Shown here piece by piece: positions 1 through 64,000 of a stretch of 64,000 nt of DNA. The notes under the pieces were generated by a model. It was not told the DNA's origin, searched no databases, and saw nothing but the letters and a program-made list of their open reading frames with translations. A program made the position numbers and the translations under genes. The first letter of the stretch is position 1. Every line of letters starts with the position of its first letter. Source of the stretch: Pezizomycotina sp. ARF18 (lineage: Eukaryota; Ascomycota); assembly GCA_002224055.1 (NCBI GenBank), contig AZLU01000003.1, positions 124,001 through 188,000 on the forward strand. The letters are read 5' to 3'.

Positions 1-2150
1 GAAGGGGGAAACAGGCATTCCTTTTCGCCAACACTTGTTGCCTCAACCACGCCGACAAGGGAACGTGGAGTTGTTCCAGGAGCTTTTGAAAAAGTAAAGG
101 ATGAGGCATTCCATGGGCAATTTCTCTCAAAGATATTGCCGACGCTCGGACCGAAATCATCATATGCATTACAATGCACCTTCGACTGCAGTCGCATCAT
201 GTTCCCCAGTAAAAATTGTCGGTTGTTTTTCTTTTTCGTAAGTGTTATCGAACCATTGAAATTTCCTTCCAGACGGTCGACCAGGTTCGGTTTCTCTTTC
301 GAAACGCGGAAGCAAAGTAATTGATTATTATCGATTGTAATCGCTTTCCCTTTTCGTTGCGTTTAAGGAATCTTTGGCAAGAATTTTGCTCTCCACTACA
401 ACCTGGCTGCTTTTCGCAACTGTTTGAATACCGTGGAGATAGGATCTTCCTGTGCAGAGAGATCGCTGCTTCTTTCCACTTGCCAGCCAAGCAGGGATCC
501 TCCGAAACAGACAAGCCCTGATAAGGTCGAAAAGCCTCACTGGGAAGCTTCGAAAATTCGAGAGTGCTCCCACCTCAAAAAAAAAAAAAAAAATACCGAA
601 ACCGGCCCTGTAGCTTGGCTTGGCTGAAGGTGAAGAAAAAGATGAATAGTACCTGAAGCGTGAGTTACAAGTTGGAAACCCCCACGAAGAGAGGGCCCCA
701 CTTATCATCAGCTTTTTTTTTCTATGCGTTAGGGTGAGAAAAAGGAAAAGGTCTGTACCGATTTCAGCCTGACGTCCGCGTGGGACTTCTCGAAGCACCG
801 AAAGATGTGCAAGCTTTCTAATGTAGAGTCAGTTTGATTCATTAAATTCCCTAAATCCCCAAGGGCCTTACTCTTTCTTTCGTTGATTGGAAGTATTGAA
901 CCAGAATCCGGTTTCAAGTTGCAACACGACCGGACATTGCACTTGCAATAAACAAAAACCAAAATAAAATAAAATAAAAGGAACGATTGCAATTGGCCCC
1001 AAAGTCTGGATTATTTTGAACTATTCAAGTCGTGCAGCAAAGAGAAAGCAATAGCAAAGTTCCGATGCCGTGCAACCAACTAAGACCTTCTGCAGCTGCT
1101 ATGAGCTCATGAGCCAGATTGAGATAAGCGGTATATACCTTTGAAGTTTGGTTCTTCAAGCGAAAGCTTACTGCTGACACCATCGCTTCCGTTTTTTTGG
1201 TGACGGTTTTTTATTGTGGGAATCTGTGCAACACACTAGTGGAAAAAACTCACGTAATGAATGCAAGTAATGAATGCAAAAGCACTCGGTTGAGAAACGC
1301 TTTAAGGCAAATGAATCCATTCCTAAACCGTATTCATGCGTTCTAACTTCTCGGAGACAATTGACGCGCTACAAAAAAAATAAATAAATAAATAAAATAA
1401 TAAAAAAAAATGGAGATGGAAAGAATCAGATGGAGCTCAAAAAATATTCAGACTAAAGCCGGTTCAAAAGGAGCATGATTGGGAGAGGAAAAGGGAGAGA
1501 GACATACCTCACAGTATAACCAGGTTCTTGATCATATGAGAGTCTTTCTGGATTCCACCTGCAGCTCGCCACGGTGCTTGCCTTTTGCAATTGGGATGAA
1601 AAGGCCATGCTAGGCCATGCCACGCTGCGCGTTTCAAACTGACTGCGAGCGATACTCGCGAGAGCGCTCAGTCGAAACTTCTGGAGCTCTTCGAACTTCG
1701 AACACCTCCCGCGTTCTAAAAAGAATGAAGTATAGTGTGGCCGGAGGATCCTGCGTTACCACTCATGCGGCGTATGTGAGATAGTGAGACAAAAGTGAGA
1801 GAATTAAAATTATCGGACTAATTGCTGTATTTCGCCACTAGCTGCGGCTATTGTGGAAATATCCCGTCCTTCTAGGTCTCGTCAATGACGGTAACGATGA
1901 TGATCGTGATGATGATTGAAGCTTTAGATTTCCATTGGAAGGAAGGACGAAGGAAGGATTCTAGAAAGAGTTTTCGGGATGAATAAAAAATAAAAAATCT
2001 TTTCCGAATAATTGGCGGGTCGCTACCGCCGAATCCGTGATATATATTCTTTCGGCCCGATTAATCACGTGATATCCCGTTTTTCATATTCTTTTTTTCT
2101 TATACGCGGTGATAAAGGCTTCTAGAATGCCCCACCACCAAGTCAGCCCT
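1..2150. other. Gene-poor left end
   Basis: I see no convincing gene here. Open stretches are short, low in complexity and shared between overlapping frames. There is an A-run near 577-593 and an AT-rich microsatellite of aaat/aata units near 1373-1410. The last few hundred bases before 2297 become pyrimidine-rich, which fits a fungal promoter and 5' leader for the TAP42 gene that follows. A diverged or intron-rich gene could be missed. Confidence 0.5.
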
Positions 2151-2296
2151 ACGATTTCGCTTGATAAGCAACCTGGTCAACTTCGTCTACCTACTTATCT
2201 GCAGTCTTCTTCCTCCATCATCTATCTTCTTATCCCGATATATACTAAAGCCTAATTCTTCGAAGCTCCTTGCACTCGCAAAACAATCAATAAACA

Positions 2297-3482
2297 ATGG
2301 AAATAGACGAACCGCAAACCTCAGCGAATCCTGGTCGGGCGCCGAGAAGCTCCGGCGGGGCTCGAGTCGTCGCCGCACAACTTCAACTCCGACGAATACA
2401 AGCGGCAGCTTTCCATGCTATCGACGCACTGGTCCATTGCAGGAACCTCGTCGACCACTATCGCTCTTCAGCCTGAACGAATCCTTCGACGATGTTTCAC
2501 GAACGACATGAGGTACCTCTCCGTCGACTTCTACCTTGCCGAGCTGCTGGCGAAGCAGAATCCGCCGGAGGCCCCGGAGCTCGTGCAGATGCCCTCAAGA
2601 CTGCTCTGTGCAAGCTACAGGCGCTTCCTAACGCTCTGCGAGGCGTACGAATATACTGTCCGAAGCCGATAGGAAGCTATACGAGAGGACGGGCGAGGAG
2701 GAAAGTTCAAAGGTGTTTTCGGAGCAGTACGCAACGACGCCGGGAAAAGAAGGATCGCGAAGATTGCGAAATTCAAGGAGGAGAAGGAGCTAAAACAGAA
2801 GATTGAGATGTTGTCGAAATCGCCGAACGCCGACGAGGACCACCTCCGCGAGCTGCAGCGGGCGAACATAAACCTGCAAGTAATGCAAACGTTTGCCGCG
2901 CTCGAGTCGGTAGCCCTCGAGGTTGAGCTGCTAGCGCATGCGCCGTCGCCGGCGGAACTGGAGGTACAAACGGCAGAGGGAGGAGCAGCTGCGGGAAGAT
3001 GCACGGCAGCGGATGCGCAAGAACGACGACTACAGCGACAGGGTTGACCCGTCGACGATATTTACGAAGGCGAGCGGGGCGCCGCTGCTAAGCTCGGATG
3101 GGAAGCCGTTGAGGCCGTTCACGCTGCTGGACAGCAGGAGCAGGCTGAAAGGGCAAGTATTTGGCCCCGGTCACAGGCTGCCGACGATGACGATCGACGA
3201 GTACCTTGAGGAGGAGAGAAGAAGGGGTGGTATCATAGAGGGCGGGGCGGGGAAAATCGGGGCAGCAGCCTGAGCCCGATGAGGATAACATGGCGCTGGC
3301 TGACCAAGAGACGATGAAGGCGAGAGAGTGGGACGAGTTCAAGGAAGCGAACCCAAGGTCTGATAGCTCTTTTCCATTTCCATTTTACGCCCAAGATTTC
3401 TTTCTTTCTTTCTTTTTTTTGATTGGACACAAACTAATATTTCTGATTTTCAGGGATCGGGAAATACTATGAACCGAGGTAA
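2297..3482 (+). CDS. TAP42: TAP42 / IGBP1-like regulator of type 2A protein phosphatases
   Basis: TAP42 family proteins bind the catalytic subunits of PP2A-type phosphatases and act downstream of TOR. The clearest signature is the C-terminal block near 3160-3240, which reads FGPGHRLPTMTIDEYLEEE followed by RRGGIIEGG, nearly diagnostic of the family. Upstream pieces also fit: ALVHCRNLVDHYRSSA near the N-terminus, TNDMRYLSVDFYLAELLAK near 2503, KIEMLSKSPNADEDHLREL near 2800, and a DDYSDRVDPSTIF stretch near 3030. The ATG at 2297 (MEIDEPQT) is the first in the frame of the conserved N-terminus. An intron at about 3359-3454 ends in TTTTCAG, and the reading that matches the family tail (G-S-G-N-T-M-N-R-G) stops at 3480-3482. 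The frame changes at least five times across conserved sequence, so a straight translation fails. The conserved residues persist in whichever frame is open, which argues for assembly indels over pseudogenisation. Confidence 0.9.
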
Positions 3483-4070
3483 GATGCATATTCCACGCCG
3501 TTTGTGCGATAGAATATCTCTTTAGTTACATTATTCCATTGTATTTTTTCACGGCCAGCGTCATGATTACGGAAATTTATATGTACAATCACAGGCGTAC
3601 TATCAAAAATATATCCATGTATAACTAATATCTTTGCTATCTTAATGGTCAAACACGGTCGGAGCAATATTTTCATTTTATCTGATCTCCTGTATTTTTT
3701 TTCTTATACTTCTTCCTCTATTCACGAAGATACTACTAAGGGCCACGAAGATAATACTCGTATAACGGCGTATAAAAATGAGATTGCTTGGAAATGCGGT
3801 CATCTCTGTTTTGGATGATTTATATTTTTTTTGCCCTCGTGGGGAATTTTGAAGATCTGATAAGCGAGATCGCGGGATCAGATAAACCAGAATTCGATAG
3901 TCCTTGAACTTTAACTTCCCGCCTCGACGTCATAGACTTCCTCCATCAAAAAAGTTTACCAACGTGTATTAACAACTTTACAATTAACCCCTCAATTTAA
4001 ATATCTAAACCTACACAGGACCATCGCGTTGTTTTTCCACTTCTTCCACATCAAAGCTTCTCACAATTGA
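3483..4070. other. Intergenic spacer between TAP42 and the hemerythrin gene
   Basis: AT-rich and without a supported gene. The last 150 bases are rich in CT and CA tracts, consistent with a promoter or 5' leader for the gene starting at 4071. Confidence 0.5.
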
Positions 4071-4953
4071 ATGTCTCTTCTCCGTTCCTCTTTCACTACT
4101 TCAAGAGTACTCTCCAGAAGGACCTACAAATTACCGTTTCGCGCACCAGTTATTACATCAAAAAGAACAATGGCGTCGAAGCAGCAAACGATCACGGAAG
4201 CAGTCCGCGAGGACCACAGCGAGCTGTACGAATACTACCAGAAGATCACGGCGAAGGACGCCGACGACGATACGAGGAAGAAGTACCAGAACATCTTCGT
4301 CTGGGAGCTCGCCAGGCACTCCGCCGCGCGAGGAGCTCGTCGTGTACCCCGCGATGGAGAAGCACCTCGGTGAAAAGGGAAAGGAGCTGGCGGATAAGGA
4401 TAGAAAGCAGCATAAGGAGGTAAAGTAGAATTTCATATTCTTTCCCATCATCATGGATATGGAGGTTGCTTGCAAACTTTCATCATGGGTGTGGGTTTAC
4501 TCATACCTCCGTCAAAAAAATAGATCAAGCAACTCCTCTACGACTGGAATCCATGTCGCCTTCCGATCCGACCTTCCTGTCCAAGCTGGAAGCCATCTGG
4601 AGCGTCCTCTCCCCGCACAACGACGAAGAAGAAACCGACGACCTCCCGCCGCTGGAGGCCGCGATCGGCAGCCAGGCGGAAAGCCGGAAGCTGGGAAGAG
4701 CTTCACCAGGACGAAACTGTTCGTACCCACGAGGACCCACCCGTCGATGCCTCAGAAGCCGCTGTTCGAGACCGCGTTGAGCTTGCTGATAGCTCCAGTG
4801 GATAAGCTGACGGACGCGTTCAGGAGCTTTCCCGAGGAGATTAAAAGATGGAAATTGCTGTGGTTTGTAATTAAAAGTGAAAGAAACTTAATATACAATG
4901 GGTATTATGGGTGCAAGGTGTTTCTGTACAATGATGCTCCTTGGGACGTTTAG
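4071..4953 (+). CDS. Hemerythrin (HHE cation-binding) domain protein, probably mitochondrial
   Basis: The first 33 residues (MSLLRSSFTTSRVLSRRTYK...) are rich in Arg, Ser and Thr and lack acids, as in a mitochondrial targeting peptide. The four-helix HHE domain follows: EAVREDHSELYEYYQKI, then WELARHSAAEELVVYPAMEKH with a frame change after HSAA, then DRKQHKEVK. These give the His and Glu ligands expected of a di-iron or cation-binding bundle. An intron beginning GTAGAATTTC after HKEVK and ending near 4524 leads to IKQLLYDWN and then DPTFLSKLEAIW. The C-terminus contains SFTRTKLFVPTRTHPSMPQK and LFETALSLLIAPVDKLTDAF, typical of fungal members. At least three frame changes interrupt the gene. 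A second ATG at residue 34 (MASKQQT) could give a cytosolic form. The exact C-terminus is uncertain; the stop could lie a little before 4953. Confidence 0.85.
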
Positions 4954-5549
4954 GCAAAGTGTTTGGGCTTCGGTGGCACGTATTCGAGCCGATTATGTCA
5001 AAATCACACATGCAAAGGATAAAAAAGCCAGTCAGAATATACTACCAAGTCTTACCAGCGGCCACTACCAGATCTAGTGTAAGCACGCTAGCCTGGCGCC
5101 AGAGAAGCTTGAAGATAAGAGAGATCGCTGAGAAAGAGATTACTGAGAAAGAGTGATTGCTGAGAAGAGATGCTGAACGGCTCTGAACATCGCCTCCAGC
5201 CTGAATGAAAGAACTGAAGGATTAAAGATGAAATCGGTTAGCGGAAACGATCTAAACGAAATGGACGGGAAATATTAAACCAAAGAACAGGCTAAAGCTT
5301 TCTTAAATGGGAAAAACAATTGTATTGACTTTTTTTACTAATACTATGCTAACGCAATCTTTCTGAAGAATTATATCACGAATATATATAACAAAAGGAC
5401 CTTTGCTAACTCTTTGAAACAGGTCACACGGTAACCAAAAACTCCATACTGCAATCGCTCCTTCCGTCGCTCCGCTCCCGTCTGAGATTCTACCGAACCC
5501 ATTGTACCAAATCTCCTGTTCAAGCTGTTGACAGTGACTTTGGCTCTAA
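4954..5549. other. Intergenic, no gene seen
   Basis: AT-rich at first, then of mixed composition. I see only short accidental open stretches and no recognisable motif. Confidence 0.45.
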
Positions 5550-6794
5550 TGCCCGGAGTTTTGCTGTGTTTTCTTGCCTCCCGCCACCATATGTGTTCCG
5601 GTTTCTTTTTCCTACGGCCTATGATGGCGGGCTAGTAGCTTCTCTTGGAGCCCGTTTTTGGGGTCGAGGATGAGCGATTTGAGCCTGGTATCGAACCAAA
5701 CTTTCGGCGGAACAAAACGGACGAAATAGTTTGGGTCTATACAAGTAAGCATCGGCAATTTCATGGTGATAAATACTAAAAACCAAAAAAGAGAGAAAGA
5801 TAAAAGCCGTGGGCTACGTACAGCTGTATCTTCGAAGCCTGTCCATGAGGTTCTCAGCGAGGTCGTACCCTTCCATTACCAGTCTGACACCTCATCTTTA
5901 TATTTCGTCGCCTCATCGATTTCAACGCGGAAGAATCTTTCAAAGTCGCTAGGCACTTTGGTTTCTGTATCACTACCCTCGGCCTCGCTCAGGACGAATT
6001 TAGCGTCCGTGTCATCGCTTTGGATCGCGAAATGGTGATCTAGATCGATATCGTCGTCATCGATCGCAAATCATCGTCGGGGTCTTGAAAACTGTCGTCC
6101 GTCTCCGAATTAATGCTAGGCTATTGATCGTTTCAGCATTCGGGTCTTCGTTGCCGGTGCTCTCGTCTGAGTATACCTCAACTTTGAATTCGGAAGCATC
6201 CACGTAGATATCATCAGTTCCGCTAGGACCACCAAAGCAGTCCGGAGTGGCTGTGGGACCGCCGAAGATCTTCTCCGGTGCATCGAAGTATTCCGGGCTA
6301 CCCACAGGCTGCTGAGAATCTTATCCGGTACATCGACGCTCGGCTGAGCGCTCACTCCAAAATTCATAGGCATTCCAGCGAATCCATGGAAGTGTACCGC
6401 TCGGGAGCGTCTTTACCCTGCGGATGCGACACTAATCGGCACCTGGATACCTTTCGGAGAGTAACAGTACCGGACACCCCAATCGTCGTTGATCGTTTTT
6501 ATGACGTCCTTGACGGGTTTGTCGCCGGATACTCTGGCGTAGAATTCCGCGTTGTGAAGTCGTACCAGCGGCCGACCGCAATGCACCGGCCTGGCCTGTT
6601 ATGCTTCATGTATACCGTGACGCTGTCGTCGTCGTTGTTGTCGGCAGGCGGTGGACCTGGGTGGTACTCTGGCTGTTTGGGACCGAGATACAGGTAGGGT
6701 TCAAGTCTCGCGCCGATTGGTCGGATTCTGATGCGGTTGTGGAGGATACGTCTTCTAGAGCGGTGCCTCGATAGGCATCCGGCTGTGTGCACAT
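5550..6794 (-). pseudogene. Unrecognised gene, interrupted reading frame
   Basis: Several minus-strand stretches look protein-coding in sequence style but fall in different frames. From the 5' end: an ATG at 6794 (MCTQPDAYRG), a proline- and aspartate-rich stretch near 6650 (EYHPGPPPADNNDDDSVTVY), RCIAVGRWYDFTTRN near 6570, SAQPSVDVPDKIL near 6330, then EYFDAPEKIFGGPTATPDCF and DASEFKVEVYSDES near 6160-6300, an acidic patch near 6000, and VRFVPPKVWFDTRLKSLILD near 5680. No known domain is recognised. The gene is either split by introns plus assembly indels, like its neighbours, or truly decayed. Which frame is used at the N-terminus is unclear, and the boundaries are approximate. Confidence 0.45.
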
Positions 6795-6839
6795 GTTATG
6801 CTACGCAGAGAGCGAGAAGCTGCTGCTGCGGGGGTTAAG

Positions 6840-9800
6840 AAGCTAATCCTGAGACCCGAAGAAGAAAATTCAAGAATAAGTCATTTTCGGTTTTCGTGAG
6901 GACGTGTCGGAGTATTTATCTTTTCATTGTTACCTTGTCATGATGCTTTCTCTTTAGTTGAGCCAAGAGGGTGTAGCTATCATGATGCCTGATAGTTTAG
7001 TTTCAGGCCGATTAGAAGATTTTCTTTCCCAATCTTATTGATTCCGAATGCCTAAAACGAAGAGCAAAAAAGCTTTCTCTCTTAATTTCGGACAGTTCGG
7101 ATGGGTTTCATCGTCGCACATGGCTCTTTAACATTGCAACATATTATCCCTTTTTGTAAGAAATAATCCCAAATTCGTGCATTCGGTCGGCTATCTCACT
7201 AATCTAGATGAAGTTGAGACGGCGAGACTCCTCGCTATCTACCACGATAGAGTTAGAGTTTATAGCGTGCCCATCCCGCGCTACCTCGATAGTTAGTATT
7301 TAGACTCAAGGTTTCCTGCCACATGCCGAAACTCTGTCGTCGAGAACCACTTCACTGATCATGTACGTCGTTAACTACACCACGTTTCTCTTCAGGATAT
7401 AGGATTAATCTAGTGGACTTGCGTTTCGTGCTTTACCTAGTTTTTATATTGGCGTGATAGCTTTTCTAGAAACCTTCTGGAAATGGGGAAGAAAATTTGA
7501 CGATCCTCCGCTACTATACTGGATCACCAGTATGCTGAAACTTTATCGCCGCCATGCTTTCTATTATATATCTATATAAGTGCCTCGAGTTCCCTCCTAA
7601 TCTTTCTTGTCTTTACTTCCCAAGTTCTTCCGTTCTTTCCGGAGATTGAACTTCTCTGCCAGTCAGGATGATTTCCGGTAACTATTACTTCAGCACTGGC
7701 CGTTTTTATCACAAGAAAAGGCAATTTACCCTCGAAGATTGAAATATATATGCCACGGTGTAAGACTATAGCTATCTATGAGGCTAGAGCTACCCGTCAT
7801 ACCTGTTCCAGCGCTACTGGCTCCGATTTGATGAACAACTTCCTGAAGTGCTCCTCCTGTATCTAGTCAACACGAAGCAATGAATAAACAAAGCAAACAT
7901 AATACAGGAAAATAATCATGGGGTTACACTCGGGAGGTGGGTACATTCTTAATCTGAGCGCAGTCGCGGGCCTCTTAATTTACCAAGACATTGTTAAGCG
8001 TACTCTCTTTTTATTTAAGAGCTATTTATTGATGTTTATACTTTGGAAATGCGGCGTGTTGTATTTTTCGTAGATATATCGATATTTATATACTTCTACT
8101 GTGAGATACTTTATATAGACAGAAACTATTCGTGCTAAAGTTGAATACGTTATTCGATAAACATCTACGGTTTCCAAACGCTACTTTATTGAAATTCCGT
8201 GATACAAAGCTCCTTTGTAATTCGCTACTGCCGGCCGCCTAGGACGCAAGGCGAACTGATAGATTATAGCCTACGTAGTATTATAATATTCGATAAACGA
8301 ATCGAATCGATAACGGCTTCAACCATTTCAAGCTTATATATGTATCTCCGCTTAATAAGAAGTATAAGATCGGTGTTACTTGACTGCCTCGCCGACCGTT
8401 TAATTTCGCGCATATCTTACGATATCAATTTCGCGTATTTATTGGCTGCCGCACGCGCCGAAACGCCAATAAGGCAGTTCACAAGATCGCTTGCAAGTAC
8501 GTAAGCACCTTTCACACCCAATTAAATAAATGCAGGGAAGTTGGTGTTTACCCTGTCAATGACATTAAACGAGAAGGCATTAATGACGAGGCTAAGTTAT
8601 AAAATCTGCTCATTCTCGTTTTTTTCGATCTCGGAGAATTTCTTAGCTTAGCAGCTCTTATGCCATTTTATCGTATAGGGAGTGCCTATAAAATGATTCT
8701 CGAACCCCGACCTCCATGATATAATCGATTGTCAAAGTTCGATGATATATCATCCTCCGAGTTTAGTATCTCTAAGATGGCAACTTCTCCGACGACTTTA
8801 CCTCCTCCCCTACATATACTTCAGTAGCCGAGTCAGACGCGAACGGTAGCGCGACGCCGGCTGGGATACCTAGTAGGCTTTCTTTTCCTTTCCCCGGTTA
8901 AAATTTGGAAATTTTACCCTACGATTGCGCACTGGACTAACCTTTTCGTTTGATTATTATTTTTTCTAGTTCATCGGAATTTCTTTTTCTGCTCATAGAG
9001 GCAAGATAGCCTCGGTAACCTTTGGATGCTTCCCGTTCCTCTCGGTCCTTGTACATCGGGTACAGCCGCACTAAATCGCTTAAGGATCGGCGTATCCTGA
9101 AGCGAAGTTTCATCTAAATCAACAAGCTTTAAAATGGACATCATATCCGTACCGGGAGGTATGAGTCGTTTACCGCAACCTCAGTCATGGGCGATACTTG
9201 CACAGAAGTTCTGCGGAGATTTTACATCACTGGGGTTGACGCGACTACGTCGAATAACTCGTTTTGGAAGGGTGATTCACGCTACGAAATCGGAATTGCT
9301 CACGTTGGCCCGTTCATGACGGCATGAATCTTGTCAAGCGCTTGTTTGTTAACGATAAGGTATCTAAGGAGGTCGAGCAGATATTTTCTCCTCCGTTGGA
9401 GGTTTCTTCGACTCTTACTGTGTTGTACGGTTATTTTTTTGGCATGGTGTCATGAAGGATCCGAAGGGCGTTGTAACTTTAACAATTTCTTAGCATTTAC
9501 AGTGAGTGGTTTTGTACTAGTCCTAATTTTTTGGGAGACTTAGACGGGGGTGGAGTGGGATATAATTCCAAGTATATTCGCTTTGGAGTTACCATAATAG
9601 TTAATGTAATTGATGTCGGTGGTTCAATTAGCCGATAATCCCGTTCGTATCCACGTATGGGGTACTACGAATATTGGTTTTCGCAAATGAATTAGGTCCC
9701 AATACTCTTGATGATCGAACTTTCATCTTACTTATTAGTCTTGGACTCCTCTATTCTATTATATTTAGAAGATTTCTATTTTGTGATTTGTTTTACCAAA

Positions 9801-9890
9801 TAATAGGCCCGGAAGAATGTTTAAAACTGTTTAACTACACCCGAATACATATCTATAGCGGGAGACATAACTCATGGAAGCCCAAGAGCT
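6840..9890. other. Gene-poor stretch
   Basis: About 3 kb with many stops in all frames and no recognisable domain. A TATA-like element (ctatataag) occurs near 7570, but nothing convincing lies downstream. The texture, short pieces of gene-like composition broken by stops and TA-rich patches, fits old decayed sequence of unknown origin. Confidence 0.4.
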
Positions 9891-9908
9891 TAAGTTAATG
9901 CGTGGACA

Positions 9909-10821
9909 CTACCTCCGGGTGACTTTATTGATGTCAACACTACGCTCTTTGTCTATAATCGGCTGCGTCACTGTCGCAGCGGAATGAATAGAATTATCCT
10001 TTACGGACTCCGCCCATTCCATTGCATATTCTCCCCTTGCTACTGCCCATTTTGAGCACGACGGCCGAGCAAGCACCCACAATACCGCTGTATAAAAGTC
10101 ATGCATGTAAGCAAATTTGCCCTCGGCTTCTGCTATCTGTATTAATTTCACATCCCTTTCAAACTCATTCGTAACGGCGCGGAGAAGACGCAATCCTCGT
10201 CTATGTATCGAGATGTAACCTACCTTGAAGTCCGGCACGTCCGCCGCAATGAGACCCTGGGCGAACGAAGCGGAGAAACTACGGTGTGCCGTCGCCGGCG
10301 CGTTTTCCTCTTCTACGTTTAGGAATGCCTGGGGCAAATTGCGTTACCATCTCGACGAGGGATAGATACAAGTCGCCCTTATCTCTATCCGTATACATCT
10401 TCCGATGAGGTCGAAGAGGTGAAACCCCGTTGGTTTCAAATCCTGATTGTCGTTTCTTTGCTTCCATCGTCATTTGATACGCTTCTAGACATGCTTTGCC
10501 CGTCTTGGGCCTTCCGCTGCGGAAAATCCTGTTGTCTTAGTCATGGATGCGGATTAAACGTTCCATATCCGGCCACTCTCTCTTGAGCTGGCTTGACTGG
10601 AGAACAACATTGTACAATGCATCGGAGCAGCAAGGGTGTCCCATAAGATGATGCATCTGAAGCCAATATTCCGGCTCAACAAAGTCAAGACAAACTTTGC
10701 GTCCCGCAGGGTAAGGGTGTTTGTGCACCAAGATGGATTCCGTGGTGCTTGGATTGACATCATTCTCGCTAGGTTCCGGTATATTGGGGGCTGCTAGAGA
10801 TAAGTTATCCTTCGACGTCAC
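9909..10821 (-). pseudogene. Unrecognised fungal protein gene, interrupted
   Basis: Starting at 10821 the minus strand reads MTSKDNLSLAAPNIPEPSEN, then HKHPYPAGRKVCLDFVEPEY and QMHHLMGHPCCSDALYNVVL, to an in-frame TAA at 10537-10539. The same frame continues open after it (DNRIFRSGRPKTGKACLEAY, then KMYTDRDKGDLYLSLVEMVT). A frame change near 10340 leads to MPQAFLNVEEENAPATAHRS, FKVGYISIHRRGLRLLRAV and FYTAVLWVLARPSCSKWAVA, ending at 9909. Together this is about 300 residues of consistent protein-like sequence. A BTB-type or metabolic role crossed my mind, but I see no diagnostic motif. The two lesions resemble those in the conserved genes of the window, so the gene may be intact in the living genome. 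Confidence 0.5.
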
Positions 10822-11684
10822 CGCTTAATTTTAGCGAGTGTCTCTGAATAGGCGAAGCATCAATAATGGTTTTTTTAAGGCCTTGTTTAGCTGGTCTATA
10901 GTATATCGTTTTATAGCACGTTATATACTAGAATATAGCATAATAATGCATGTCGTAAATTTCTAACTACTTTAGTAGTTAAATATTTCTGGTTTCCTTC
11001 TGTTTCTCGTTAGTTCTTCAGATATCCAGCTCTTTCTCGTGCCCGGAGGCTCTCCTTAACGACATTTACTTGCTTCTAGGAACCCAGCATGAGGAATTTC
11101 AATATTACCAAGAATGCTTATTTATAAATTAGTATAGCGCCATAATGATGTGTTCTAGCCACCGCCAACTAATACGTTAAGGATACATAGAAAGGTATGG
11201 AGTGAAACGCATGGGATGTCCCAGTAGTACTGATATTGCTTGGTCTTGATCCTCAAAATTCTAAATTGGCGTTTTTGCTCAAAAGAGAGCATAAATTGCA
11301 AAGAGAATGTGATCATAAGGCGTTCAACAGCGCTGCGGTTATATCTGTCTCCTTGTAAAGCATTATTATTAATAATTAGATACATTAAACAGTTGTTATA
11401 CACCGCGACAGTCCTCTAAAAACTGGCCCTAGCTTGGACTCACGCTACTTCTGATAGGTAAGGGACTAGAAGGGTGCATATGCCAACAAGAATAATAAGG
11501 GTGTTCGCGGGGAGTGCGTGCTGCTGCACGCTCATATTAAGATTTGCTTTTTTTCATGGCTCTTTTTTTTTTTTTTTTTTTTTTGGCCATTTGGAAAAGT
11601 TTAAGGCAATATTAGACTGTTGAAACTTTCAGAAGTTTCACCGTTCGTCATCTACTCTAGAAACAACACACAAGCGCTTCCACT
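10822..11684. other. Intergenic with a 22-T run before TYW3
   Basis: No supported gene. A run of 22 T at 11563-11584 lies about 100 bases before the TYW3 start and may be promoter-associated. The remainder is AT-rich. Confidence 0.5.
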
Positions 11685-12620
11685 ATGGCGACGAATCGCC
11701 AGAACGCCCTGAAGCTGAAGAAGCAGCCAGACGGTGACGTCCTCGACGACGTAACACGAGCGGCCTGGCAGCGGAAAAAAGCCTCGGTGCTTGCGGAGCT
11801 CCAGTCGTCAGAGCCGGACCTATCACCGAAGGGGGAGCCAGACAAAGCTATAATACCGCTTCTCAAGCTCTTAAACTCCCACAAGGACATCGTCACGACG
11901 AGTAGCTGCTCAGGCCGACTATCCGTATTCCTAGACGGCACTAAGAAATCTGAAACGACCTCCGATACAAATTCAAACATAGAGAGGGACGATGGCTATT
12001 CTCCAGCCATGAGCCCGTAGATACGTCTTTACTTACCGACGAGAACCCGGTAACGTCACTCCTGCTCGGCGCAGGGCAGAGGTACTCGCGCGAGCTAGGG
12101 CCGTGGTTTAAGCTCTCGGAGAAGGATAGGCTAGTGCACTTGAAGTTCGAGCCCATGATAATGCACATTGCGGCCAGCCACACTACTATCGCGCAGAGAA
12201 TGTTACAGTGTGCCGTTACATCTTCTTTCCGGGAGAGCGGGATCAGCGGTTCGAAATGGCCGTCGTTGCGGTTCGGACGAACGGCTGATGTTCGATTCGC
12301 CGATCGGGGTATTCGATGAACAGACCGGTGTCGTACGACTTATTCTCTCCGAAGAAGGGTTGAGGATGCTTCTGGATTTGGCGAATATGCGGTTCCTGGA
12401 TAATACGAAGCGGGTAGACACGTTTACGGCAGCGATAAGGAAACTAGTCGAAGAGAGTAATGTGGAACAAGCACCGGAACCTCCGAAACTGAAGGGAAAG
12501 GCAAGAGCGACAGAGACGAATGAGCAACATCGTAATAAGGAAAAGGATCTATTCAAGGATACGAATGACGGCGTACAGTTTGATGAAGGAATAGACTTTC
12601 TATTCTCGGAAGTTTTCTAG
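11685..12620 (+). CDS. TYW3: TYW3, tRNA wybutosine-synthesizing methyltransferase
   Basis: TYW3 N-methylates a late intermediate of wybutosine at position 37 of tRNA-Phe, using S-adenosylmethionine. The N-terminal half holds the family signature DLSPKGEPDKAIIPLLKLLN followed by TTSSCSGRLSVF. Next come WLFSSHEPVD near 12000, the block HLKFEPMIMHIAAS near 12140, FRESGISG near 12230 and LMFDSPIGVFDEQTGVV near 12290. The ATG at 11685 (MATNRQNAL) is the first in frame and sits just after a pyrimidine-rich leader. The frame changes about three or four times. Two of the changes, at 12248-12256 and 12283-12290, are explained simply by one missing T in a TTT run and one missing C in a CC pair, which restore the conserved reading. 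The C-terminal 60 residues are charged and poorly conserved. This is a stand-alone TYW3, not fused to other wybutosine enzymes. Confidence 0.92.
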
Positions 12621-13550
12621 GAACACATGGGCATATAGACATTGGAATTTAGCACCACCTCCCACAGCCTTGCTCAAATTGTCTAGAAATGCGTCTGGGT
12701 TGCTCTTCCAAAAGGAAAACTCTTTCGGCCTTGTATTCCAAGTTTAAAGCAGCTAAGGTCCTGGAAGTCAGAGCTTTCTGGGGTATATGGCATATAACAG
12801 GATAAGCATTCTGGTACCGCTACGGTCGAGTCTCCCTTAACTTTCGGCGCTCGAGTGTCTGGCGCCGAAGAAATCGGCATAAAATAGCTATCGTTAGAAG
12901 ATAAGAAGGACTCTTAGCGGTATCGCGATCTCCGGCTGGTTAAAGGGATCATTTAAATGTGGGCTTCAAAGATATCTTGAGAATGGTGGTCGGGCTTGCG
13001 TCGAGGCTGGGAGATAGTGTTCAACATTTTTGCAAAGCATATTATAACGTATACATGCACGTATGTGTACAGATACTTATACTTTGTGGTAACTCTAAGC
13101 AGATCAAGTCAGGCGATGAGAATGTAATTTAAAACTTTTTTATTTGTCCAACTGATAGTAGTGTCGCTTTAGAGTTCCGCACGCCCGATTGTCGGGGCCC
13201 CGGGGGGGGGGGGGGGGGTTGTCAGCTAGGGCTCCTGATACATAACGCAAGAAAGAAAGGCTATTACTGGTCATAAAGTTCTGCGATGCTATTTTTCATT
13301 TTTTTTATTATATATATTTATTAATATTTTTTCTCTATAGGACAGTGTATCAGGAGTGCGTTTATTGATACGAAGTCCTTGGATGTAGTGACGCCTAAGG
13401 TAAACTGTTGCTTGTAAGTTGGTTGCGGTTATTTTAATACCAAAGGTACGTATTGTATGATTGTTGCATTTATCAGTGATTTCTCTTGCTATTCAAGTGG
13501 AATCCTAGCTCTTTATATACAGGATGAGTTCTCAATCCGCGGCATTGCTT
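12621..13550. other. Intergenic with a 17-G homopolymer
   Basis: No supported gene. At 13194-13218 the sequence reads ggggcccc followed by 17 consecutive G, an unusual run for a fungal genome and a likely place for read or assembly error. A short TA-rich stretch follows near 13306-13335. Confidence 0.5.
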
Positions 13551-13580
13551 ACTGCCCGCCGTTCTAAATCGGCGGGCATC

Positions 13581-14611
13581 CTATTGCCCGCCATTCGGGA
13601 TGGATTGCTCAAGATCTTGGCGAATCTTAAGCTTCCGCAATAACGCAGAAGAAGCTTCAGAAGAAGCTTTGACCGCCGCAAGGCGAACTTGCTCCTTGGC
13701 CTCCCTCAATGCACGAGCCAGCTGAACCGCCGGCGCGGCATCACAACGATCTTTCTTTTGCATAATCATAACATAGTTATCACAATGATTGTCCTCTAAA
13801 GTAACGTAAATCAATGAATCGGCCTCGCAAAAATGACAGGGAGATTCTGCCAGGAGACCACCAAATTGTATGGCAGAACCGAGAGCCAAAGCTTCAGCTT
13901 GTCGGTCTCGGGACTTACCACCAGAAGAAGAAGTAATGAAGTTATATATTATCTAGATGACAATATTGTTACCGCTGCACTGCATATATTTTAGATAGTA
14001 TTATCCAGGGTGTTCCCTCCAAAATAATCGTGTTCCTTCATTTCACGGATTTCGGTATTGTAGTAGACTTCTTCATCCTCCTCTGAATCAACAGAAAGAA
14101 AACTACTGGCGCCGTCGTCAATATCCAGGATTTGCGCGTTCCTCAAGCGTTTTGTACACCTTTATTCCTTATTGATTATTCCTTTTCCCTAAGCAGTTGC
14201 GTTTTGTTCGGAGGTCTCGGAACTCTGCCCTTGGTCGACATCCTCGTCGGGATCTTCACCGAAAACAAAACTACTGTCGCCGCCGTCAATATCCAGAATT
14301 TCAGCCAGTTTGAGATTTTAAATCTTTGATTCCCTTGATTCCCTAGAATCCAAATCGACTAAAAGCCGTAATGCCCTTCGTTCTTCCCATCTCCCATTTT
14401 GAAAACCAAACACCCAAATCGACGAGTGTGTTCTCAGGGATTTCCTCAGTCCAAACGGGGAAATTGTCCGCAGCAATAAGCAGTTTGCGAACGGCGTATT
14501 TTCGTCCGGCGGTGGCTTTGCTGCTATGTTTAGTTTTACGCAAGTCGTAAACTCGTTCCCGAGAAACGGGAGACGCATGCTATTGTGGGAGAGAACAATC
14601 AATGCGCACAA
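13581..14611 (-). pseudogene. Unrecognised minus-strand gene with an internal in-frame repeat
   Basis: The 3' part is open from about 13920 to a stop at 13581 and includes SPCHFCEADSLIYV, HCDNYVMIMQKKDRC and a helical, Ala/Arg/Glu-rich tail LARALREAKEQVRLAAVKAS. Cysteine spacing there is suggestive of metal binding but matches no family I know. The 5' part near 14340-14540 reads RKYAVRKLLIAADNFPVWTE and ENTLVDLGVWFSKWEMG. Between them lie two acidic repeats, ILDIDDGASSFLSVDSEEDE (near 14060-14130) and a diverged partner near 14230-14300. Whether these pieces form one multi-exon gene or two remnants is unclear. The coiled, charged tail after a Cys-rich patch recalls proteins often found beside fungal repeats, but that is a guess. 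Confidence 0.4.
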
Positions 14612-17600
14612 AGAGCTATCCTAGCAGCTACGCACGGCGTCACAACGTAAACAAGGGTAATAATACTCAATTCTGTGTACGTACAAAGATGCGCGAAAAC
14701 GTAAAAGACTAAGAGACTACGACGACGGTAAGAATAACGTAGAAATGATATTGTAAAGTAGCGAATGTGGACCGATTCGCAACTATACGATGTTCGATGC
14801 TGAATCGTTAAGTTGAGAGTAAAATTGTAGCTCTTTTATACGTATGTGAGCGTGCGAATACGTGTCGTTTTCACCGGTCTGGCTGCCATAAATGGTCGCA
14901 CGTTGATGGCATTTGCGCATTATATGGTAGCGGAGACTAATTTCCCATTATTATGCGCTTTATGCAAAATTCGTATTATTAGGCAGTTCTTCTCACTACA
15001 GTATGAGTTCTGATGGCTCCAAACTTTCGCCGTTCATGGTCCGACACAATCTTGAGTCAAGGCTTCAGAAACCTCCTCGCTTGTGGTTCCGCGCGTAGGG
15101 AAGAGAAAAATCCAACGCATCGCTTATCCTGAAGATTTCGTCGCTGCGAACAATCGATCAGCGGAAAACGAAAGGTTATCCTGGCAGATCTCTGTGCAGA
15201 TTTCTTTTCTTTGATGTATAATTATATCTCGATAGGTCTTTCTTCCGTCAAAAAGGGTATCCGTCTTAGGTAGGTTTCAACCATCTGCACCTAGGAAATT
15301 AGACTCCGCTTGGGTGAATACATAAATACGTTCACCGTAAAGCAGGCGTCCACAATACGTTCGTGAATTTTGATTTGATGCTATTTAACGCCTGATTTCA
15401 ACCGGCAGGTTCTTTTGAATTTTTCGATTGGTGTTGATTCGGTTCCCACTCCGGCTGTTGAGAAGTCCGTGATCGGGGGACCTTACGCGTAACAACAGCG
15501 TCGTTAGATCATTTTGAAACCACTCGTCTTTCAACACGCCTAGGGACACCTTTAAAATGGTATATTAGCAAACCCATATCATTACATCTGAATGGGCAAC
15601 GAAAAGTATGAACATAATTGTTAACTCTTGGCTCTTCATCCTTACCTTTTTCTATGCTGTACCTATCCCAACCGTCTTCATTACACGTGGTATATTATTA
15701 CTAGCTTTATCCGAATAAAGCTCTGTTCAAACCCAGAACCATTAGTACCCGAAACAACCCAAAACTAGACCAAAATCGGACCTACCGATACTCGAAGAAA
15801 AGACTATACCCACTGGAAACGGAATGTCAGCTCCTTAATTAATTCTAGGAGCATACTTGATGTGTCTATTTTTAACGTAATCGTTTTTGAAAGTATTGCA
15901 AAACCGTAAGCCATCGCAGAGTCCGATGCGAGTGATTCTCTTGCGCAGAAGAATAGTTGACAATTCAGCGCTCATGTAAGCCTCGGATTGCGCCCGGTAT
16001 ATACCTCAACCCAATCTTGAAGAACTTCTAGGCAGCATAGAAAGGAAGTGATAATATTATAACGTGGCATGCTACTCTATATTGGAGAGTAAATATGCAA
16101 AGAAATATTTGGCGAGTATTAGTTTTTCACTGCCATAGAGGAAGTTCCCTTCGTTGAAGAAGAATCCAGGACAGGAACGTAGGTGTTCGAAACGCCTCCA
16201 TTCCGCTGATGAATATGTAGCATCCTATAGGAAGCCAAAGAGAATAAGGCCCACTCAAAAGATGGGTAATAAGTCGCAAAGGTTCATTTGTTCCCAGTCC
16301 TCCTAGAGCCCAGCTGGCGGCCAATATATTTGAATCGATATCGAGGAACCAAACAGCTGGGAAAACTTCAACTAAAATCCGTGAGATACAAATTCGAGCG
16401 AGAGCTAACAGAAGTCTCGAAAAAACGCTTTTCCATCAGTCTTCCGGTATTTTAGAAATGTAAATTCTTAGCCAGACGCTAATTGCAGTGTATTTGATAC
16501 AATCAATGCTGTTTGCATATAACTGTTTCGAAAACTTTGCTAGCGACTGAGTATTTGATTTCGTCTGACGTGTTGTTTCAACAGAGGGAAAATAATTATC
16601 GTCGTATTCCTCCGCACTAACTTTTGAAAAAAATCGTCTTATTCATTCTGTGAGCTCTCGTACTAGGCTTAGCCTGTGCATTAAGCGCTGGCGTCTGGCA
16701 TTGGAGATTAACTCTTGGCGGAGGACTGGAGGGATCTCCACGGGGCTTAAAGGAACTGAGAGGCGAATCCGGTACGGATTCACAGGGAATGTCCCTAGCG
16801 ACGCGATCCTTGACGAGGCAGATAGAAATTTAATTTAATGGTGTAGCAAAGCGAATGAGTGAAGTTATGAAAGAGCGTTGTATTCTGGTAAGTTGTGCCT
16901 GCATCGTCGGTTCTTTTTAGCCTGAGTTCGAGCGGCTACTGGACTAGAAAAGAAGGTTTAGAGAAGAAAGCAAGGGGGTTATTATATTGTCATACCCTAA
17001 CTAATGTCAGTAGACAAGCTCCTCAACAGCTGAATAATTGCAGCACATTTGCTCTTGAACTTGATTCCTTTGATATCGATACCACTCAACTCTAAAGTGG
17101 TCTCGGATATGACAGAACAGCCAGAAAGGCGGTATCATAGAATCCAAAGATTTGCGAAGGCCTTACTCTTCAATAATAATAGTTGAATAAATGTATCGCT
17201 TTGTAGTATATGGCCTTATAGTCTGTCGAGTTTGACCGAAATTAAACGAAGGTGGTTGTTCCTTGAACGACACGGAAGACTTGACAATTAAACATAATTT
17301 GGTCATTGGTATTCACTTGGACTGGACTAGGCTTGGAAAACTGTACGGTAGAAAGTAGTTCACTTGAATTAATATCAATCCATATGGCCGTTTTTTGAAG
17401 ATAGACTGGAAAATAAACATTTCAAATAAAAGGGAATTTTGCAGGGAAGACAGACTTACTCTGCATAAACGCAACATCTGACACGTGCAGGGAAGAATAA
17501 ATTATCCAAAATGATACATCGTTTGTTTTTTACAGTTAAATAGGTCGGTGTACTTGAAAAGTCTCAGCGAGGGAAGCATCCGCTCTTCTTTATAGCTTGG

Positions 17601-20600
17601 AGGGTAAGCTCGCGTGGGCAGCCCGCAAGCACGGACTATGGCTCACAGCCAGCAATAAACGAAACCAGGAATAGACTCCCACGGTTTGGAAAAATGTAAT
17701 ATAAAGAAAGACATAAAGTGAAAAATGCATCAATAACCAAGCCGAAATTCCAGAGGGCCGGTTGAACCTGGAGCATAGATGCCTCACAGGTCAGCAATAA
17801 ATGCTCTTCTTAAAGAGCCAAAAAGAAAGTGTTGCTGTCGCGATATAAAGTCGACAAAGAATCGAACTAGAAAAAAGGTCTAAAAAAGACAAAGACTTGA
17901 CACGAGATGAAAACTCTCCGCTGAATACCGACGTAGAAAGTGATAAAAGTTGGTATTCGTTTTTCGTAATAATGCGAATAATTTCCTAAGGACCATATAA
18001 TGCCTATCCTAGTAAACCCACCGTCCCGCCCAGCTCCAGGCAGGCCGGAATAGACTATGTGTCCATTTTATAACGCATTGCGGAGAGGCATGTGCAGTCT
18101 CAATCGAATTATATCCGCATTTGCAAGAATTAATGAATATTGACGAGCAATCGATTGCTCGTCGGATTTATCGGCCTTAAAAATCAGAGTTCTTCTCAAC
18201 TCTAGCCTGATGGAAGCAAGGGCCATTGCGTGCAGGATCTGCCAGCTACCTCGATACACCGAAAGCTATCGAATGGAGCACATCTAGCATTTGCGCTCGG
18301 TGGAATCGGAAGTAGTGATGATGGAGCGTTTCGCGGTTGTGCCCTCTATGTAAAATAACTTCTGCGCACTTTCCGACCGAATCCGAGAATTGTCGAGAAT
18401 TCGCCGAGACAGGAGCGAGGGCGGAAAAAAAGCGTAACACTCGTAAATCCGTGACCCTGAAAAATGTGTCAATAATCATCTAATGATGAAGTGATGACAC
18501 TGCTATGATAAACAAAATTAATCGCTATGTTCCCTGAATAGCCGTCACTTTTGTGGATGATAATTTTTCGCGACGAACCAAAAAGGAGCCGTTCAGATAC
18601 CGCAGGAGGTATAAAGAAACATGGATCCTGTGGACAGAGCCGTATTCAGATCGATGCAGCGAGGTCCAAAACATGGTTCAGCACGGATAATGGATGGCCG
18701 AGACCATATATGAGTCTAATCGTTGGGTTCTATTAGGTGGCGGAGGGAGCGTCATCCGAGAAATATCTAGACGTGGGGCATCCCTAGCACTCTGTAAAGT
18801 AAAATAGTAAAGTTAGCAAAGGCAGGAGCTTAGCGGCCGAGGAGTTGATGTCAGGGATAGTGACCGGGTCGTAGTTATATAGATGCTAGTTGGTTTCAAA
18901 GCAAGATGACACTATATAGAATGGACTGCAGGGCAGCAGACCAGCAGACCAACAGAGCAGAAGAGCAGAAGAGTTCGGGTATATGGATTAATTTCATGCA
19001 GTAAACTAAACGTACTAGTGTCGTTGCTGTATATGCCAAAGCTTATCCTATAACTTGGTTGCGTTTCATCCTTATATCGATCCACAAAAAGCCGTTATTG
19101 GCCAGGGATTGTGGATTTGGTGATCAGCCTTCGGCTGTCAGCCAATGGAACAAGGTTTGGCGAGGCATGCCAAGACAAGGCTACAATAGCTTCCTCATGA
19201 CCACCTCAGGAACAACCGGATCCTTTCGAATGGGCCGCGGAGGCTTTTGGAAAGTCGCGAGGACGAACTGATTCGACAAGAAGATGGATATAGTGTATTC
19301 TCCAAATTCGCTGTGACCTGTTCCTCAGGTATTTTGCCGGCGATGGGCAGTCGCGCTTTAGATAAATCCCATATTAAGAAAAAAGAAAAAACAACCGTGT
19401 TCGAATTATCTTCGCGTGTTACTGAGTGGCGAGATCGTTATCAACGGTTCTTCTTCGTTCTCCACATTACTTCGACATGTAACAGTCCCCTTTGGCGTGA
19501 AAGGAAACCTTCGGGGTGCATTTTGGTGCGTTTTACCTCCTGGGAAGCAACTTTGTGAAACTCGGATCAACGTGTAACCAAAGAGTGAAGAAGATAGGAT
19601 CGTTGTAAAGTAAAAAAAGATTGACGGAAATCGGCTGCTGTGCAGAGAGAGGCTCGAGTGAATGGCAAGATTTGGTTGTGCATAAAGACTCGGTGAGAGT
19701 TCCGACGAATGACTTGACTCGCCTTGCTTCGAGCTGGGAGTTGAGCCTGATATAAATTGAAAATCGTAAGCGCGACTTAAGGCAAAGTCTTCAAGAGAAA
19801 AAATTTTCCTTTTCCTTTTCCTTACTCGTGTGAAGCGGGGTAGATAAAAGGAAAAAAAAGTAAGAGGAAAAAAAAAAAAAAAAAAAGGACTCACATATGC
19901 AATGTACGTGCTCTAGAATGCAAGGATTTGACAAAGCCTTTCCTGCCTGAAAAGTCGGGGCTTGAGGGTAAATGAATGAGGGATTTTTACTCGCTGCTTT
20001 TCTGTTAACGATGCTGGCACGTTTGTTAAGTTCGTGTCAATTTCTCAAGTGAGGACTGCAAAAGTGTGGGGGCTTTGGTGTCCGTGCCCTATCACGGCTC
20101 GCGGAGGTTCCTTTTCAATTGCTTGTCATCAAGCGGGGATGTTTGCCGACGAACCGAAGAATTTGTAGCGCTTTCGGCGCCATAAGAGTATCAATGTCGT
20201 ACAAGTCTAGGCGAAAAGGAGCTTAGAGAAATGGACCAAAGCAGACAATTTTAAGCGACAAGGGTGAGAAAGGGGAAATTTTCCTACCAGTGGCATACGG
20301 CGTGTCGAAATCTTTACAGGTGCCGATCCTATCGTCCCCCGATCCCCGCGAGAAGGGTCTCGTTCCCCAATCATATGCAATGCCATGTAGATCCTCATTC
20401 GTTTCTTCAGAGTTCTAGCCGATTTCCTGGAGTCCACGCATCCCTTTGATCTCGGCATGGAGTATTCGTCCGCGCTACCGATGCGTTCTCATGAGCTCCC
20501 CAGCCAAGCTGCCGAGTGGACTATATTTGTAGACCTTTGAACCTTCAGCCTTCCTCAAAACTTGCATGAAGCAGAAATCTGACCACTTTGCGACTCCTTA

Positions 20601-21300
20601 CTAGAATTAGAATAGACGCGTCAGCCTTCAAGTTGATCTCGCATCTCGTTCGACCAATCTAGACCTACCTAGGGTCCAGAGATGTTAAGATTTCGTCTTA
20701 CTTGCATGTGGTCGGCTTCCCCTTCCGCTGATTTCCGACCAGTGTGATAGGTTGGAGCAGAGCCGATTGCATCAAGCTTATCGTGAAATTTTAGCTTCAA
20801 CTCTCACAGTCTCTATTTTGGTAGAGTTGATAACAGGACCGCATTAGAAGCATGCGTAGGTTATGGCGTTCGACCGGGGAGATAAGGGTGCCGTAGAGGG
20901 GTAGCAAGTGGAATCCGGTGGGAAGTCATCAGGTCCCTTCAAGCCTGTCATGCCTTTTCGAAATGAGGTTCGCGTAGCCCAGGGAGATTGAAGAAAACGA
21001 AGAATAGAGCCTCTAACTCTGTATACGGACAGATCTGCCTCCCCACAGCCCGGGAAGGAGGAGCAGCCAGGAGATCGTGCATCCGGCCTTTAGCTGCATC
21101 AGTCAGCGCATTTTCGGCAGGTTATATCTGGCATCGAGGGAGGAGATGCTGGGGATGGCAGATGTCAGATGGTGATGACAGTTTTGTCTGTATTTATTTT
21201 TTATTTTATTTTCAATTTGGGCTTGCTGGTAGGTAGGCAAATAAATAAATAAATAAATTTTCATTCACGAAAATTCCATTCTCCAAACAGTTATATATTC
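14612..21300. other. Long gene-poor stretch
   Basis: Nearly 6.7 kb without a gene I can support. Protein-like scraps exist, for example minus-strand SVGKCAEVILHRGHNRE near 18380 and IRLELRRTLIFKADKSDE near 18180, but they are short, fall in different frames and carry no known domain. Homopolymer A at about 19869-19886 and a short run of cagcagacc/agagcag units near 18930-18970 are the only repeats that stand out. Probably decayed sequence. Confidence 0.4.
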
Positions 21301-21309
21301 CCAAGCATC

Positions 21310-21780
21310 GACGTCAGCTTTCCAGTTAGCAACAGAAGAGCTCAAGGCCCTCGTGCCCAAACTTTCTCTCACGGAACTACTCTGGCCTGGCAGGGATTCC
21401 GCTATTGTCGACTTTAACGAGAACACCTACGGATTGGGTGAGGTTGAGGTGGGCCGAGAGGAATGGTCGAGCCACGACCAGCTTTATATTTCCGACGGAG
21501 GTCAAACGCTCTGTTGAGACCTTTATCAACTCTTCAGGCATCGAGAAAGGACCGGTGACGGAACCAAATCCAGGGAAGTGGCGAATTTACGCATGAGCCA
21601 GCTTGTGGGAAAGCATCTTTATCGACTTCAGATGGAGTATGAAGTAGGGGCGTATTTCTTCTGTGGTTTGCATCAACGCTGTCCTGTCTCTGCCACATTT
21701 ACGATCTCAGAAGTTACCGGTAGCTCGACAGTGGTAGGGAGGAATGGCCTCAGAGATACCTGGGTATCGTCACCTGCTTG
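21310..21780 (+). pseudogene. Unrecognised gene remnant upstream of the first array
   Basis: One frame reads FQLATEELKALVPKLSLTEL, then DSAIVDFNENTYGLGEVEV and EEWSSHDQLYISDGGQTLC to a stop near 21512. It then continues with VANLRMSQLVGKHLYRLQ and CPVSATFTISEVTGSSTVVG to a stop at 21779-21781. The sequence has ordinary protein composition but no domain I recognise, and there is no clear start codon. It may be the end of a decayed gene at the edge of the gene-poor block. Confidence 0.35.
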
Positions 21781-22253
21781 AGCAGAGATGCTGGGTGTCC
21801 TCCATGGCTTTACACCTTGATGCTCCATCTATGGAGGCAAGTATTTTCACATGTTAAATAACGTAATCAATTATAGATCCTAAAGAGCCCATATATACTG
21901 ACTCAATCAATTTTCAAATTCTATGAGCTTAAGAAGGTGATCACTTAGTGATAGTAAAGGGCTTAGCTTTCGTTTTAGTCCATCGCTATTATTATTAGTA
22001 TTATTGCTTCGAATTGAGCATCATTTCTGAGTTTTGGAATAATGGACATGATGGATGAGTGAGCTCGAGGTTGTGATAATATTATCACTACACAATTGAC
22101 TGCTAATATCTCACCGTCTATAAAATGGAACTTCGAGTAAAAGATCAATGCGACACATCAGACAAGGCACCTTTAGCTGGTCATTTACCAATATAAAAAG
22201 CTTTTCATAAAGTCGATCAAACCAGCACAATCCTTATTCAAAGATCCTAAGAT

Positions 22254-22693
22254 ATGTGCGTCACCATCACTTTTACCTCTTATGCCCTTTCCCCCGCACT
22301 GCAAGCAGGGGCTACGGCAAAGCACCCGAACAGGAAAGCAACATCGTGCGCGTTTTCATCGATGAGAACGCCTGCAAGGGTACTCGGAGCTTGCGCCACG
22401 ACACCCTCTACTTCGTCCACGTGGTTGGCTACAAGTTCCAAGAAGACGCAGGTCATAGTTACTACGCGCGCTGCGAAATACCCCTCTGCCGCCAGTGCGA
22501 ACGCTGGCGTCAGATTTCTTGGGAAGAGCGACAGGAGGGCAGTATTGCCAGAAGGAAAGCTGTGATATGTGACCGCTTGAGACACTGCGGTGTGACGGAT
22601 ATTCAAACCATTCCGGAGGGTCTTAGGCCACGTCACATGGCTGCGCAACCCGGACGCGCTTCGAGTTACTGGATGTTTCCTAAGCCACCGTAG
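22254..22693 (+). CDS. Cysteine-rich Met-Cys/PKP family, copy 1
   Basis: First of ten related small proteins in the window. It begins Met-Cys at 22254 and carries the family marks: FYLLCPF near the N-terminus, VRVFIDENAC, the core VVGYKFQEDAGHSYYARC followed by LCRQCERW, then VTDIQTIPEGLRPRHM, and the tail SSYWMFPKPP ending at 22693. About one break, close to the start, separates the Met-Cys start from the rest; everything after it is open. A TATAAA element lies at 22119-22124, about 135 bases upstream. No signal peptide or membrane segment is visible. Function unknown. Confidence 0.7.
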
Positions 22694-23554
22694 GTATGAT
22701 TTAACACAAAGAATCCAGGGTCTTTCTTTCTCAGTTTTTGTAGCTAGATAGGGAGAACATTTGGTTTTGATAATTTGTTAAAAATTGGTAAAGATGAGGT
22801 ATATAAATAGATTTGTATGCTATGATATTATTATATTCCACTAGAGAATACTTTACTAGTAAGCGTATATGCAGAATTTCAGTAGCGTTGGAAAGGAGTT
22901 GGGTGTCAAGCTTAAGATTTATTATTTAGGTTGACTCGCACTTGGCATTGAGCTTGTTAATCAGAAGAAGAGCTTCATTTAAAACCTGTATAAAGCTGCC
23001 CTAGTACGGCCCGATTGCGCGTATGCCGGAAGAGCGGGACCGGAGGAAACAATCGGAAAGCTCACTGAAATTGGCACTTTACTTTGAACTCATTAGTGCA
23101 TGAAATATGTGAGAACCTTGGTAATAATACTCTTCAAGTTCTTTCGAGATAGCGATAGTACGATATCTATAGTACAATATCCATCATTGTGAAACTGTAG
23201 AGAAGCTTGCTTGCATTATTCTTCCACATTAATAGTCGTCTTTCGCGAGTCTGAACCTCAAGCCTCTTTTATTATTTTGACTTCTTACGTACCATACATT
23301 CACGAATTTATCTCAGATTGCCGCTCGGGGTTATCGAGAATTTGACTGCTTTGCCATGATCATGAAAGATATTTATTCTTCAAGCTCAAGAAGCTCAATA
23401 TTTTTGCACCCACTTAGTACCTATAAATCAACCCTCCCACGAATGATCGATTGGGTAAAATCTCAAGTCAACTCGTCCCCGATTCTTTCTAGTCTACCTC
23501 AAAATCCATACTCTGCACCTTTAATTCACAGGAACATATATTGAAACCCGAATC

Positions 23555-23971
23555 ATGTGCATTATCTCTCATATTTATCTTTCGTGTCCATTCTCTTCCG
23601 ATCGGTACAGAAGGGAACCCACCGTTCGCCAATGTCCAGAGTATGTGGACTGCGGTAGACCTGGATGCAGGTCTCGATGGAATTATGCCCATGACGTTGG
23701 CTATAAATACCAAGAAGACACGGAAAACCATTATTATGCTCCTTGTCAATCGGAACTGTGCTGTCAATGCCCAAGGTGGCGTGAAGTCATTGAGGAGATC
23801 AAGCAGGCTAATCAGAAACTCCAGAAAGTACGAGAAATTTTGCATAGGAGATTAGGATACGAATCGCTAACCGAGATACCGCGCATTAATACGGCTCTGA
23901 GGCCTTATCGAAAAACCAAGGAAGACGGACGAAAGTCTAGTCTCTGGACATTTCCTAAGCCACAATCATGA
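23555..23971 (+). CDS. Cysteine-rich Met-Cys/PKP family, copy 2 (intact)
   Basis: A complete 138-residue reading frame and the best reference member of the family. It starts MCIISHIYLSCPF. Residues about 20-45 hold two cysteines (VRQCPEYVDC and RPGC). The core near residues 49-77 reads VGYKYQEDTENHYYAPC then ELCCQCPRW, giving C-x5-C-x2-C. A basic helix follows (EEIKQANQKLQKVREILHRR), then LTEIPRINTALRPYRK, and the protein ends SSLWTFPKPQS. The four central cysteines plus the flanking aromatic residues could hold zinc, but no known zinc finger is matched. A TATAAAT lies at 23422, about 133 bases upstream, the same offset as in copy 1. I do not recognise the family, and no secretion signal is evident, so an intracellular protein is the simplest reading. 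Confidence 0.8.
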   Translation: MCIISHIYLSCPFSSDRYRREPTVRQCPEYVDCGRPGCRSRWNYAHDVGYKYQEDTENHYYAPCQSELCCQCPRWREVIEEIKQANQKLQKVREILHRRLGYESLTEIPRINTALRPYRKTKEDGRKSSLWTFPKPQS

Positions 23972-24284
23972 ACGCAATATCAAGCAAACCATGGCTAGTT
24001 CTTTCTACTTCCTCATATTTATGGAGAGGTTCCTATAAATGTGCTGTCTTTTAAGATGTATAATGTTAAATAGATCGCAGAATACCCTACTAAATTAGGT
24101 ATGAAAAAGGCCTTTCTTTAAGAGTACTTATATAATGAGAAACATGGGAGTATCATTTTATAAGACTTGATTTCATCCTTAAACTTTACCGAAATAAATA
24201 ATTAGAATAAATTCCCTTAGATTTAAGGGCTTACCCTGACCCAAGAACACCTCAAACCTATTGCGAAAAGTGAATTTCTCCGGG

Positions 24285-24321
24285 GGTTTTTTTTTTTTTT
24301 TTTTTTTTTGGGGGGGGGGGG
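24285..24321. repeat. T23-G12 homopolymer junction
   Basis: Five G, then 23 T at 24287-24309, run directly into 12 G at 24310-24321. Such a junction is rare in natural fungal DNA outside microsatellites and is a place where reads or assembly can slip. Confidence 0.8.
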
Positions 24322-24680
24322 AGGTTGTTCTGATAAGGCTTAAACTCGAAGGGAGTATCGCTAGTATTTCGTCTTGTTAGAGTTGTATATCATATTCTCC
24401 ACCTATTCGACCTGAAAGACTGTATAAGTTTGCTATTTTACAATTATAGATACATGTAATATTATTCAAGTCTATGATTCCCGCATTTATAAATGAAGCA
24501 TTAAGCGATGGATAGACATCTCTCAAGTGAACCATTAATATACATTTCCAACCAAGCTTGAGGAAATTATCCCAAAATCTAGAAAAAAATCTCATCTACC
24601 GAACCCTTTCAACTCACCGATACGGAGCGCTCCTTCCCAAGAAATAAAAAAACCTCTTTTTCTTTCCAAAAGTTCAAGAA

Positions 24681-25096
24681 ATGTGTATTATTTATCGGAT
24701 CTATCTCTCGTGCCCTTTTCCCGCCCGCGAAAACACGCGGGAAGAACATACCGCTCGCGTCTTCATAGATCGCAAAGAGTGTCAAGGTTTTAACGGGTGT
24801 CGGAAGTACTACAGAGCCTATGCCTACTACGTAGGCTTTCGGTACAGCGGAGACGGTAACAACTGGTATTATAAGCCCTGCAAACGGGGGCGATGTTGCC
24901 AATGCGAACGCTGGGGTGAGATCGTTAAGAAAATCGACGGCTGCCGCGATAAGATGCTCGACGTCAGGGATATTATACGCGAGGAAACGAACTACAAAGA
25001 CATTAAGGACCTCCAAAAATTGGAACCCGATGGGAGATACCGTATCAAATAGTCGAAGGAGGTACCTGGACCTTTCCCAAGCCACCACCAGCCTAA
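24681..25096 (+). CDS. Cysteine-rich Met-Cys/PKP family, copy 3
   Basis: Starts MCIIYRIYLSCPFPARENT at 24681 and keeps the family order: ARVFIDRKEC, the core YVGFRYSGDGNNWYYKPC followed by RCCQCERW, a charged helix (IDGCRDKMLDVRDIIREE), and the tail TWTFPKPPPA. It is open for 123 residues; one break near the 3' end separates that frame from the conserved tail, which ends at 25096. The last break may be an assembly indel. Spacing from copy 2 is about 1.13 kb, start to start. Confidence 0.7.
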
Positions 25097-25880
25097 TAAA
25101 ACAACTTTACCTTCGTTGTGGAAGTATTTCTTACGATAGTTTTCAAACTTTTATTTTTTATCTTTTTTTTTCTTTTTAGATAGTTTAAATGAACATACTG
25201 TAAACTTAAAGCATACACTAGATTGGAATAATATAATATTTGGAGATGAATGCAGATTTTTTGAAAAAGATTGTTGTGAAAAGAAGTGATTCTGATATCA
25301 AACTTCATCTGGTAACCCAGCTTTTGACGCCGCTGCCGAATTACACAAGAAATTTTCTTAGCATTAAAGAATTTATTCTGATCTAAAAACTCCTTGGAAC
25401 TTGTTGAAATAGTGAAATTGTTTAAATTTGGTGATTTATTTTATTGTCTTGCCAACGTTAATACATGACTGCTCTGATACTTTGCAATTGCGGTTCACAG
25501 ATACTTGATTGTATATTCAAAAATGCCTCTGAACTGTGAGTCTTTATAAATTTCTGACGACTTCCAAATGCCATGTCTTCAAGGTCAATGTCCTCCAGAA
25601 GATCGTGAGCTTAAGTGCTTTTTGCCGCGCGAAAATGCATACAGTTATTCAAGTTCAGCAATTCCGAATGCTACAAAAGTCAGCTATCGAGTAACAGATG
25701 TCCTCATGTATACATGTAACCATCTCCCATAACCCATTTTAGCCAGCCTTAGGAAGCCTACTCTAGAACTACCAAGGAACTCTAATTACAAACCACTGAG
25801 CTACTTAGCTGATCATATCAAGATCCTTCGCAAAAAATCTAACCAAAAGAAAAGAAGGCATTATATTAAAGGACGAAAAT

Positions 25881-26315
25881 ATGTGCCTTTATACCCACGT
25901 TTACCTCTTCTGCTCTTCCTCCCAACGCAACAAGAAAGCAGACCCCAAAGCTCGCGTTTGCCCCGAAGAGATTACTTGCGACGCAATGCCGCATTGCACG
26001 CGTAAAAATATATACGTTTATTACGTAGGATACAACTTCACGGAAGACGACGCGTGCTGGTACTATAAAATCTGCACGAACTTCGATTGCGCCCAGTGCA
26101 ACCATTGGACCAGGGCTGTCGAGCAAATCAGATTTTACAAAGAGAGTGATGAAGCTGGTATAAGAGATATTTTACTTCGAGCTGTAAGATGTCATGCCCT
26201 AACGGATATACCGCACATTCCTCCACCTCGGCTGCCGAGACATACGATGATGAAGAACAGCCGGGGAGAAATTAACAGTATTTGGGCCTTCCCAAAGCCA
26301 CTTCAGAATGGATAA
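25881..26315 (+). CDS. Cysteine-rich Met-Cys/PKP family, copy 4 (intact)
   Basis: Complete 144-residue frame. It begins MCLYTHVYLFCSSSQRNKK and has ARVCPEEITC near residue 25. The core is YVGYNFTEDDACWYYKIC followed by DCAQCNHW. It continues with LTDIPHIPPPRLPRHTM and ends NSIWAFPKPLQNG. It departs from the other copies in having CSSS where they have CPF. That it is open throughout, though diverged from copies 2 and 3, suggests that selection has kept the frame. No signal peptide, membrane segment or known domain. Confidence 0.78.
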   Translation: MCLYTHVYLFCSSSQRNKKADPKARVCPEEITCDAMPHCTRKNIYVYYVGYNFTEDDACWYYKICTNFDCAQCNHWTRAVEQIRFYKESDEAGIRDILLRAVRCHALTDIPHIPPPRLPRHTMMKNSRGEINSIWAFPKPLQNG

Positions 26316-27015
26316 AAGGGTTTGGCGTGCTGCTATTTACTCTAGGTTCAGACTCGTGAATCAAATTGTAAGCAAAGAGGACTATATTAAGCATGAAGAA
26401 TGAAAATAAACAAAGAATAGCTAAATGAACGGCATTTTTATATATACTATAGTTCCTAGGAAAGCGGGGGAACTGCAATGAAGAATATAAAAAATTTGAT
26501 ATAAAGAATAATATTACGGAAATAATGCAATTTTCCAGTCATACTTTGTTCTACGTCAAATTTTTGATGCTTCTAGCGAATTGAATAGCTAAACGATTTC
26601 TTCAGGATAAAAGATTTAATCACATTTCATTAAAAACATTTCAAGTTTTTGAAACTACCAGCTTCCTCAAAATTTTGGAGATTTACTCATCGTTTCATCA
26701 ATTTTGCTTCAGACATCCTCGCCGAAAAAAAAATTCTTTTTAGTATTTTTGCTGTATCATCTCCCAGTATGTCTATATTTCGAGGAACATCAAGAGCTTG
26801 AGTGCAGCTACAAGCAGGCACGTATAATCAATCTTCAAATTCGACAACTTCGAAACTATTAAAGTAATCCATGGAGCGATGGGTAGAGATATCCTGGGTT
26901 AATCATCTCTAAAACCATTCCAACCAGTGCATAAAATCTTGCCCTAGTTCTCAACTCCTTGATTATACAAAGATCCCTCCGAAGGAGAAAAATAGAAAAA
27001 CTAGATACCTGAAAC

Positions 27016-27439
27016 ATGTGCCGTTACACTTCAGTTTAACTTATCTGCCTAAATCACGCGGCGGTACGGACCGCGTACAAGACTGCCTAGCTTATGTTTG
27101 CGTCGAAGATGTCGACTGCGGCAAAGTACCGCTGAGGTCTTGCGGGAAGAGACAGATCCACGCCATCTCCATAGGATCGCGCTACCTGGAAACCAACGAA
27201 TACTCAAATACTCGATCTGTAAGGACTTGGATTGCATGCAGTGCAGTGTATGGGCTAATACCGTTGAGTCCGTCAAGAATTTTGGCCCCAGTAATGAAGA
27301 GCCTAGATCAAAGGAAATCTTGCGGCAAAATTGGGGAAGGAGATAAGGGATTGGACCACATCCCTCAAAATCTGGCGCCGTATCATACTATGGAAGGGAA
27401 GAGAGCGTCCGGGCCTTTCCGAAGCAGCCTCAACACTAA
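27016..27439 (+). pseudogene. Cysteine-rich Met-Cys/PKP family, copy 5 (broken)
   Basis: The most decayed copy of the left array. The Met-Cys start (MCRYTSV) lies at 27016, after a cataaaat element near 26930. Family landmarks remain in several frames: VCVEDVDCGK, RYLETNEYS, CKDLDCMQCSVW, LDHIPQNLAPYHTM and a tail equivalent ending at 27439. I count about three or four breaks. Other copies in the window carry fewer, so this one may be truly dead. Confidence 0.65.
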
Positions 27440-27830
27440 AGAAAGATTTGCTTGTTGATTTATTGTTAAGTTTTATTTCGACAAGATAATTAATATAAGT
27501 GTGTACTTAAGCAGCGATCATTCGGGTATAATGTTGAGAGGATAGGGATTGATAAATCTAGGGAATTGATAAAATGTTACCCCTTTTATTACTTTGTTAC
27601 CTCCAAATATTTTAATATAAAGAAAAAAAGCAGCAACATCACTAACCCACCGTCTCCCTCTTGGCCAACAAACAGCCCTCGTTAATATATGATATTATAT
27701 AAAGCCGACAGAGGACCTGTAGGCGACAAAATAATGTGACTGTTTTTGTTTCCCTTTTTTACCCTTGAAAACCTATCTGAGTTATAAAAAGAAAGCACGA
27801 ATCGAGCCGTTTTAGCGTTTGCAAGCTGTA

Positions 27831-27892
27831 TTTGTCTCGTCTCGCCTCTCTACTCCCCTTTTTTACTAGTAGAGAGGCGGGCACGAGACAAA
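27831..27892. repeat. Near-perfect inverted repeat (hairpin)
   Basis: A 24-base left arm at 27831-27854 (tttgtctcgtctcgcctctc plus tact) pairs with a 25-base right arm at 27868-27892, leaving a 13-base loop that is mostly C and T. Only the middle of the stem is imperfect (tctc opposite gggc). It lies between the end of the left array and the convergent GEM1 gene, in AT-rich DNA. It could be a fold-back or MITE remnant, or a structured 3' region. Confidence 0.75.
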
Positions 27893-28249
27893 CTGTATTT
27901 AGACCTAAGATGTTACGTCGAAATGAAGGAAAGAAATGAAAAGGATAATCTCTTATTAGATGCATCATAAACTTTAATCGTTTTCGAAATCAAATCTACA
28001 AAGGAGCTTTTTCGAGAATAAGCAGGAAAAATCATTCACGAGCAACGGTATGTTGTGTAATACGTGTAACCACTACCTCAATAAGAGGTAATCTGTTTTC
28101 AATTTGAAATAGAGCGACTTTTACAGCCTGATAGAAAGCCCAGTCTCGTAACTAGGCTGAGAGAGACAGCCGGGAGAAGCGAAAAAAAAAAAAAAAACAA
28201 AAAAAGTAACGCCCATACAGAAGCCACTACAGCCGGGTACCATTAATAG

Positions 28250-31121
28250 TCAAAAGTGAAGAAAGAGAATTCGTTTATCATGAAGTTTATCCAAAAAAAT
28301 GTTGGAGAGGAGTAGAGCGATAATCACAAAAAAGGTTAAAGTAAGGGGAAAGAAAATAAGGTTATATATTGAGTAACTAGGAATGGAACCAGGCGCCACC
28401 TTCTTCCATATGAAGAACAGCGCGCAAGCCGTGCATGCCGTTATGCCCGCGAGGATGTACATGTTAGTTCTATCCACTGGTTCGTCCTCGCGCTTCGGAT
28501 ATGATGTTGCGGGCGATAACGCCGCTTCTGCGATCTAAATATAACGCAAACATTTAGTATACTTGCCGCACAATATCCAAGGAGCCTGCTTACCTGCACA
28601 AACAACTCCGATATAGTCTCCCACTTAACACTAACGTGCACGGGCGCGCTCATCCCCAGTTCCTCCGTATACGCATCCGGCTGCGACTGCGACCTCTGCG
28701 TCGTCTTATCTAGGTCCGCTTTAAGCGCCGCATACACGCTCGGCAGCTCATCCAGCTGCGGGTACTTGTTGCGCAGGTTAACGACGCACTCGAACGAATC
28801 CGGATCCGAAGAATCGTAGGTATAGCAGATCATATCGCAGGCGTTTAACCGGGACTCGTTTCCAGCACGGCAGGTTCGAGCTCGCCGAGCTCTTCGAGGA
28901 TTAGGTAGCACTGCTTCCCGCCTTGGAGCTCTACGCTGTTGACGACGGTGCGGGGTTTTATGGTGGGGCTGTAGGTGGAGTTGAAAGGGCGGTTTAAGAA
29001 GGCGTCGAGGAGTGCACTCTGCGAGCATGATCAGACTTCTATACACATATGCGTATGTTTCGAAGAAATGGGGGAAGGTATTTTTACCTTGCCGCTCCCA
29101 GGAGCACCCAGTACGTAGCAAAACACCACATTCCTCTCAACCTTCATCATCCTCTTCCTCCGCTTCCGCGGTTTCGTCACTTTCAACGCCGTCGTAGTTC
29201 CTCCTTGCTTCTCCGGGCTTTCGAACCCGAGGTACGCGAGGTACGCCAGCGTCGTCTTGGGGTCTTCGAAGGTCGTCATGCTCCACTGCGCTAACCAACC
29301 TTGCAGCGTGATATGTCCCGCTTCATTCCGCACCGTAGAAGACGGAAAGCTTGCGTGAATCCACGAAGGAGGAAGACCTGGCGTCGGAGCAAAAAGTGCA
29401 GCTAGCTCGGACGCGTTCAGTCCGCCGTCGTTGTCTTTGTCGAAGAGGAGGAAGAGGTCGACGAAGAAGCGGTAGCCGGCGGGGCTTAGTTCAGCTGAGG
29501 AGTTTGGCGGGACTTCGAACCTAAATCCGTGTTTAGTAAATTACAGACTTTGTAATGGCTGTAGAAAGGATGAACTACTTTGGATGTAAGAAGTCATCTC
29601 GTAGACTTAAGCTGTCTGTATAATGGAAAGTCCGCAGTATTGTCCACATTGTCTCATGCCGTCCTTTCTCCGCAAGAAGCGGTTTAGTAGCAAGAAGCCC
29701 TTCTCGTTTATACCCCGTTCGGTGACGGAGCTGGCAGACATCTTCTGGATGATCATTTTGATATCCTCAAGATCCGCTGACGCTAGGGTTTGTGGAAACA
29801 TTTCAACTGGTAAAATTGTCAGAAGAGGTTCTTAATAAATAGAAATTTCTGACTAATCTTCGAACCTGAAATTTCGATATTTCTTCATCATTCAAATACC
29901 CGTCCTGGTCTTTGTCGCTGAGGTCTTCAAGAAAAATGTTAGCCAGTTTGTCCATTTCTGTGTCTTTCCCCTTCCGGTTCAATTGCAAATCTTACAGAAT
30001 ATTCGTTTCAACGCCTCAACTGCAGCCGGTTTTAAGCTCTGTAACGATCAGTATTCCCCCATTCATCATAATTATAGCGTCGGTAGACGAACCTGCTCCT
30101 TCGAGTCGAACAGCGGCGCTATGGGATGCGTGACGGCTCTTTGCATAAATAAAAGACCTTCATGATGAGCGATCGTATTAGTCCGGCTATCCAAATTATC
30201 TCCATACCACGATACGCACCTCATTCACGTTCCAATGCTCCTTGGCGCTCGCTCGTATGCATGAATCGATCTCCTATAATAGTCGCGGGACTCAGTATCA
30301 ACTACAAGTGATATAACCAGATACGGAACTTGCCGTCCGAATACCTTGAATTCCTGCATTATCGGCATCATCTCCTCGTCGACGATTTGCGCAAGGTCTA
30401 CGTCGGGCCGTAGGTCGCCTTTGTTCGCGCATAATACGACCGGTAGCTATAAAAATTCCACGATTTTAGTGTTTTGCGATGAAGGTATTGCTTGCATGGG
30501 ATGGGGATCGTACATTTACGCCAAGAGATCTGAAGAATGGTAACCTGCCGAAGTCAGCTTTAAGTCCTTCGTACCGTTAGAGATTTTTAAAGCTCGAAAT
30601 TACCAGAATAGCGTAACCCTCTCGCAGCTCTATATTGCAAATGTACAGTTTATTAGCAATCGCTGTTCCTGGAGTTGTTTATAAGGGAAGACAGTCGGTT
30701 CCGTACGTAGTGGTCGGAGTAAACTAGTAGGATAACGTTGGCGCGCCGTATTTCCGTGCGAAGCGTATTACGTTCGTGCGGGAGAGCTGCAGCATAAAGT
30801 CAGTAATGCTCGTCAACTCCAACTGTTATCACCACTCTAAAGCTCGAGCAAAGAGTGGCCGTACATGATGTGTCGACGATGGTCGTAGTAACGTTCTCGG
30901 GAGTTCCTATGCTTGGCGGGATCGTGATCATCGGTAGGACGGATTGCAGGCCGGAAGGGACGAAGACGTCCTTAACGAGGGACATGATCAGGCTCGATTT
31001 CCCCGTCGCTTCATCGCCGCACACGACCACGCGGACCTCCGAAGCTGCAACAAGGGTGGGGAAGTTAGTATGGTTTTGCTAGCTAGGTAGGGGGTCGAGG
31101 GAGGGACGAACCACTAGCCAT
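28250..31121 (-). CDS. GEM1: GEM1 / Miro, mitochondrial Rho GTPase
   Basis: Gem1 is a tail-anchored outer-membrane GTPase of mitochondria and part of ER-mitochondria contact regulation. Domains in order on the minus strand: GTPase 1 with P-loop [11 protein letters not shown] near 31010; EF-hand 1 [12 protein letters not shown] near 29900; EF-hand 2 [12 protein letters not shown] near 29440, with [15 protein letters not shown] before it; GTPase 2 with P-loop GAPGSGK near 29090, split by an intron; and a C-terminal anchor [20 protein letters not shown] near 28400-28460. The ATG at 31121 gives M-A-S, with a first intron at 31111-31045 ending in TTGCAG. The linker near 29650 includes [20 protein letters not shown] and FLLLNRF. 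Several introns and about five frame changes are present. The stop at 28250 adds about 45 hydrophobic residues after the anchor, which is unusual, so the true end may be nearer 28370. The gene is divergent to GPI16. Confidence 0.92.
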
Positions 31122-31302
31122 CTCGACTCTGGGATATCTGAAGCTTCGAGGCTGCGTGCTTCATTCAAGTGCAAGTAGGTAGAAAGATCGTCTGTGAGGT
31201 TAATGATGAAGACGAGGGAGAAGGAGTGGACGGAAGTTTGTCTTTCCGAGCTTGTGGCGGATGCTTTTGTATGGAAAAGTCACAAGGTTTAAAATTGGCA
31301 GC

Positions 31303-31335
31303 TTAGTCTGCCGCACTGTCAGTGCGGCAGACTAA
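31303..31335. promoter_or_regulatory. Perfect 16-bp palindrome in the GEM1-GPI16 divergent promoter
   Basis: Arms ttagtctgccgcactg (31303-31318) and its exact reverse complement (31320-31335) are separated by one T. The site is 182 bases upstream of the GEM1 start and about 170 bases upstream of the GPI16 start, inside their shared 385-base intergenic region. It could be a binding site for a dimeric factor or a small fold-back insertion; the sequence alone cannot say. Confidence 0.7.
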
Positions 31336-31506
31336 AAGCTCCGAATGCCAAGCCACCCACTTAATTGTGGCGTAAATGAGGCGGCAAAGCCACACCGTTT
31401 AATAAGGAGCCGACACGGTTTCCTTCTCTCACGTCCTTCACCTTTCTTATCATCTCGGCCTCAAACCTACCATCCACCAAACGGCACCGACAATGTTGCA
31501 GCAAAG

Positions 31507-33504
31507 ATGAAAACATCACGAATAACTACCATGATCGGCTTGCCGTCATTAAGCCTCCAAATCCTCCTATCCCTCCTCTTCTCTCTCTCTCTTTTAACCT
31601 CTGCCAATGGCTCGTCGATAGGCGACTATGACGAAAAGCTCGTCCTTAAGCCTCTAAAAGGGCAATCGCTGTTAGCGACATTCAATTTCCGGAGTTTAGG
31701 ATCCGCGCAATCTTTCAATCGGCAAATGTTCCAGCTGCTGCCGAGAAGTCTGGGGCAGGTACTACACAATTCGAAAACGAGGGAGCTACACCTAAAGTTT
31801 ACGCTGGGCAGGTGGATGCCGAGCGGTGGGGGACTGAGCCCGAGAACGGACACACCGCTGGCGGTACCGGCGTCGAGCTCTGGGCTTGGGTTGAAGCCGA
31901 TACAGACGAAGAGCACGTATAACAAATCCAAAAACCTCTACAAAATACTAAAAAGCTATCGTTCTTTGCAGGGCGGAAGAACGATGGTCCTCACTAACAA
32001 CTCCCTCTCCGGCCTCTTCTGCGCCTCCCTCAACTTCATCGATGAAACGCGCACCATCCGCCCCGTCATGTCCTTCGAACCATCCGGCGATCACCCCCTC
32101 GAAACGCTCTCAAAATTACACCTCCTCCACGGCACCCTCCCCCGCGAGCCCGTCTGCACGGAGAACCTGACGCCGTTCCTCAAGCTCCTGCCCTGCAAAG
32201 GTAAGGCCGGCATCTCGAGCTTGCTGGACGGGCACAAGCTCTTCGACGCATCCTACCAGGCCATGTCCATCGACTTCCGCCCCGTCTGCAGCAGCACCGA
32301 TACCAACGACTGCAAGATCGAAATGAAGCAGACGATAAGCATGGTCGTCGACATCGAGCGGTCGCTGTACAGGCGTGACTCCCCCGTGCCCCGCCCGCCG
32401 CCGATAGAGCAGATGGCGTGCGACGCTTCGAAGAATTACGATGATGATGCTTGTTTCCCGCTGGATAATTCGTTCGATCCGCAGTGGAGCCTCTCGGACG
32501 TCTTCGGGAGGAAAATGAGGGGTTACTGCCCGCTTGCTGGGGAGGAACATTACCCGTCTGCCTGATTACGCCGTCGCAGAGGAACATTGAGTTTTCACCG
32601 GAAGCGAAAGTAGAAAAAATCAATGAGGACACACGGTGTTTCAAGCTCGAAGCGGATAAGGAGTTCGACCTTACGCTCACCCGCGCGGAACCGCAAGTAT
32701 TACTAAACCGCGAAGAGCCGCTGATATACGCCGAACGTACATTCACAGGCCACGGACAGGAACGCGGCGGGTACAAGCCGTCCTCCGTAACCCCTCCGCA
32801 TCGGAACCCGTTGAGCTAGTCTACCTCGAGTCACTACCGTGGTTCATGAGACCGTACCTGCACACGTTCTCCGCGAAACTCATCACTCCATCTTCAAGAG
32901 ACCGCGACGAGGACGTTAAAAAGCCGCAGCAGGGCGAACCGGAAGAAGTCAAGATTATCAAGGAGGTCTACTACAAGCCGTCGCTGGACAGGAAGAGGGG
33001 CACGCAGCTGGAGGCGCGCATGGTGGTGCCGCAGAATTCCTCCGTGCTGGTTACGTACGACTTTGAGAAGGCGCTGCTGCGGTACACGGAGTACCCTCCC
33101 GACGCCAACCGTGGCTTCGACATTCCGTAAGTTGCCCATAATTACCTTTTGATATATATACTACTCAATCTTAGTTTTAAGCTAATCATTACGAAAGTTC
33201 CGCTATAATCACAATCCTCCACAAAGATCCCAAGACCGGCGCCAGGCTCACGACCGCAATCCGCACGACCGCCCTCCTCTTATCCCTCCCCACACCGGAT
33301 TTCAGCATGCCGTACAACGTCATCATCTTCACTAGCACAGTCATGGCGCTCGCCTTCGGGACGATATTCAACCTGCTTGTTCGCCGGTTCGTGCTCATGG
33401 AGGATGTACCCAGGTTAGGTGTGAGGATACGCGGCGTGGTCCGAAAGCTCGTGGGTAAACTGAAGAGGAAGAGGAGCGAAGAAGACGAGAAGAAAACGCA
33501 GTAA
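31507..33504 (+). CDS. GPI16: GPI16 / PIG-T, GPI transamidase subunit
   Basis: Gpi16/PIG-T is a lumenal, C-terminally anchored subunit of the ER GPI transamidase. The start at 31507 (MKTSRITTMIG) leads into a signal peptide with a long Leu/Ser core (LQILLSLLFSLSLLTSANG). The mature part starts DEKLVLKPLKGQSLLATFNF. Family blocks follow: GTGVELWAWVEADTDEE near 31880, LTNNSLSGLFCASLNFID near 31995, PFLKLLPCKGKAGISSLLDG near 32172, RTFTGHGQERGG near 32740, LPWFMRPYLHTFSAKLI near 32840, and the C-terminal membrane segment NVIIFTSTVMALAFGTIF near 33320. Introns are at 31917-31971 and 33127-33197. There are about three frame changes; the first, near 31812, fits one missing G in a GGG run (GRWDAERWG is restored). 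The basic tail KLKRKRSEEDEKK is cytosolic. Confidence 0.93.
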
Positions 33505-34990
33505 ATAACTGAGGTTAGGGAAGTTTTGGTATATTGTAAAATAGATATTAATTGATTATATGTATCACAGTCAGCTTAAATTAACATATATCAGGATGGT
33601 ATTAGGCCCCACATAAGCAGGCACGACCTGATGAAGCTTGTCGCCTAGTAAAGAACTTCCTCAGGAAGGTCACGTGATAAGTAACGGAGTTGCCCGGGGA
33701 TGACTAATCCGCCAAGGCTGGCTAAAATCGAATGGCGGGTGAAAATTAATAATGGGCATTGTTTGTTTTCATCTAGGAGGAAAAAGAAAAAATAGCGGGC
33801 TAAAATTTTTAAAAATCCCTGTGCCATTCAAATAATTAAATTTTTTTTTTTTTTTTTTTTTTTTTAATAGAACCCCAGCAAAAAGGAAAAAATAGCCTAG
33901 AAAAAAGGCCGCACCTCCCACACCCAATAATAATAAAAAGTGGCAATAATAAAAATAAAATAAATAAATAAATAAAAATAAATTTTAATTCACTTCCTTG
34001 AATAACTCCTCAAACCATTCCCTCCTGCTCCTCCTCCTCCTCCTCCTCACTCTCCTCATCCCATATATATACTACCTCATATCGCCAGTTCCTTCTCGTT
34101 GTTTCTGGATTGTCCTATTGTTTACCCTCACCGACCTCTACTAGAATCGTTCGGGATAGCGCCGAGGAGGGGTCACGTTTCATATTTCCCAACCTGAACC
34201 CAGTGGTAGATACCCGTCATAAATTCGCCCCCGCAGTCGACCTCCTTATCCAAACGATCAATTCGCTGTCAATACGTCTTCACGATCATTCGACGTCGTT
34301 TTCAAACCATTCGCAGTCGTTTCCCAACAGATCAATTGAAGTCTGTGAGCGGTCGAGAGTATGAGGAACTAAAAGCAGTCCAGAGGAGGGCAGGATTTTT
34401 CACGAAACGAAAGAAAGAGCATCTTAATATCGCCCTTGTTAGATGTCGTCTTGAGGATTTTTCTTTCTCTTTTGATTCTATCTGAGAAATATTTCTTCCT
34501 TATCGTCGTCAGTTCTCTGCATCGTCACCATCAGTATACATAGAAACCTGAGAGAGCCTCTTACGTATATTTTTTTTTTCAGATATATACGTGCGCGTGA
34601 TATAGTGTAGAAGAGTGAGCGCGCGTTTCTGCGTCTTTGTATACCTCTCTTTATATTATATTTTTATTTTATCTATCTTCCTGTTGGTGAATCTTCAGGT
34701 AGAAGTCGTAGCAGATATCCTCTTCATCATCATATTTTTTATTATATATATATATATTTTTCTTCGAAACGCCAATAAATCCTACCTTTGCGTAAGCAAG
34801 ACGAAACCCTCCAAAATCGACAATAGAATACGACCACAACTACAACCTCCAAAACACCATCCCATCTTCCATCATCAACGATACCAACCGTTATATATTT
34901 CTCTCGCAATAACTAGAAGGTTGCCGTCGAGAATTGCCGTATCTGAATTTCATTATTGGGGAGGTAGAAAGCCATAGAAAAGTTATCACA
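33505..34990. other. Intergenic region with T25 run and CT microsatellites, BYE1 leader
   Basis: No gene seen. There is a run of 25 T at 33841-33865, an aataaataaat stretch near 33950, a tcctcctcc microsatellite near 34020-34045 and TATA-like patches near 34070 and 34745. The final 400 bases are CT/CA-rich, as in a long fungal 5' leader. An ATG at 34991 followed at once by a consensus donor (ggtaagt) may be a tiny first exon of the next gene. Confidence 0.5.
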
Positions 34991-35136
34991 ATGGGAGGTA
35001 AGTTGCACAACCCACATTCCAGCATTTTCTTTCTTTCTTGGTCCTTTTTATTCTTCAAACCAGCAACAAATAGTCAACAATTCATTTCTTTCTTTCTTTC
35101 TTTCTTTTTTCCTTTCCTTCCTTTCTTCTTCACACG

Positions 35137-38100
35137 ATGCAATCCGAGACATGCTCGCAATCATCTCCCTATGAAAAGGCTGACAATGTCAAAAGTGCAA
35201 GTGAACCTCGCCGCAGCGGCCGGACGACGAAGGGCCAACACTCCAAGAACGCCGATGAACCAGCAGCACCAGCAGCCGCGAGTAGCCCAGCGACAACAAC
35301 AACGACAGCAACAACCTCCACGAAGAAAGGCACGAAAGCAACAACAGCAACACCAGGCCGGAAGAAGAGCACGCGCGCGGCGGCGGCCGCCGCAGCAGCA
35401 GCCGCAACAGAATCACCAGAACCCGACCCCGACCCCTCCGAGGATGAAGAAGAGGAACCCGATAGCGATGACGGCGAGATAATCCGGTGCATATGCGGCG
35501 CCGACAAAGACGAAGGCGGGCGGCAGATGATCCAGTGCGACAGCTGCAACGTCTGGCAACACTCGAGCTGCATGGAGATACCCACGAAAAAGGTCCCCGA
35601 CGAGTACTTCTGCGAGCTGTGCAAGCCGGAGTTTCACGAGGAACTGCTGGAGAAGGTAGCCAGAGGGGAACGGCCGTGGGAACGCAGGGGCCGGAGAAAA
35701 GGGAGGAAGTCGATGCTTGGGAAGGGGAAACCTGCTGCGCCGAAGATCGATAAGGGGACACCGAGGCCTGACGATGACGATGCGGCGACGCAGGGTACTG
35801 TTGAGAATACGCCGGCGGCGGCGAGTCGAGAGGGAACGGAAGCGAAGGCGACGGAAGAACCGGAGGAAGCGCAGGTAGAAGAGGAAGAGGAGGGAAAGAA
35901 AGAGGAGAAGGAAGAAGAGCCGGAAGAGGAAGAAGAAGACCCGGAAGAGGAAGAAGAAGAACCGGAGAAGGCTGAGGAACCGGAGAAGATGAAGACCGAG
36001 GAGGAGGTGTTCGAAAAAATCGAAGCGGAAGCCGCCGCAGAGGCGGAGCAGGAACAACAGAGAGAAGAGGAGAAAGAGGTAAAGAAGGAACCTACACCTG
36101 AGCCCGAACAGCAACCAGAAAAAGCCCACGACGATGACACCGATATGAAGGAGGCGGCTGCGCCTGAAGAGAAGAAAGACGTTACGATGGAAGATGCGAC
36201 AGCTCCTGAGGTAAGAACGATCCTATGGACCTCTTTTTATTATTATTTTTTTTTTTGAGCTACAGTTTGAACTTGAGATTTTTGACATATCTATTTTTGG
36301 TCTCATTATTTTGTCTCGTGAAATTTCCATACTAATCTCTATTTAATACCTTCTCCAGCCTGTAGCAACTCCGATAAAGCAACAAAGCCCTCCGAGAGAA
36401 ACTAATCACGATCACGAAAAGTTGTCATCTACCAAAGAACACCCAAAAAGAAAAGCGGATTCGTTAGAAAAAGACATGCCGAGCTCTACAGTGCACAAAG
36501 AGGCTAAGACTCCCAAGGTAAGTCTTCGAATATTTCCCTTGAATGATATAGCTATTGCCCGTTAGAATAACGTCTTAACCATGGTATGACAATTCTAGGA
36601 GAAAAAGGCGCCGGGAAGACGGCCCTCGGTCAGTCAGCCACATAAATCCGCTGGACGTAAGCCGTCGATGTCCGGTCAAATGTCATCGCCAGCGAGCGTC
36701 GGACCACCGCCAATGAAGAAAACGAAAACGCAAGGCGACCCACCGCAAACAGAAATGGTGAAGGAGACTTCCGAGTTACGCAGCGAGTTCCGCCGTAAGG
36801 CAGTGGACGGATTCATAGATTTCCTCAAGAAGCAGATGAAAGGCTCGAAACACATCGCCGAAGACGAAAAAGACCCCAACCAGTACGCCAAACCCTTGCT
36901 ATTGAGATCGAACACCATACGTTTATGTTACTATCGAGGACGTTTTCGGGGAGCCCAATGACGATTACAGGCAGAAGATAAGGTCCATCATGTTTAACCT
37001 GAAGAAGAATACGGATTTGTGCAACAGCGTCTTGTCGAAGAAGTTGTCCGCGAAGGACTTTTCGCAATTGTCATCAGACCAGATGGCGACGGATGATATT
37101 ATGAAGGAGATCGAGGAAGCCCGCCGCCAGAGCGAATTACAAAACACGATCATCAATGACAACACAGGCCCGCGCATAAGAAGAACACATAAGGGAGAAG
37201 AAATAGTAGGTGAAGATACAGGGATGGCCGGAGAGAAGGTTCTAGCTTCGGCGCCGGTCCCTTCGATAATTCAAGAACGGAGAGGATGAAGACGGAAGAG
37301 AAAATGGAGAGGCGACGACGCCGAGGGGTGACGACACGGTTATGACGGATGCAGCCCCCTCTCGCCCGTAAAATCGCCACCTACATCCAGCGCGGGTGGA
37401 AGAATTAAGAAACCTCTCACCATCAACACCTCGAACCAGCAGTCGCCACACCGTCGGACTAGTAGCAATAGTTTTGACATCGCGGGCGTGTGGTCAGGCG
37501 TAGAAGTAGATGAGAGAGGTCACCGCCCTAGCATTGCGAGACCACAAGCGACGCCGGTTACGGCGCACCCAGCGAATGCCCATACACAGCAGCTCGACAA
37601 GGATATCGACATGTTACTACAGGGCGAGGACGACGAAGATCACGGGAGCGAACCGTACTCACCAAAGGATTACGTGGACGAGGAGGATACGTCCGCTTGG
37701 CGCGGGAAGTTTGTTATGCGCTCACTTTCCGAATTCGAAGCGCAGGCCGAGTTCGTCGGCGGGCCTGACTTGTCGATGAAGCTGCCCTGGAAGGATGTCA
37801 TCGGTTCGAGGGTCGAAATCGACGGTCGGATAAAGATGGAAACCGCCAAGGAGTACCTCTGCGCGCTCAGGATAGGTTCCCGCTCTAGCGACCTCCTGGC
37901 GTTCGCCATCGTCCCCTGCCGCAAGAACGACGTTAAGAACGACATCGCCTTCGATAAATTCTACGCGCACTTTAAAGAGCGCGGCCGGTACGGCGTCATC
38001 GGTAAACCAGCCTGGAAGGGCGTCAAGGACGCGTACGTCGCCGTAGTTGATAAGAACGACGATATACCCGAGTACCTCCACGACATGCATTTTCCTCCGA

Positions 38101-38638
38101 CGCCGAGGGACCGCAACATGCTGCTACTCTGCATCGTGTTCGCGAAGAACTGGGAGACAATGGACCAACCGCACCCGGCGCCGCTGTACTCGCCGCCTCC
38201 GCAGGGTAATTCCCACCATGAGGGTCGCTGGCAGCAGTTCTCCCCGCCGCAGCAGGTCGTTTCGCCGCCGCCGCCGCCGGTGCAGCCGTACCAGTCATAC
38301 CCGCAGCACCAGTCGCCGTACGGCCACCCGCACCCGGGGTACCAGCAGAACCCGCAGCCGCCGTCGGCGGGATGCCGTCGCAGGCTGTCGACTACCAGTA
38401 TCAGCCGCCGGGTTTGCAAGCGCATTCGCCGCCGCTGCAGAGGGATCCGCCCAGGGGTGATATTATTGCGAGCCTTATGAAGCGCGTCAATCTCGGACCT
38501 CAAGATGAAGCGATGCTAAGAGATATTGTTGCTCGTCATCCTGAGGCTGCGAATAACCCGGAGCAGCTAAGCGAGCTGCTCGTGCAGTATACGTCGTCGA
38601 GGGGAGGAGGAGGTCATCAGCATTCTACAGTGGTATAA
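35137..38638 (+). CDS. BYE1: BYE1-like transcription factor (PHD, TFIIS central domain, SPOC)
   Basis: Bye1 binds RNA polymerase II through a TFIIS-like domain and H3K4me3 through its PHD finger. After an N-terminal RRSGRTTKGQHSKN motif, the PHD finger starts at about residue 118: IIRCICGADKD, IQCDSCNVWQHSSCMEI and YFCELC give the Cys4-His-Cys3 pattern. A very long Glu-rich low-complexity region follows (about 35800-36180). Introns at 36211-36358 and 36518-36598 keep the frame. The TFIIS central domain begins ELRSEFRRKAVDGFIDFLKK near 36775 and continues MFNLKKNTDLCNSVLSKKL near 36990. The SPOC domain runs from about VWSGVEVDERGH (37488) through PWKDVIGSRVEIDGRI and CIVFAKNWE (38150). The C-terminus is Pro/Gln-rich, then LMKRVNLGPQDEAMLRDIV. 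About four frame changes are present. The start could be the small exon at 34991 instead of the ATG at 35137. Confidence 0.92.
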
Positions 38639-38639
38639 G

Positions 38640-41600
38640 GGATAGTGAAAGAGGAGAAGGTTTTTTTTTTTTTCTTAAAAAAATAATGTTTATTAAGTGT
38701 ACTACTATTGCCTCGAACCGCGTCTCTTTTATTAGCTTAGCTTCCCAAATGATACTCTTTGTAACTAGTAGTTTCTCAAGTGTTTTACCATCACCCTTTG
38801 TTACCATTAAAGGCGTCTTCCTTTTTTCTTAACTTTTTTAAGTAATACGTTTCCGTGGTCTGTTTATTGACATGAACTACCGTTTGTTGTTTTCATTTCT
38901 CTTGTAATTGAGAGAACTATTTGTTTTACTAGGAATATTACTGGGGAAATATTTCAATTTTTATTGTCAAACTACTTTATCGGATATCGCTAACTCGTCC
39001 GTTTGTTTTTATAACATCCCTCTGTGCTTGCGCGTGCTCAGTTCAAGTTTTATCAGATAACCGATGTCCTTCCTCAGCTTTTTATCCCATTCCAGTCTTT
39101 CCACTTTTTTCCTGTATGCTTTTTTGCCACATCTGACGAAATCCTTCTATATTCCGAGTTCTGTCTCAACTGTACTACTAGTTAACCCCTCGCCCTTTTT
39201 ATCCCGCTTTACCTATCCGTCCCTTTCTGCCATGGTATAGAGTGCGCCGGTGTCTTCAAAATCTAATTTAGCTCTAATTTTTCTCTATCAACCCTGCGCG
39301 AATCATTTCTCTTTAATTGAGTTCTTATCATACGGCACTGTTCCATTGTCGATGAGCTCGTTGAGAAGGTGTAGCTACGCTTGAGTTCGAACAGACTATC
39401 CTTAGTCTGCCAATCGTACGCTGACATGGTATCAGTAGACCTTCGCTCGAGTACATTTTGACTTCATGCTGAAAGAAGATCTATGTTATGAGCTTGCTAT
39501 ACTTTTTAGTTCCGCTTGTACGTGCTTTTTCGCGAGATATCGAACCATACTCCTGTCATTCTTTTATCAAGGCCTTCTATGTCGCGCGTTGGGCAGGGTC
39601 GCTAGAGGTTTTTTTCTCTATGCTTTCTTGGTGTCCTCTTTGTATTCTATTTATAGAGCGCCTCGAGGCCAACGTCACAATACTATGTGATGTACGAAAT
39701 TGAAACTAGTACATATCGCGCTGTTCTCCTCAGCCGGTTTACAGATGAAAGACGTATGCGGCTTCCGTCGTTAACTCCAATTCATTCCCCCTAGGTGATA
39801 TCGAGTTTACGTCGTAACTCAGTTTTGTAAAGCATATCATGTGAGCTCTAACAATACGTAGTTATCCCATCTCGATGTCGATTAAGCTTTGGACGGGTTA
39901 TCTGATTATTTTTTTTTGGTTCAATGGCGCTACTAATACATCCATTTATCCGCTAGCGCTAGGGGTGTTTAATATGATAATAGCATTGGTGAGGAGGGTT
40001 AAAAACGCGAGGTATTTACTCGTTGTTTGCAATGATTCCACCAGCGCAGCTACGCGCTGAGATTTACATCTAATACTATCAAGTGCAATTATACCGTTTT
40101 CTCTTAGACATTTATGCTGATCCTCGGGTCCGCTTGGTGAATTGATGATTCCGTATCATAAGTCTGCGCTATTTAAATAGACGCCTAATGATTTATCTGC
40201 AATGTGGACCTTTGTTGTAGTACTCCATATAGTTTGCGTGTTTTTTGCCGCCATTGCGATATAAATCCTTCGGAAAGTACGACTGAAAAATGTTTTTGTA
40301 TTGATGCGCTGAGTAGGTTGATCGTAATATACGAGGTGCGCCTTTAAAACACGGGTTGATATGGCGATTATGGAGGGTGGGACGATCGGATGCCCGTTAT
40401 CAACCGGACCTTGTTTGTTTGCGAGTTACTCTAAAGCTCTGCCAAAGAAATGGTCGGGATTTTGCATTTCTAAACGAGAGATGTTGATGTGCTGCATAAG
40501 AGGATATGATAGTATCAAGTGATTGGGCTGTCGGCGATAAGTAGCAATAAATACTAAATTAGAGACATGGAGTAGATAACTAGATGGCTTTTGTCTGTTG
40601 AAAGGTATGTTGTCTCAGCGACTCTTTTTGCGAGAACGCCGGAGACAACGATCTTAAATATCGACTTGCTCCCTCTTTCACGTTTGGAGGAAATTTCCAT
40701 TCATTTAATATTTTCTATCCATCGCTAACTTGAAGTTGAGAGGAATTTGGCAAAAGCCTATTATTTATGGCAGGCGGTATATCCATAGCAAGGATGCATC
40801 GCACCAAGCCGGTATATTATCATGAAGCTTCGATACCCGTTGGCGGAGCACTTAGGTTCCATCGTCATCAGTCATTCGACTGTGGTATGCCGAAAAACTA
40901 AATTTTAGTCTTTAAATCTATAGTCTTCGAAACTTCGTGGACTCAATTCGTCCTTCTAATGGTCATCGTTCTCTTCGCTTTTAGTTGTGCCTGATTCCGA
41001 AGAGTTCTGCTCCCGAGCTTTATCATCCGCCCTCGAGATGTGAAACTGGAGTTTTCAATCTGGGTCTCGAAGATATCAGACTTGAGATGTATGAGCTCTA
41101 CTCCTTTCAGGACATTCTTGTTGATAGCTACCTGTAAGGAATTATCCTTTCGTCTCGACGGCGACTTTGCGCCTCATATCCCTGGGGTGAGTGTAGGGTA
41201 CGTATTTGAACTCTAGTCTTTATACTTATTGCTTCACTTATCATCGAGTGATCTTCAAGAGACCGGGTAACGATATGTATGGATCGAATAAAAGTTTTCA
41301 TCGGACTATGCGAACGACGGGGGCCGTGCAATAAACATCAGTTATACACGGCAACTCTCGCAAATAGTCATTCTGTTTCAAACTATCGTTTTAGCAGCTG
41401 GCCTTTGCGCTCTTCAGCTTCGCGTCTGGCCTTAGAGATATTCGATTTGTGTTTGCGAGTGAGGATATCAAACCAGAAGTCTATGTCGGATCTCTCGATC
41501 TATCTCCGAGATGTTCCCTGAATGAGCTGCAAATTCTCCGCCTAGTCTTTCGTCTATGATAGCTGTCTCTTAAAACCGCATAATCAGTTATATGCATTCC

Positions 41601-44600
41601 GTAGCCAACAGCACTCCGCCAAATCGAAAAATCTTTTATCAATCCAATGGGGATTCTCCAAGGTTACTACGCACAAGTATGACACAAGGCCTTCTCTTTC
41701 AACCCAAATGAAGAACTGATTCTCATGGATGAATTTCATCTATGCATCATCCAAGAATATCCATAGACAGTAGAAAGCAGTTTTAGAGATATGATGTGGG
41801 CTCAAATGCGAGAAGTACTGAGCAAACTCATGGTACCGCTGTATCAAGTCACTCGATTATAATAGGACGGCAGACAAACCGCCAATTCAAATTATCCTTG
41901 CCGTTATTCGCTAGTGCACCAGAAATATAATCGCTTCGGTCTTCCATTCCGAGAAGCTTATTAAGTGTCCCTCATTCTCGCAATGTGAGAGTCAACTAGA
42001 AGTTGTGCTATACGCAGTCGTTGAGATTCCGCAGTTACTATGACGTGTTCCCATGGAGGCTATTTTTCTTGGATGAAGACTGTACACGAGTATGCCACGT
42101 CCATTTGAAAGCCTCTACGTAAAATCTGAGTATCAGTCTAGTAACCAAATGCCCTCCCTTTTGGATCTTCAGTATCCAAGAGAATCGTCTATCCTCTTTC
42201 CATTCTTCCGCGAAATTCTGGAGATATTGTTTCCGTGCCTATCTTCTGAGACTTCTATCTATAGTGGTACAAATATTTAATCTGGCCAAAATAAATCATT
42301 ATCTCGTGACGAATATATATGAACGCCGCGTTCACCTTTACTTGAGTTAAGAACTTCCGAAGTTCGATTTAAAAAAAGATATTGCAGAGCCTTTAAGGGC
42401 GGAATAGCTCAACACAGGTTATTCTATGCAGCAACCGGCATGATGTACGTGAATAGCCGAAGGTGCCGTCTCCCATGACCTGTATGCGTGTTGGCGTGAT
42501 GTCCTTTTCAAATAGATTAGGCAATGTACTTTTCATTTTCTCTTAAGCAGGTCTGTGTCGGAACAGCCGAGGGCGAGCCCAGGCCTAACTGAGGCAGACT
42601 TCGTTCGTCAAAATTATATTGGGGGTAGGGTCTCGACGAATGTGGAGGAGATACTTAGATGATGTAAGGTATTAGTTGCCGGTTAGTTTTATTGGTGTAC
42701 TGAGGAATATGTCACAGTCCCCAATTCCAGCTATATTACACCTCTTCACGGAGTACAGTTAGTACTACTCTGTGGTAGGCTTTTCATGAATATGGCCCGA
42801 TCTTTTGAAATCAATGGGATCTCATGGCAGAATTTATTTCGCAGAATACCAGCGCGAGAACACTACGTCTTTACTACTCAAGACTTCGACCTTAAAATTC
42901 CCCGCCAGCTATGGCGGCGAATCGTGTTCATTTCTTTTGACATTATGAAACGATCAGAGTCAAATAATTCTGTTCTGCAGTGTTGATCGGTATCAAATAT
43001 AGGTATACCAGCGCCCAAACTCTCCGTTTGGATTCGTGTTCTGACTTAAAGATATGTCATAGGAGCCTGTGCTTCATGTCAAGAGAAAGGAAATGTACCC
43101 GAGAACGGCTATACTCCTCTTTCTCAATGTGCAGTGATATGTTGTCATGGCAGTGGCTCGGGACCTCCAAGTCGAGAATTCTCGTGTATCAAGAAGCGAG
43201 GACTTGGAATTTGGACCGTAACCGATCACACTAGGCAGAATTAACCGTGAAGAAATACTTATGATGAGGATTTTGCAGCTTTGCACCGATCAGTTACAAT
43301 GTAGCCTTCGTATCGCAAGGCGTTCTCGCTTTTATAGTGTTGTCTCGGTAATAGGTCGATGCTGAATTGGTATAAGCGGCTGTGGCCTTATTACACTATT
43401 CAATCAAATTTATAGCAATTGAACCTGGTTGGGCGGTCGTAGCATATGATATGCTTCTGGTATCGTCCTATACTTTGGCTTATTATTTTTTTTGTCTTGC
43501 CCTTATTATCAGTATAACTGGCTAGCGTTTCTGACTGATGAGGATCACTATATTTGGCAACGTATTTCGGAGCAAATCATATGTAATCTCTCTCCTTCAC
43601 ATTCTTCACGCATTCGTTCTTATCCGCTTTCCTCATTCCGACCCTTCGAGCTTTATGATGGAGGTTTTTACTGTATGAGCAGAACGGAGTAGGTGGAGGG
43701 GTTCCCATCTTTACTCATAGAGCAGGTCTACCTTACTGGCTCTGGCTTCAAGTTACAATATGTTATTTGTTACACTGCGTGTTGCAAAAAAAACATCTCT
43801 TTATAATCGCTTCTCGGCATGAATCCCGGACCGATCCACTACGAAAACCTCCTCATGGAGGATGCGCTACCAATATCGGGCGGTGTTTGAGTGGGCTACA
43901 TCGGTAGATCTATCTATCCACCCTACTTCCTTACCGCTTTGATGTTGACTGAAAAAAAGCGGAGGTTATATTCGTGCCCTCCATATTGGCTAGTTGACTA
44001 CGATGCGTATGTGCATCTTCTGAACCATTCTTTGGAGTTTATACCGATCACCGATTCATCAAAAAATCAATATCTCCCTCGGTCTCGAAGCTATCCGAAG
44101 AACGCCTCAGGTCACCGTGCTTCTATGTAACACGGGCATGTCAAGGCCTGCTTTACCAAAGAGCTTCGATCAGTGTCTATCGGAAGTTCTCGATTCGCGA
44201 TAGGGGTAGATCCAAACCAATATGCTCTCTAGCTTGGTCCTAGCTTATCCCCAATTTAATATCTTCAGCACCTTTCCACATTGTATCCTCTCCACGCATC
44301 TAGATCTCGAGATATAATAAGTTTTTCGATATGTTTCTGTATCCATTTTCTGGCAAAATTACTTTAGATTCTATGTAACAGTAATGGAACGAGAATTAGT
44401 TTACAACATCGGTAATTCTCGAGGTTACAATATCGTTAGCCTACGCAGCACTGCGTTATCATGTGGATAAGCGTCAACGAGTCCGCTAGAGACACACCGC
44501 AAGAAGGCCTACTACGGATTTAACATCATTCCCCAATTGTGTTAAATGCCGGTGCCGCTATTTGTTCTCAATGAAAGGGTCAATTTGGAATATGAGTCCT

Positions 44601-46280
44601 TTCGAACTAGCTGCTCTAGAAGTCTCGATTGGCCGATTGAATGCCATACATTATTATAAGGTTACGAGCATTCTTCAAAGAGCCTCGCGGGGGTCACTAT
44701 CGCTTCACACCTACGAATCGAGGCTTTATCTATAGATCCATTCTAGACTAGTGCATTCTATCTTGGCCTCACGAACGAGTAATCTACATCATATCATCCG
44801 TACATTGACGGTCTCGGTGAGGGTCTAGCAGCGATGAATTATCGGAACCGGCTCTCTCTAGCAGCTAATTTTATAAGGCAGGGCTTGACCACCCATTTTC
44901 GTTACCTCTTCTCTACCATATCTTTAGCACAAGCTGTCTGGGCGTTCTCCAGTATGCGAACTTGCTCGTCTCAGGTTTTATTGCTCTCCAAAATTTTGCC
45001 GATTAGCTATCAAGCATGTGGAACGCAAACCAGAAATTCCACTTATTCGCAGTATATGGACTTCCAATTCATCATCGACCTAGAGGAGGGCGACTTGGAT
45101 TACGCTACTTGCTCTATGACAGACCTTGATGCCATCCGGTTTCAATCTACTCGATATCACAGAGGCCTTTACAGGAATCACGTCGACGATCAAATAGGAG
45201 GATACTAAAAAGTATCATCGGAGAATGAATGGGCGAAGGATTTGCAATTTACAATGCAGATATGTTGCTGGCTCCGCGCTTTCGAACGGACGGATCTAGA
45301 CATCGGAATCCTAGAAATCATCATTATAGACGTTCTTGAACTTTTCCCTGAGACTCGATTTAATCACGACCCGCCCTGCCTGCTGATCTCCTTAACACTC
45401 ATGTTATCAGATTGTCCGAATCGTGTCGATTTTTGTGTGAAGTAAGAGCAACGACGTAAGATAGATATGCTGTTATCGGTTGACGAGAAATAAATACCTT
45501 TTATCTTTGATAGTTATGTTCATCCTCGGAAAATGGCTAGGGTATTCTTGCTATGGTTTGGTACAAATAGTGCGAAAGCATCTAAGCTAACGCTTCGAAC
45601 ATTTAAATATCTTGCGACCATTTTACACGGACGATAGTTATGAATTTAACGCTAGTAGTGCGCGGCTATGTGTAAAAGGTAGATTATACTGGTGCTATAA
45701 TAACGCTGCAACCAAACTATTTGCCATGGGCGTCGGTAATAGTAGTAACACTCGTCGATATGATTAGTAAACCTGAATTTAAAACTGAGGAGAGACGCAC
45801 TTTGCCGGAGACAAAGTAGAGGCATTGGTATAATCCATAGGAGCCTTATGTTGCACATTAGAAGTTAACTACGCGAGGCGCATGAAGCGGCACACTGTGG
45901 GCAAGGAGGTTGTTTTCCTTTAAACCGCGTCCTATATTACGAAAAAAAAATTGTTTTTATTGCAGAGAATTATACTACATCCCTGTCATGCAGATCTGAC
46001 GATATGAAAGAGATCTTGCGATTAGCAGAAGAAAGATAAATGTGTTTTCTATTAATTTCTACTTTGGCGATTGGTTGTTTTCGCGGTGTGGATGAAAATT
46101 TTGTTTGCCAGGTGTTTGACAAAAAAAAAAAAGAAAAGAAAAGAAAGGGAAAAAAAAAAATTTTTTTTTGAAAGAAATCATCTAGTGGGCAAGTAATAGG
46201 AAAAACACCTTTTGCTTTCTCTGCTTTGATTCAGGAGAGAAAATAGCTAATAGATATAAGCAGATTAAGAGAAATCCCGG
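38640..46280. other. Gene desert
   Basis: About 7.6 kb with no gene I can support on either strand. The longest open pieces (for example one near 44834-45208) have protein-like but unrecognisable sequence, and stops are frequent in all frames. Base composition is not extremely AT-rich. TA-rich patches and short gene-like scraps suggest old decayed genes or repeats. Near 46115-46170 there is an A-run followed by aaaag repeats and a T-run. I could not identify any element family here. Confidence 0.45.
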
Positions 46281-46620
46281 TTTCTGTCAAGAGGAAGGAT
46301 GATAGAAGAGCGTTTGAAACACCATGGCCCTAGACAACCTAGCCCTCTATATTATGAGATTTTAGGACAGCATTATGTCGCCTGTCTCTACGTCATGGTA
46401 GATTCTGGAGCCTTTCTAGGCCCTCGCGCCGTGAAACAAACTGTAATCGCCCCAGACTTTTCGTTAAGGTTAAGTTCGAGAACTTTCCCATGGATAAGGG
46501 AAGAGCTATATATAAAACCCTCTTCAAGCTTCCATGGCATTCTTATACAATAAGAGTATCATCTTCACGCTTCGTCCGAAGTAAAATACACGGGCTGGTT
46601 AATTAAAGAATCTCGTATTC

Positions 46621-47177
46621 ATCGAACATGTCGTCTCTCTTTGCAGCGGCCGAAGAATATTACATTTCGCCGACGGCGGCCCTCAACCTCACCGGCCGCC
46701 GCACCATGAGGTTTCAGCTCAAGAGCATCCTGCTCACGTGCCGCGACGGTCTTCCCTTTCCAAGTTCAATCCGATGAGCCTATTCAAGAGCAGGCGCAAG
46801 TCATCGGACAAAGGAAGTTCCCAACCCGCGGCTGATTTACCGGATTCGGAAAAGAACCAAGCCATTTCTGCCGCAACAGCCGCGATGGGTCAAGCCTCAA
46901 ATGCAAGCGCAAGCGAGGGGGATCAAGCCTCATCTGAAGACGCTGAAAGTCAAGCACCGCCCTACGAGTTGCTAGCGCTGGTGGTCTCCAAGCTACCCCG
47001 CCAGAGAAATTTAAAAAAGCAGACGCAAGTAGAGTTTTTGAAGGGGCAAATCAGGGTCCAAGCTGCACCTCCAAGATCGCCAAAAACGCAGAACCGGTGA
47101 CCTCACCGGTAGGAATCGACGACGAGCTTGATATCAAAGTGACGTCGACTTCGTCCGAAAATTACCTCTTCATGTAA
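46621..47177 (+). CDS. Unrecognised Ser/Ala-rich protein, probably a late exon
   Basis: A plus-strand reading runs HFADGGPQPHRPPHHEV, then HVPRRSSLSKFNPMSLFKSR, KSSDKGSSQPAADLPDSEKN, a Ser/Ala/Gln-rich linker, and PPYELLALVVSKLPRQRN. After one frame change it ends EPVTSPVGIDDELDIKVTST and SSENYLFM, with a stop at 47175-47177. A good acceptor (tctctctttgcag) at about 46634-46646 suggests that an exon starts there, but I could not place the upstream exon. No domain recognised. The basic, serine-rich N-terminal part looks like a phosphorylated, disordered regulator, which is only an impression. Confidence 0.5.
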
Positions 47178-47403
47178 GTTTTATATGATTGGATTTGATT
47201 TATTGACGTGATACAATATTCTTTCGGTCCTGTTCCGTCTGTATCTACTGGTGTATATATTGAAGGAGCTTCCCCTGGAACCCTGCTTTTCGCTCGGATT
47301 AATATATCTTCCATCATTACACCAAAAACCCTACAACTCCTCCATCCTACATACTGTCCAAAATAATAATATCCTAGCTTCTCATCCTTGAACATCACTA
47401 ACC

Positions 47404-49187
47404 ATGCATCTCCCTGGCCACAGCCACAAAGACAAAGACGCTGAAGCAGACACCAAGCACGAAGAAGCTCCTCCGGCAACAGCGGCACCAGCAGTATCAC
47501 CAGCGGCAGAAAACGACATGGCGACCGCGACGGGTTCCTCGGTTTCCCAGGGCGACCTGTCGAACCCTTTCCACGAAAACAAGGGTGACCTCGCGCAGCT
47601 CCTGCTGGAGCGCCTGGACGCCTGGAAGCACGCCGTGGGTTACTTGGAGGACTACGTCGACTCCACCGCGACGCTGCACAAGAGCCTGTACAAGGACTAT
47701 GAGAAGATCCTGAAGACCGTCGCCGACCCGCTCAGGGAGGGACACCACTTCTCGCAGAGTAACGGCGGAATCGCGACGCTGTTCGAGAACATTCGCGTTA
47801 ATACCCACGTGAGTACCCCCGCTAACTCTACTACCTAGCTAAGTTACTAACGCGTAGTTGTAGGCCCTCGCCGAAAACCAAGTCGAAACCGAAAAGGCCC
47901 TGAAGGGCCAAGTCTCGCAGACCCTATCCCGCCTACACGCCGAGATCAAGAACAAGCACAAAGAACTCACCGGCGGCGCCTTCAAGGGTTCCAAAGCCGT
48001 CGAAAAGGCCCGGGGTCAAACGCAAAAACAAATCGAGCACCTGGGACAACACACCGCCTCCTTCAGCGCCGCGGGCGGCCGCATCGACCCTGACAACGAC
48101 CCGTACATCATCCGCCGCGGGGTCTTGCACCACCTGAACAAGCAGCTCCTCGAAGAGAACAACCACCGAAAAGACCTCCTCGAAGTCCAAAACAACTTTT
48201 TGACGTTCGAGAAGCACGTGGTCGAGACGCTGCAGGCGTCGATGCAGATATTCTTCCAGATCGTTGGCGCGGGTTGCTGCGACAAGATGAAGATGCTGTA
48301 CAGCGACATGATGACGACCGCGCAGAATATCCCGCGGAGTTCGAGTGGAGTAACTTCCTCACACAGCACGGTGAAACCCTCGTGGATCCGAAGAGTCCGG
48401 ATAGGACGGTTAGCATGATTAAATTTGCGAACCAGGATCACGGTAGCACGAAGGCTATGGTTGAGGGCCCGCTGCAGAGGAAAGGTATTACTATTATTAC
48501 TCTTCCGCAATTCTCTTCCTTTTTTTTCCTTTGGCTAATGATGTACACTAAAAATCATTTGTAGGCAAGATCGTGCGATCCTACAACACCGCCCACTACT
48601 CCATCACGCCGGCTGGCTACCTCCACGAATTCAAGGAGAGCAACGACTTCAAGGAGAGCCCGAGCCCGAACTCAGCCTGTACCTCCCCGAGTGTGCCATC
48701 GGATCCGCCCCCGTGGACGGCAAGTTCAACATCTCCGGCAAGGATGCCAACAAGAATAAGGTACGCATTTCCCACCTTTTCAATCCCCACCCCCGCTTCC
48801 TTATACTATTAAACAAATATACTGACAAATATGTTTCTAGAATCTGACCCAAAAGCACGAATTCCGCTTCAAGGCCTCCTCGCAGGCCGAGGCGACGAAG
48901 TGGTACGAGGTCGCGTCCAAGTTCTGCACGGGCACCCTGACCCGGCAGAACTCCCTCCTCACTTCGCCGACGAGCCCAGCGACGCTGCGGCCGCAAATGC
49001 CATTCCGCCGGCGTACGCCGAAGCCCAGACCGCATCGCCGGAGGGTGGCGCGAAGCCCGCTGGCGCCAAGGCTGCTCCTCCAGCCGCCGCGATGACCGGC
49101 GCTGCTCCCGAGAATCTGCTGCTCCTCCTGCTACCGCAGCGGCTCCGGTTCCGGATACTGCTGCCCACGGGGAAGAATCCTGTATGA
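47404..49187 (+). CDS. SLM1: SLM1/SLM2-like PI(4,5)P2-binding TORC2 effector
   Basis: Slm proteins carry an F-BAR-like coiled region and a PH domain that binds PI(4,5)P2; they link eisosomes to TORC2. Start at 47404 (MHLPGHSHKDKDAE). The helical region reads LAQLLLERLDAWKHAVGYLE, ATLHKSLYKDYEKILKTVAD and GGIATLFENIRVNTH. After a 55-bp intron (47809-47863, branch ttactaac) it continues ALAENQVETEKALKGQVSQ and HLNKQLLEENNHRKDLLEVQ. The PH domain begins PLQRKGK, crosses an intron (48485-48564), and runs IVRSYNTAHYSITPAGYLHE, LYLPECAIGSAP, then an intron at 48761-48840 and QKHEFRFKASSQAEATKWYE. The C-terminal tail is Ala/Pro-rich. About three or four frame changes occur, one near 48335 and one near 48660. 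All landmarks are kept. Confidence 0.92.
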
Positions 49188-49774
49188 AGCGAAAACTCTT
49201 AGTAGTACGTTTTTTTAATATTAAAGAGATATATAGATTGCTTTGAAAGAACTAACTAGAAGGGTAAAATTAACTGCAATTAGAACTTCTATTCGCAGGA
49301 GACCGCTTAGATTTGCCTAAGCCAGAAATCTGTTAATATTTTACAAAGCACTATCGCTTTGCAAAGTCAGGAGAATGTTAGCTGCGGGGACACCTGGGTA
49401 GTTTTTTTTCAGTATTGCTATTTGGTGGTACAAAGGTGAATAGGAAGAGAGATAATTGAAAACGAAACGCTATGAATTTCCTAAAGAAAACATAATTATT
49501 TTTAACGCTTTATGATGACGGTCATGTTTTGTATTTACAAAAAAATATATATATATCTAATTTCAAAAGATCCTCCGCGTGAAAGTTAAAACCAATCCCC
49601 CAAACGTAGAAAAAGCACCACCACATCCCCACCACCTCATAGATCAATGCCACCTCCCACCAGAAGCCCACAGATCAAACATATCCTCCTCCTCCTCATC
49701 CTCCTCATCCTCCTCATCCTCCTCACCATCGCCTTTCTCCTTATCATCATCCAACTCCATCTCGCTCCCCCTCC
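49188..49774. other. Convergent intergenic region with CTC-rich microsatellite
   Basis: No independent gene. It holds the 3' ends of SLM1 and of the minus-strand zinc-finger gene. A tcctcctca microsatellite at about 49683-49730 gives serine-only readings that are not real coding sequence. Confidence 0.55.
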
Positions 49775-50610
49775 TCAACACCATACCACCCCTCCACCGC
49801 CACCGTCCCCTTCCTTCGCCGCCATCTCCATCCGTAACCTCTCCCTCTTCTCCTTCAGCGCCCTAACGCGCTCCTCGAGACTACTCTGCTCCTCGAAGAA
49901 CTCCGCCATCCGCTCCTGCGCGTCCTCCTTCTCTTCCGCGTCTACATCTCCCGTTTTCGTAGCCGTCGCTGCGGCGGCTTGTGCCGCGGTCATCGGCGCC
50001 GCTGAAATAACCGCATTTGTAGTTGCTGTTGTTGGTGCTGCGATAGTAGTAGCTTCGGCAGCGGCTTCGGTCTCCGCTATATCCGCTTGAAACGCCTCCC
50101 ACTCCGCGTCGATGTCCTTCACTGGCGCCGATTTCCCCGCGAAAAAGTCGGATGGTAACGCTATTTCCTTCCTCCCTTCCACCACGACATCATCCTTCCA
50201 TCTTTCACAGTAGGAACAGCCGTATCCTCCACTTCTTCCTCCTCATCGCTATCATCAATATTAACCCCCCCATCACCGAAAAACCCCGCGGGTAAATTAA
50301 CGTTCATACTCCGTCCCTCCGCAACTTTTACTTTCTTCCTCGCCCCACCTCCTGCTCCCTCGCCATCGCCGTCATTAGTAGAGATACCACCGGGAGGACG
50401 TTTCGCCGCTTTCGGTGGTGGTTTATTAGCGACGTTCTGCCGGTGTTGCGGGGTGCGGGTGTGAGCTTCCCAGAGGGATTCGGACTTTATGGGTGCGTTG
50501 GAGCATGCGTTGCAGAAGAGCGCGCCGGCGAGGGAGTAGGTTGCGTAAGGGGAGGAGATACGGCGGGAGGCACGGTGGGAGGCGAGGAGGCGGCGGACGT
50601 CGGCTGACAT
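49775..50610 (-). CDS. ZNF830/CCDC16-like zinc-finger protein
   Basis: The ATG at 50610 starts MSADVRRLLASHRASRRI. A single U1-like C2H2 zinc finger follows: FCNACSNAPIKSESLWEAH then TRTPQHRQNV, that is C-x2-C-x13-H-x5-H. This N-terminal arrangement is typical of the ZNF830/CCDC16 family, nuclear proteins tied to splicing and genome stability in animals. The middle is disordered and basic, then NVNLPAGFFGDG with an acidic stretch (DDSDEEEEVEDTAVP). After one frame change near 50180 the C-terminus reads EGRKEIALPSDFFAGKSAPV, DIDAEWEAFQADIAETEA and a coiled coil SSLEERVRALKEKRERLRME. The 'LPxxFF' repeats and the terminal coiled coil match fungal orthologs. An upstream in-frame extension to 50718 lacks conservation cues, so I prefer 50610. 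Tail-to-tail with SLM1. Confidence 0.83.
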
Positions 50611-51643
50611 TTTTTGTTGTGGTTGTTCTGGATGTGAGGAAGGGAGGGATGAGTGAGTGTGAATGAGAGGTATCGGATCAATGGAACTGTCGATTGGATG
50701 AGATGTATCTGATGTCATGGAGATACTGGTATGATGATTGGAGAGGAGATCGTGAGATGAGATGGAGGTATAGTCGTAGTTATATATGTCGTGAAGTATA
50801 GGGATGTCGAGGTGTTGGTTGGATGTTTCGTGAAGCTCTTCGGGGACGGAGTAGTATATGCGGGAAGAAGGAAAGCTATTTTATTTTTCCCGTTTTCCTT
50901 GTTTTCTTTGACGCTCGTTTCACACAAAAATGCTAAGAACGCCGGGACAGAAACAACATGTGATACGTTCTCTAATATTCAATTAGTATGCGTATTTATT
51001 GTCACGATCACCCGCCGCTTAAATTAGGCGCCGGTACGCGGCAACCTTGCTTTCGGGTAGACTTCACGATCTTTTGACATCAGCAATTTTCAAACACTCC
51101 AAATCGAGAATATCGGCTTAACAAAATGTCAGATTACTTAGGTATGTATCACGACTATATATTAATGATATTTACAATCTGGCCTGTAGGGTGTCAGCCC
51201 AAATTCCAGTACTAGTTTGTAGGCCTTCGCTAAAAGGCCATTACATTGCTTAGACAAGGTATAAAAACGTTTGAAACCAAGTGAATTTCGGTCAAGAAAG
51301 CATCAATGTACATACCGCTTTTCCTCTTGAGTAACTGTATTCTTCATGCCGAAACGTTTTGCAACTCTCAAGCAACAAAAGCACTGCTTCTGAAGTATTT
51401 GAGTTTCATATTGTGAGGTTCAAAAACAAAATCTGACAGTTTAACTTTTCTCTTATTATAATTATAATTATATTGTTAGCAACCTTACAAAATTGAAACC
51501 ATAGCTCAAAGCTGGAGTGAAAAGCAAACGCTTTAAAAGCAGGAGTAGAAGGCAGAAATGGTGGGGTATTCTCCTGCTCCTCTAAATTCTCTATTCGGTT
51601 GAGTTAGATATACTAGAAATCGAGATCAAACATTTAAAAAAAA

Positions 51644-52514
51644 ATGTGGATATTTGGGTCAACCCCTTACTCCTTCGGATCTGGCAGCACCAGCTCTGGC
51701 TCTGGATCTTACGGATCTGGCAGCGATCGAAAGATATAACAAAAGAGAAGCCCGGAATATGGCTTCTTACTCAACTTCAAGTACGTTCACCGTACCCCCT
51801 CTTCTCCCGTATCGGAGCCCTCCTCCCTCGAACATTCCATGCTCTCGGTGAGCTGCTTCTCAGACGCTACGCGCACAAACGCTACGAGCATAACGGCTAG
51901 TCCACGCTCTACGCTATGCTTAGCATCTCTTTCAGACCCGCGCATAGCGCATGCGGGTCTTCTACCGCCGGTGAACGTGCGCATGAGAGCGAAGCAATTC
52001 GTCGCGGAGAAGATGGAGGAGGTTTACCTCTGGCACGACAAAATCAGTGACGAAAATGACCTACTAGAGTGGTATTACGAATTCCAGAAAGTTGAGAAGA
52101 TATATAGAGGTAACCCGAACGCTCTTACTCCCCAAATTAAAACCACGTTGATATGGACTACAATAACAACCTCTTCTACGAAATTATCGAGTCCGTTTTT
52201 TTTTTTTTTTTTTTTTTTTAATAATAATAGCTAACGTGAAGCAACAGAGCCCTTACTGCGAGTAGGCGGAGAGACGTTCGGAAGAAGATTATAAAAGATT
52301 CGGTGCGCATTCTACTATAGCTGCTGTGGCCGGTTACCTCGCGCCGGACAGGTTCGGATCATTCGATACTTACTGCAACAAGGATCACGACGACAATGTG
52401 ATGAGCTTCGCGCGGGAGTTAATCGTGAAGATCGAGAGTATGAAGTTGGCAAAAGGCTACAAGCACAGGAGCAAGGGGAAGATCAAGACTTCCAGGGGAG
52501 CTTTAGCGCCCTGA
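51644..52514 (+). CDS. Unrecognised multi-exon gene
   Basis: Exon near 51650: YLGQPLTPSDLAAPALALDL then TDLAAIERYNKREARNMASY. A donor (gtacgt) at 51781 and an acceptor at about 51936 (ctctttcag) join to PRIAHAGLLPPVNVRMRAKQ and EKMEEVYLWHDKISDENDLL. A second donor (ggtaac) near 52110 and an acceptor after a run of 24 T (52196-52219) lead to ANVKQQSPYCE, an in-frame TAG, then EEDYKRFGAHSTIAAVAGYL, RFGSFDTYCNKDHDDNVMSF and a basic tail ending at 52514. No domain recognised. The first exon is uncertain: an ATG at 51126 (MSDYLG, followed by gtatgt) resembles a start exon but no acceptor AG links it to GQPLTP. Confidence 0.5.
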
Positions 52515-52894
52515 ATATCACCGAAAGTCCGATTGACGTAAATATGCGGAGTAGTCTCCAAGAAGATCTCAAGTATTAAGTAGTAGTGGCAAGACTCTAA
52601 AAATGCAAATTAACAACGGGGGGATTTTTTTTCAAGCTCAAAAAAAAAGGAGCTTATGATACTTGCGAATACGTGAAATTAAATCTATCTTCTATCGCGG
52701 CCAATACAACTGACTTCTTAGAATCGACAATATAAAAAGCGGGATGTAAAGAGAAAAGTTTAAAAACTGTAACAAAGATATTAATAGCAAGAAGGATAAA
52801 AGGTTGCCAATAAGATCCGAGAGCAAGAGTGGTTGAAGTGATTTTGTTGGAGCAACGCCACCGTGTATATAAAGAGCTGCTAACCCCCCTACAT

Positions 52895-53376
52895 CTAGAC
52901 ATCATAATACCAATAACCATCACTCTTTATCATGGCTGTCCAGGATCTATACGTCCAAATTTGCTTCTGTACAGTCCACCATCCCGGCCCGTTTCCATCC
53001 GGCGCATTCGTATGGAACGGCTCCCAACCGACGGTTTGGGAGGTCCCGCTATGTAACGATGCGAGGCCCGTCCTATCGAGAAGTAGCCTCCTTTTATCCT
53101 TTCTTGATATCCTATGATCCTCTAGCGTCGCAACAACCTCCTCCACCGCAGACACTGTTGCAAAACTCGTGTTCACATTTCGTATAGTACGAATTAGCGT
53201 CATCCTGATGATAAAGAAAGCCGATATCATAAGCATGAAGTTCGTCCATTGGCAGCGCGTAGGATTGACAAGGTGGCAGGAGAGGCGTTCGATCCAAACC
53301 GGCAGATCAATCCTTCCCGTACCTCGCCGCACTTGGCGAAAGGGCAGGAGAGATAAAAATGATATCTAATACACAT
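52895..53376 (-). pseudogene. Cysteine-rich Met-Cys/PKP family, copy 6 (broken)
   Basis: First member of the right array, read on the minus strand from the ATG at 53376: MCIRYHFYLSCPFAKCGEVR. Other landmarks persist in different frames: ELHAYDIGFLYHQDDANSYY then TKCEHEFC, LDRTGLASL, and the tail PDGNGPGWWTV. About two or three breaks. The N-terminal CPFAKCGEV stretch is shared with copy 7 (CPFARCGDV) and not with the left array, so copies 6 and 7 are close relatives. The 3' end is approximate because the tail motif is altered. Confidence 0.65.
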
Positions 53377-53450
53377 CTGGTTGGTTATTTATAAGGTATT
53401 TGGTAGATGGAGTAGTAGACGTTGGCAGTGAAAGACTTCCGCACTGTCTT

Positions 53451-53742
53451 TAGGGAAAAGCTATGATAGATGGAAGCTTTTGAGAGATATTGTTATTATC
53501 AATTAAGAAGACCATCCCTTCTTCCTCTGGACGGTCTCGTATTCATAATAGGTACTTTTTAATATGTGCTGGTGGAACAAACCCAGGAGCTATGCCAAAC
53601 TCGAATTCCTTCAAATGGATCTTAATAACATTACAAAAGACAATAGCTTGGGTTTGTGAATGCCACAAGTTGCAATTCACATTACCGAGTAATGCGGTCT
53701 TTTATTTTGGTTATCATACATGTTTTCTATTGGAGGTATAGG
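53451..53742 (+). pseudogene. Divergent partner sequence, unit 1
   Basis: Read opposite to copy 6 and starting 75 bases from its start codon. The DNA tagggaaaagctatgatag and the following tatcaattaagaagaccatc match the head of the partner units at 54660 and 56071. The reading is partly open (LRDIVIIN near 53490) and much degraded. Function unknown. Confidence 0.45.
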
Positions 53743-54169
53743 CAAAACAGCATGCGTTGAGACGATCGAAAGGAAATTTCTAAAGCAGAATTCAATATAG
53801 AGTAGAAATACAATAAAAATGATCATTATAAACCTCATGTTTTTTTCTCTTGTCCGGCCTAACCAATGGTTTTCTGAAAATCTCGTAATATCGACTCACC
53901 TCCTTGGTGGGGAAACCCAGAACCTCGAGAGCCGAAAGAAGCGAAGACCACAAAAGACAGCAAGAGGAGAAACTAGCTAGACCTTGTAAATACGCACCAT
54001 TATTTCTATATTCTTTAACGTTATATTATAAAATATATTTGACACGATACATATGGGAATACCGCCTAGTTTAGCTAGCGGACTTATTAGAAAAGAATAA
54101 CTACCCATTAACCCTTCGCGAATTGACGATTTTGACCAACGCCGAAAGCATGAGTTGAGGTCATTGATC

Positions 54170-54584
54170 CTAGTTCTTTGGCACTGTCCACCAGCCAGCG
54201 CCCTATCATTCTGCACACTCGTGTGGAATGGCCGCCGTTCCAAGTCTGGGATAGATGATAGATTCTTGAAGCCCGCGCGCTTCATTATGAGTTCCCTTTG
54301 CGACTTTCCGCCCTCAACGGATCAGATATTGCCTAATGAGCTCACGCCATCGCGGACATTGCCGGCAAAGCTCCGTGTCGCATAGCGTATAGTACCAATT
54401 TTGGTCGTCTTGGTAGTAAAGATAGCCCGATAGTATGAGCCTCGTAGTATATATATTTGCAGTACTGAGGTTCACTGATGACGCAGGGCTGCCGTTCAAT
54501 GTAAACGCGGGCCATCTGTGTTTCCAGTACGTCGCCGCACCTGGCGAAAGGACAGACGAGATAAAAATGGTAAGTTTTACACAT
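54170..54584 (-). pseudogene. Cysteine-rich Met-Cys/PKP family, copy 7 (broken)
   Basis: ATG at 54584: MCKTYHFYLVCPFARCGDV, then ARVYIERQPCVISEPQYC. The core is well kept in a second frame: GYLYYQDDQNWYYTLCDTEL followed by CRQCPRW and ELIRQYLI. It continues with AGFKNLSSIPDLERRPFHTS, and the conserved tail GWWTVPKN ends at 54170. About three breaks. Despite these, every family landmark is recognisable, so either the breaks are recent or they are assembly indels. Confidence 0.68.
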
Positions 54585-54660
54585 TTGGGTTGTCTGTTGA
54601 TGAAAATATGCGAGCGATGAATTAATAGTTGTCAAAAGGTAAAAGTATGCTCATCAATTT

Positions 54661-55075
54661 CTAGGGAAAGCACCTATACTTGAAGTTGTAGAAGATTTGT
54701 TTTCAATTAAGAAACCGTCCCTCCTTCCTCTGGGTGCCAAGCTATATAGTCCAAGGACGCAGCGGGTTTATGGGGCAGCTCGAGAGCTATGTCAAACTTG
54801 GATCGCTCCGTATTATATCACACGGTATTATGGAATACGGTAGCCCAAACATGATCAAGATTTTACAGGTCAGACCTTAACTCGTACATCAACTATTTGC
54901 CTCCGAGAGCGTCCGGCCCGGCTTGTGGATAATGACTTTCAAGGAAAAAGGACATACCGAGGCACTCCTTCACGAGAAGGAAGGCCTTGACCAGGACAGA
55001 TTCTTGAGTGAGCTTTTTGTACCAGTAGAGAAGTGCCTTGCAGTAAGATTGCTAGTCTGGGCCATAATAAACTAA
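54661..55075 (+). pseudogene. Divergent partner sequence, unit 2 (best preserved)
   Basis: Begins 76 bases from the start of copy 7, on the opposite strand. An uninterrupted 60-codon stretch at 54661-54840 reads LGKAPILEVVEDLFSIKKPS, LLPLGAKLYSPRTQRVYGAA and RELCQTWIAPYYITRYYGIR. A further open piece (54902-55072) reads SESVRPGLWIMTFKEKGHTE and RFLSELFVPVEKCLAVRLLV. I do not recognise a domain. The same opening motif (SIK..SLL.L) recurs in unit 3, so this is a second duplicated gene or gene fragment travelling with the cysteine-rich genes. No start codon is obvious. Confidence 0.5.
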
Positions 55076-55535
55076 ATTTACGAAAGAATGAGACGAACGG
55101 AAGCCCGGACCTTGAGGTTTTAACCAGCGTTTGCCCATTGGCGAAAAGTCGTCTCTCCGATGCACGGCGGAGGCCTTACGATAACCCGACTCGTACCTCG
55201 AAAAATTTAATCCAAATCCAATTTATTCTAATTCAGAAATCCAGCTTGATTGGCAATTCTCAATATCCTTAATATTGCCGGGGTAAAGCTCATTTTGGTC
55301 TAAAAAGACTGAAACGCGCGAAGCCGTCCTTTGCTGGAGGACCTACGAGGCTACCTCAGCATAAGTCTTCAAATTTCTAGTAAGACAGAGGCAATTATTG
55401 TTATATTAACGGCTAAATTTATAGTAATTGTCAAGTCTTAAAGATCTTACTAAATGCAATATTGAAAAGGGATATAAGTAGAGAGCAAATTATATAATAT
55501 TGACGCTTGGAATATCCTAATTATCCCTGTTGGAC

Positions 55536-55932
55536 CTACGGAGGCTTTGCGACCGCCCACCAGCCAGGTGTCCCATTCGGGCCATTGATATAAAAGGCCC
55601 CTGAATAATCCTTGGGACATCTCTTAATCTTTCGAAGCCCCCGTGCCTCAGTATACGTTATTTTTAACTTTTCGGCTTCATGTGGGTTACTTAGAAGATT
55701 AATTAACTCGAGCGACCGCGGGCATTGAAGGCATAGTTCTGCGTTGCATTCTTTATAATACCAGTAGTTATTGTCCTGACGAGATTTATAATCTATAACT
55801 CGAGCGCTGAAATAGTCTTGGCTGCAACGGGTTATACCGCAAGGAATACGATCGAGGAAAAGACGAACGGGATCCGGTTCTGCGCCGCCATCAGTGAAGG
55901 ACACGCCAAATAAAGCGATAATAACGACACAT
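55536..55932 (-). CDS. Cysteine-rich Met-Cys/PKP family, copy 8
   Basis: A Met-Cys start (MCRYYRF) lies at 55932, and after about one break near the N-terminus the rest is open. Landmarks: PDPVRLFLDRIPCGITRC, VIDYKSRQDNNYWYYKEC, ELCLQCPRSLELI and the tail GTPGWWAVAKPP ending at 55536. It differs from the core consensus in having IDY in place of VGY. The upstream spacer to the divergent partner is about 139 bases, longer than for copies 6 and 7. Confidence 0.68.
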
Positions 55933-56070
55933 TCTTCAACTCTATGGGTTGGTAACCGAATTTGTATGATCAACTAATAAACCCTGGGGAGGGGACGGTA
56001 CCCCAGCCCGCAGATTTCAAGCGCTGATTGCCATTGGGAGTCGAGCGGCGAAAGGTATGCTTCTAGATTT

Positions 56071-56814
56071 TAGAGAGAGTTCCGATAGTCGATGGCTATA
56101 AAACAGACATTATCAATCAAGATAGTGTCTCTTCTTTCTCTTGAAACGATAGGCATTTATAACAAATATCTATTCATAAAATTTAATTATATTAATCAAA
56201 ATACAGCGAGTTTATGGGACGATCCGAGGGAGCCATATCAAACTGAATCACCCCGTACTATATTAGAAAGTATTTTGCCATACAATAATCCCAACTTCGT
56301 AAAATTTTACAAGCCGGAATTCACAAAACTAATAATATAGCCTTCGTGATGTTATTGTTTCCGTTACGATAAAAGGATATCTTCCGAAACTTAAAGGGAA
56401 AGCACCAGAACGCGTATATAGTCTCGAGGCGTATTTATCAATATTGCAATATTTGCGTATAATAGCAATTGAAAGAATTCAATCACGACCTCGAAACCAC
56501 TTATAGTTTCTTTGAATATAAGCGTATTCCTCCGAATTTAAGCCAGGCATAATTTCATGAAGCTCAAATATGAAAAGCGACAAGCCCGTTAAATATGAGT
56601 ATTCACAGGTAAATATGAGAGCGCATTCGCTAGATGCAATCAATGTTCTGCCAAACCCAAGCATTTTAGGACGATTGGACGGTGTAGCGAGCTTGTCACA
56701 GATACATCGCATTTTAAGTAATCCCCTTAATTATCTGCAGGAAGGACATAATGAACTGATGGAATTTCTCGCTAAGAGGCAACCCGATGGCGGATCGAAA
56801 ATCTAGGTAGACGG
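56071..56814 (+). pseudogene. Divergent partner sequence, unit 3
   Basis: Head-to-head with copy 8. An ATG at 56092 opens an 82-residue frame (MAIKQTLSIKIVSLLSLETI), which includes SLWDDPREPYQTESPRTIL and NNPNFVKFYKPEFTKLII, colinear with unit 2. Beyond its stop another open piece reads RDVIVSVTIKGYLPKLKGKA and YSLEAYLSILQYLRIIAIER. Then comes a piece with LPNPSILGRLDGVASLSQIH near 56650. The three pieces may be exons of one gene or a broken gene. Sequence style recalls fungal proteins of unknown function with kinase-like neighbours, but nothing is diagnostic. Confidence 0.42.
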
Positions 56815-57143
56815 TCTTTCTGGCATCGCTTCATACGTCCAGTCTACGAGCCCGAAAGATGTGCTTCAGTATTGCCACTGCTTTTTTTTTTCCATCGCAA
56901 GGCTGAACGTCATGAACGCGTCTTGATTCGTCAGGTTTTGGCAACCACGCGGCTCTTCGGTACGGCAAATAGCGAGGCGAATTCAGCCTCCTGTGGATAA
57001 TTATTGAGTTGGTCGGATGCATATATTATTCAAAATACGATTGAACTCAAAGCCTGCCCATGACTTCTCGCCTCCCAGGATCGCGATCGAAACTAAGCGA
57101 AATTGCTAGAGCAGGAAAGCGAAAGAAATGAAAGAAATCCGCC

Positions 57144-60100
57144 ATGTCGAAGGCAAAGACTTTTTGGGAGCAAGCGCGGGAGAGGTACGCAAAGGAAATT
57201 GAAAATACGAAGGACAGACAAGCCTTCGAGGCATCTTTCGACCCGAAACGAACACCCGAGGAGTTCATAGAAGCGGTGAAGGAAGCACGGAGTAATCGCT
57301 CCGACAGCAAAACTGCCAAGGCGCTGGATACACTCGACTCCTTGCTGACGCCGCTCCGAGAGCTGGCACCAGTCTTCGATGTCCTGACGCAATGAATTCG
57401 ATGATTGGGGCCGCGATTTGGGGCCGCTGAAACTGGTTATCACGGTACGTAACACGCGCATTTAAGCCTTAAAAGTAGAAGAGAGGAGGCGAAGGGGAAA
57501 AACTTGTTCTGACAGACCAAACAGGTTCTCCAGCGACGATCGGATGCCCTGGAAATGCTTGCGGACATGATCGGTCTACTGGTCACAAATGCCCAGCGGT
57601 ACCTCGCATACGAAAAGGTTCATGGCGATAGTACGATGGTGCGGGAGGTGCTCGTAAACTTCTACTTTGACATGATCGATTTTTGCGCACGAGCGGTACG
57701 GTATTTTGGTGATAACATGCTGAGACGCATCGTCCGGGTCTCGGTAAAGGCTTCGGAGACGAGTTCAAACAAGTTAAGAAAAGCATGGAGCGCCACGCGG
57801 GGCAGTGGATATGTCAGCGATGGCTGCGGAGATGGAGAAGGCAGCGACGGAAAGACGAGACGCGAAGACAGAAAGAACCGAACAGATGAAGATTAGACAA
57901 AGTATGGAAGCGAACCCACATACTATTTTAAGGACTCTTAACAGATGACAGCTAACGCGAAAATCAAACGAAATTAAAAGCCGAGCGCGAACGAGATGTT
58001 CGTCGCTGGCTTAGTCCTGGTGATTATAGCAAGCGAGAGCACATCCGACGAAAAAGGACAGGGTAGATGGGACATGCTCTTGGATCCTAGAGCACGGATT
58101 CTTCAAATCGTGGATATCAGAAAACATACCGATGATAAGAGGCTGCTTGGATCCACGGTAAACCAGGCGCGGGGAAGTCGATGATTGCGTCTGCTATCGT
58201 CAACGAGCTTCAATCGGCGGGAAAACCTCACTTGTACTTTTTCTATAACGGCAAGGTTAGCTCTGATACTCACGCAGCCCCATTGGCGTTTGCTAAGGCG
58301 TGCGTTTTCGGCATGTTGGACATATTACCAGCTGCTATCGACATCGTAAATGCCGAGATGCACAATTCAGGAGATCCAAGGGCGTCTTCATTTGAGGCAG
58401 TATGGGATCTATTCAGACAGTGCCTCAAGAGGAGGCAGGAGCCTGTCTTCTGTCTCGTCGACGCAGTGGACGAGTGCACCGAATGCGAAGCACTGACGGA
58501 ATCGATAATAGAAATGGTATCAGAGGAGGAGAATATACGTTTCTGCGTTATTAGCCGCCTCACTCGGATATTAGAAAAAAATTATGCGTGCGGTCGAGGA
58601 CAGAGATTTACGTCTTGCGGAGATACAAGTCGCGACAGAACGCGTCTGCAACGATATTGATCAATACTTGAGGGCAAAGATTCTTAAATCTCGGATTTTA
58701 CGCAGTGCTGGTATCATAGATCACGTGTCCGAACTAGCTGAACGCGCAGGTGGTATGTTCATGTGGTAAGTGATATATTTTGCCAAGTAATTAGAATTAT
58801 TGAGATCTAATTGCAGACTTGCTTTAAGGGCTCGCCTTATGCTCGAAGAGCTCGAGAAATCAAAGACTCCCAACGATAGACTTGAAAAAGCTTATGAAAA
58901 CTATGCCCGAGGGCTAGACAGCATCTATGATGCCATCTTCAGAAGGCTCTCAAGATGAACAACAATGACCAGCAGCGACTGCACAAGATACTTACTGGTT
59001 GTTCAAGTCCAATTGGAGGTCAAATCTGACAGTAGATGAGCTAAACGTCGCTCTGGCAATTCGGTGGGAGGAAAAGGATCTCGATAGAGGCAACATGCTT
59101 GAGCGGCCGAAGGATGATATTCTCTCCCTATCCTCACCACTCGTAGAAATTCTGCAGGACAATACCGTCCAGATCGTCCATCTTTCTGTGATAGAGTACT
59201 GTATCCAACACCCGGGGGCGTTTCCAGCTAGCTTTGCCTTCAGCGAACAACGGATGGCGATGGAGATGGCGACAGACTCTCTAACCCTGCTATCGTATGA
59301 AACGTATTCGGTTACATCTTTGTTCAAGCCCTACGAAATGTGGAAGAAAAATCTTGTGGTGGTACTGACAGCAAAGATGCCACATCCCTCGAGCTGTTTG
59401 AATATGCAGCCGAGAATTGGTGGAAGCATTGCAAGAGTGCAGTGGAGTCTCGCACTCCTGCCGATGAGCTTTTAAGGTTAAGCCAGCACATGATCCAGTT
59501 CCTCCAGTCCGATAAAAGCCTTGTTTGGTTTGACTACCTTAGCAATAAGTATGGAAGTCATTCCTATTTCGCAGAGCTGAACTTTGCTCTGGATTGTTTC
59601 GAAACCACAGATGAGCCTAAGCGCGGAGTTTCCACGTTGCTGCGTAATCTTGCGGAACGGCTACACGTATACATGATTAGAACGTATGGGGAAGATCACT
59701 ACATCGTGACGCGCAGCTTGCAAAGTCTGCTAATCGTCCTTCTAATGCAAGACGATTCTCATGCGTACGCAGAAGAAGTTGCATTAAAACTCCTTGAAAG
59801 AGGAAGTCCACACTAGGCGAAGAGCATGAAAAGACACTATCTTCAATGGAATTCCTCATGTACAATTACATGTGTCAGGGCTCGGAAAAACTCGAGGAAG
59901 CTATGGAATTAAATTCGAGACTGTTGAATATACATAAGAGGATATTCGGCGACAGGCACCCCTATACCCTCCAAGATATGCACAACCTCGCGGTTGGTAT
60001 GTGCGCCAGGGCCGTTATCCGGAGGCGGAAGCATTGGGGGCCCAGTTGCTGAAAACGCGGACAGAAATCTATGGCGAAAACAGTCTGCTTACATCGAAAG

Positions 60101-60742
60101 CTATGATTATCCTGGCATATATTCTTGGTCAGCAACGTCGGTGGGAGGAAGCACAGAAATTACATTCACAGGCCGTACAATACTATAAAACCAAACTAGG
60201 ACCACTTCATCCAGACACCATTAAAGAGACAATAGTATTGGCAACAGTTTACACATCCAACGGCCAACACTCAGTGGCAGAGAGTCTTTTCGTGTCAGCC
60301 TTGGATTCTTATCGAAGTTTACGACTAAACCAAGAACATGACGATATTTTGGGCGTTATGCGTGATTTAAGGAGAAACTTCGAAAAACAACGTAAAATCG
60401 AAAAGGCGCTGAACCTTCAAGAGGATATACTAGTAATTTGCAAGAAAAAGTACGGCGGCGATGTTCCTTCGACACTTTTGATCGAGGAGAAGGAAAATCT
60501 TGCGCGCTTATATTGTGACATACGCCCGACTTGAAGAAGCGGAATTGCTCAGGAAAGAATTGGTAGGTTTTTGGACCGAAAGATGCGGTGAATACGATCG
60601 TAAAACGCTAAACAACATGCGGAACCTCGCGATCACCTACTCTTTTCAAGAAAAATGGAGAGAAGCTGTGGATCAGATGGAGAAAGTAATTACTATGAAG
60701 CTCGAATCGAATGGCAACCTAAAGAGGGAGAGCCCACGATAG
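57144..60742 (+). CDS. Fungal NLR-like STAND protein: Goodbye/DUF7708-like, NACHT, TPR
   Basis: NLR-like STAND proteins sense non-self or cell damage in fungi. The ATG at 57144 starts MSKAKTFWEQARERYAKEIE. The N-terminal helical domain contains an IWGPLKLVIT motif near 57410, then an intron (57445-57534) and LEMLADMIGLLVTNAQRYL, LVNFYFDMIDFCARAVRYF: the Goodbye/DUF7708 pattern. The NACHT domain has a Walker A GKPGAGKS at 58157-58180, Walker B FCLVDAVDE at 58448-58474 and RFCVISR near 58540. After an intron (58766-58816) comes SIYDAIFRRLS and a winged-helix-like part. The C-terminus has kinesin-light-chain-type TPRs: IHKRIFGDRHPYTLQDMHNL, EALGAQLLKTRTEIYGENSL, RWEEAQKLHSQAVQYYKTKL, KIEKALNLQEDILVICKKKY and EEAELLRKELVGFWTERCGE. 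At the second splice junction the spliced codon would be TGA where Trp fits. About six or more frame changes in all; broken, or mis-assembled like its neighbours. It sits between copies 8 and 9. Confidence 0.85.
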
Positions 60743-61178
60743 AAGATGATCTAAATCGATCGCAAGGATGGCGGTTGCATATTGTATGACCTAGCTCGAA
60801 TTCTGCTTCAAAAAGTTCAAATCTATTCAATGCCTCGAAAAGGTATGGGATGTGTGGTTTTCCGGGGTATAACGACGTTTAGTCATGATATAATTATACT
60901 TGAGTAGTTATAATACTTTTCTTTTTCCCATACCCCATTTTGCATTTCTTATCTTGTTTTACAACTACTTGATTAAATCTTAAGCTGCCATATTCACATT
61001 ACCTATGTAAAAATCTACCCCGGCGCTTGTATCAGCCATCAAGCTGTGTTATAACACCATTATTAAGAAAAGGAGGTAAATCAGGCGCTAGTTATATTCC
61101 AAGTAACGAAGGGAAAAGAAAAATATCTTGCAAAGGTCCTCCTGCAATATAATGAGTAAATTGGTCTTTCTTTACCGC
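60743..61178. other. Intergenic, no gene seen
   Basis: AT-rich 3' flank of the NLR and of copy 9, which converge here. No supported reading frame. Confidence 0.5.
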
Positions 61179-61560
61179 TCACCAGCCAGGCCTTTCCCCG
61201 CTCGGATCAAATTTTGAACTGGCTGCCGAGTAAGGCGTGGAAAATTTCTTATCGTTGTCTAGCCATTGCGCTTTAAACATACAGCCCGCTTCATGGCGCC
61301 GGGCATAAGAGGACCTATAATTTACCAGCCAACTCACGCCACTGTGGGCATTGGGTGCATAGCTCTGCGTCGCAACGTTTGTAATACTAAATTTCCTCGT
61401 CTTCACGCCATAGAAAGCCTATAACTTCAGCCTCATAAAAACAAGATCGCAGTAGCTAGTGGTACAGTAGGAATTTTCACAGTAAAGGCGAACAGGTGTA
61501 GGTTCTGGCTCCATTCCAGCTGCGAAATTGCAGGCGGATAAAAAAATATCCAGTCTACAT
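61179..61560 (-). pseudogene. Cysteine-rich Met-Cys/PKP family, copy 9 (broken)
   Basis: Minus strand. Recognisable landmarks in several frames: RLDIFLSACNFAAGMEPEPT, PVRLYCENSYCTTSYC, GFLWREDEE, YYKRCDAELCTQCPQWREL, then AQWLDNDKKFSTPYSAASS and the start of the tail (SGERPGW). About four breaks, the most of any copy in the right array. The PEPTPVRLYCE stretch is closest to PDPVRLFLDR of copy 8. Probably a true pseudogene. Confidence 0.6.
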
Positions 61561-62532
61561 ATCCTGTGGCTGTTTTTCGTCAAAATGATCAGGATTTTCA
61601 ATGGCAAAGCTTGAGAGGAGATCCTAAGATTTTCAGTAAAGGTCAATTAAAGACCATAGAAAGGAATGTAGATAAAGACACGTCCTGCTCTGGGAAGACG
61701 AGATTATATGATATTATATTCTATCATACTAGTAAAAAAGATTGTTCATTTAGTTCGAAGTTTGAGTACAATAGAAATGAAACAGTAGTGATTTCCCTAT
61801 ACAATAAATAAAGACTCGTTCACGACATCATCCAAAGCAAACGCAAACAAATGATATATTATGAAAAGTGTTTGGACGACAACCCACCTCCAACTCTGTG
61901 GGCGCACTTTTTGGTGATATTCGAATCTTAGTACCGGACTCTGAACCGTATTTTCTTGCTACAAGACGCTATAGACATACCAGAATCTTTACAGAGAGTT
62001 TAAGAAGAAAGAAGAAGAAGACAAAAGAGCGGTTATAAGGATGATAGTATCGCTTTAAGTAACCCGTATTACAAGGCTTGTATAGACGTATTACTAAAAT
62101 AATATTAGAAAATAGCAAAGAAAAAGAAAAGAGACTAGCAGAAGCTGAACTCATCTGACCTTAACATCTTGCTTTTGATCCTGCCCACGCGGGAAATGCT
62201 TTTTATTTTCCTCCGCTTTTTTTGTTTAGTGTCCATTTTACGATACTTAGGTATCAGATCGGTAGAGTGAAGCTGCAAGGCGTCTTCGTTACAAATCATC
62301 TGCCCAGATACTGTCCAAGAGAGGTCATTTAGCTACGGGCGATTTTGCTTCTATTAAGCGCCGTTGGCGAATTCTTCCAGATAATCACAAAGTGAGACGG
62401 ATGATTGGACGATTACGCTAAATTAATCGCGAAAAATTTATTAACTTATTAAATAGATCTACATGCGGAAGTTACACGCCGTAAAATGTTTACCGAACAC
62501 CTTATTTGTTCTTCTGTTAGCCACTACTCGCT
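61561..62532. other. Spacer between copies 9 and 10
   Basis: A plus-strand open stretch near 61566-61811 (for example KIFSKGQLKTIERNVDKDTS) lies where partner units sit beside copies 6-8, but its sequence does not resemble them. It may be a diverged partner or chance. The rest, up to 62532, has no supported gene. Confidence 0.35.
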
Positions 62533-62949
62533 CTAGGAATTTAAATTCACCGTCTTCGGTACCGTCATGAACCTCTCGCCCTCTCTTGCGTTCCGCGGCG
62601 CCGGAACCGTACTGTACGGCTTTGCTGAGACCTCTGGGATTTGGGTCAAAGAATTTAAACCGAGCCTACTTAAGAGCATCTCTATTTTATATCCGCGGCT
62701 ACCTGTGCTAGGGTCTTGGAGATCAATAAGAAAGTCGAGCAACGGGCCACAATACTCACAGGGACAAGGTTCCCTATAGAACTTGGCATTCTCGTCCTCC
62801 CAAAAAAGGTATCCCAGATAATGGGCGTATATAGGCGGCCGCCGATCGCAGGTCCGGGCACCACAAGGCGCTCCCCTAAACGAGAAGACAAATTGGGTTT
62901 CCCTCGGAGAGCAGAGGCATGTAAAGTAAATGTGGCGCTCCCTGCACAT
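62533..62949 (-). CDS. Cysteine-rich Met-Cys/PKP family, copy 10 (intact, divergent)
   Basis: Complete 138-residue frame from the ATG at 62949: MCRERHIYFTCLCSPRETQF. It keeps the family order but is the most divergent: GAPCGARTCDRRPPIYAHYL, core LGYLFWEDENAKFYREPC with PCEYCGPLLDFL in place of the C-x5-C-x2-C-x2-W pattern, LNSLTQIPEVSAKPYS, and the tail RFMTVPKTVNLNS. The second half of the core has lost the QC..W element, and the tail has VPKT for FPKP. An open frame in spite of this divergence suggests a retained function, perhaps a changed one. Confidence 0.72.
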   Translation of the reverse strand: MCRERHIYFTCLCSPRETQFVFSFRGAPCGARTCDRRPPIYAHYLGYLFWEDENAKFYREPCPCEYCGPLLDFLIDLQDPSTGSRGYKIEMLLSRLGLNSLTQIPEVSAKPYSTVPAPRNAREGERFMTVPKTVNLNS

Positions 62950-64000
62950 ATTTACTAAGTTTTATCGGCTGTGTCCTTATTTTCCGAAATAGGATAGATT
63001 TTAGGGAATTAGTAGTTTCGCGATTCTTGAAGACTGTGTTTTTTTTATATATTCTGGTATATGATTCTGGAGGGCAGTATGCAAAAGGGCACAGATTTAT
63101 AGGCATTTAAAACCACAAGGTCGTGCATATGTAATATATATCACAGCCTTCACAGAGATAGAAGCTGGAGCTTGCGGAAATATCAAAGTTGGGTATTTCT
63201 GTCACTGTTTTATGCTTCATCTCCGGCCTCGACGAAGCATTCGAGTAAGTTTAATGGCATCTATTAAAAAAATATGAGGACAAGCTAAATGGTCGCAAAA
63301 TCATTGGCCACAATCCTCTTTATTGGTGAATGGTGGGGGTTTTCTTCTTAGTCTTATCCAGCTAGCCTTTGTAGTATCCGAACATTTATTCATATAACAC
63401 GCTACTATCAAAAACTAAAAGTCTGTTAATATTTTCAGTTTGGCAAAAGGAAAAAAAAAAAAAACACGTATGTCCCACCTCGTCATCGCCCAAGGACATG
63501 ATAAAACCGACCTATCTCCCAAAGTTCTGAGCCCAGTACGTAACCCTCTCCCTGTCCATCCCCGATAACAGCGGCTCTAAGTGTATCCAGATGCGAAGGT
63601 AATTTATTATACTATACACTCGGAGGATCACTCATGTCTTTATCTTGATGCAGTCTCGACCCTACGAAGTAGGATCTTGACTAAGAGGTAAACTTGTGCC
63701 AAATAAAGATATACATGGTTAAGTACATCCACTTATAATCTCCCCAGTTACCTGATTGCAATGAATCCGCAGCTAGGCAGCAGGTTCCGTCAGGCTATAG
63801 ATGGGTAGGGCTCAACTATCGCGCGCCATTGCTATCCGGTTTCCGCACTACTGCCAACCAAAGCGCTCGCCGTTTTGCGGAGGCAGATAATCTGGCCGCT
63901 CAATCCTTGTGAACTCCTTCATTGCGTTCCGGCCGGTGATTTTTTTATTATCTTCCATTTTAACTCAAACTACTTTTTTGGATCTTGAATTCTCTTGGCG
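62950..64000. other. Right end, no gene seen
   Basis: AT-rich, with an A-run near 63452-63465 and no supported reading frame. About 950 bases upstream of copy 10 (on its 5' side) I do not find the partner sequence that sits beside copies 6-8. Confidence 0.45.

Follow-up and report, generated by a model that had tools for sequence, protein, structure and literature searches.

The window, by which we mean the whole stretch of 64,000 nucleotides analysed here (positions 124,001 to 188,000 of contig AZLU01000003.1, or C3, of Pezizomycotina sp. ARF18), holds ten related genes for small cysteine-rich proteins and the 3' end of an eleventh (Table 1). The first-pass annotation had placed ten such genes, five per strand, at starts with which a frameshift-tolerant profile agrees within 1 base. 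The Met-Cys start attributed to all of them holds for nine copies, which read ATG-TGY, and fails for B4, which reads ATA-TGT in the family's frame and whose profile alignment begins only at codon 2; this second codon is TGC in five of the ten copies and TGT in the other five. Three copies described as open, A2, A4 and B5, are indeed so.

Table 1. Features of the window, in window coordinates, with the start given by profile alignment where there is one.
Feature	Coordinates	Strand	Profile-aligned start	Description
A1	22254..22690	+	22254	Met-Cys start, single frame change at codon 3, rest open
A2	23555..23971	+	23555	open, 138 aa
A3	24681..25052	+	24681	open, 123 aa; C-terminal segment in another frame (by eye)
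A4	25881..26315	+	25881	open, 144 aa
A5	27016..27337	+	27016	lowest score; two frame changes, one in-frame stop
Between arrays	28441..50880			EF_assoc_1 (Miro/Gem1-like), Gpi16, PHD and SPOC, BAR_4; other ORFs present
B1	52952..53376	-	53376	four frame changes, no in-frame stops
B2	54173..54584	-	54584	four frame changes
B3	55542..55932	-	55932	two frame changes close to start
NPHP3_N/NACHT + TPR protein (NLR-like)	58139..60742	+		several frames; between B3 and B4
B4	61193..61562	-	61559	ATA at start codon position; two frame changes, two in-frame stops
B5	62536..62949	-	62949	open, 138 aa; grouped by the tree with B6, B7 and the D block
B6, 3' end	63973..64000	-		rest outside the window (C3:187973-188223)

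The relatedness of these genes was evaluated with a hold-out profile built from 13 rows taken outside the window. First, the ten copies come first in the ranking of the whole window, nine of them at 40-73 bits (72.9, 62.8, 59.0, 55.7, 55.7, 55.2, 53.0, 52.4 and 40.3) and A5 lowest, at 23.3 bits, with the next peak at 20.4 bits. Second, the maximum over 20 order-1 Markov shuffled copies (one strand each) was 22.6 bits, so that the similarity lies above chance, with A5 barely exceeding it; with the full profile, A5 scores 49.5 bits against 24.6, the highest value among three shuffles. Third, tblastn with A2 as sole query matched A1, A3, A4, B2, B3, B4 and B5 (E 6e-21 to 3e-6) and B1 at E 0.024, and did not recover A5.

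The description of a ten-copy family in two arrays proved too small. The minus array continues past the window end, with further copies at C3 188.0 and 189.3 kb; a third block, D, holds four copies at C3 211-215 kb; and searches of the organism's own genome found 69 copies, grouped into 22 clusters and distributed over 20 contigs, 43 of the copies being detected by profile and 26 by tblastn only, the weakest of these at E 0.04. The 69 leave out weaker tblastn matches on C82, C4, C13 and C10 (best E 0.048-0.24) and include two profile peaks, L054:6141 (30.2 bits) and L057:2904 (28.5 bits), that were kept out of the set of 41 copies used for the conservation, codon-position, tree and frame-change column analyses. 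What the window shows, ten members and the 3' end of one more, is thus a small part of the family. Its spread through the genome had escaped the first-pass annotation, as had the presence of frame changes in conserved genes of this assembly.

The open copies encode proteins of about 100-160 residues, which are highly diverged: in an 18-row alignment, the other 17 rows share just 18-39% identity with A2. Nonetheless, a near-invariant frame is apparent, namely, M1-C2, C11, C33, C38, G49 and Y-x2-C-x(1-5)-C-x2-C, with greater variation in the C-terminal half. Across the 41 copies, conservation of the seven cysteines and of the Met-Cys start amounts to 87-100% (M1 38/38, C2 38/39, C11 40/40, C33 35/37, C38 34/39, C64 40/41, C66 38/41 and C69 38/40, with G49 at 39/41); these counts, like those of frame changes given below, depend on the alignment profile. 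These seven columns are possible metal ligands, compatible with zinc and no proof of it. The paired cysteines, C-x(1-5)-C-x2-C and C-x(1-4)-C, resemble those of zinc-binding domains such as Zn2Cys6 and the zinc ribbon; however, no Pfam zinc family was matched, the nearest being the CSL zinc ribbon, at E 0.066 in one of 18 members.

The same 18 members gave no credible match in Pfam, NCBIfam or PDB, in agreement with the earlier statement that no named family has this layout. Nothing exceeded the curated cut-offs of Pfam-A (best E 0.024, one member only) or NCBIfam (best E 0.021, one member only), and the profile search of PDB chains gave a best E of 0.35. The collections covered comprised the genome of this fungus together with prokaryote, viral, phage and plasmid sets; the expansion may be lineage-specific, as the first-pass annotation suggested. 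In the portion of the literature that word searches reach, which is weak evidence of absence, no description of such a family was found. Unnamed small proteins with a Met-Cys start and a later C-G-H or CxxC presumably occur in many filamentous ascomycete proteomes, and these are alike in the Met-Cys start, the second cysteine some nine residues later and the small size; yet they would have C-G-H where C-P is found here.

As judged from sequence, the copies share ancestry and lie in tandem clusters whose members are often mutual nearest relatives. Expansion by local duplication, as had been proposed, is borne out by the tree, where physical neighbours are often nearest relatives, the pattern expected of tandem birth and death. 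A2-A5 make up a group by themselves (96/96). Other groups comprise B3 and B4 (96/81), the C214 pair (100/99), a trio of C87 copies (97/96), and C88 together with C279 and C311 (100/98). When place labels were mapped on the tree all together, 10 changes were counted against 19.6 in shuffles, a value matched by none of the 200 shuffles; arrays B and D taken singly do not cluster clearly beyond shuffled labels (27/500 and 43/500 as low). At the DNA level, B1 and B2 share 64% identity over 581 nt, about 150 nt of it 5' of the start. The companion proposal, that inversion or translocation turned one array into the other, is not supported: comparison of the window with itself at E 1e-3 detected no DNA similarity between A and B, and inverted repeats of at least 30 nt are absent from both array regions. 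B5-B7 group with the D block, apart from B1-B4 (support 91/98, short of the starred level); the minus array appears to be a mixture of two subfamilies. The A and B arrays are not mirror images.

Frame changes are frequent in the family, and they bear on whether its members are alive. The ten window copies carry 15 in 3,950 nt (3.8 per kb) and the 41 copies 4.1 per kb, amounting to 55 changes in 26 of the 41, with 8 in-frame stops altogether; A5, B4, D2 and one C88 copy have both kinds of lesion. These figures could suggest a graveyard, that is, a once-expanded family of which all but a few open copies are now pseudogenes. Nominally, the family's rate exceeds the one found for conserved genes, where we counted 14 frame changes in 10,845 nt (1.3 per kb, a coarse lower bound) and, in Gpi16 as read by eye, 4 over about 1.54 kb (about 2.6 per kb), and some copies may therefore be true pseudogenes. 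However, Gpi16, found at one place only in the assembly, and chaperonin genes located elsewhere also show frame changes at points where no intron would fit, so the broken copies cannot be taken for pseudogenes on this ground. This is a warning that, in this assembly, broken frames alone are insufficient for pseudogene calls. Moreover, broken copies match open ones in two respects. Cysteines are kept equally at zero, one, and two or more frame changes (93/99, 71/74 and 99/104), and conservation is lowest at third codon positions in 39 of 39 listed pairs (at least 38% identity over at least 60 columns; pairs non-independent), including those in which both partners have at least two frame changes; a recent death would look alike.

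The position of the frame changes was also considered. The mean homopolymer run is 2.69 at frame changes and 2.70 at random positions, such that the usual signature of long-read error is absent; homopolymer errors are unsupported as the cause, and this absence favours dead genes. A change at column 79 is common to the sister copies B1, B2 and B4, where it is possibly inherited, again as dead genes would have it, and to one C88 copy; no column has more than four changes (p 0.11, unremarkable for a total of 55), and three columns hold five at most (p 0.62). Programmed frameshifting, for which breaks in mid-gene in several copies might speak, fits poorly with the scatter of the 55 changes along many columns and with the frame changes of conserved genes, and we do not favour it. 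Introns are not favoured either, the frame changes of the ten copies being one-base steps with no intron-sized insert. Taking both sides together, we regard a family made up mostly of pseudogenes as rather unlikely, while A5 and B4 may be dead copies, B4 possibly a true pseudogene.

The presence of the NPHP3_N/TPR gene between B3 and B4, and of a weak SesA-like ORF about 4 kb past the D block (L047, E 6e-4, 20.4 bits, below the cut-off of 26.3), raised the idea that the arrays adjoin immune-receptor genes of the NLR (NACHT) type and provide sensor or helper proteins for them. Against this, with 76 NPHP3_N loci merged by eye, such a locus lies within 20 kb of one of the 22 clusters, when about 1.6 would be expected by chance; the association was dropped, and we consider the idea improbable.

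Lineage-expanded small cysteine-rich families of fungi are usually discussed as secreted, and the present family shares their small size, many cysteines, tandem arrays and diverged copies. Secretion by an unconventional route, with action outside the fungus, would fit this general outline. In contrast to those families, a rough hydropathy test of 18 members found no signal-like or long hydrophobic stretch (highest 19-residue value 0.09-1.33), short N-terminal segments being mildly hydrophobic (9-residue maximum 0.29-1.87), and the conserved cysteines start at residue 2, within the stretch that a cleaved signal would take up. We give secretion little credence. Mobile-element or viral cargo, or remnants of it, is very improbable despite the dispersal over 20 contigs, given that neither array region has inverted repeats of at least 30 nt, A2 and the C88 copy have no relative in IMG/VR or GTDB contigs (single-protein scans), plasmids yielded none of A2 and phages none of the C88 copy, PHROGs gave a single weak match among 18 members (E 0.0029), and many neighbours are nearest kin, as tandem duplication gives.

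The reading that we favour, and hold with moderate confidence, is that the family, present throughout the genome, encodes small proteins that act inside the cell, probably bind zinc and evolve by birth and death. Tandem duplication and local loss would spread the family, and many of the frame breaks would be assembly errors and not dead genes. The seven cysteines are predicted to bind zinc; with no long hydrophobic or signal-like stretch in the members checked, they would be reduced, cytosolic cysteines. Cys2 would then be a zinc ligand fixed beside the start codon, and the variable tail may carry specificity. As to function, it is tempting to speculate on intracellular recognition or regulation under shifting selection, for example in a nonself or stress response, a role that we put forward tentatively. 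More speculative still would be a large class of fungal proteins of the cytosol, not described before, in which a metal-binding cysteine is obligatory after the initiator methionine and the zinc core is common to all while the tail diversifies freely, forming a dispersed, tandem-amplifying repertoire for intracellular recognition of at least 69 genes in one genome. The seven-cysteine Met-Cys frame lends itself to a clear test, namely, whether the proteins bind zinc and whether Cys2 is needed. With some 69 or more members and no Pfam or NCBIfam model, the family makes up a sizeable unlabelled share of the proteome of this organism.

The family of small, cysteine-rich proteins that begin with Met-Cys is real. 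In a scan of the window with a hold-out profile (13 rows, all from outside the window), the ten window copies, A1 to A5 on the plus strand and B1 to B5 on the minus strand, took the top ranks. Nine of them scored 40-73 bits and A5 scored 23.3 bits, the next window peak being 20.4 and that of 20 order-1 Markov copies 22.6. The frameshift-tolerant profile aligner written for this analysis placed all ten gene starts within 1 base of the positions proposed by the first-pass annotation, which had also recognised the genes as related. As a tblastn query, A2 matched seven of the nine other window copies at E values of 6e-21 to 3e-6 and B1 at 0.024, and missed A5.

Conservation is concentrated at the start (M1 38/38, C2 38/39 over 41 aligned copies) and at the cysteine columns C11 (40/40), C33 (35/37), C38 (34/39), C64 (40/41), C66 (38/41) and C69 (38/40), together with Y8 (31/38), P12 (34/39), G49 (39/41) and Y61 (36/41). 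The tryptophan after the last cysteine and the W-x-F-P-K-P end, earlier taken as shared, are features of some window copies and not of the wider family. Among 18 members, which carry 4-10 cysteines each, identity to A2 is 18-39% for the other 17, and hydropathy revealed mild hydrophobicity in short N-terminal segments and no long hydrophobic stretch. These proteins are probably zinc-binding and intracellular.

The original count of ten copies in two arrays was too small. Searches with family proteins, and a profile scan that gave 33 peaks over 20 fetched loci, bring the total to 69 copies, which fall into 22 clusters and are spread over 20 contigs of the organism's own genome (46.4 Mb, 408 contigs). 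Apart from the weakest hits that it includes, this total, compiled by hand from result tables, is a lower bound, since the search tool scores only the best candidates. The profile saw 43 copies (ten in the window, 33 elsewhere), the remaining 26 being found by tblastn only. On the window's contig, C3, they form three blocks: the five plus-strand copies, seven minus-strand copies, five of them whole within the window, and four plus-strand copies at 211-215 kb (the D block). The plus-strand array is for the most part embedded in AT-rich sequence (window 24001-28000; GC 0.38-0.39 versus 0.48-0.51 at 28-38 kb).

Tandem duplication is supported, because tree groups mostly match location: A2-A5 (96/96), B3-B4 (96/81), contig C88 with C279 and C311 (100/98), the C214 pair (100/99) and three C87 copies (97/96). 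Jointly, place labels change 10 times on the tree versus 19.6 in shuffles (as low in 0/200); clustering of arrays B and D taken singly is weaker (as low in 27/500 shuffles for B, 43/500 for D). Along a 581-nt stretch, of which about 150 nt lie upstream of the start, the DNA of B1 and B2 is also 64% identical. B5 groups with B6 and B7, at or past the window end, and the D block (91/98, not starred), apart from B1-B4 and together with two long-branched rows from contigs C187 and C86; the placement of A1 near B1-B2 is unsupported. That one array arose by simple inversion of the other, as first suggested, is not supported either: searches found neither a DNA match between the arrays nor, inside the two array regions, any inverted repeats of 30 nt or more.

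A2, A4 and B5 are open, as originally read. A1, A5 and B1-B4 hold 15 frame changes in 3,950 aligned nt, 14 of missing-base type, and that of A3 falls beyond its aligned part. Conserved genes are broken too. Matches to Gpi16 all lie at one place in the genome, where profile stretches 6-320, 76-112, 303-386 and 384-489 abut or overlap one another in the DNA yet occupy different frames, three in all, with four frame changes read by eye in about 1.54 kb. Gpi16 and eight chaperonin (Cpn60_TCP1) loci have 14 changes in 10,845 matched nt, by a coarse count in which Gpi16 accounts for two and one of the chaperonin loci for none. Genes of both types are essential elsewhere and these are unlikely to be dead; therefore, small indel errors are probably numerous in the assembly. 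Nevertheless, there may be genuine pseudogenes among the copies, A5 and B4 being the foremost candidates, and the B1-B4 group may have inherited a frame change, because the family rate is nominally above that of the controls, no homopolymer enrichment was found at its frame changes, and sister copies B1, B2 and B4 have one in common at profile column 79. With these three, a total of four copies change frame at that column (p 0.11 for any column having that many), and the shared change may reflect chance or inheritance. All 39 pairs listed (at least 38% identical over 60 columns or more; many have a row in common) show their lowest conservation at the third codon position, and this extends to pairs whose members each change frame at least twice. 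Cysteines are kept about equally well in copies with zero, one and two or more changes (93/99, 71/74 and 99/104), and both TGC and TGT encode Cys2.

Features in the window and elsewhere in the genome
Feature	Location	Strand	Description	Basis
Weak TYW3 match in ORF	window 12162-12617		24.6 bits, just under curated cut-off of 27
Miro-like gene	window about 28441-30200	minus	several frame changes, no room for intron	by eye only
Gpi16	window 31588-33130		several frame changes, no room for intron	profile and by eye
Column 79 frame changes	window 53125 (B1), 54329 (B2), 61321 (B4)	minus		profile alignment
NLR-like gene	window 58139-60742		between B3 and B4; NPHP3_N/NACHT, weak winged-helix match, TPR repeats; several frames
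ORF with weak SesA match	L047:1805-2680 (C3 about 219.8-220.7 kb)		under cut-off; beyond D block	Pfam search
Long ORFs near clusters	L048:2572-3597, L049:6358-7383, L050:1158-2153, L044:5115-6080, L053:1650-2597 (fetched loci)		316-342 aa, unmatched	Pfam search
Cpn60/TCP1 chaperonin genes	contigs C24, C53, C54, C99, C20, C139 of own genome		split frame

Miro-like, Gpi16, PHD/SPOC and BAR genes lie between the arrays. Intron-bearing Gpi16 and Miro-like genes, the many NPHP3_N loci and the weak SesA-like domain point to a fungal genome, probably that of a filamentous ascomycete. Association with NLR genes was not found, one of the 22 clusters being within 20 kb of any of 76 NPHP3_N loci (about 1.6 expected). 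Among ten long ORFs beside other clusters, the sole Pfam hit was the weak SesA match.

The proposal that the family is unrecognised agrees with the lack of credible Pfam, NCBIfam or PHROGs matches for 18 members (PHROGs gave one, E 0.0029) and of a credible PDB match. Neither A2 nor a C88 copy had a relative in IMG/VR or GTDB contigs; plasmids gave none for A2 and phages none for the C88 copy. A word search of titles and summaries found no description of such a family. The family is expanded in this genome and unnamed in the libraries searched. Small, unnamed Met-Cys proteins occur widely among ascomycetes, and kinship with them would mean that the family predates this lineage.
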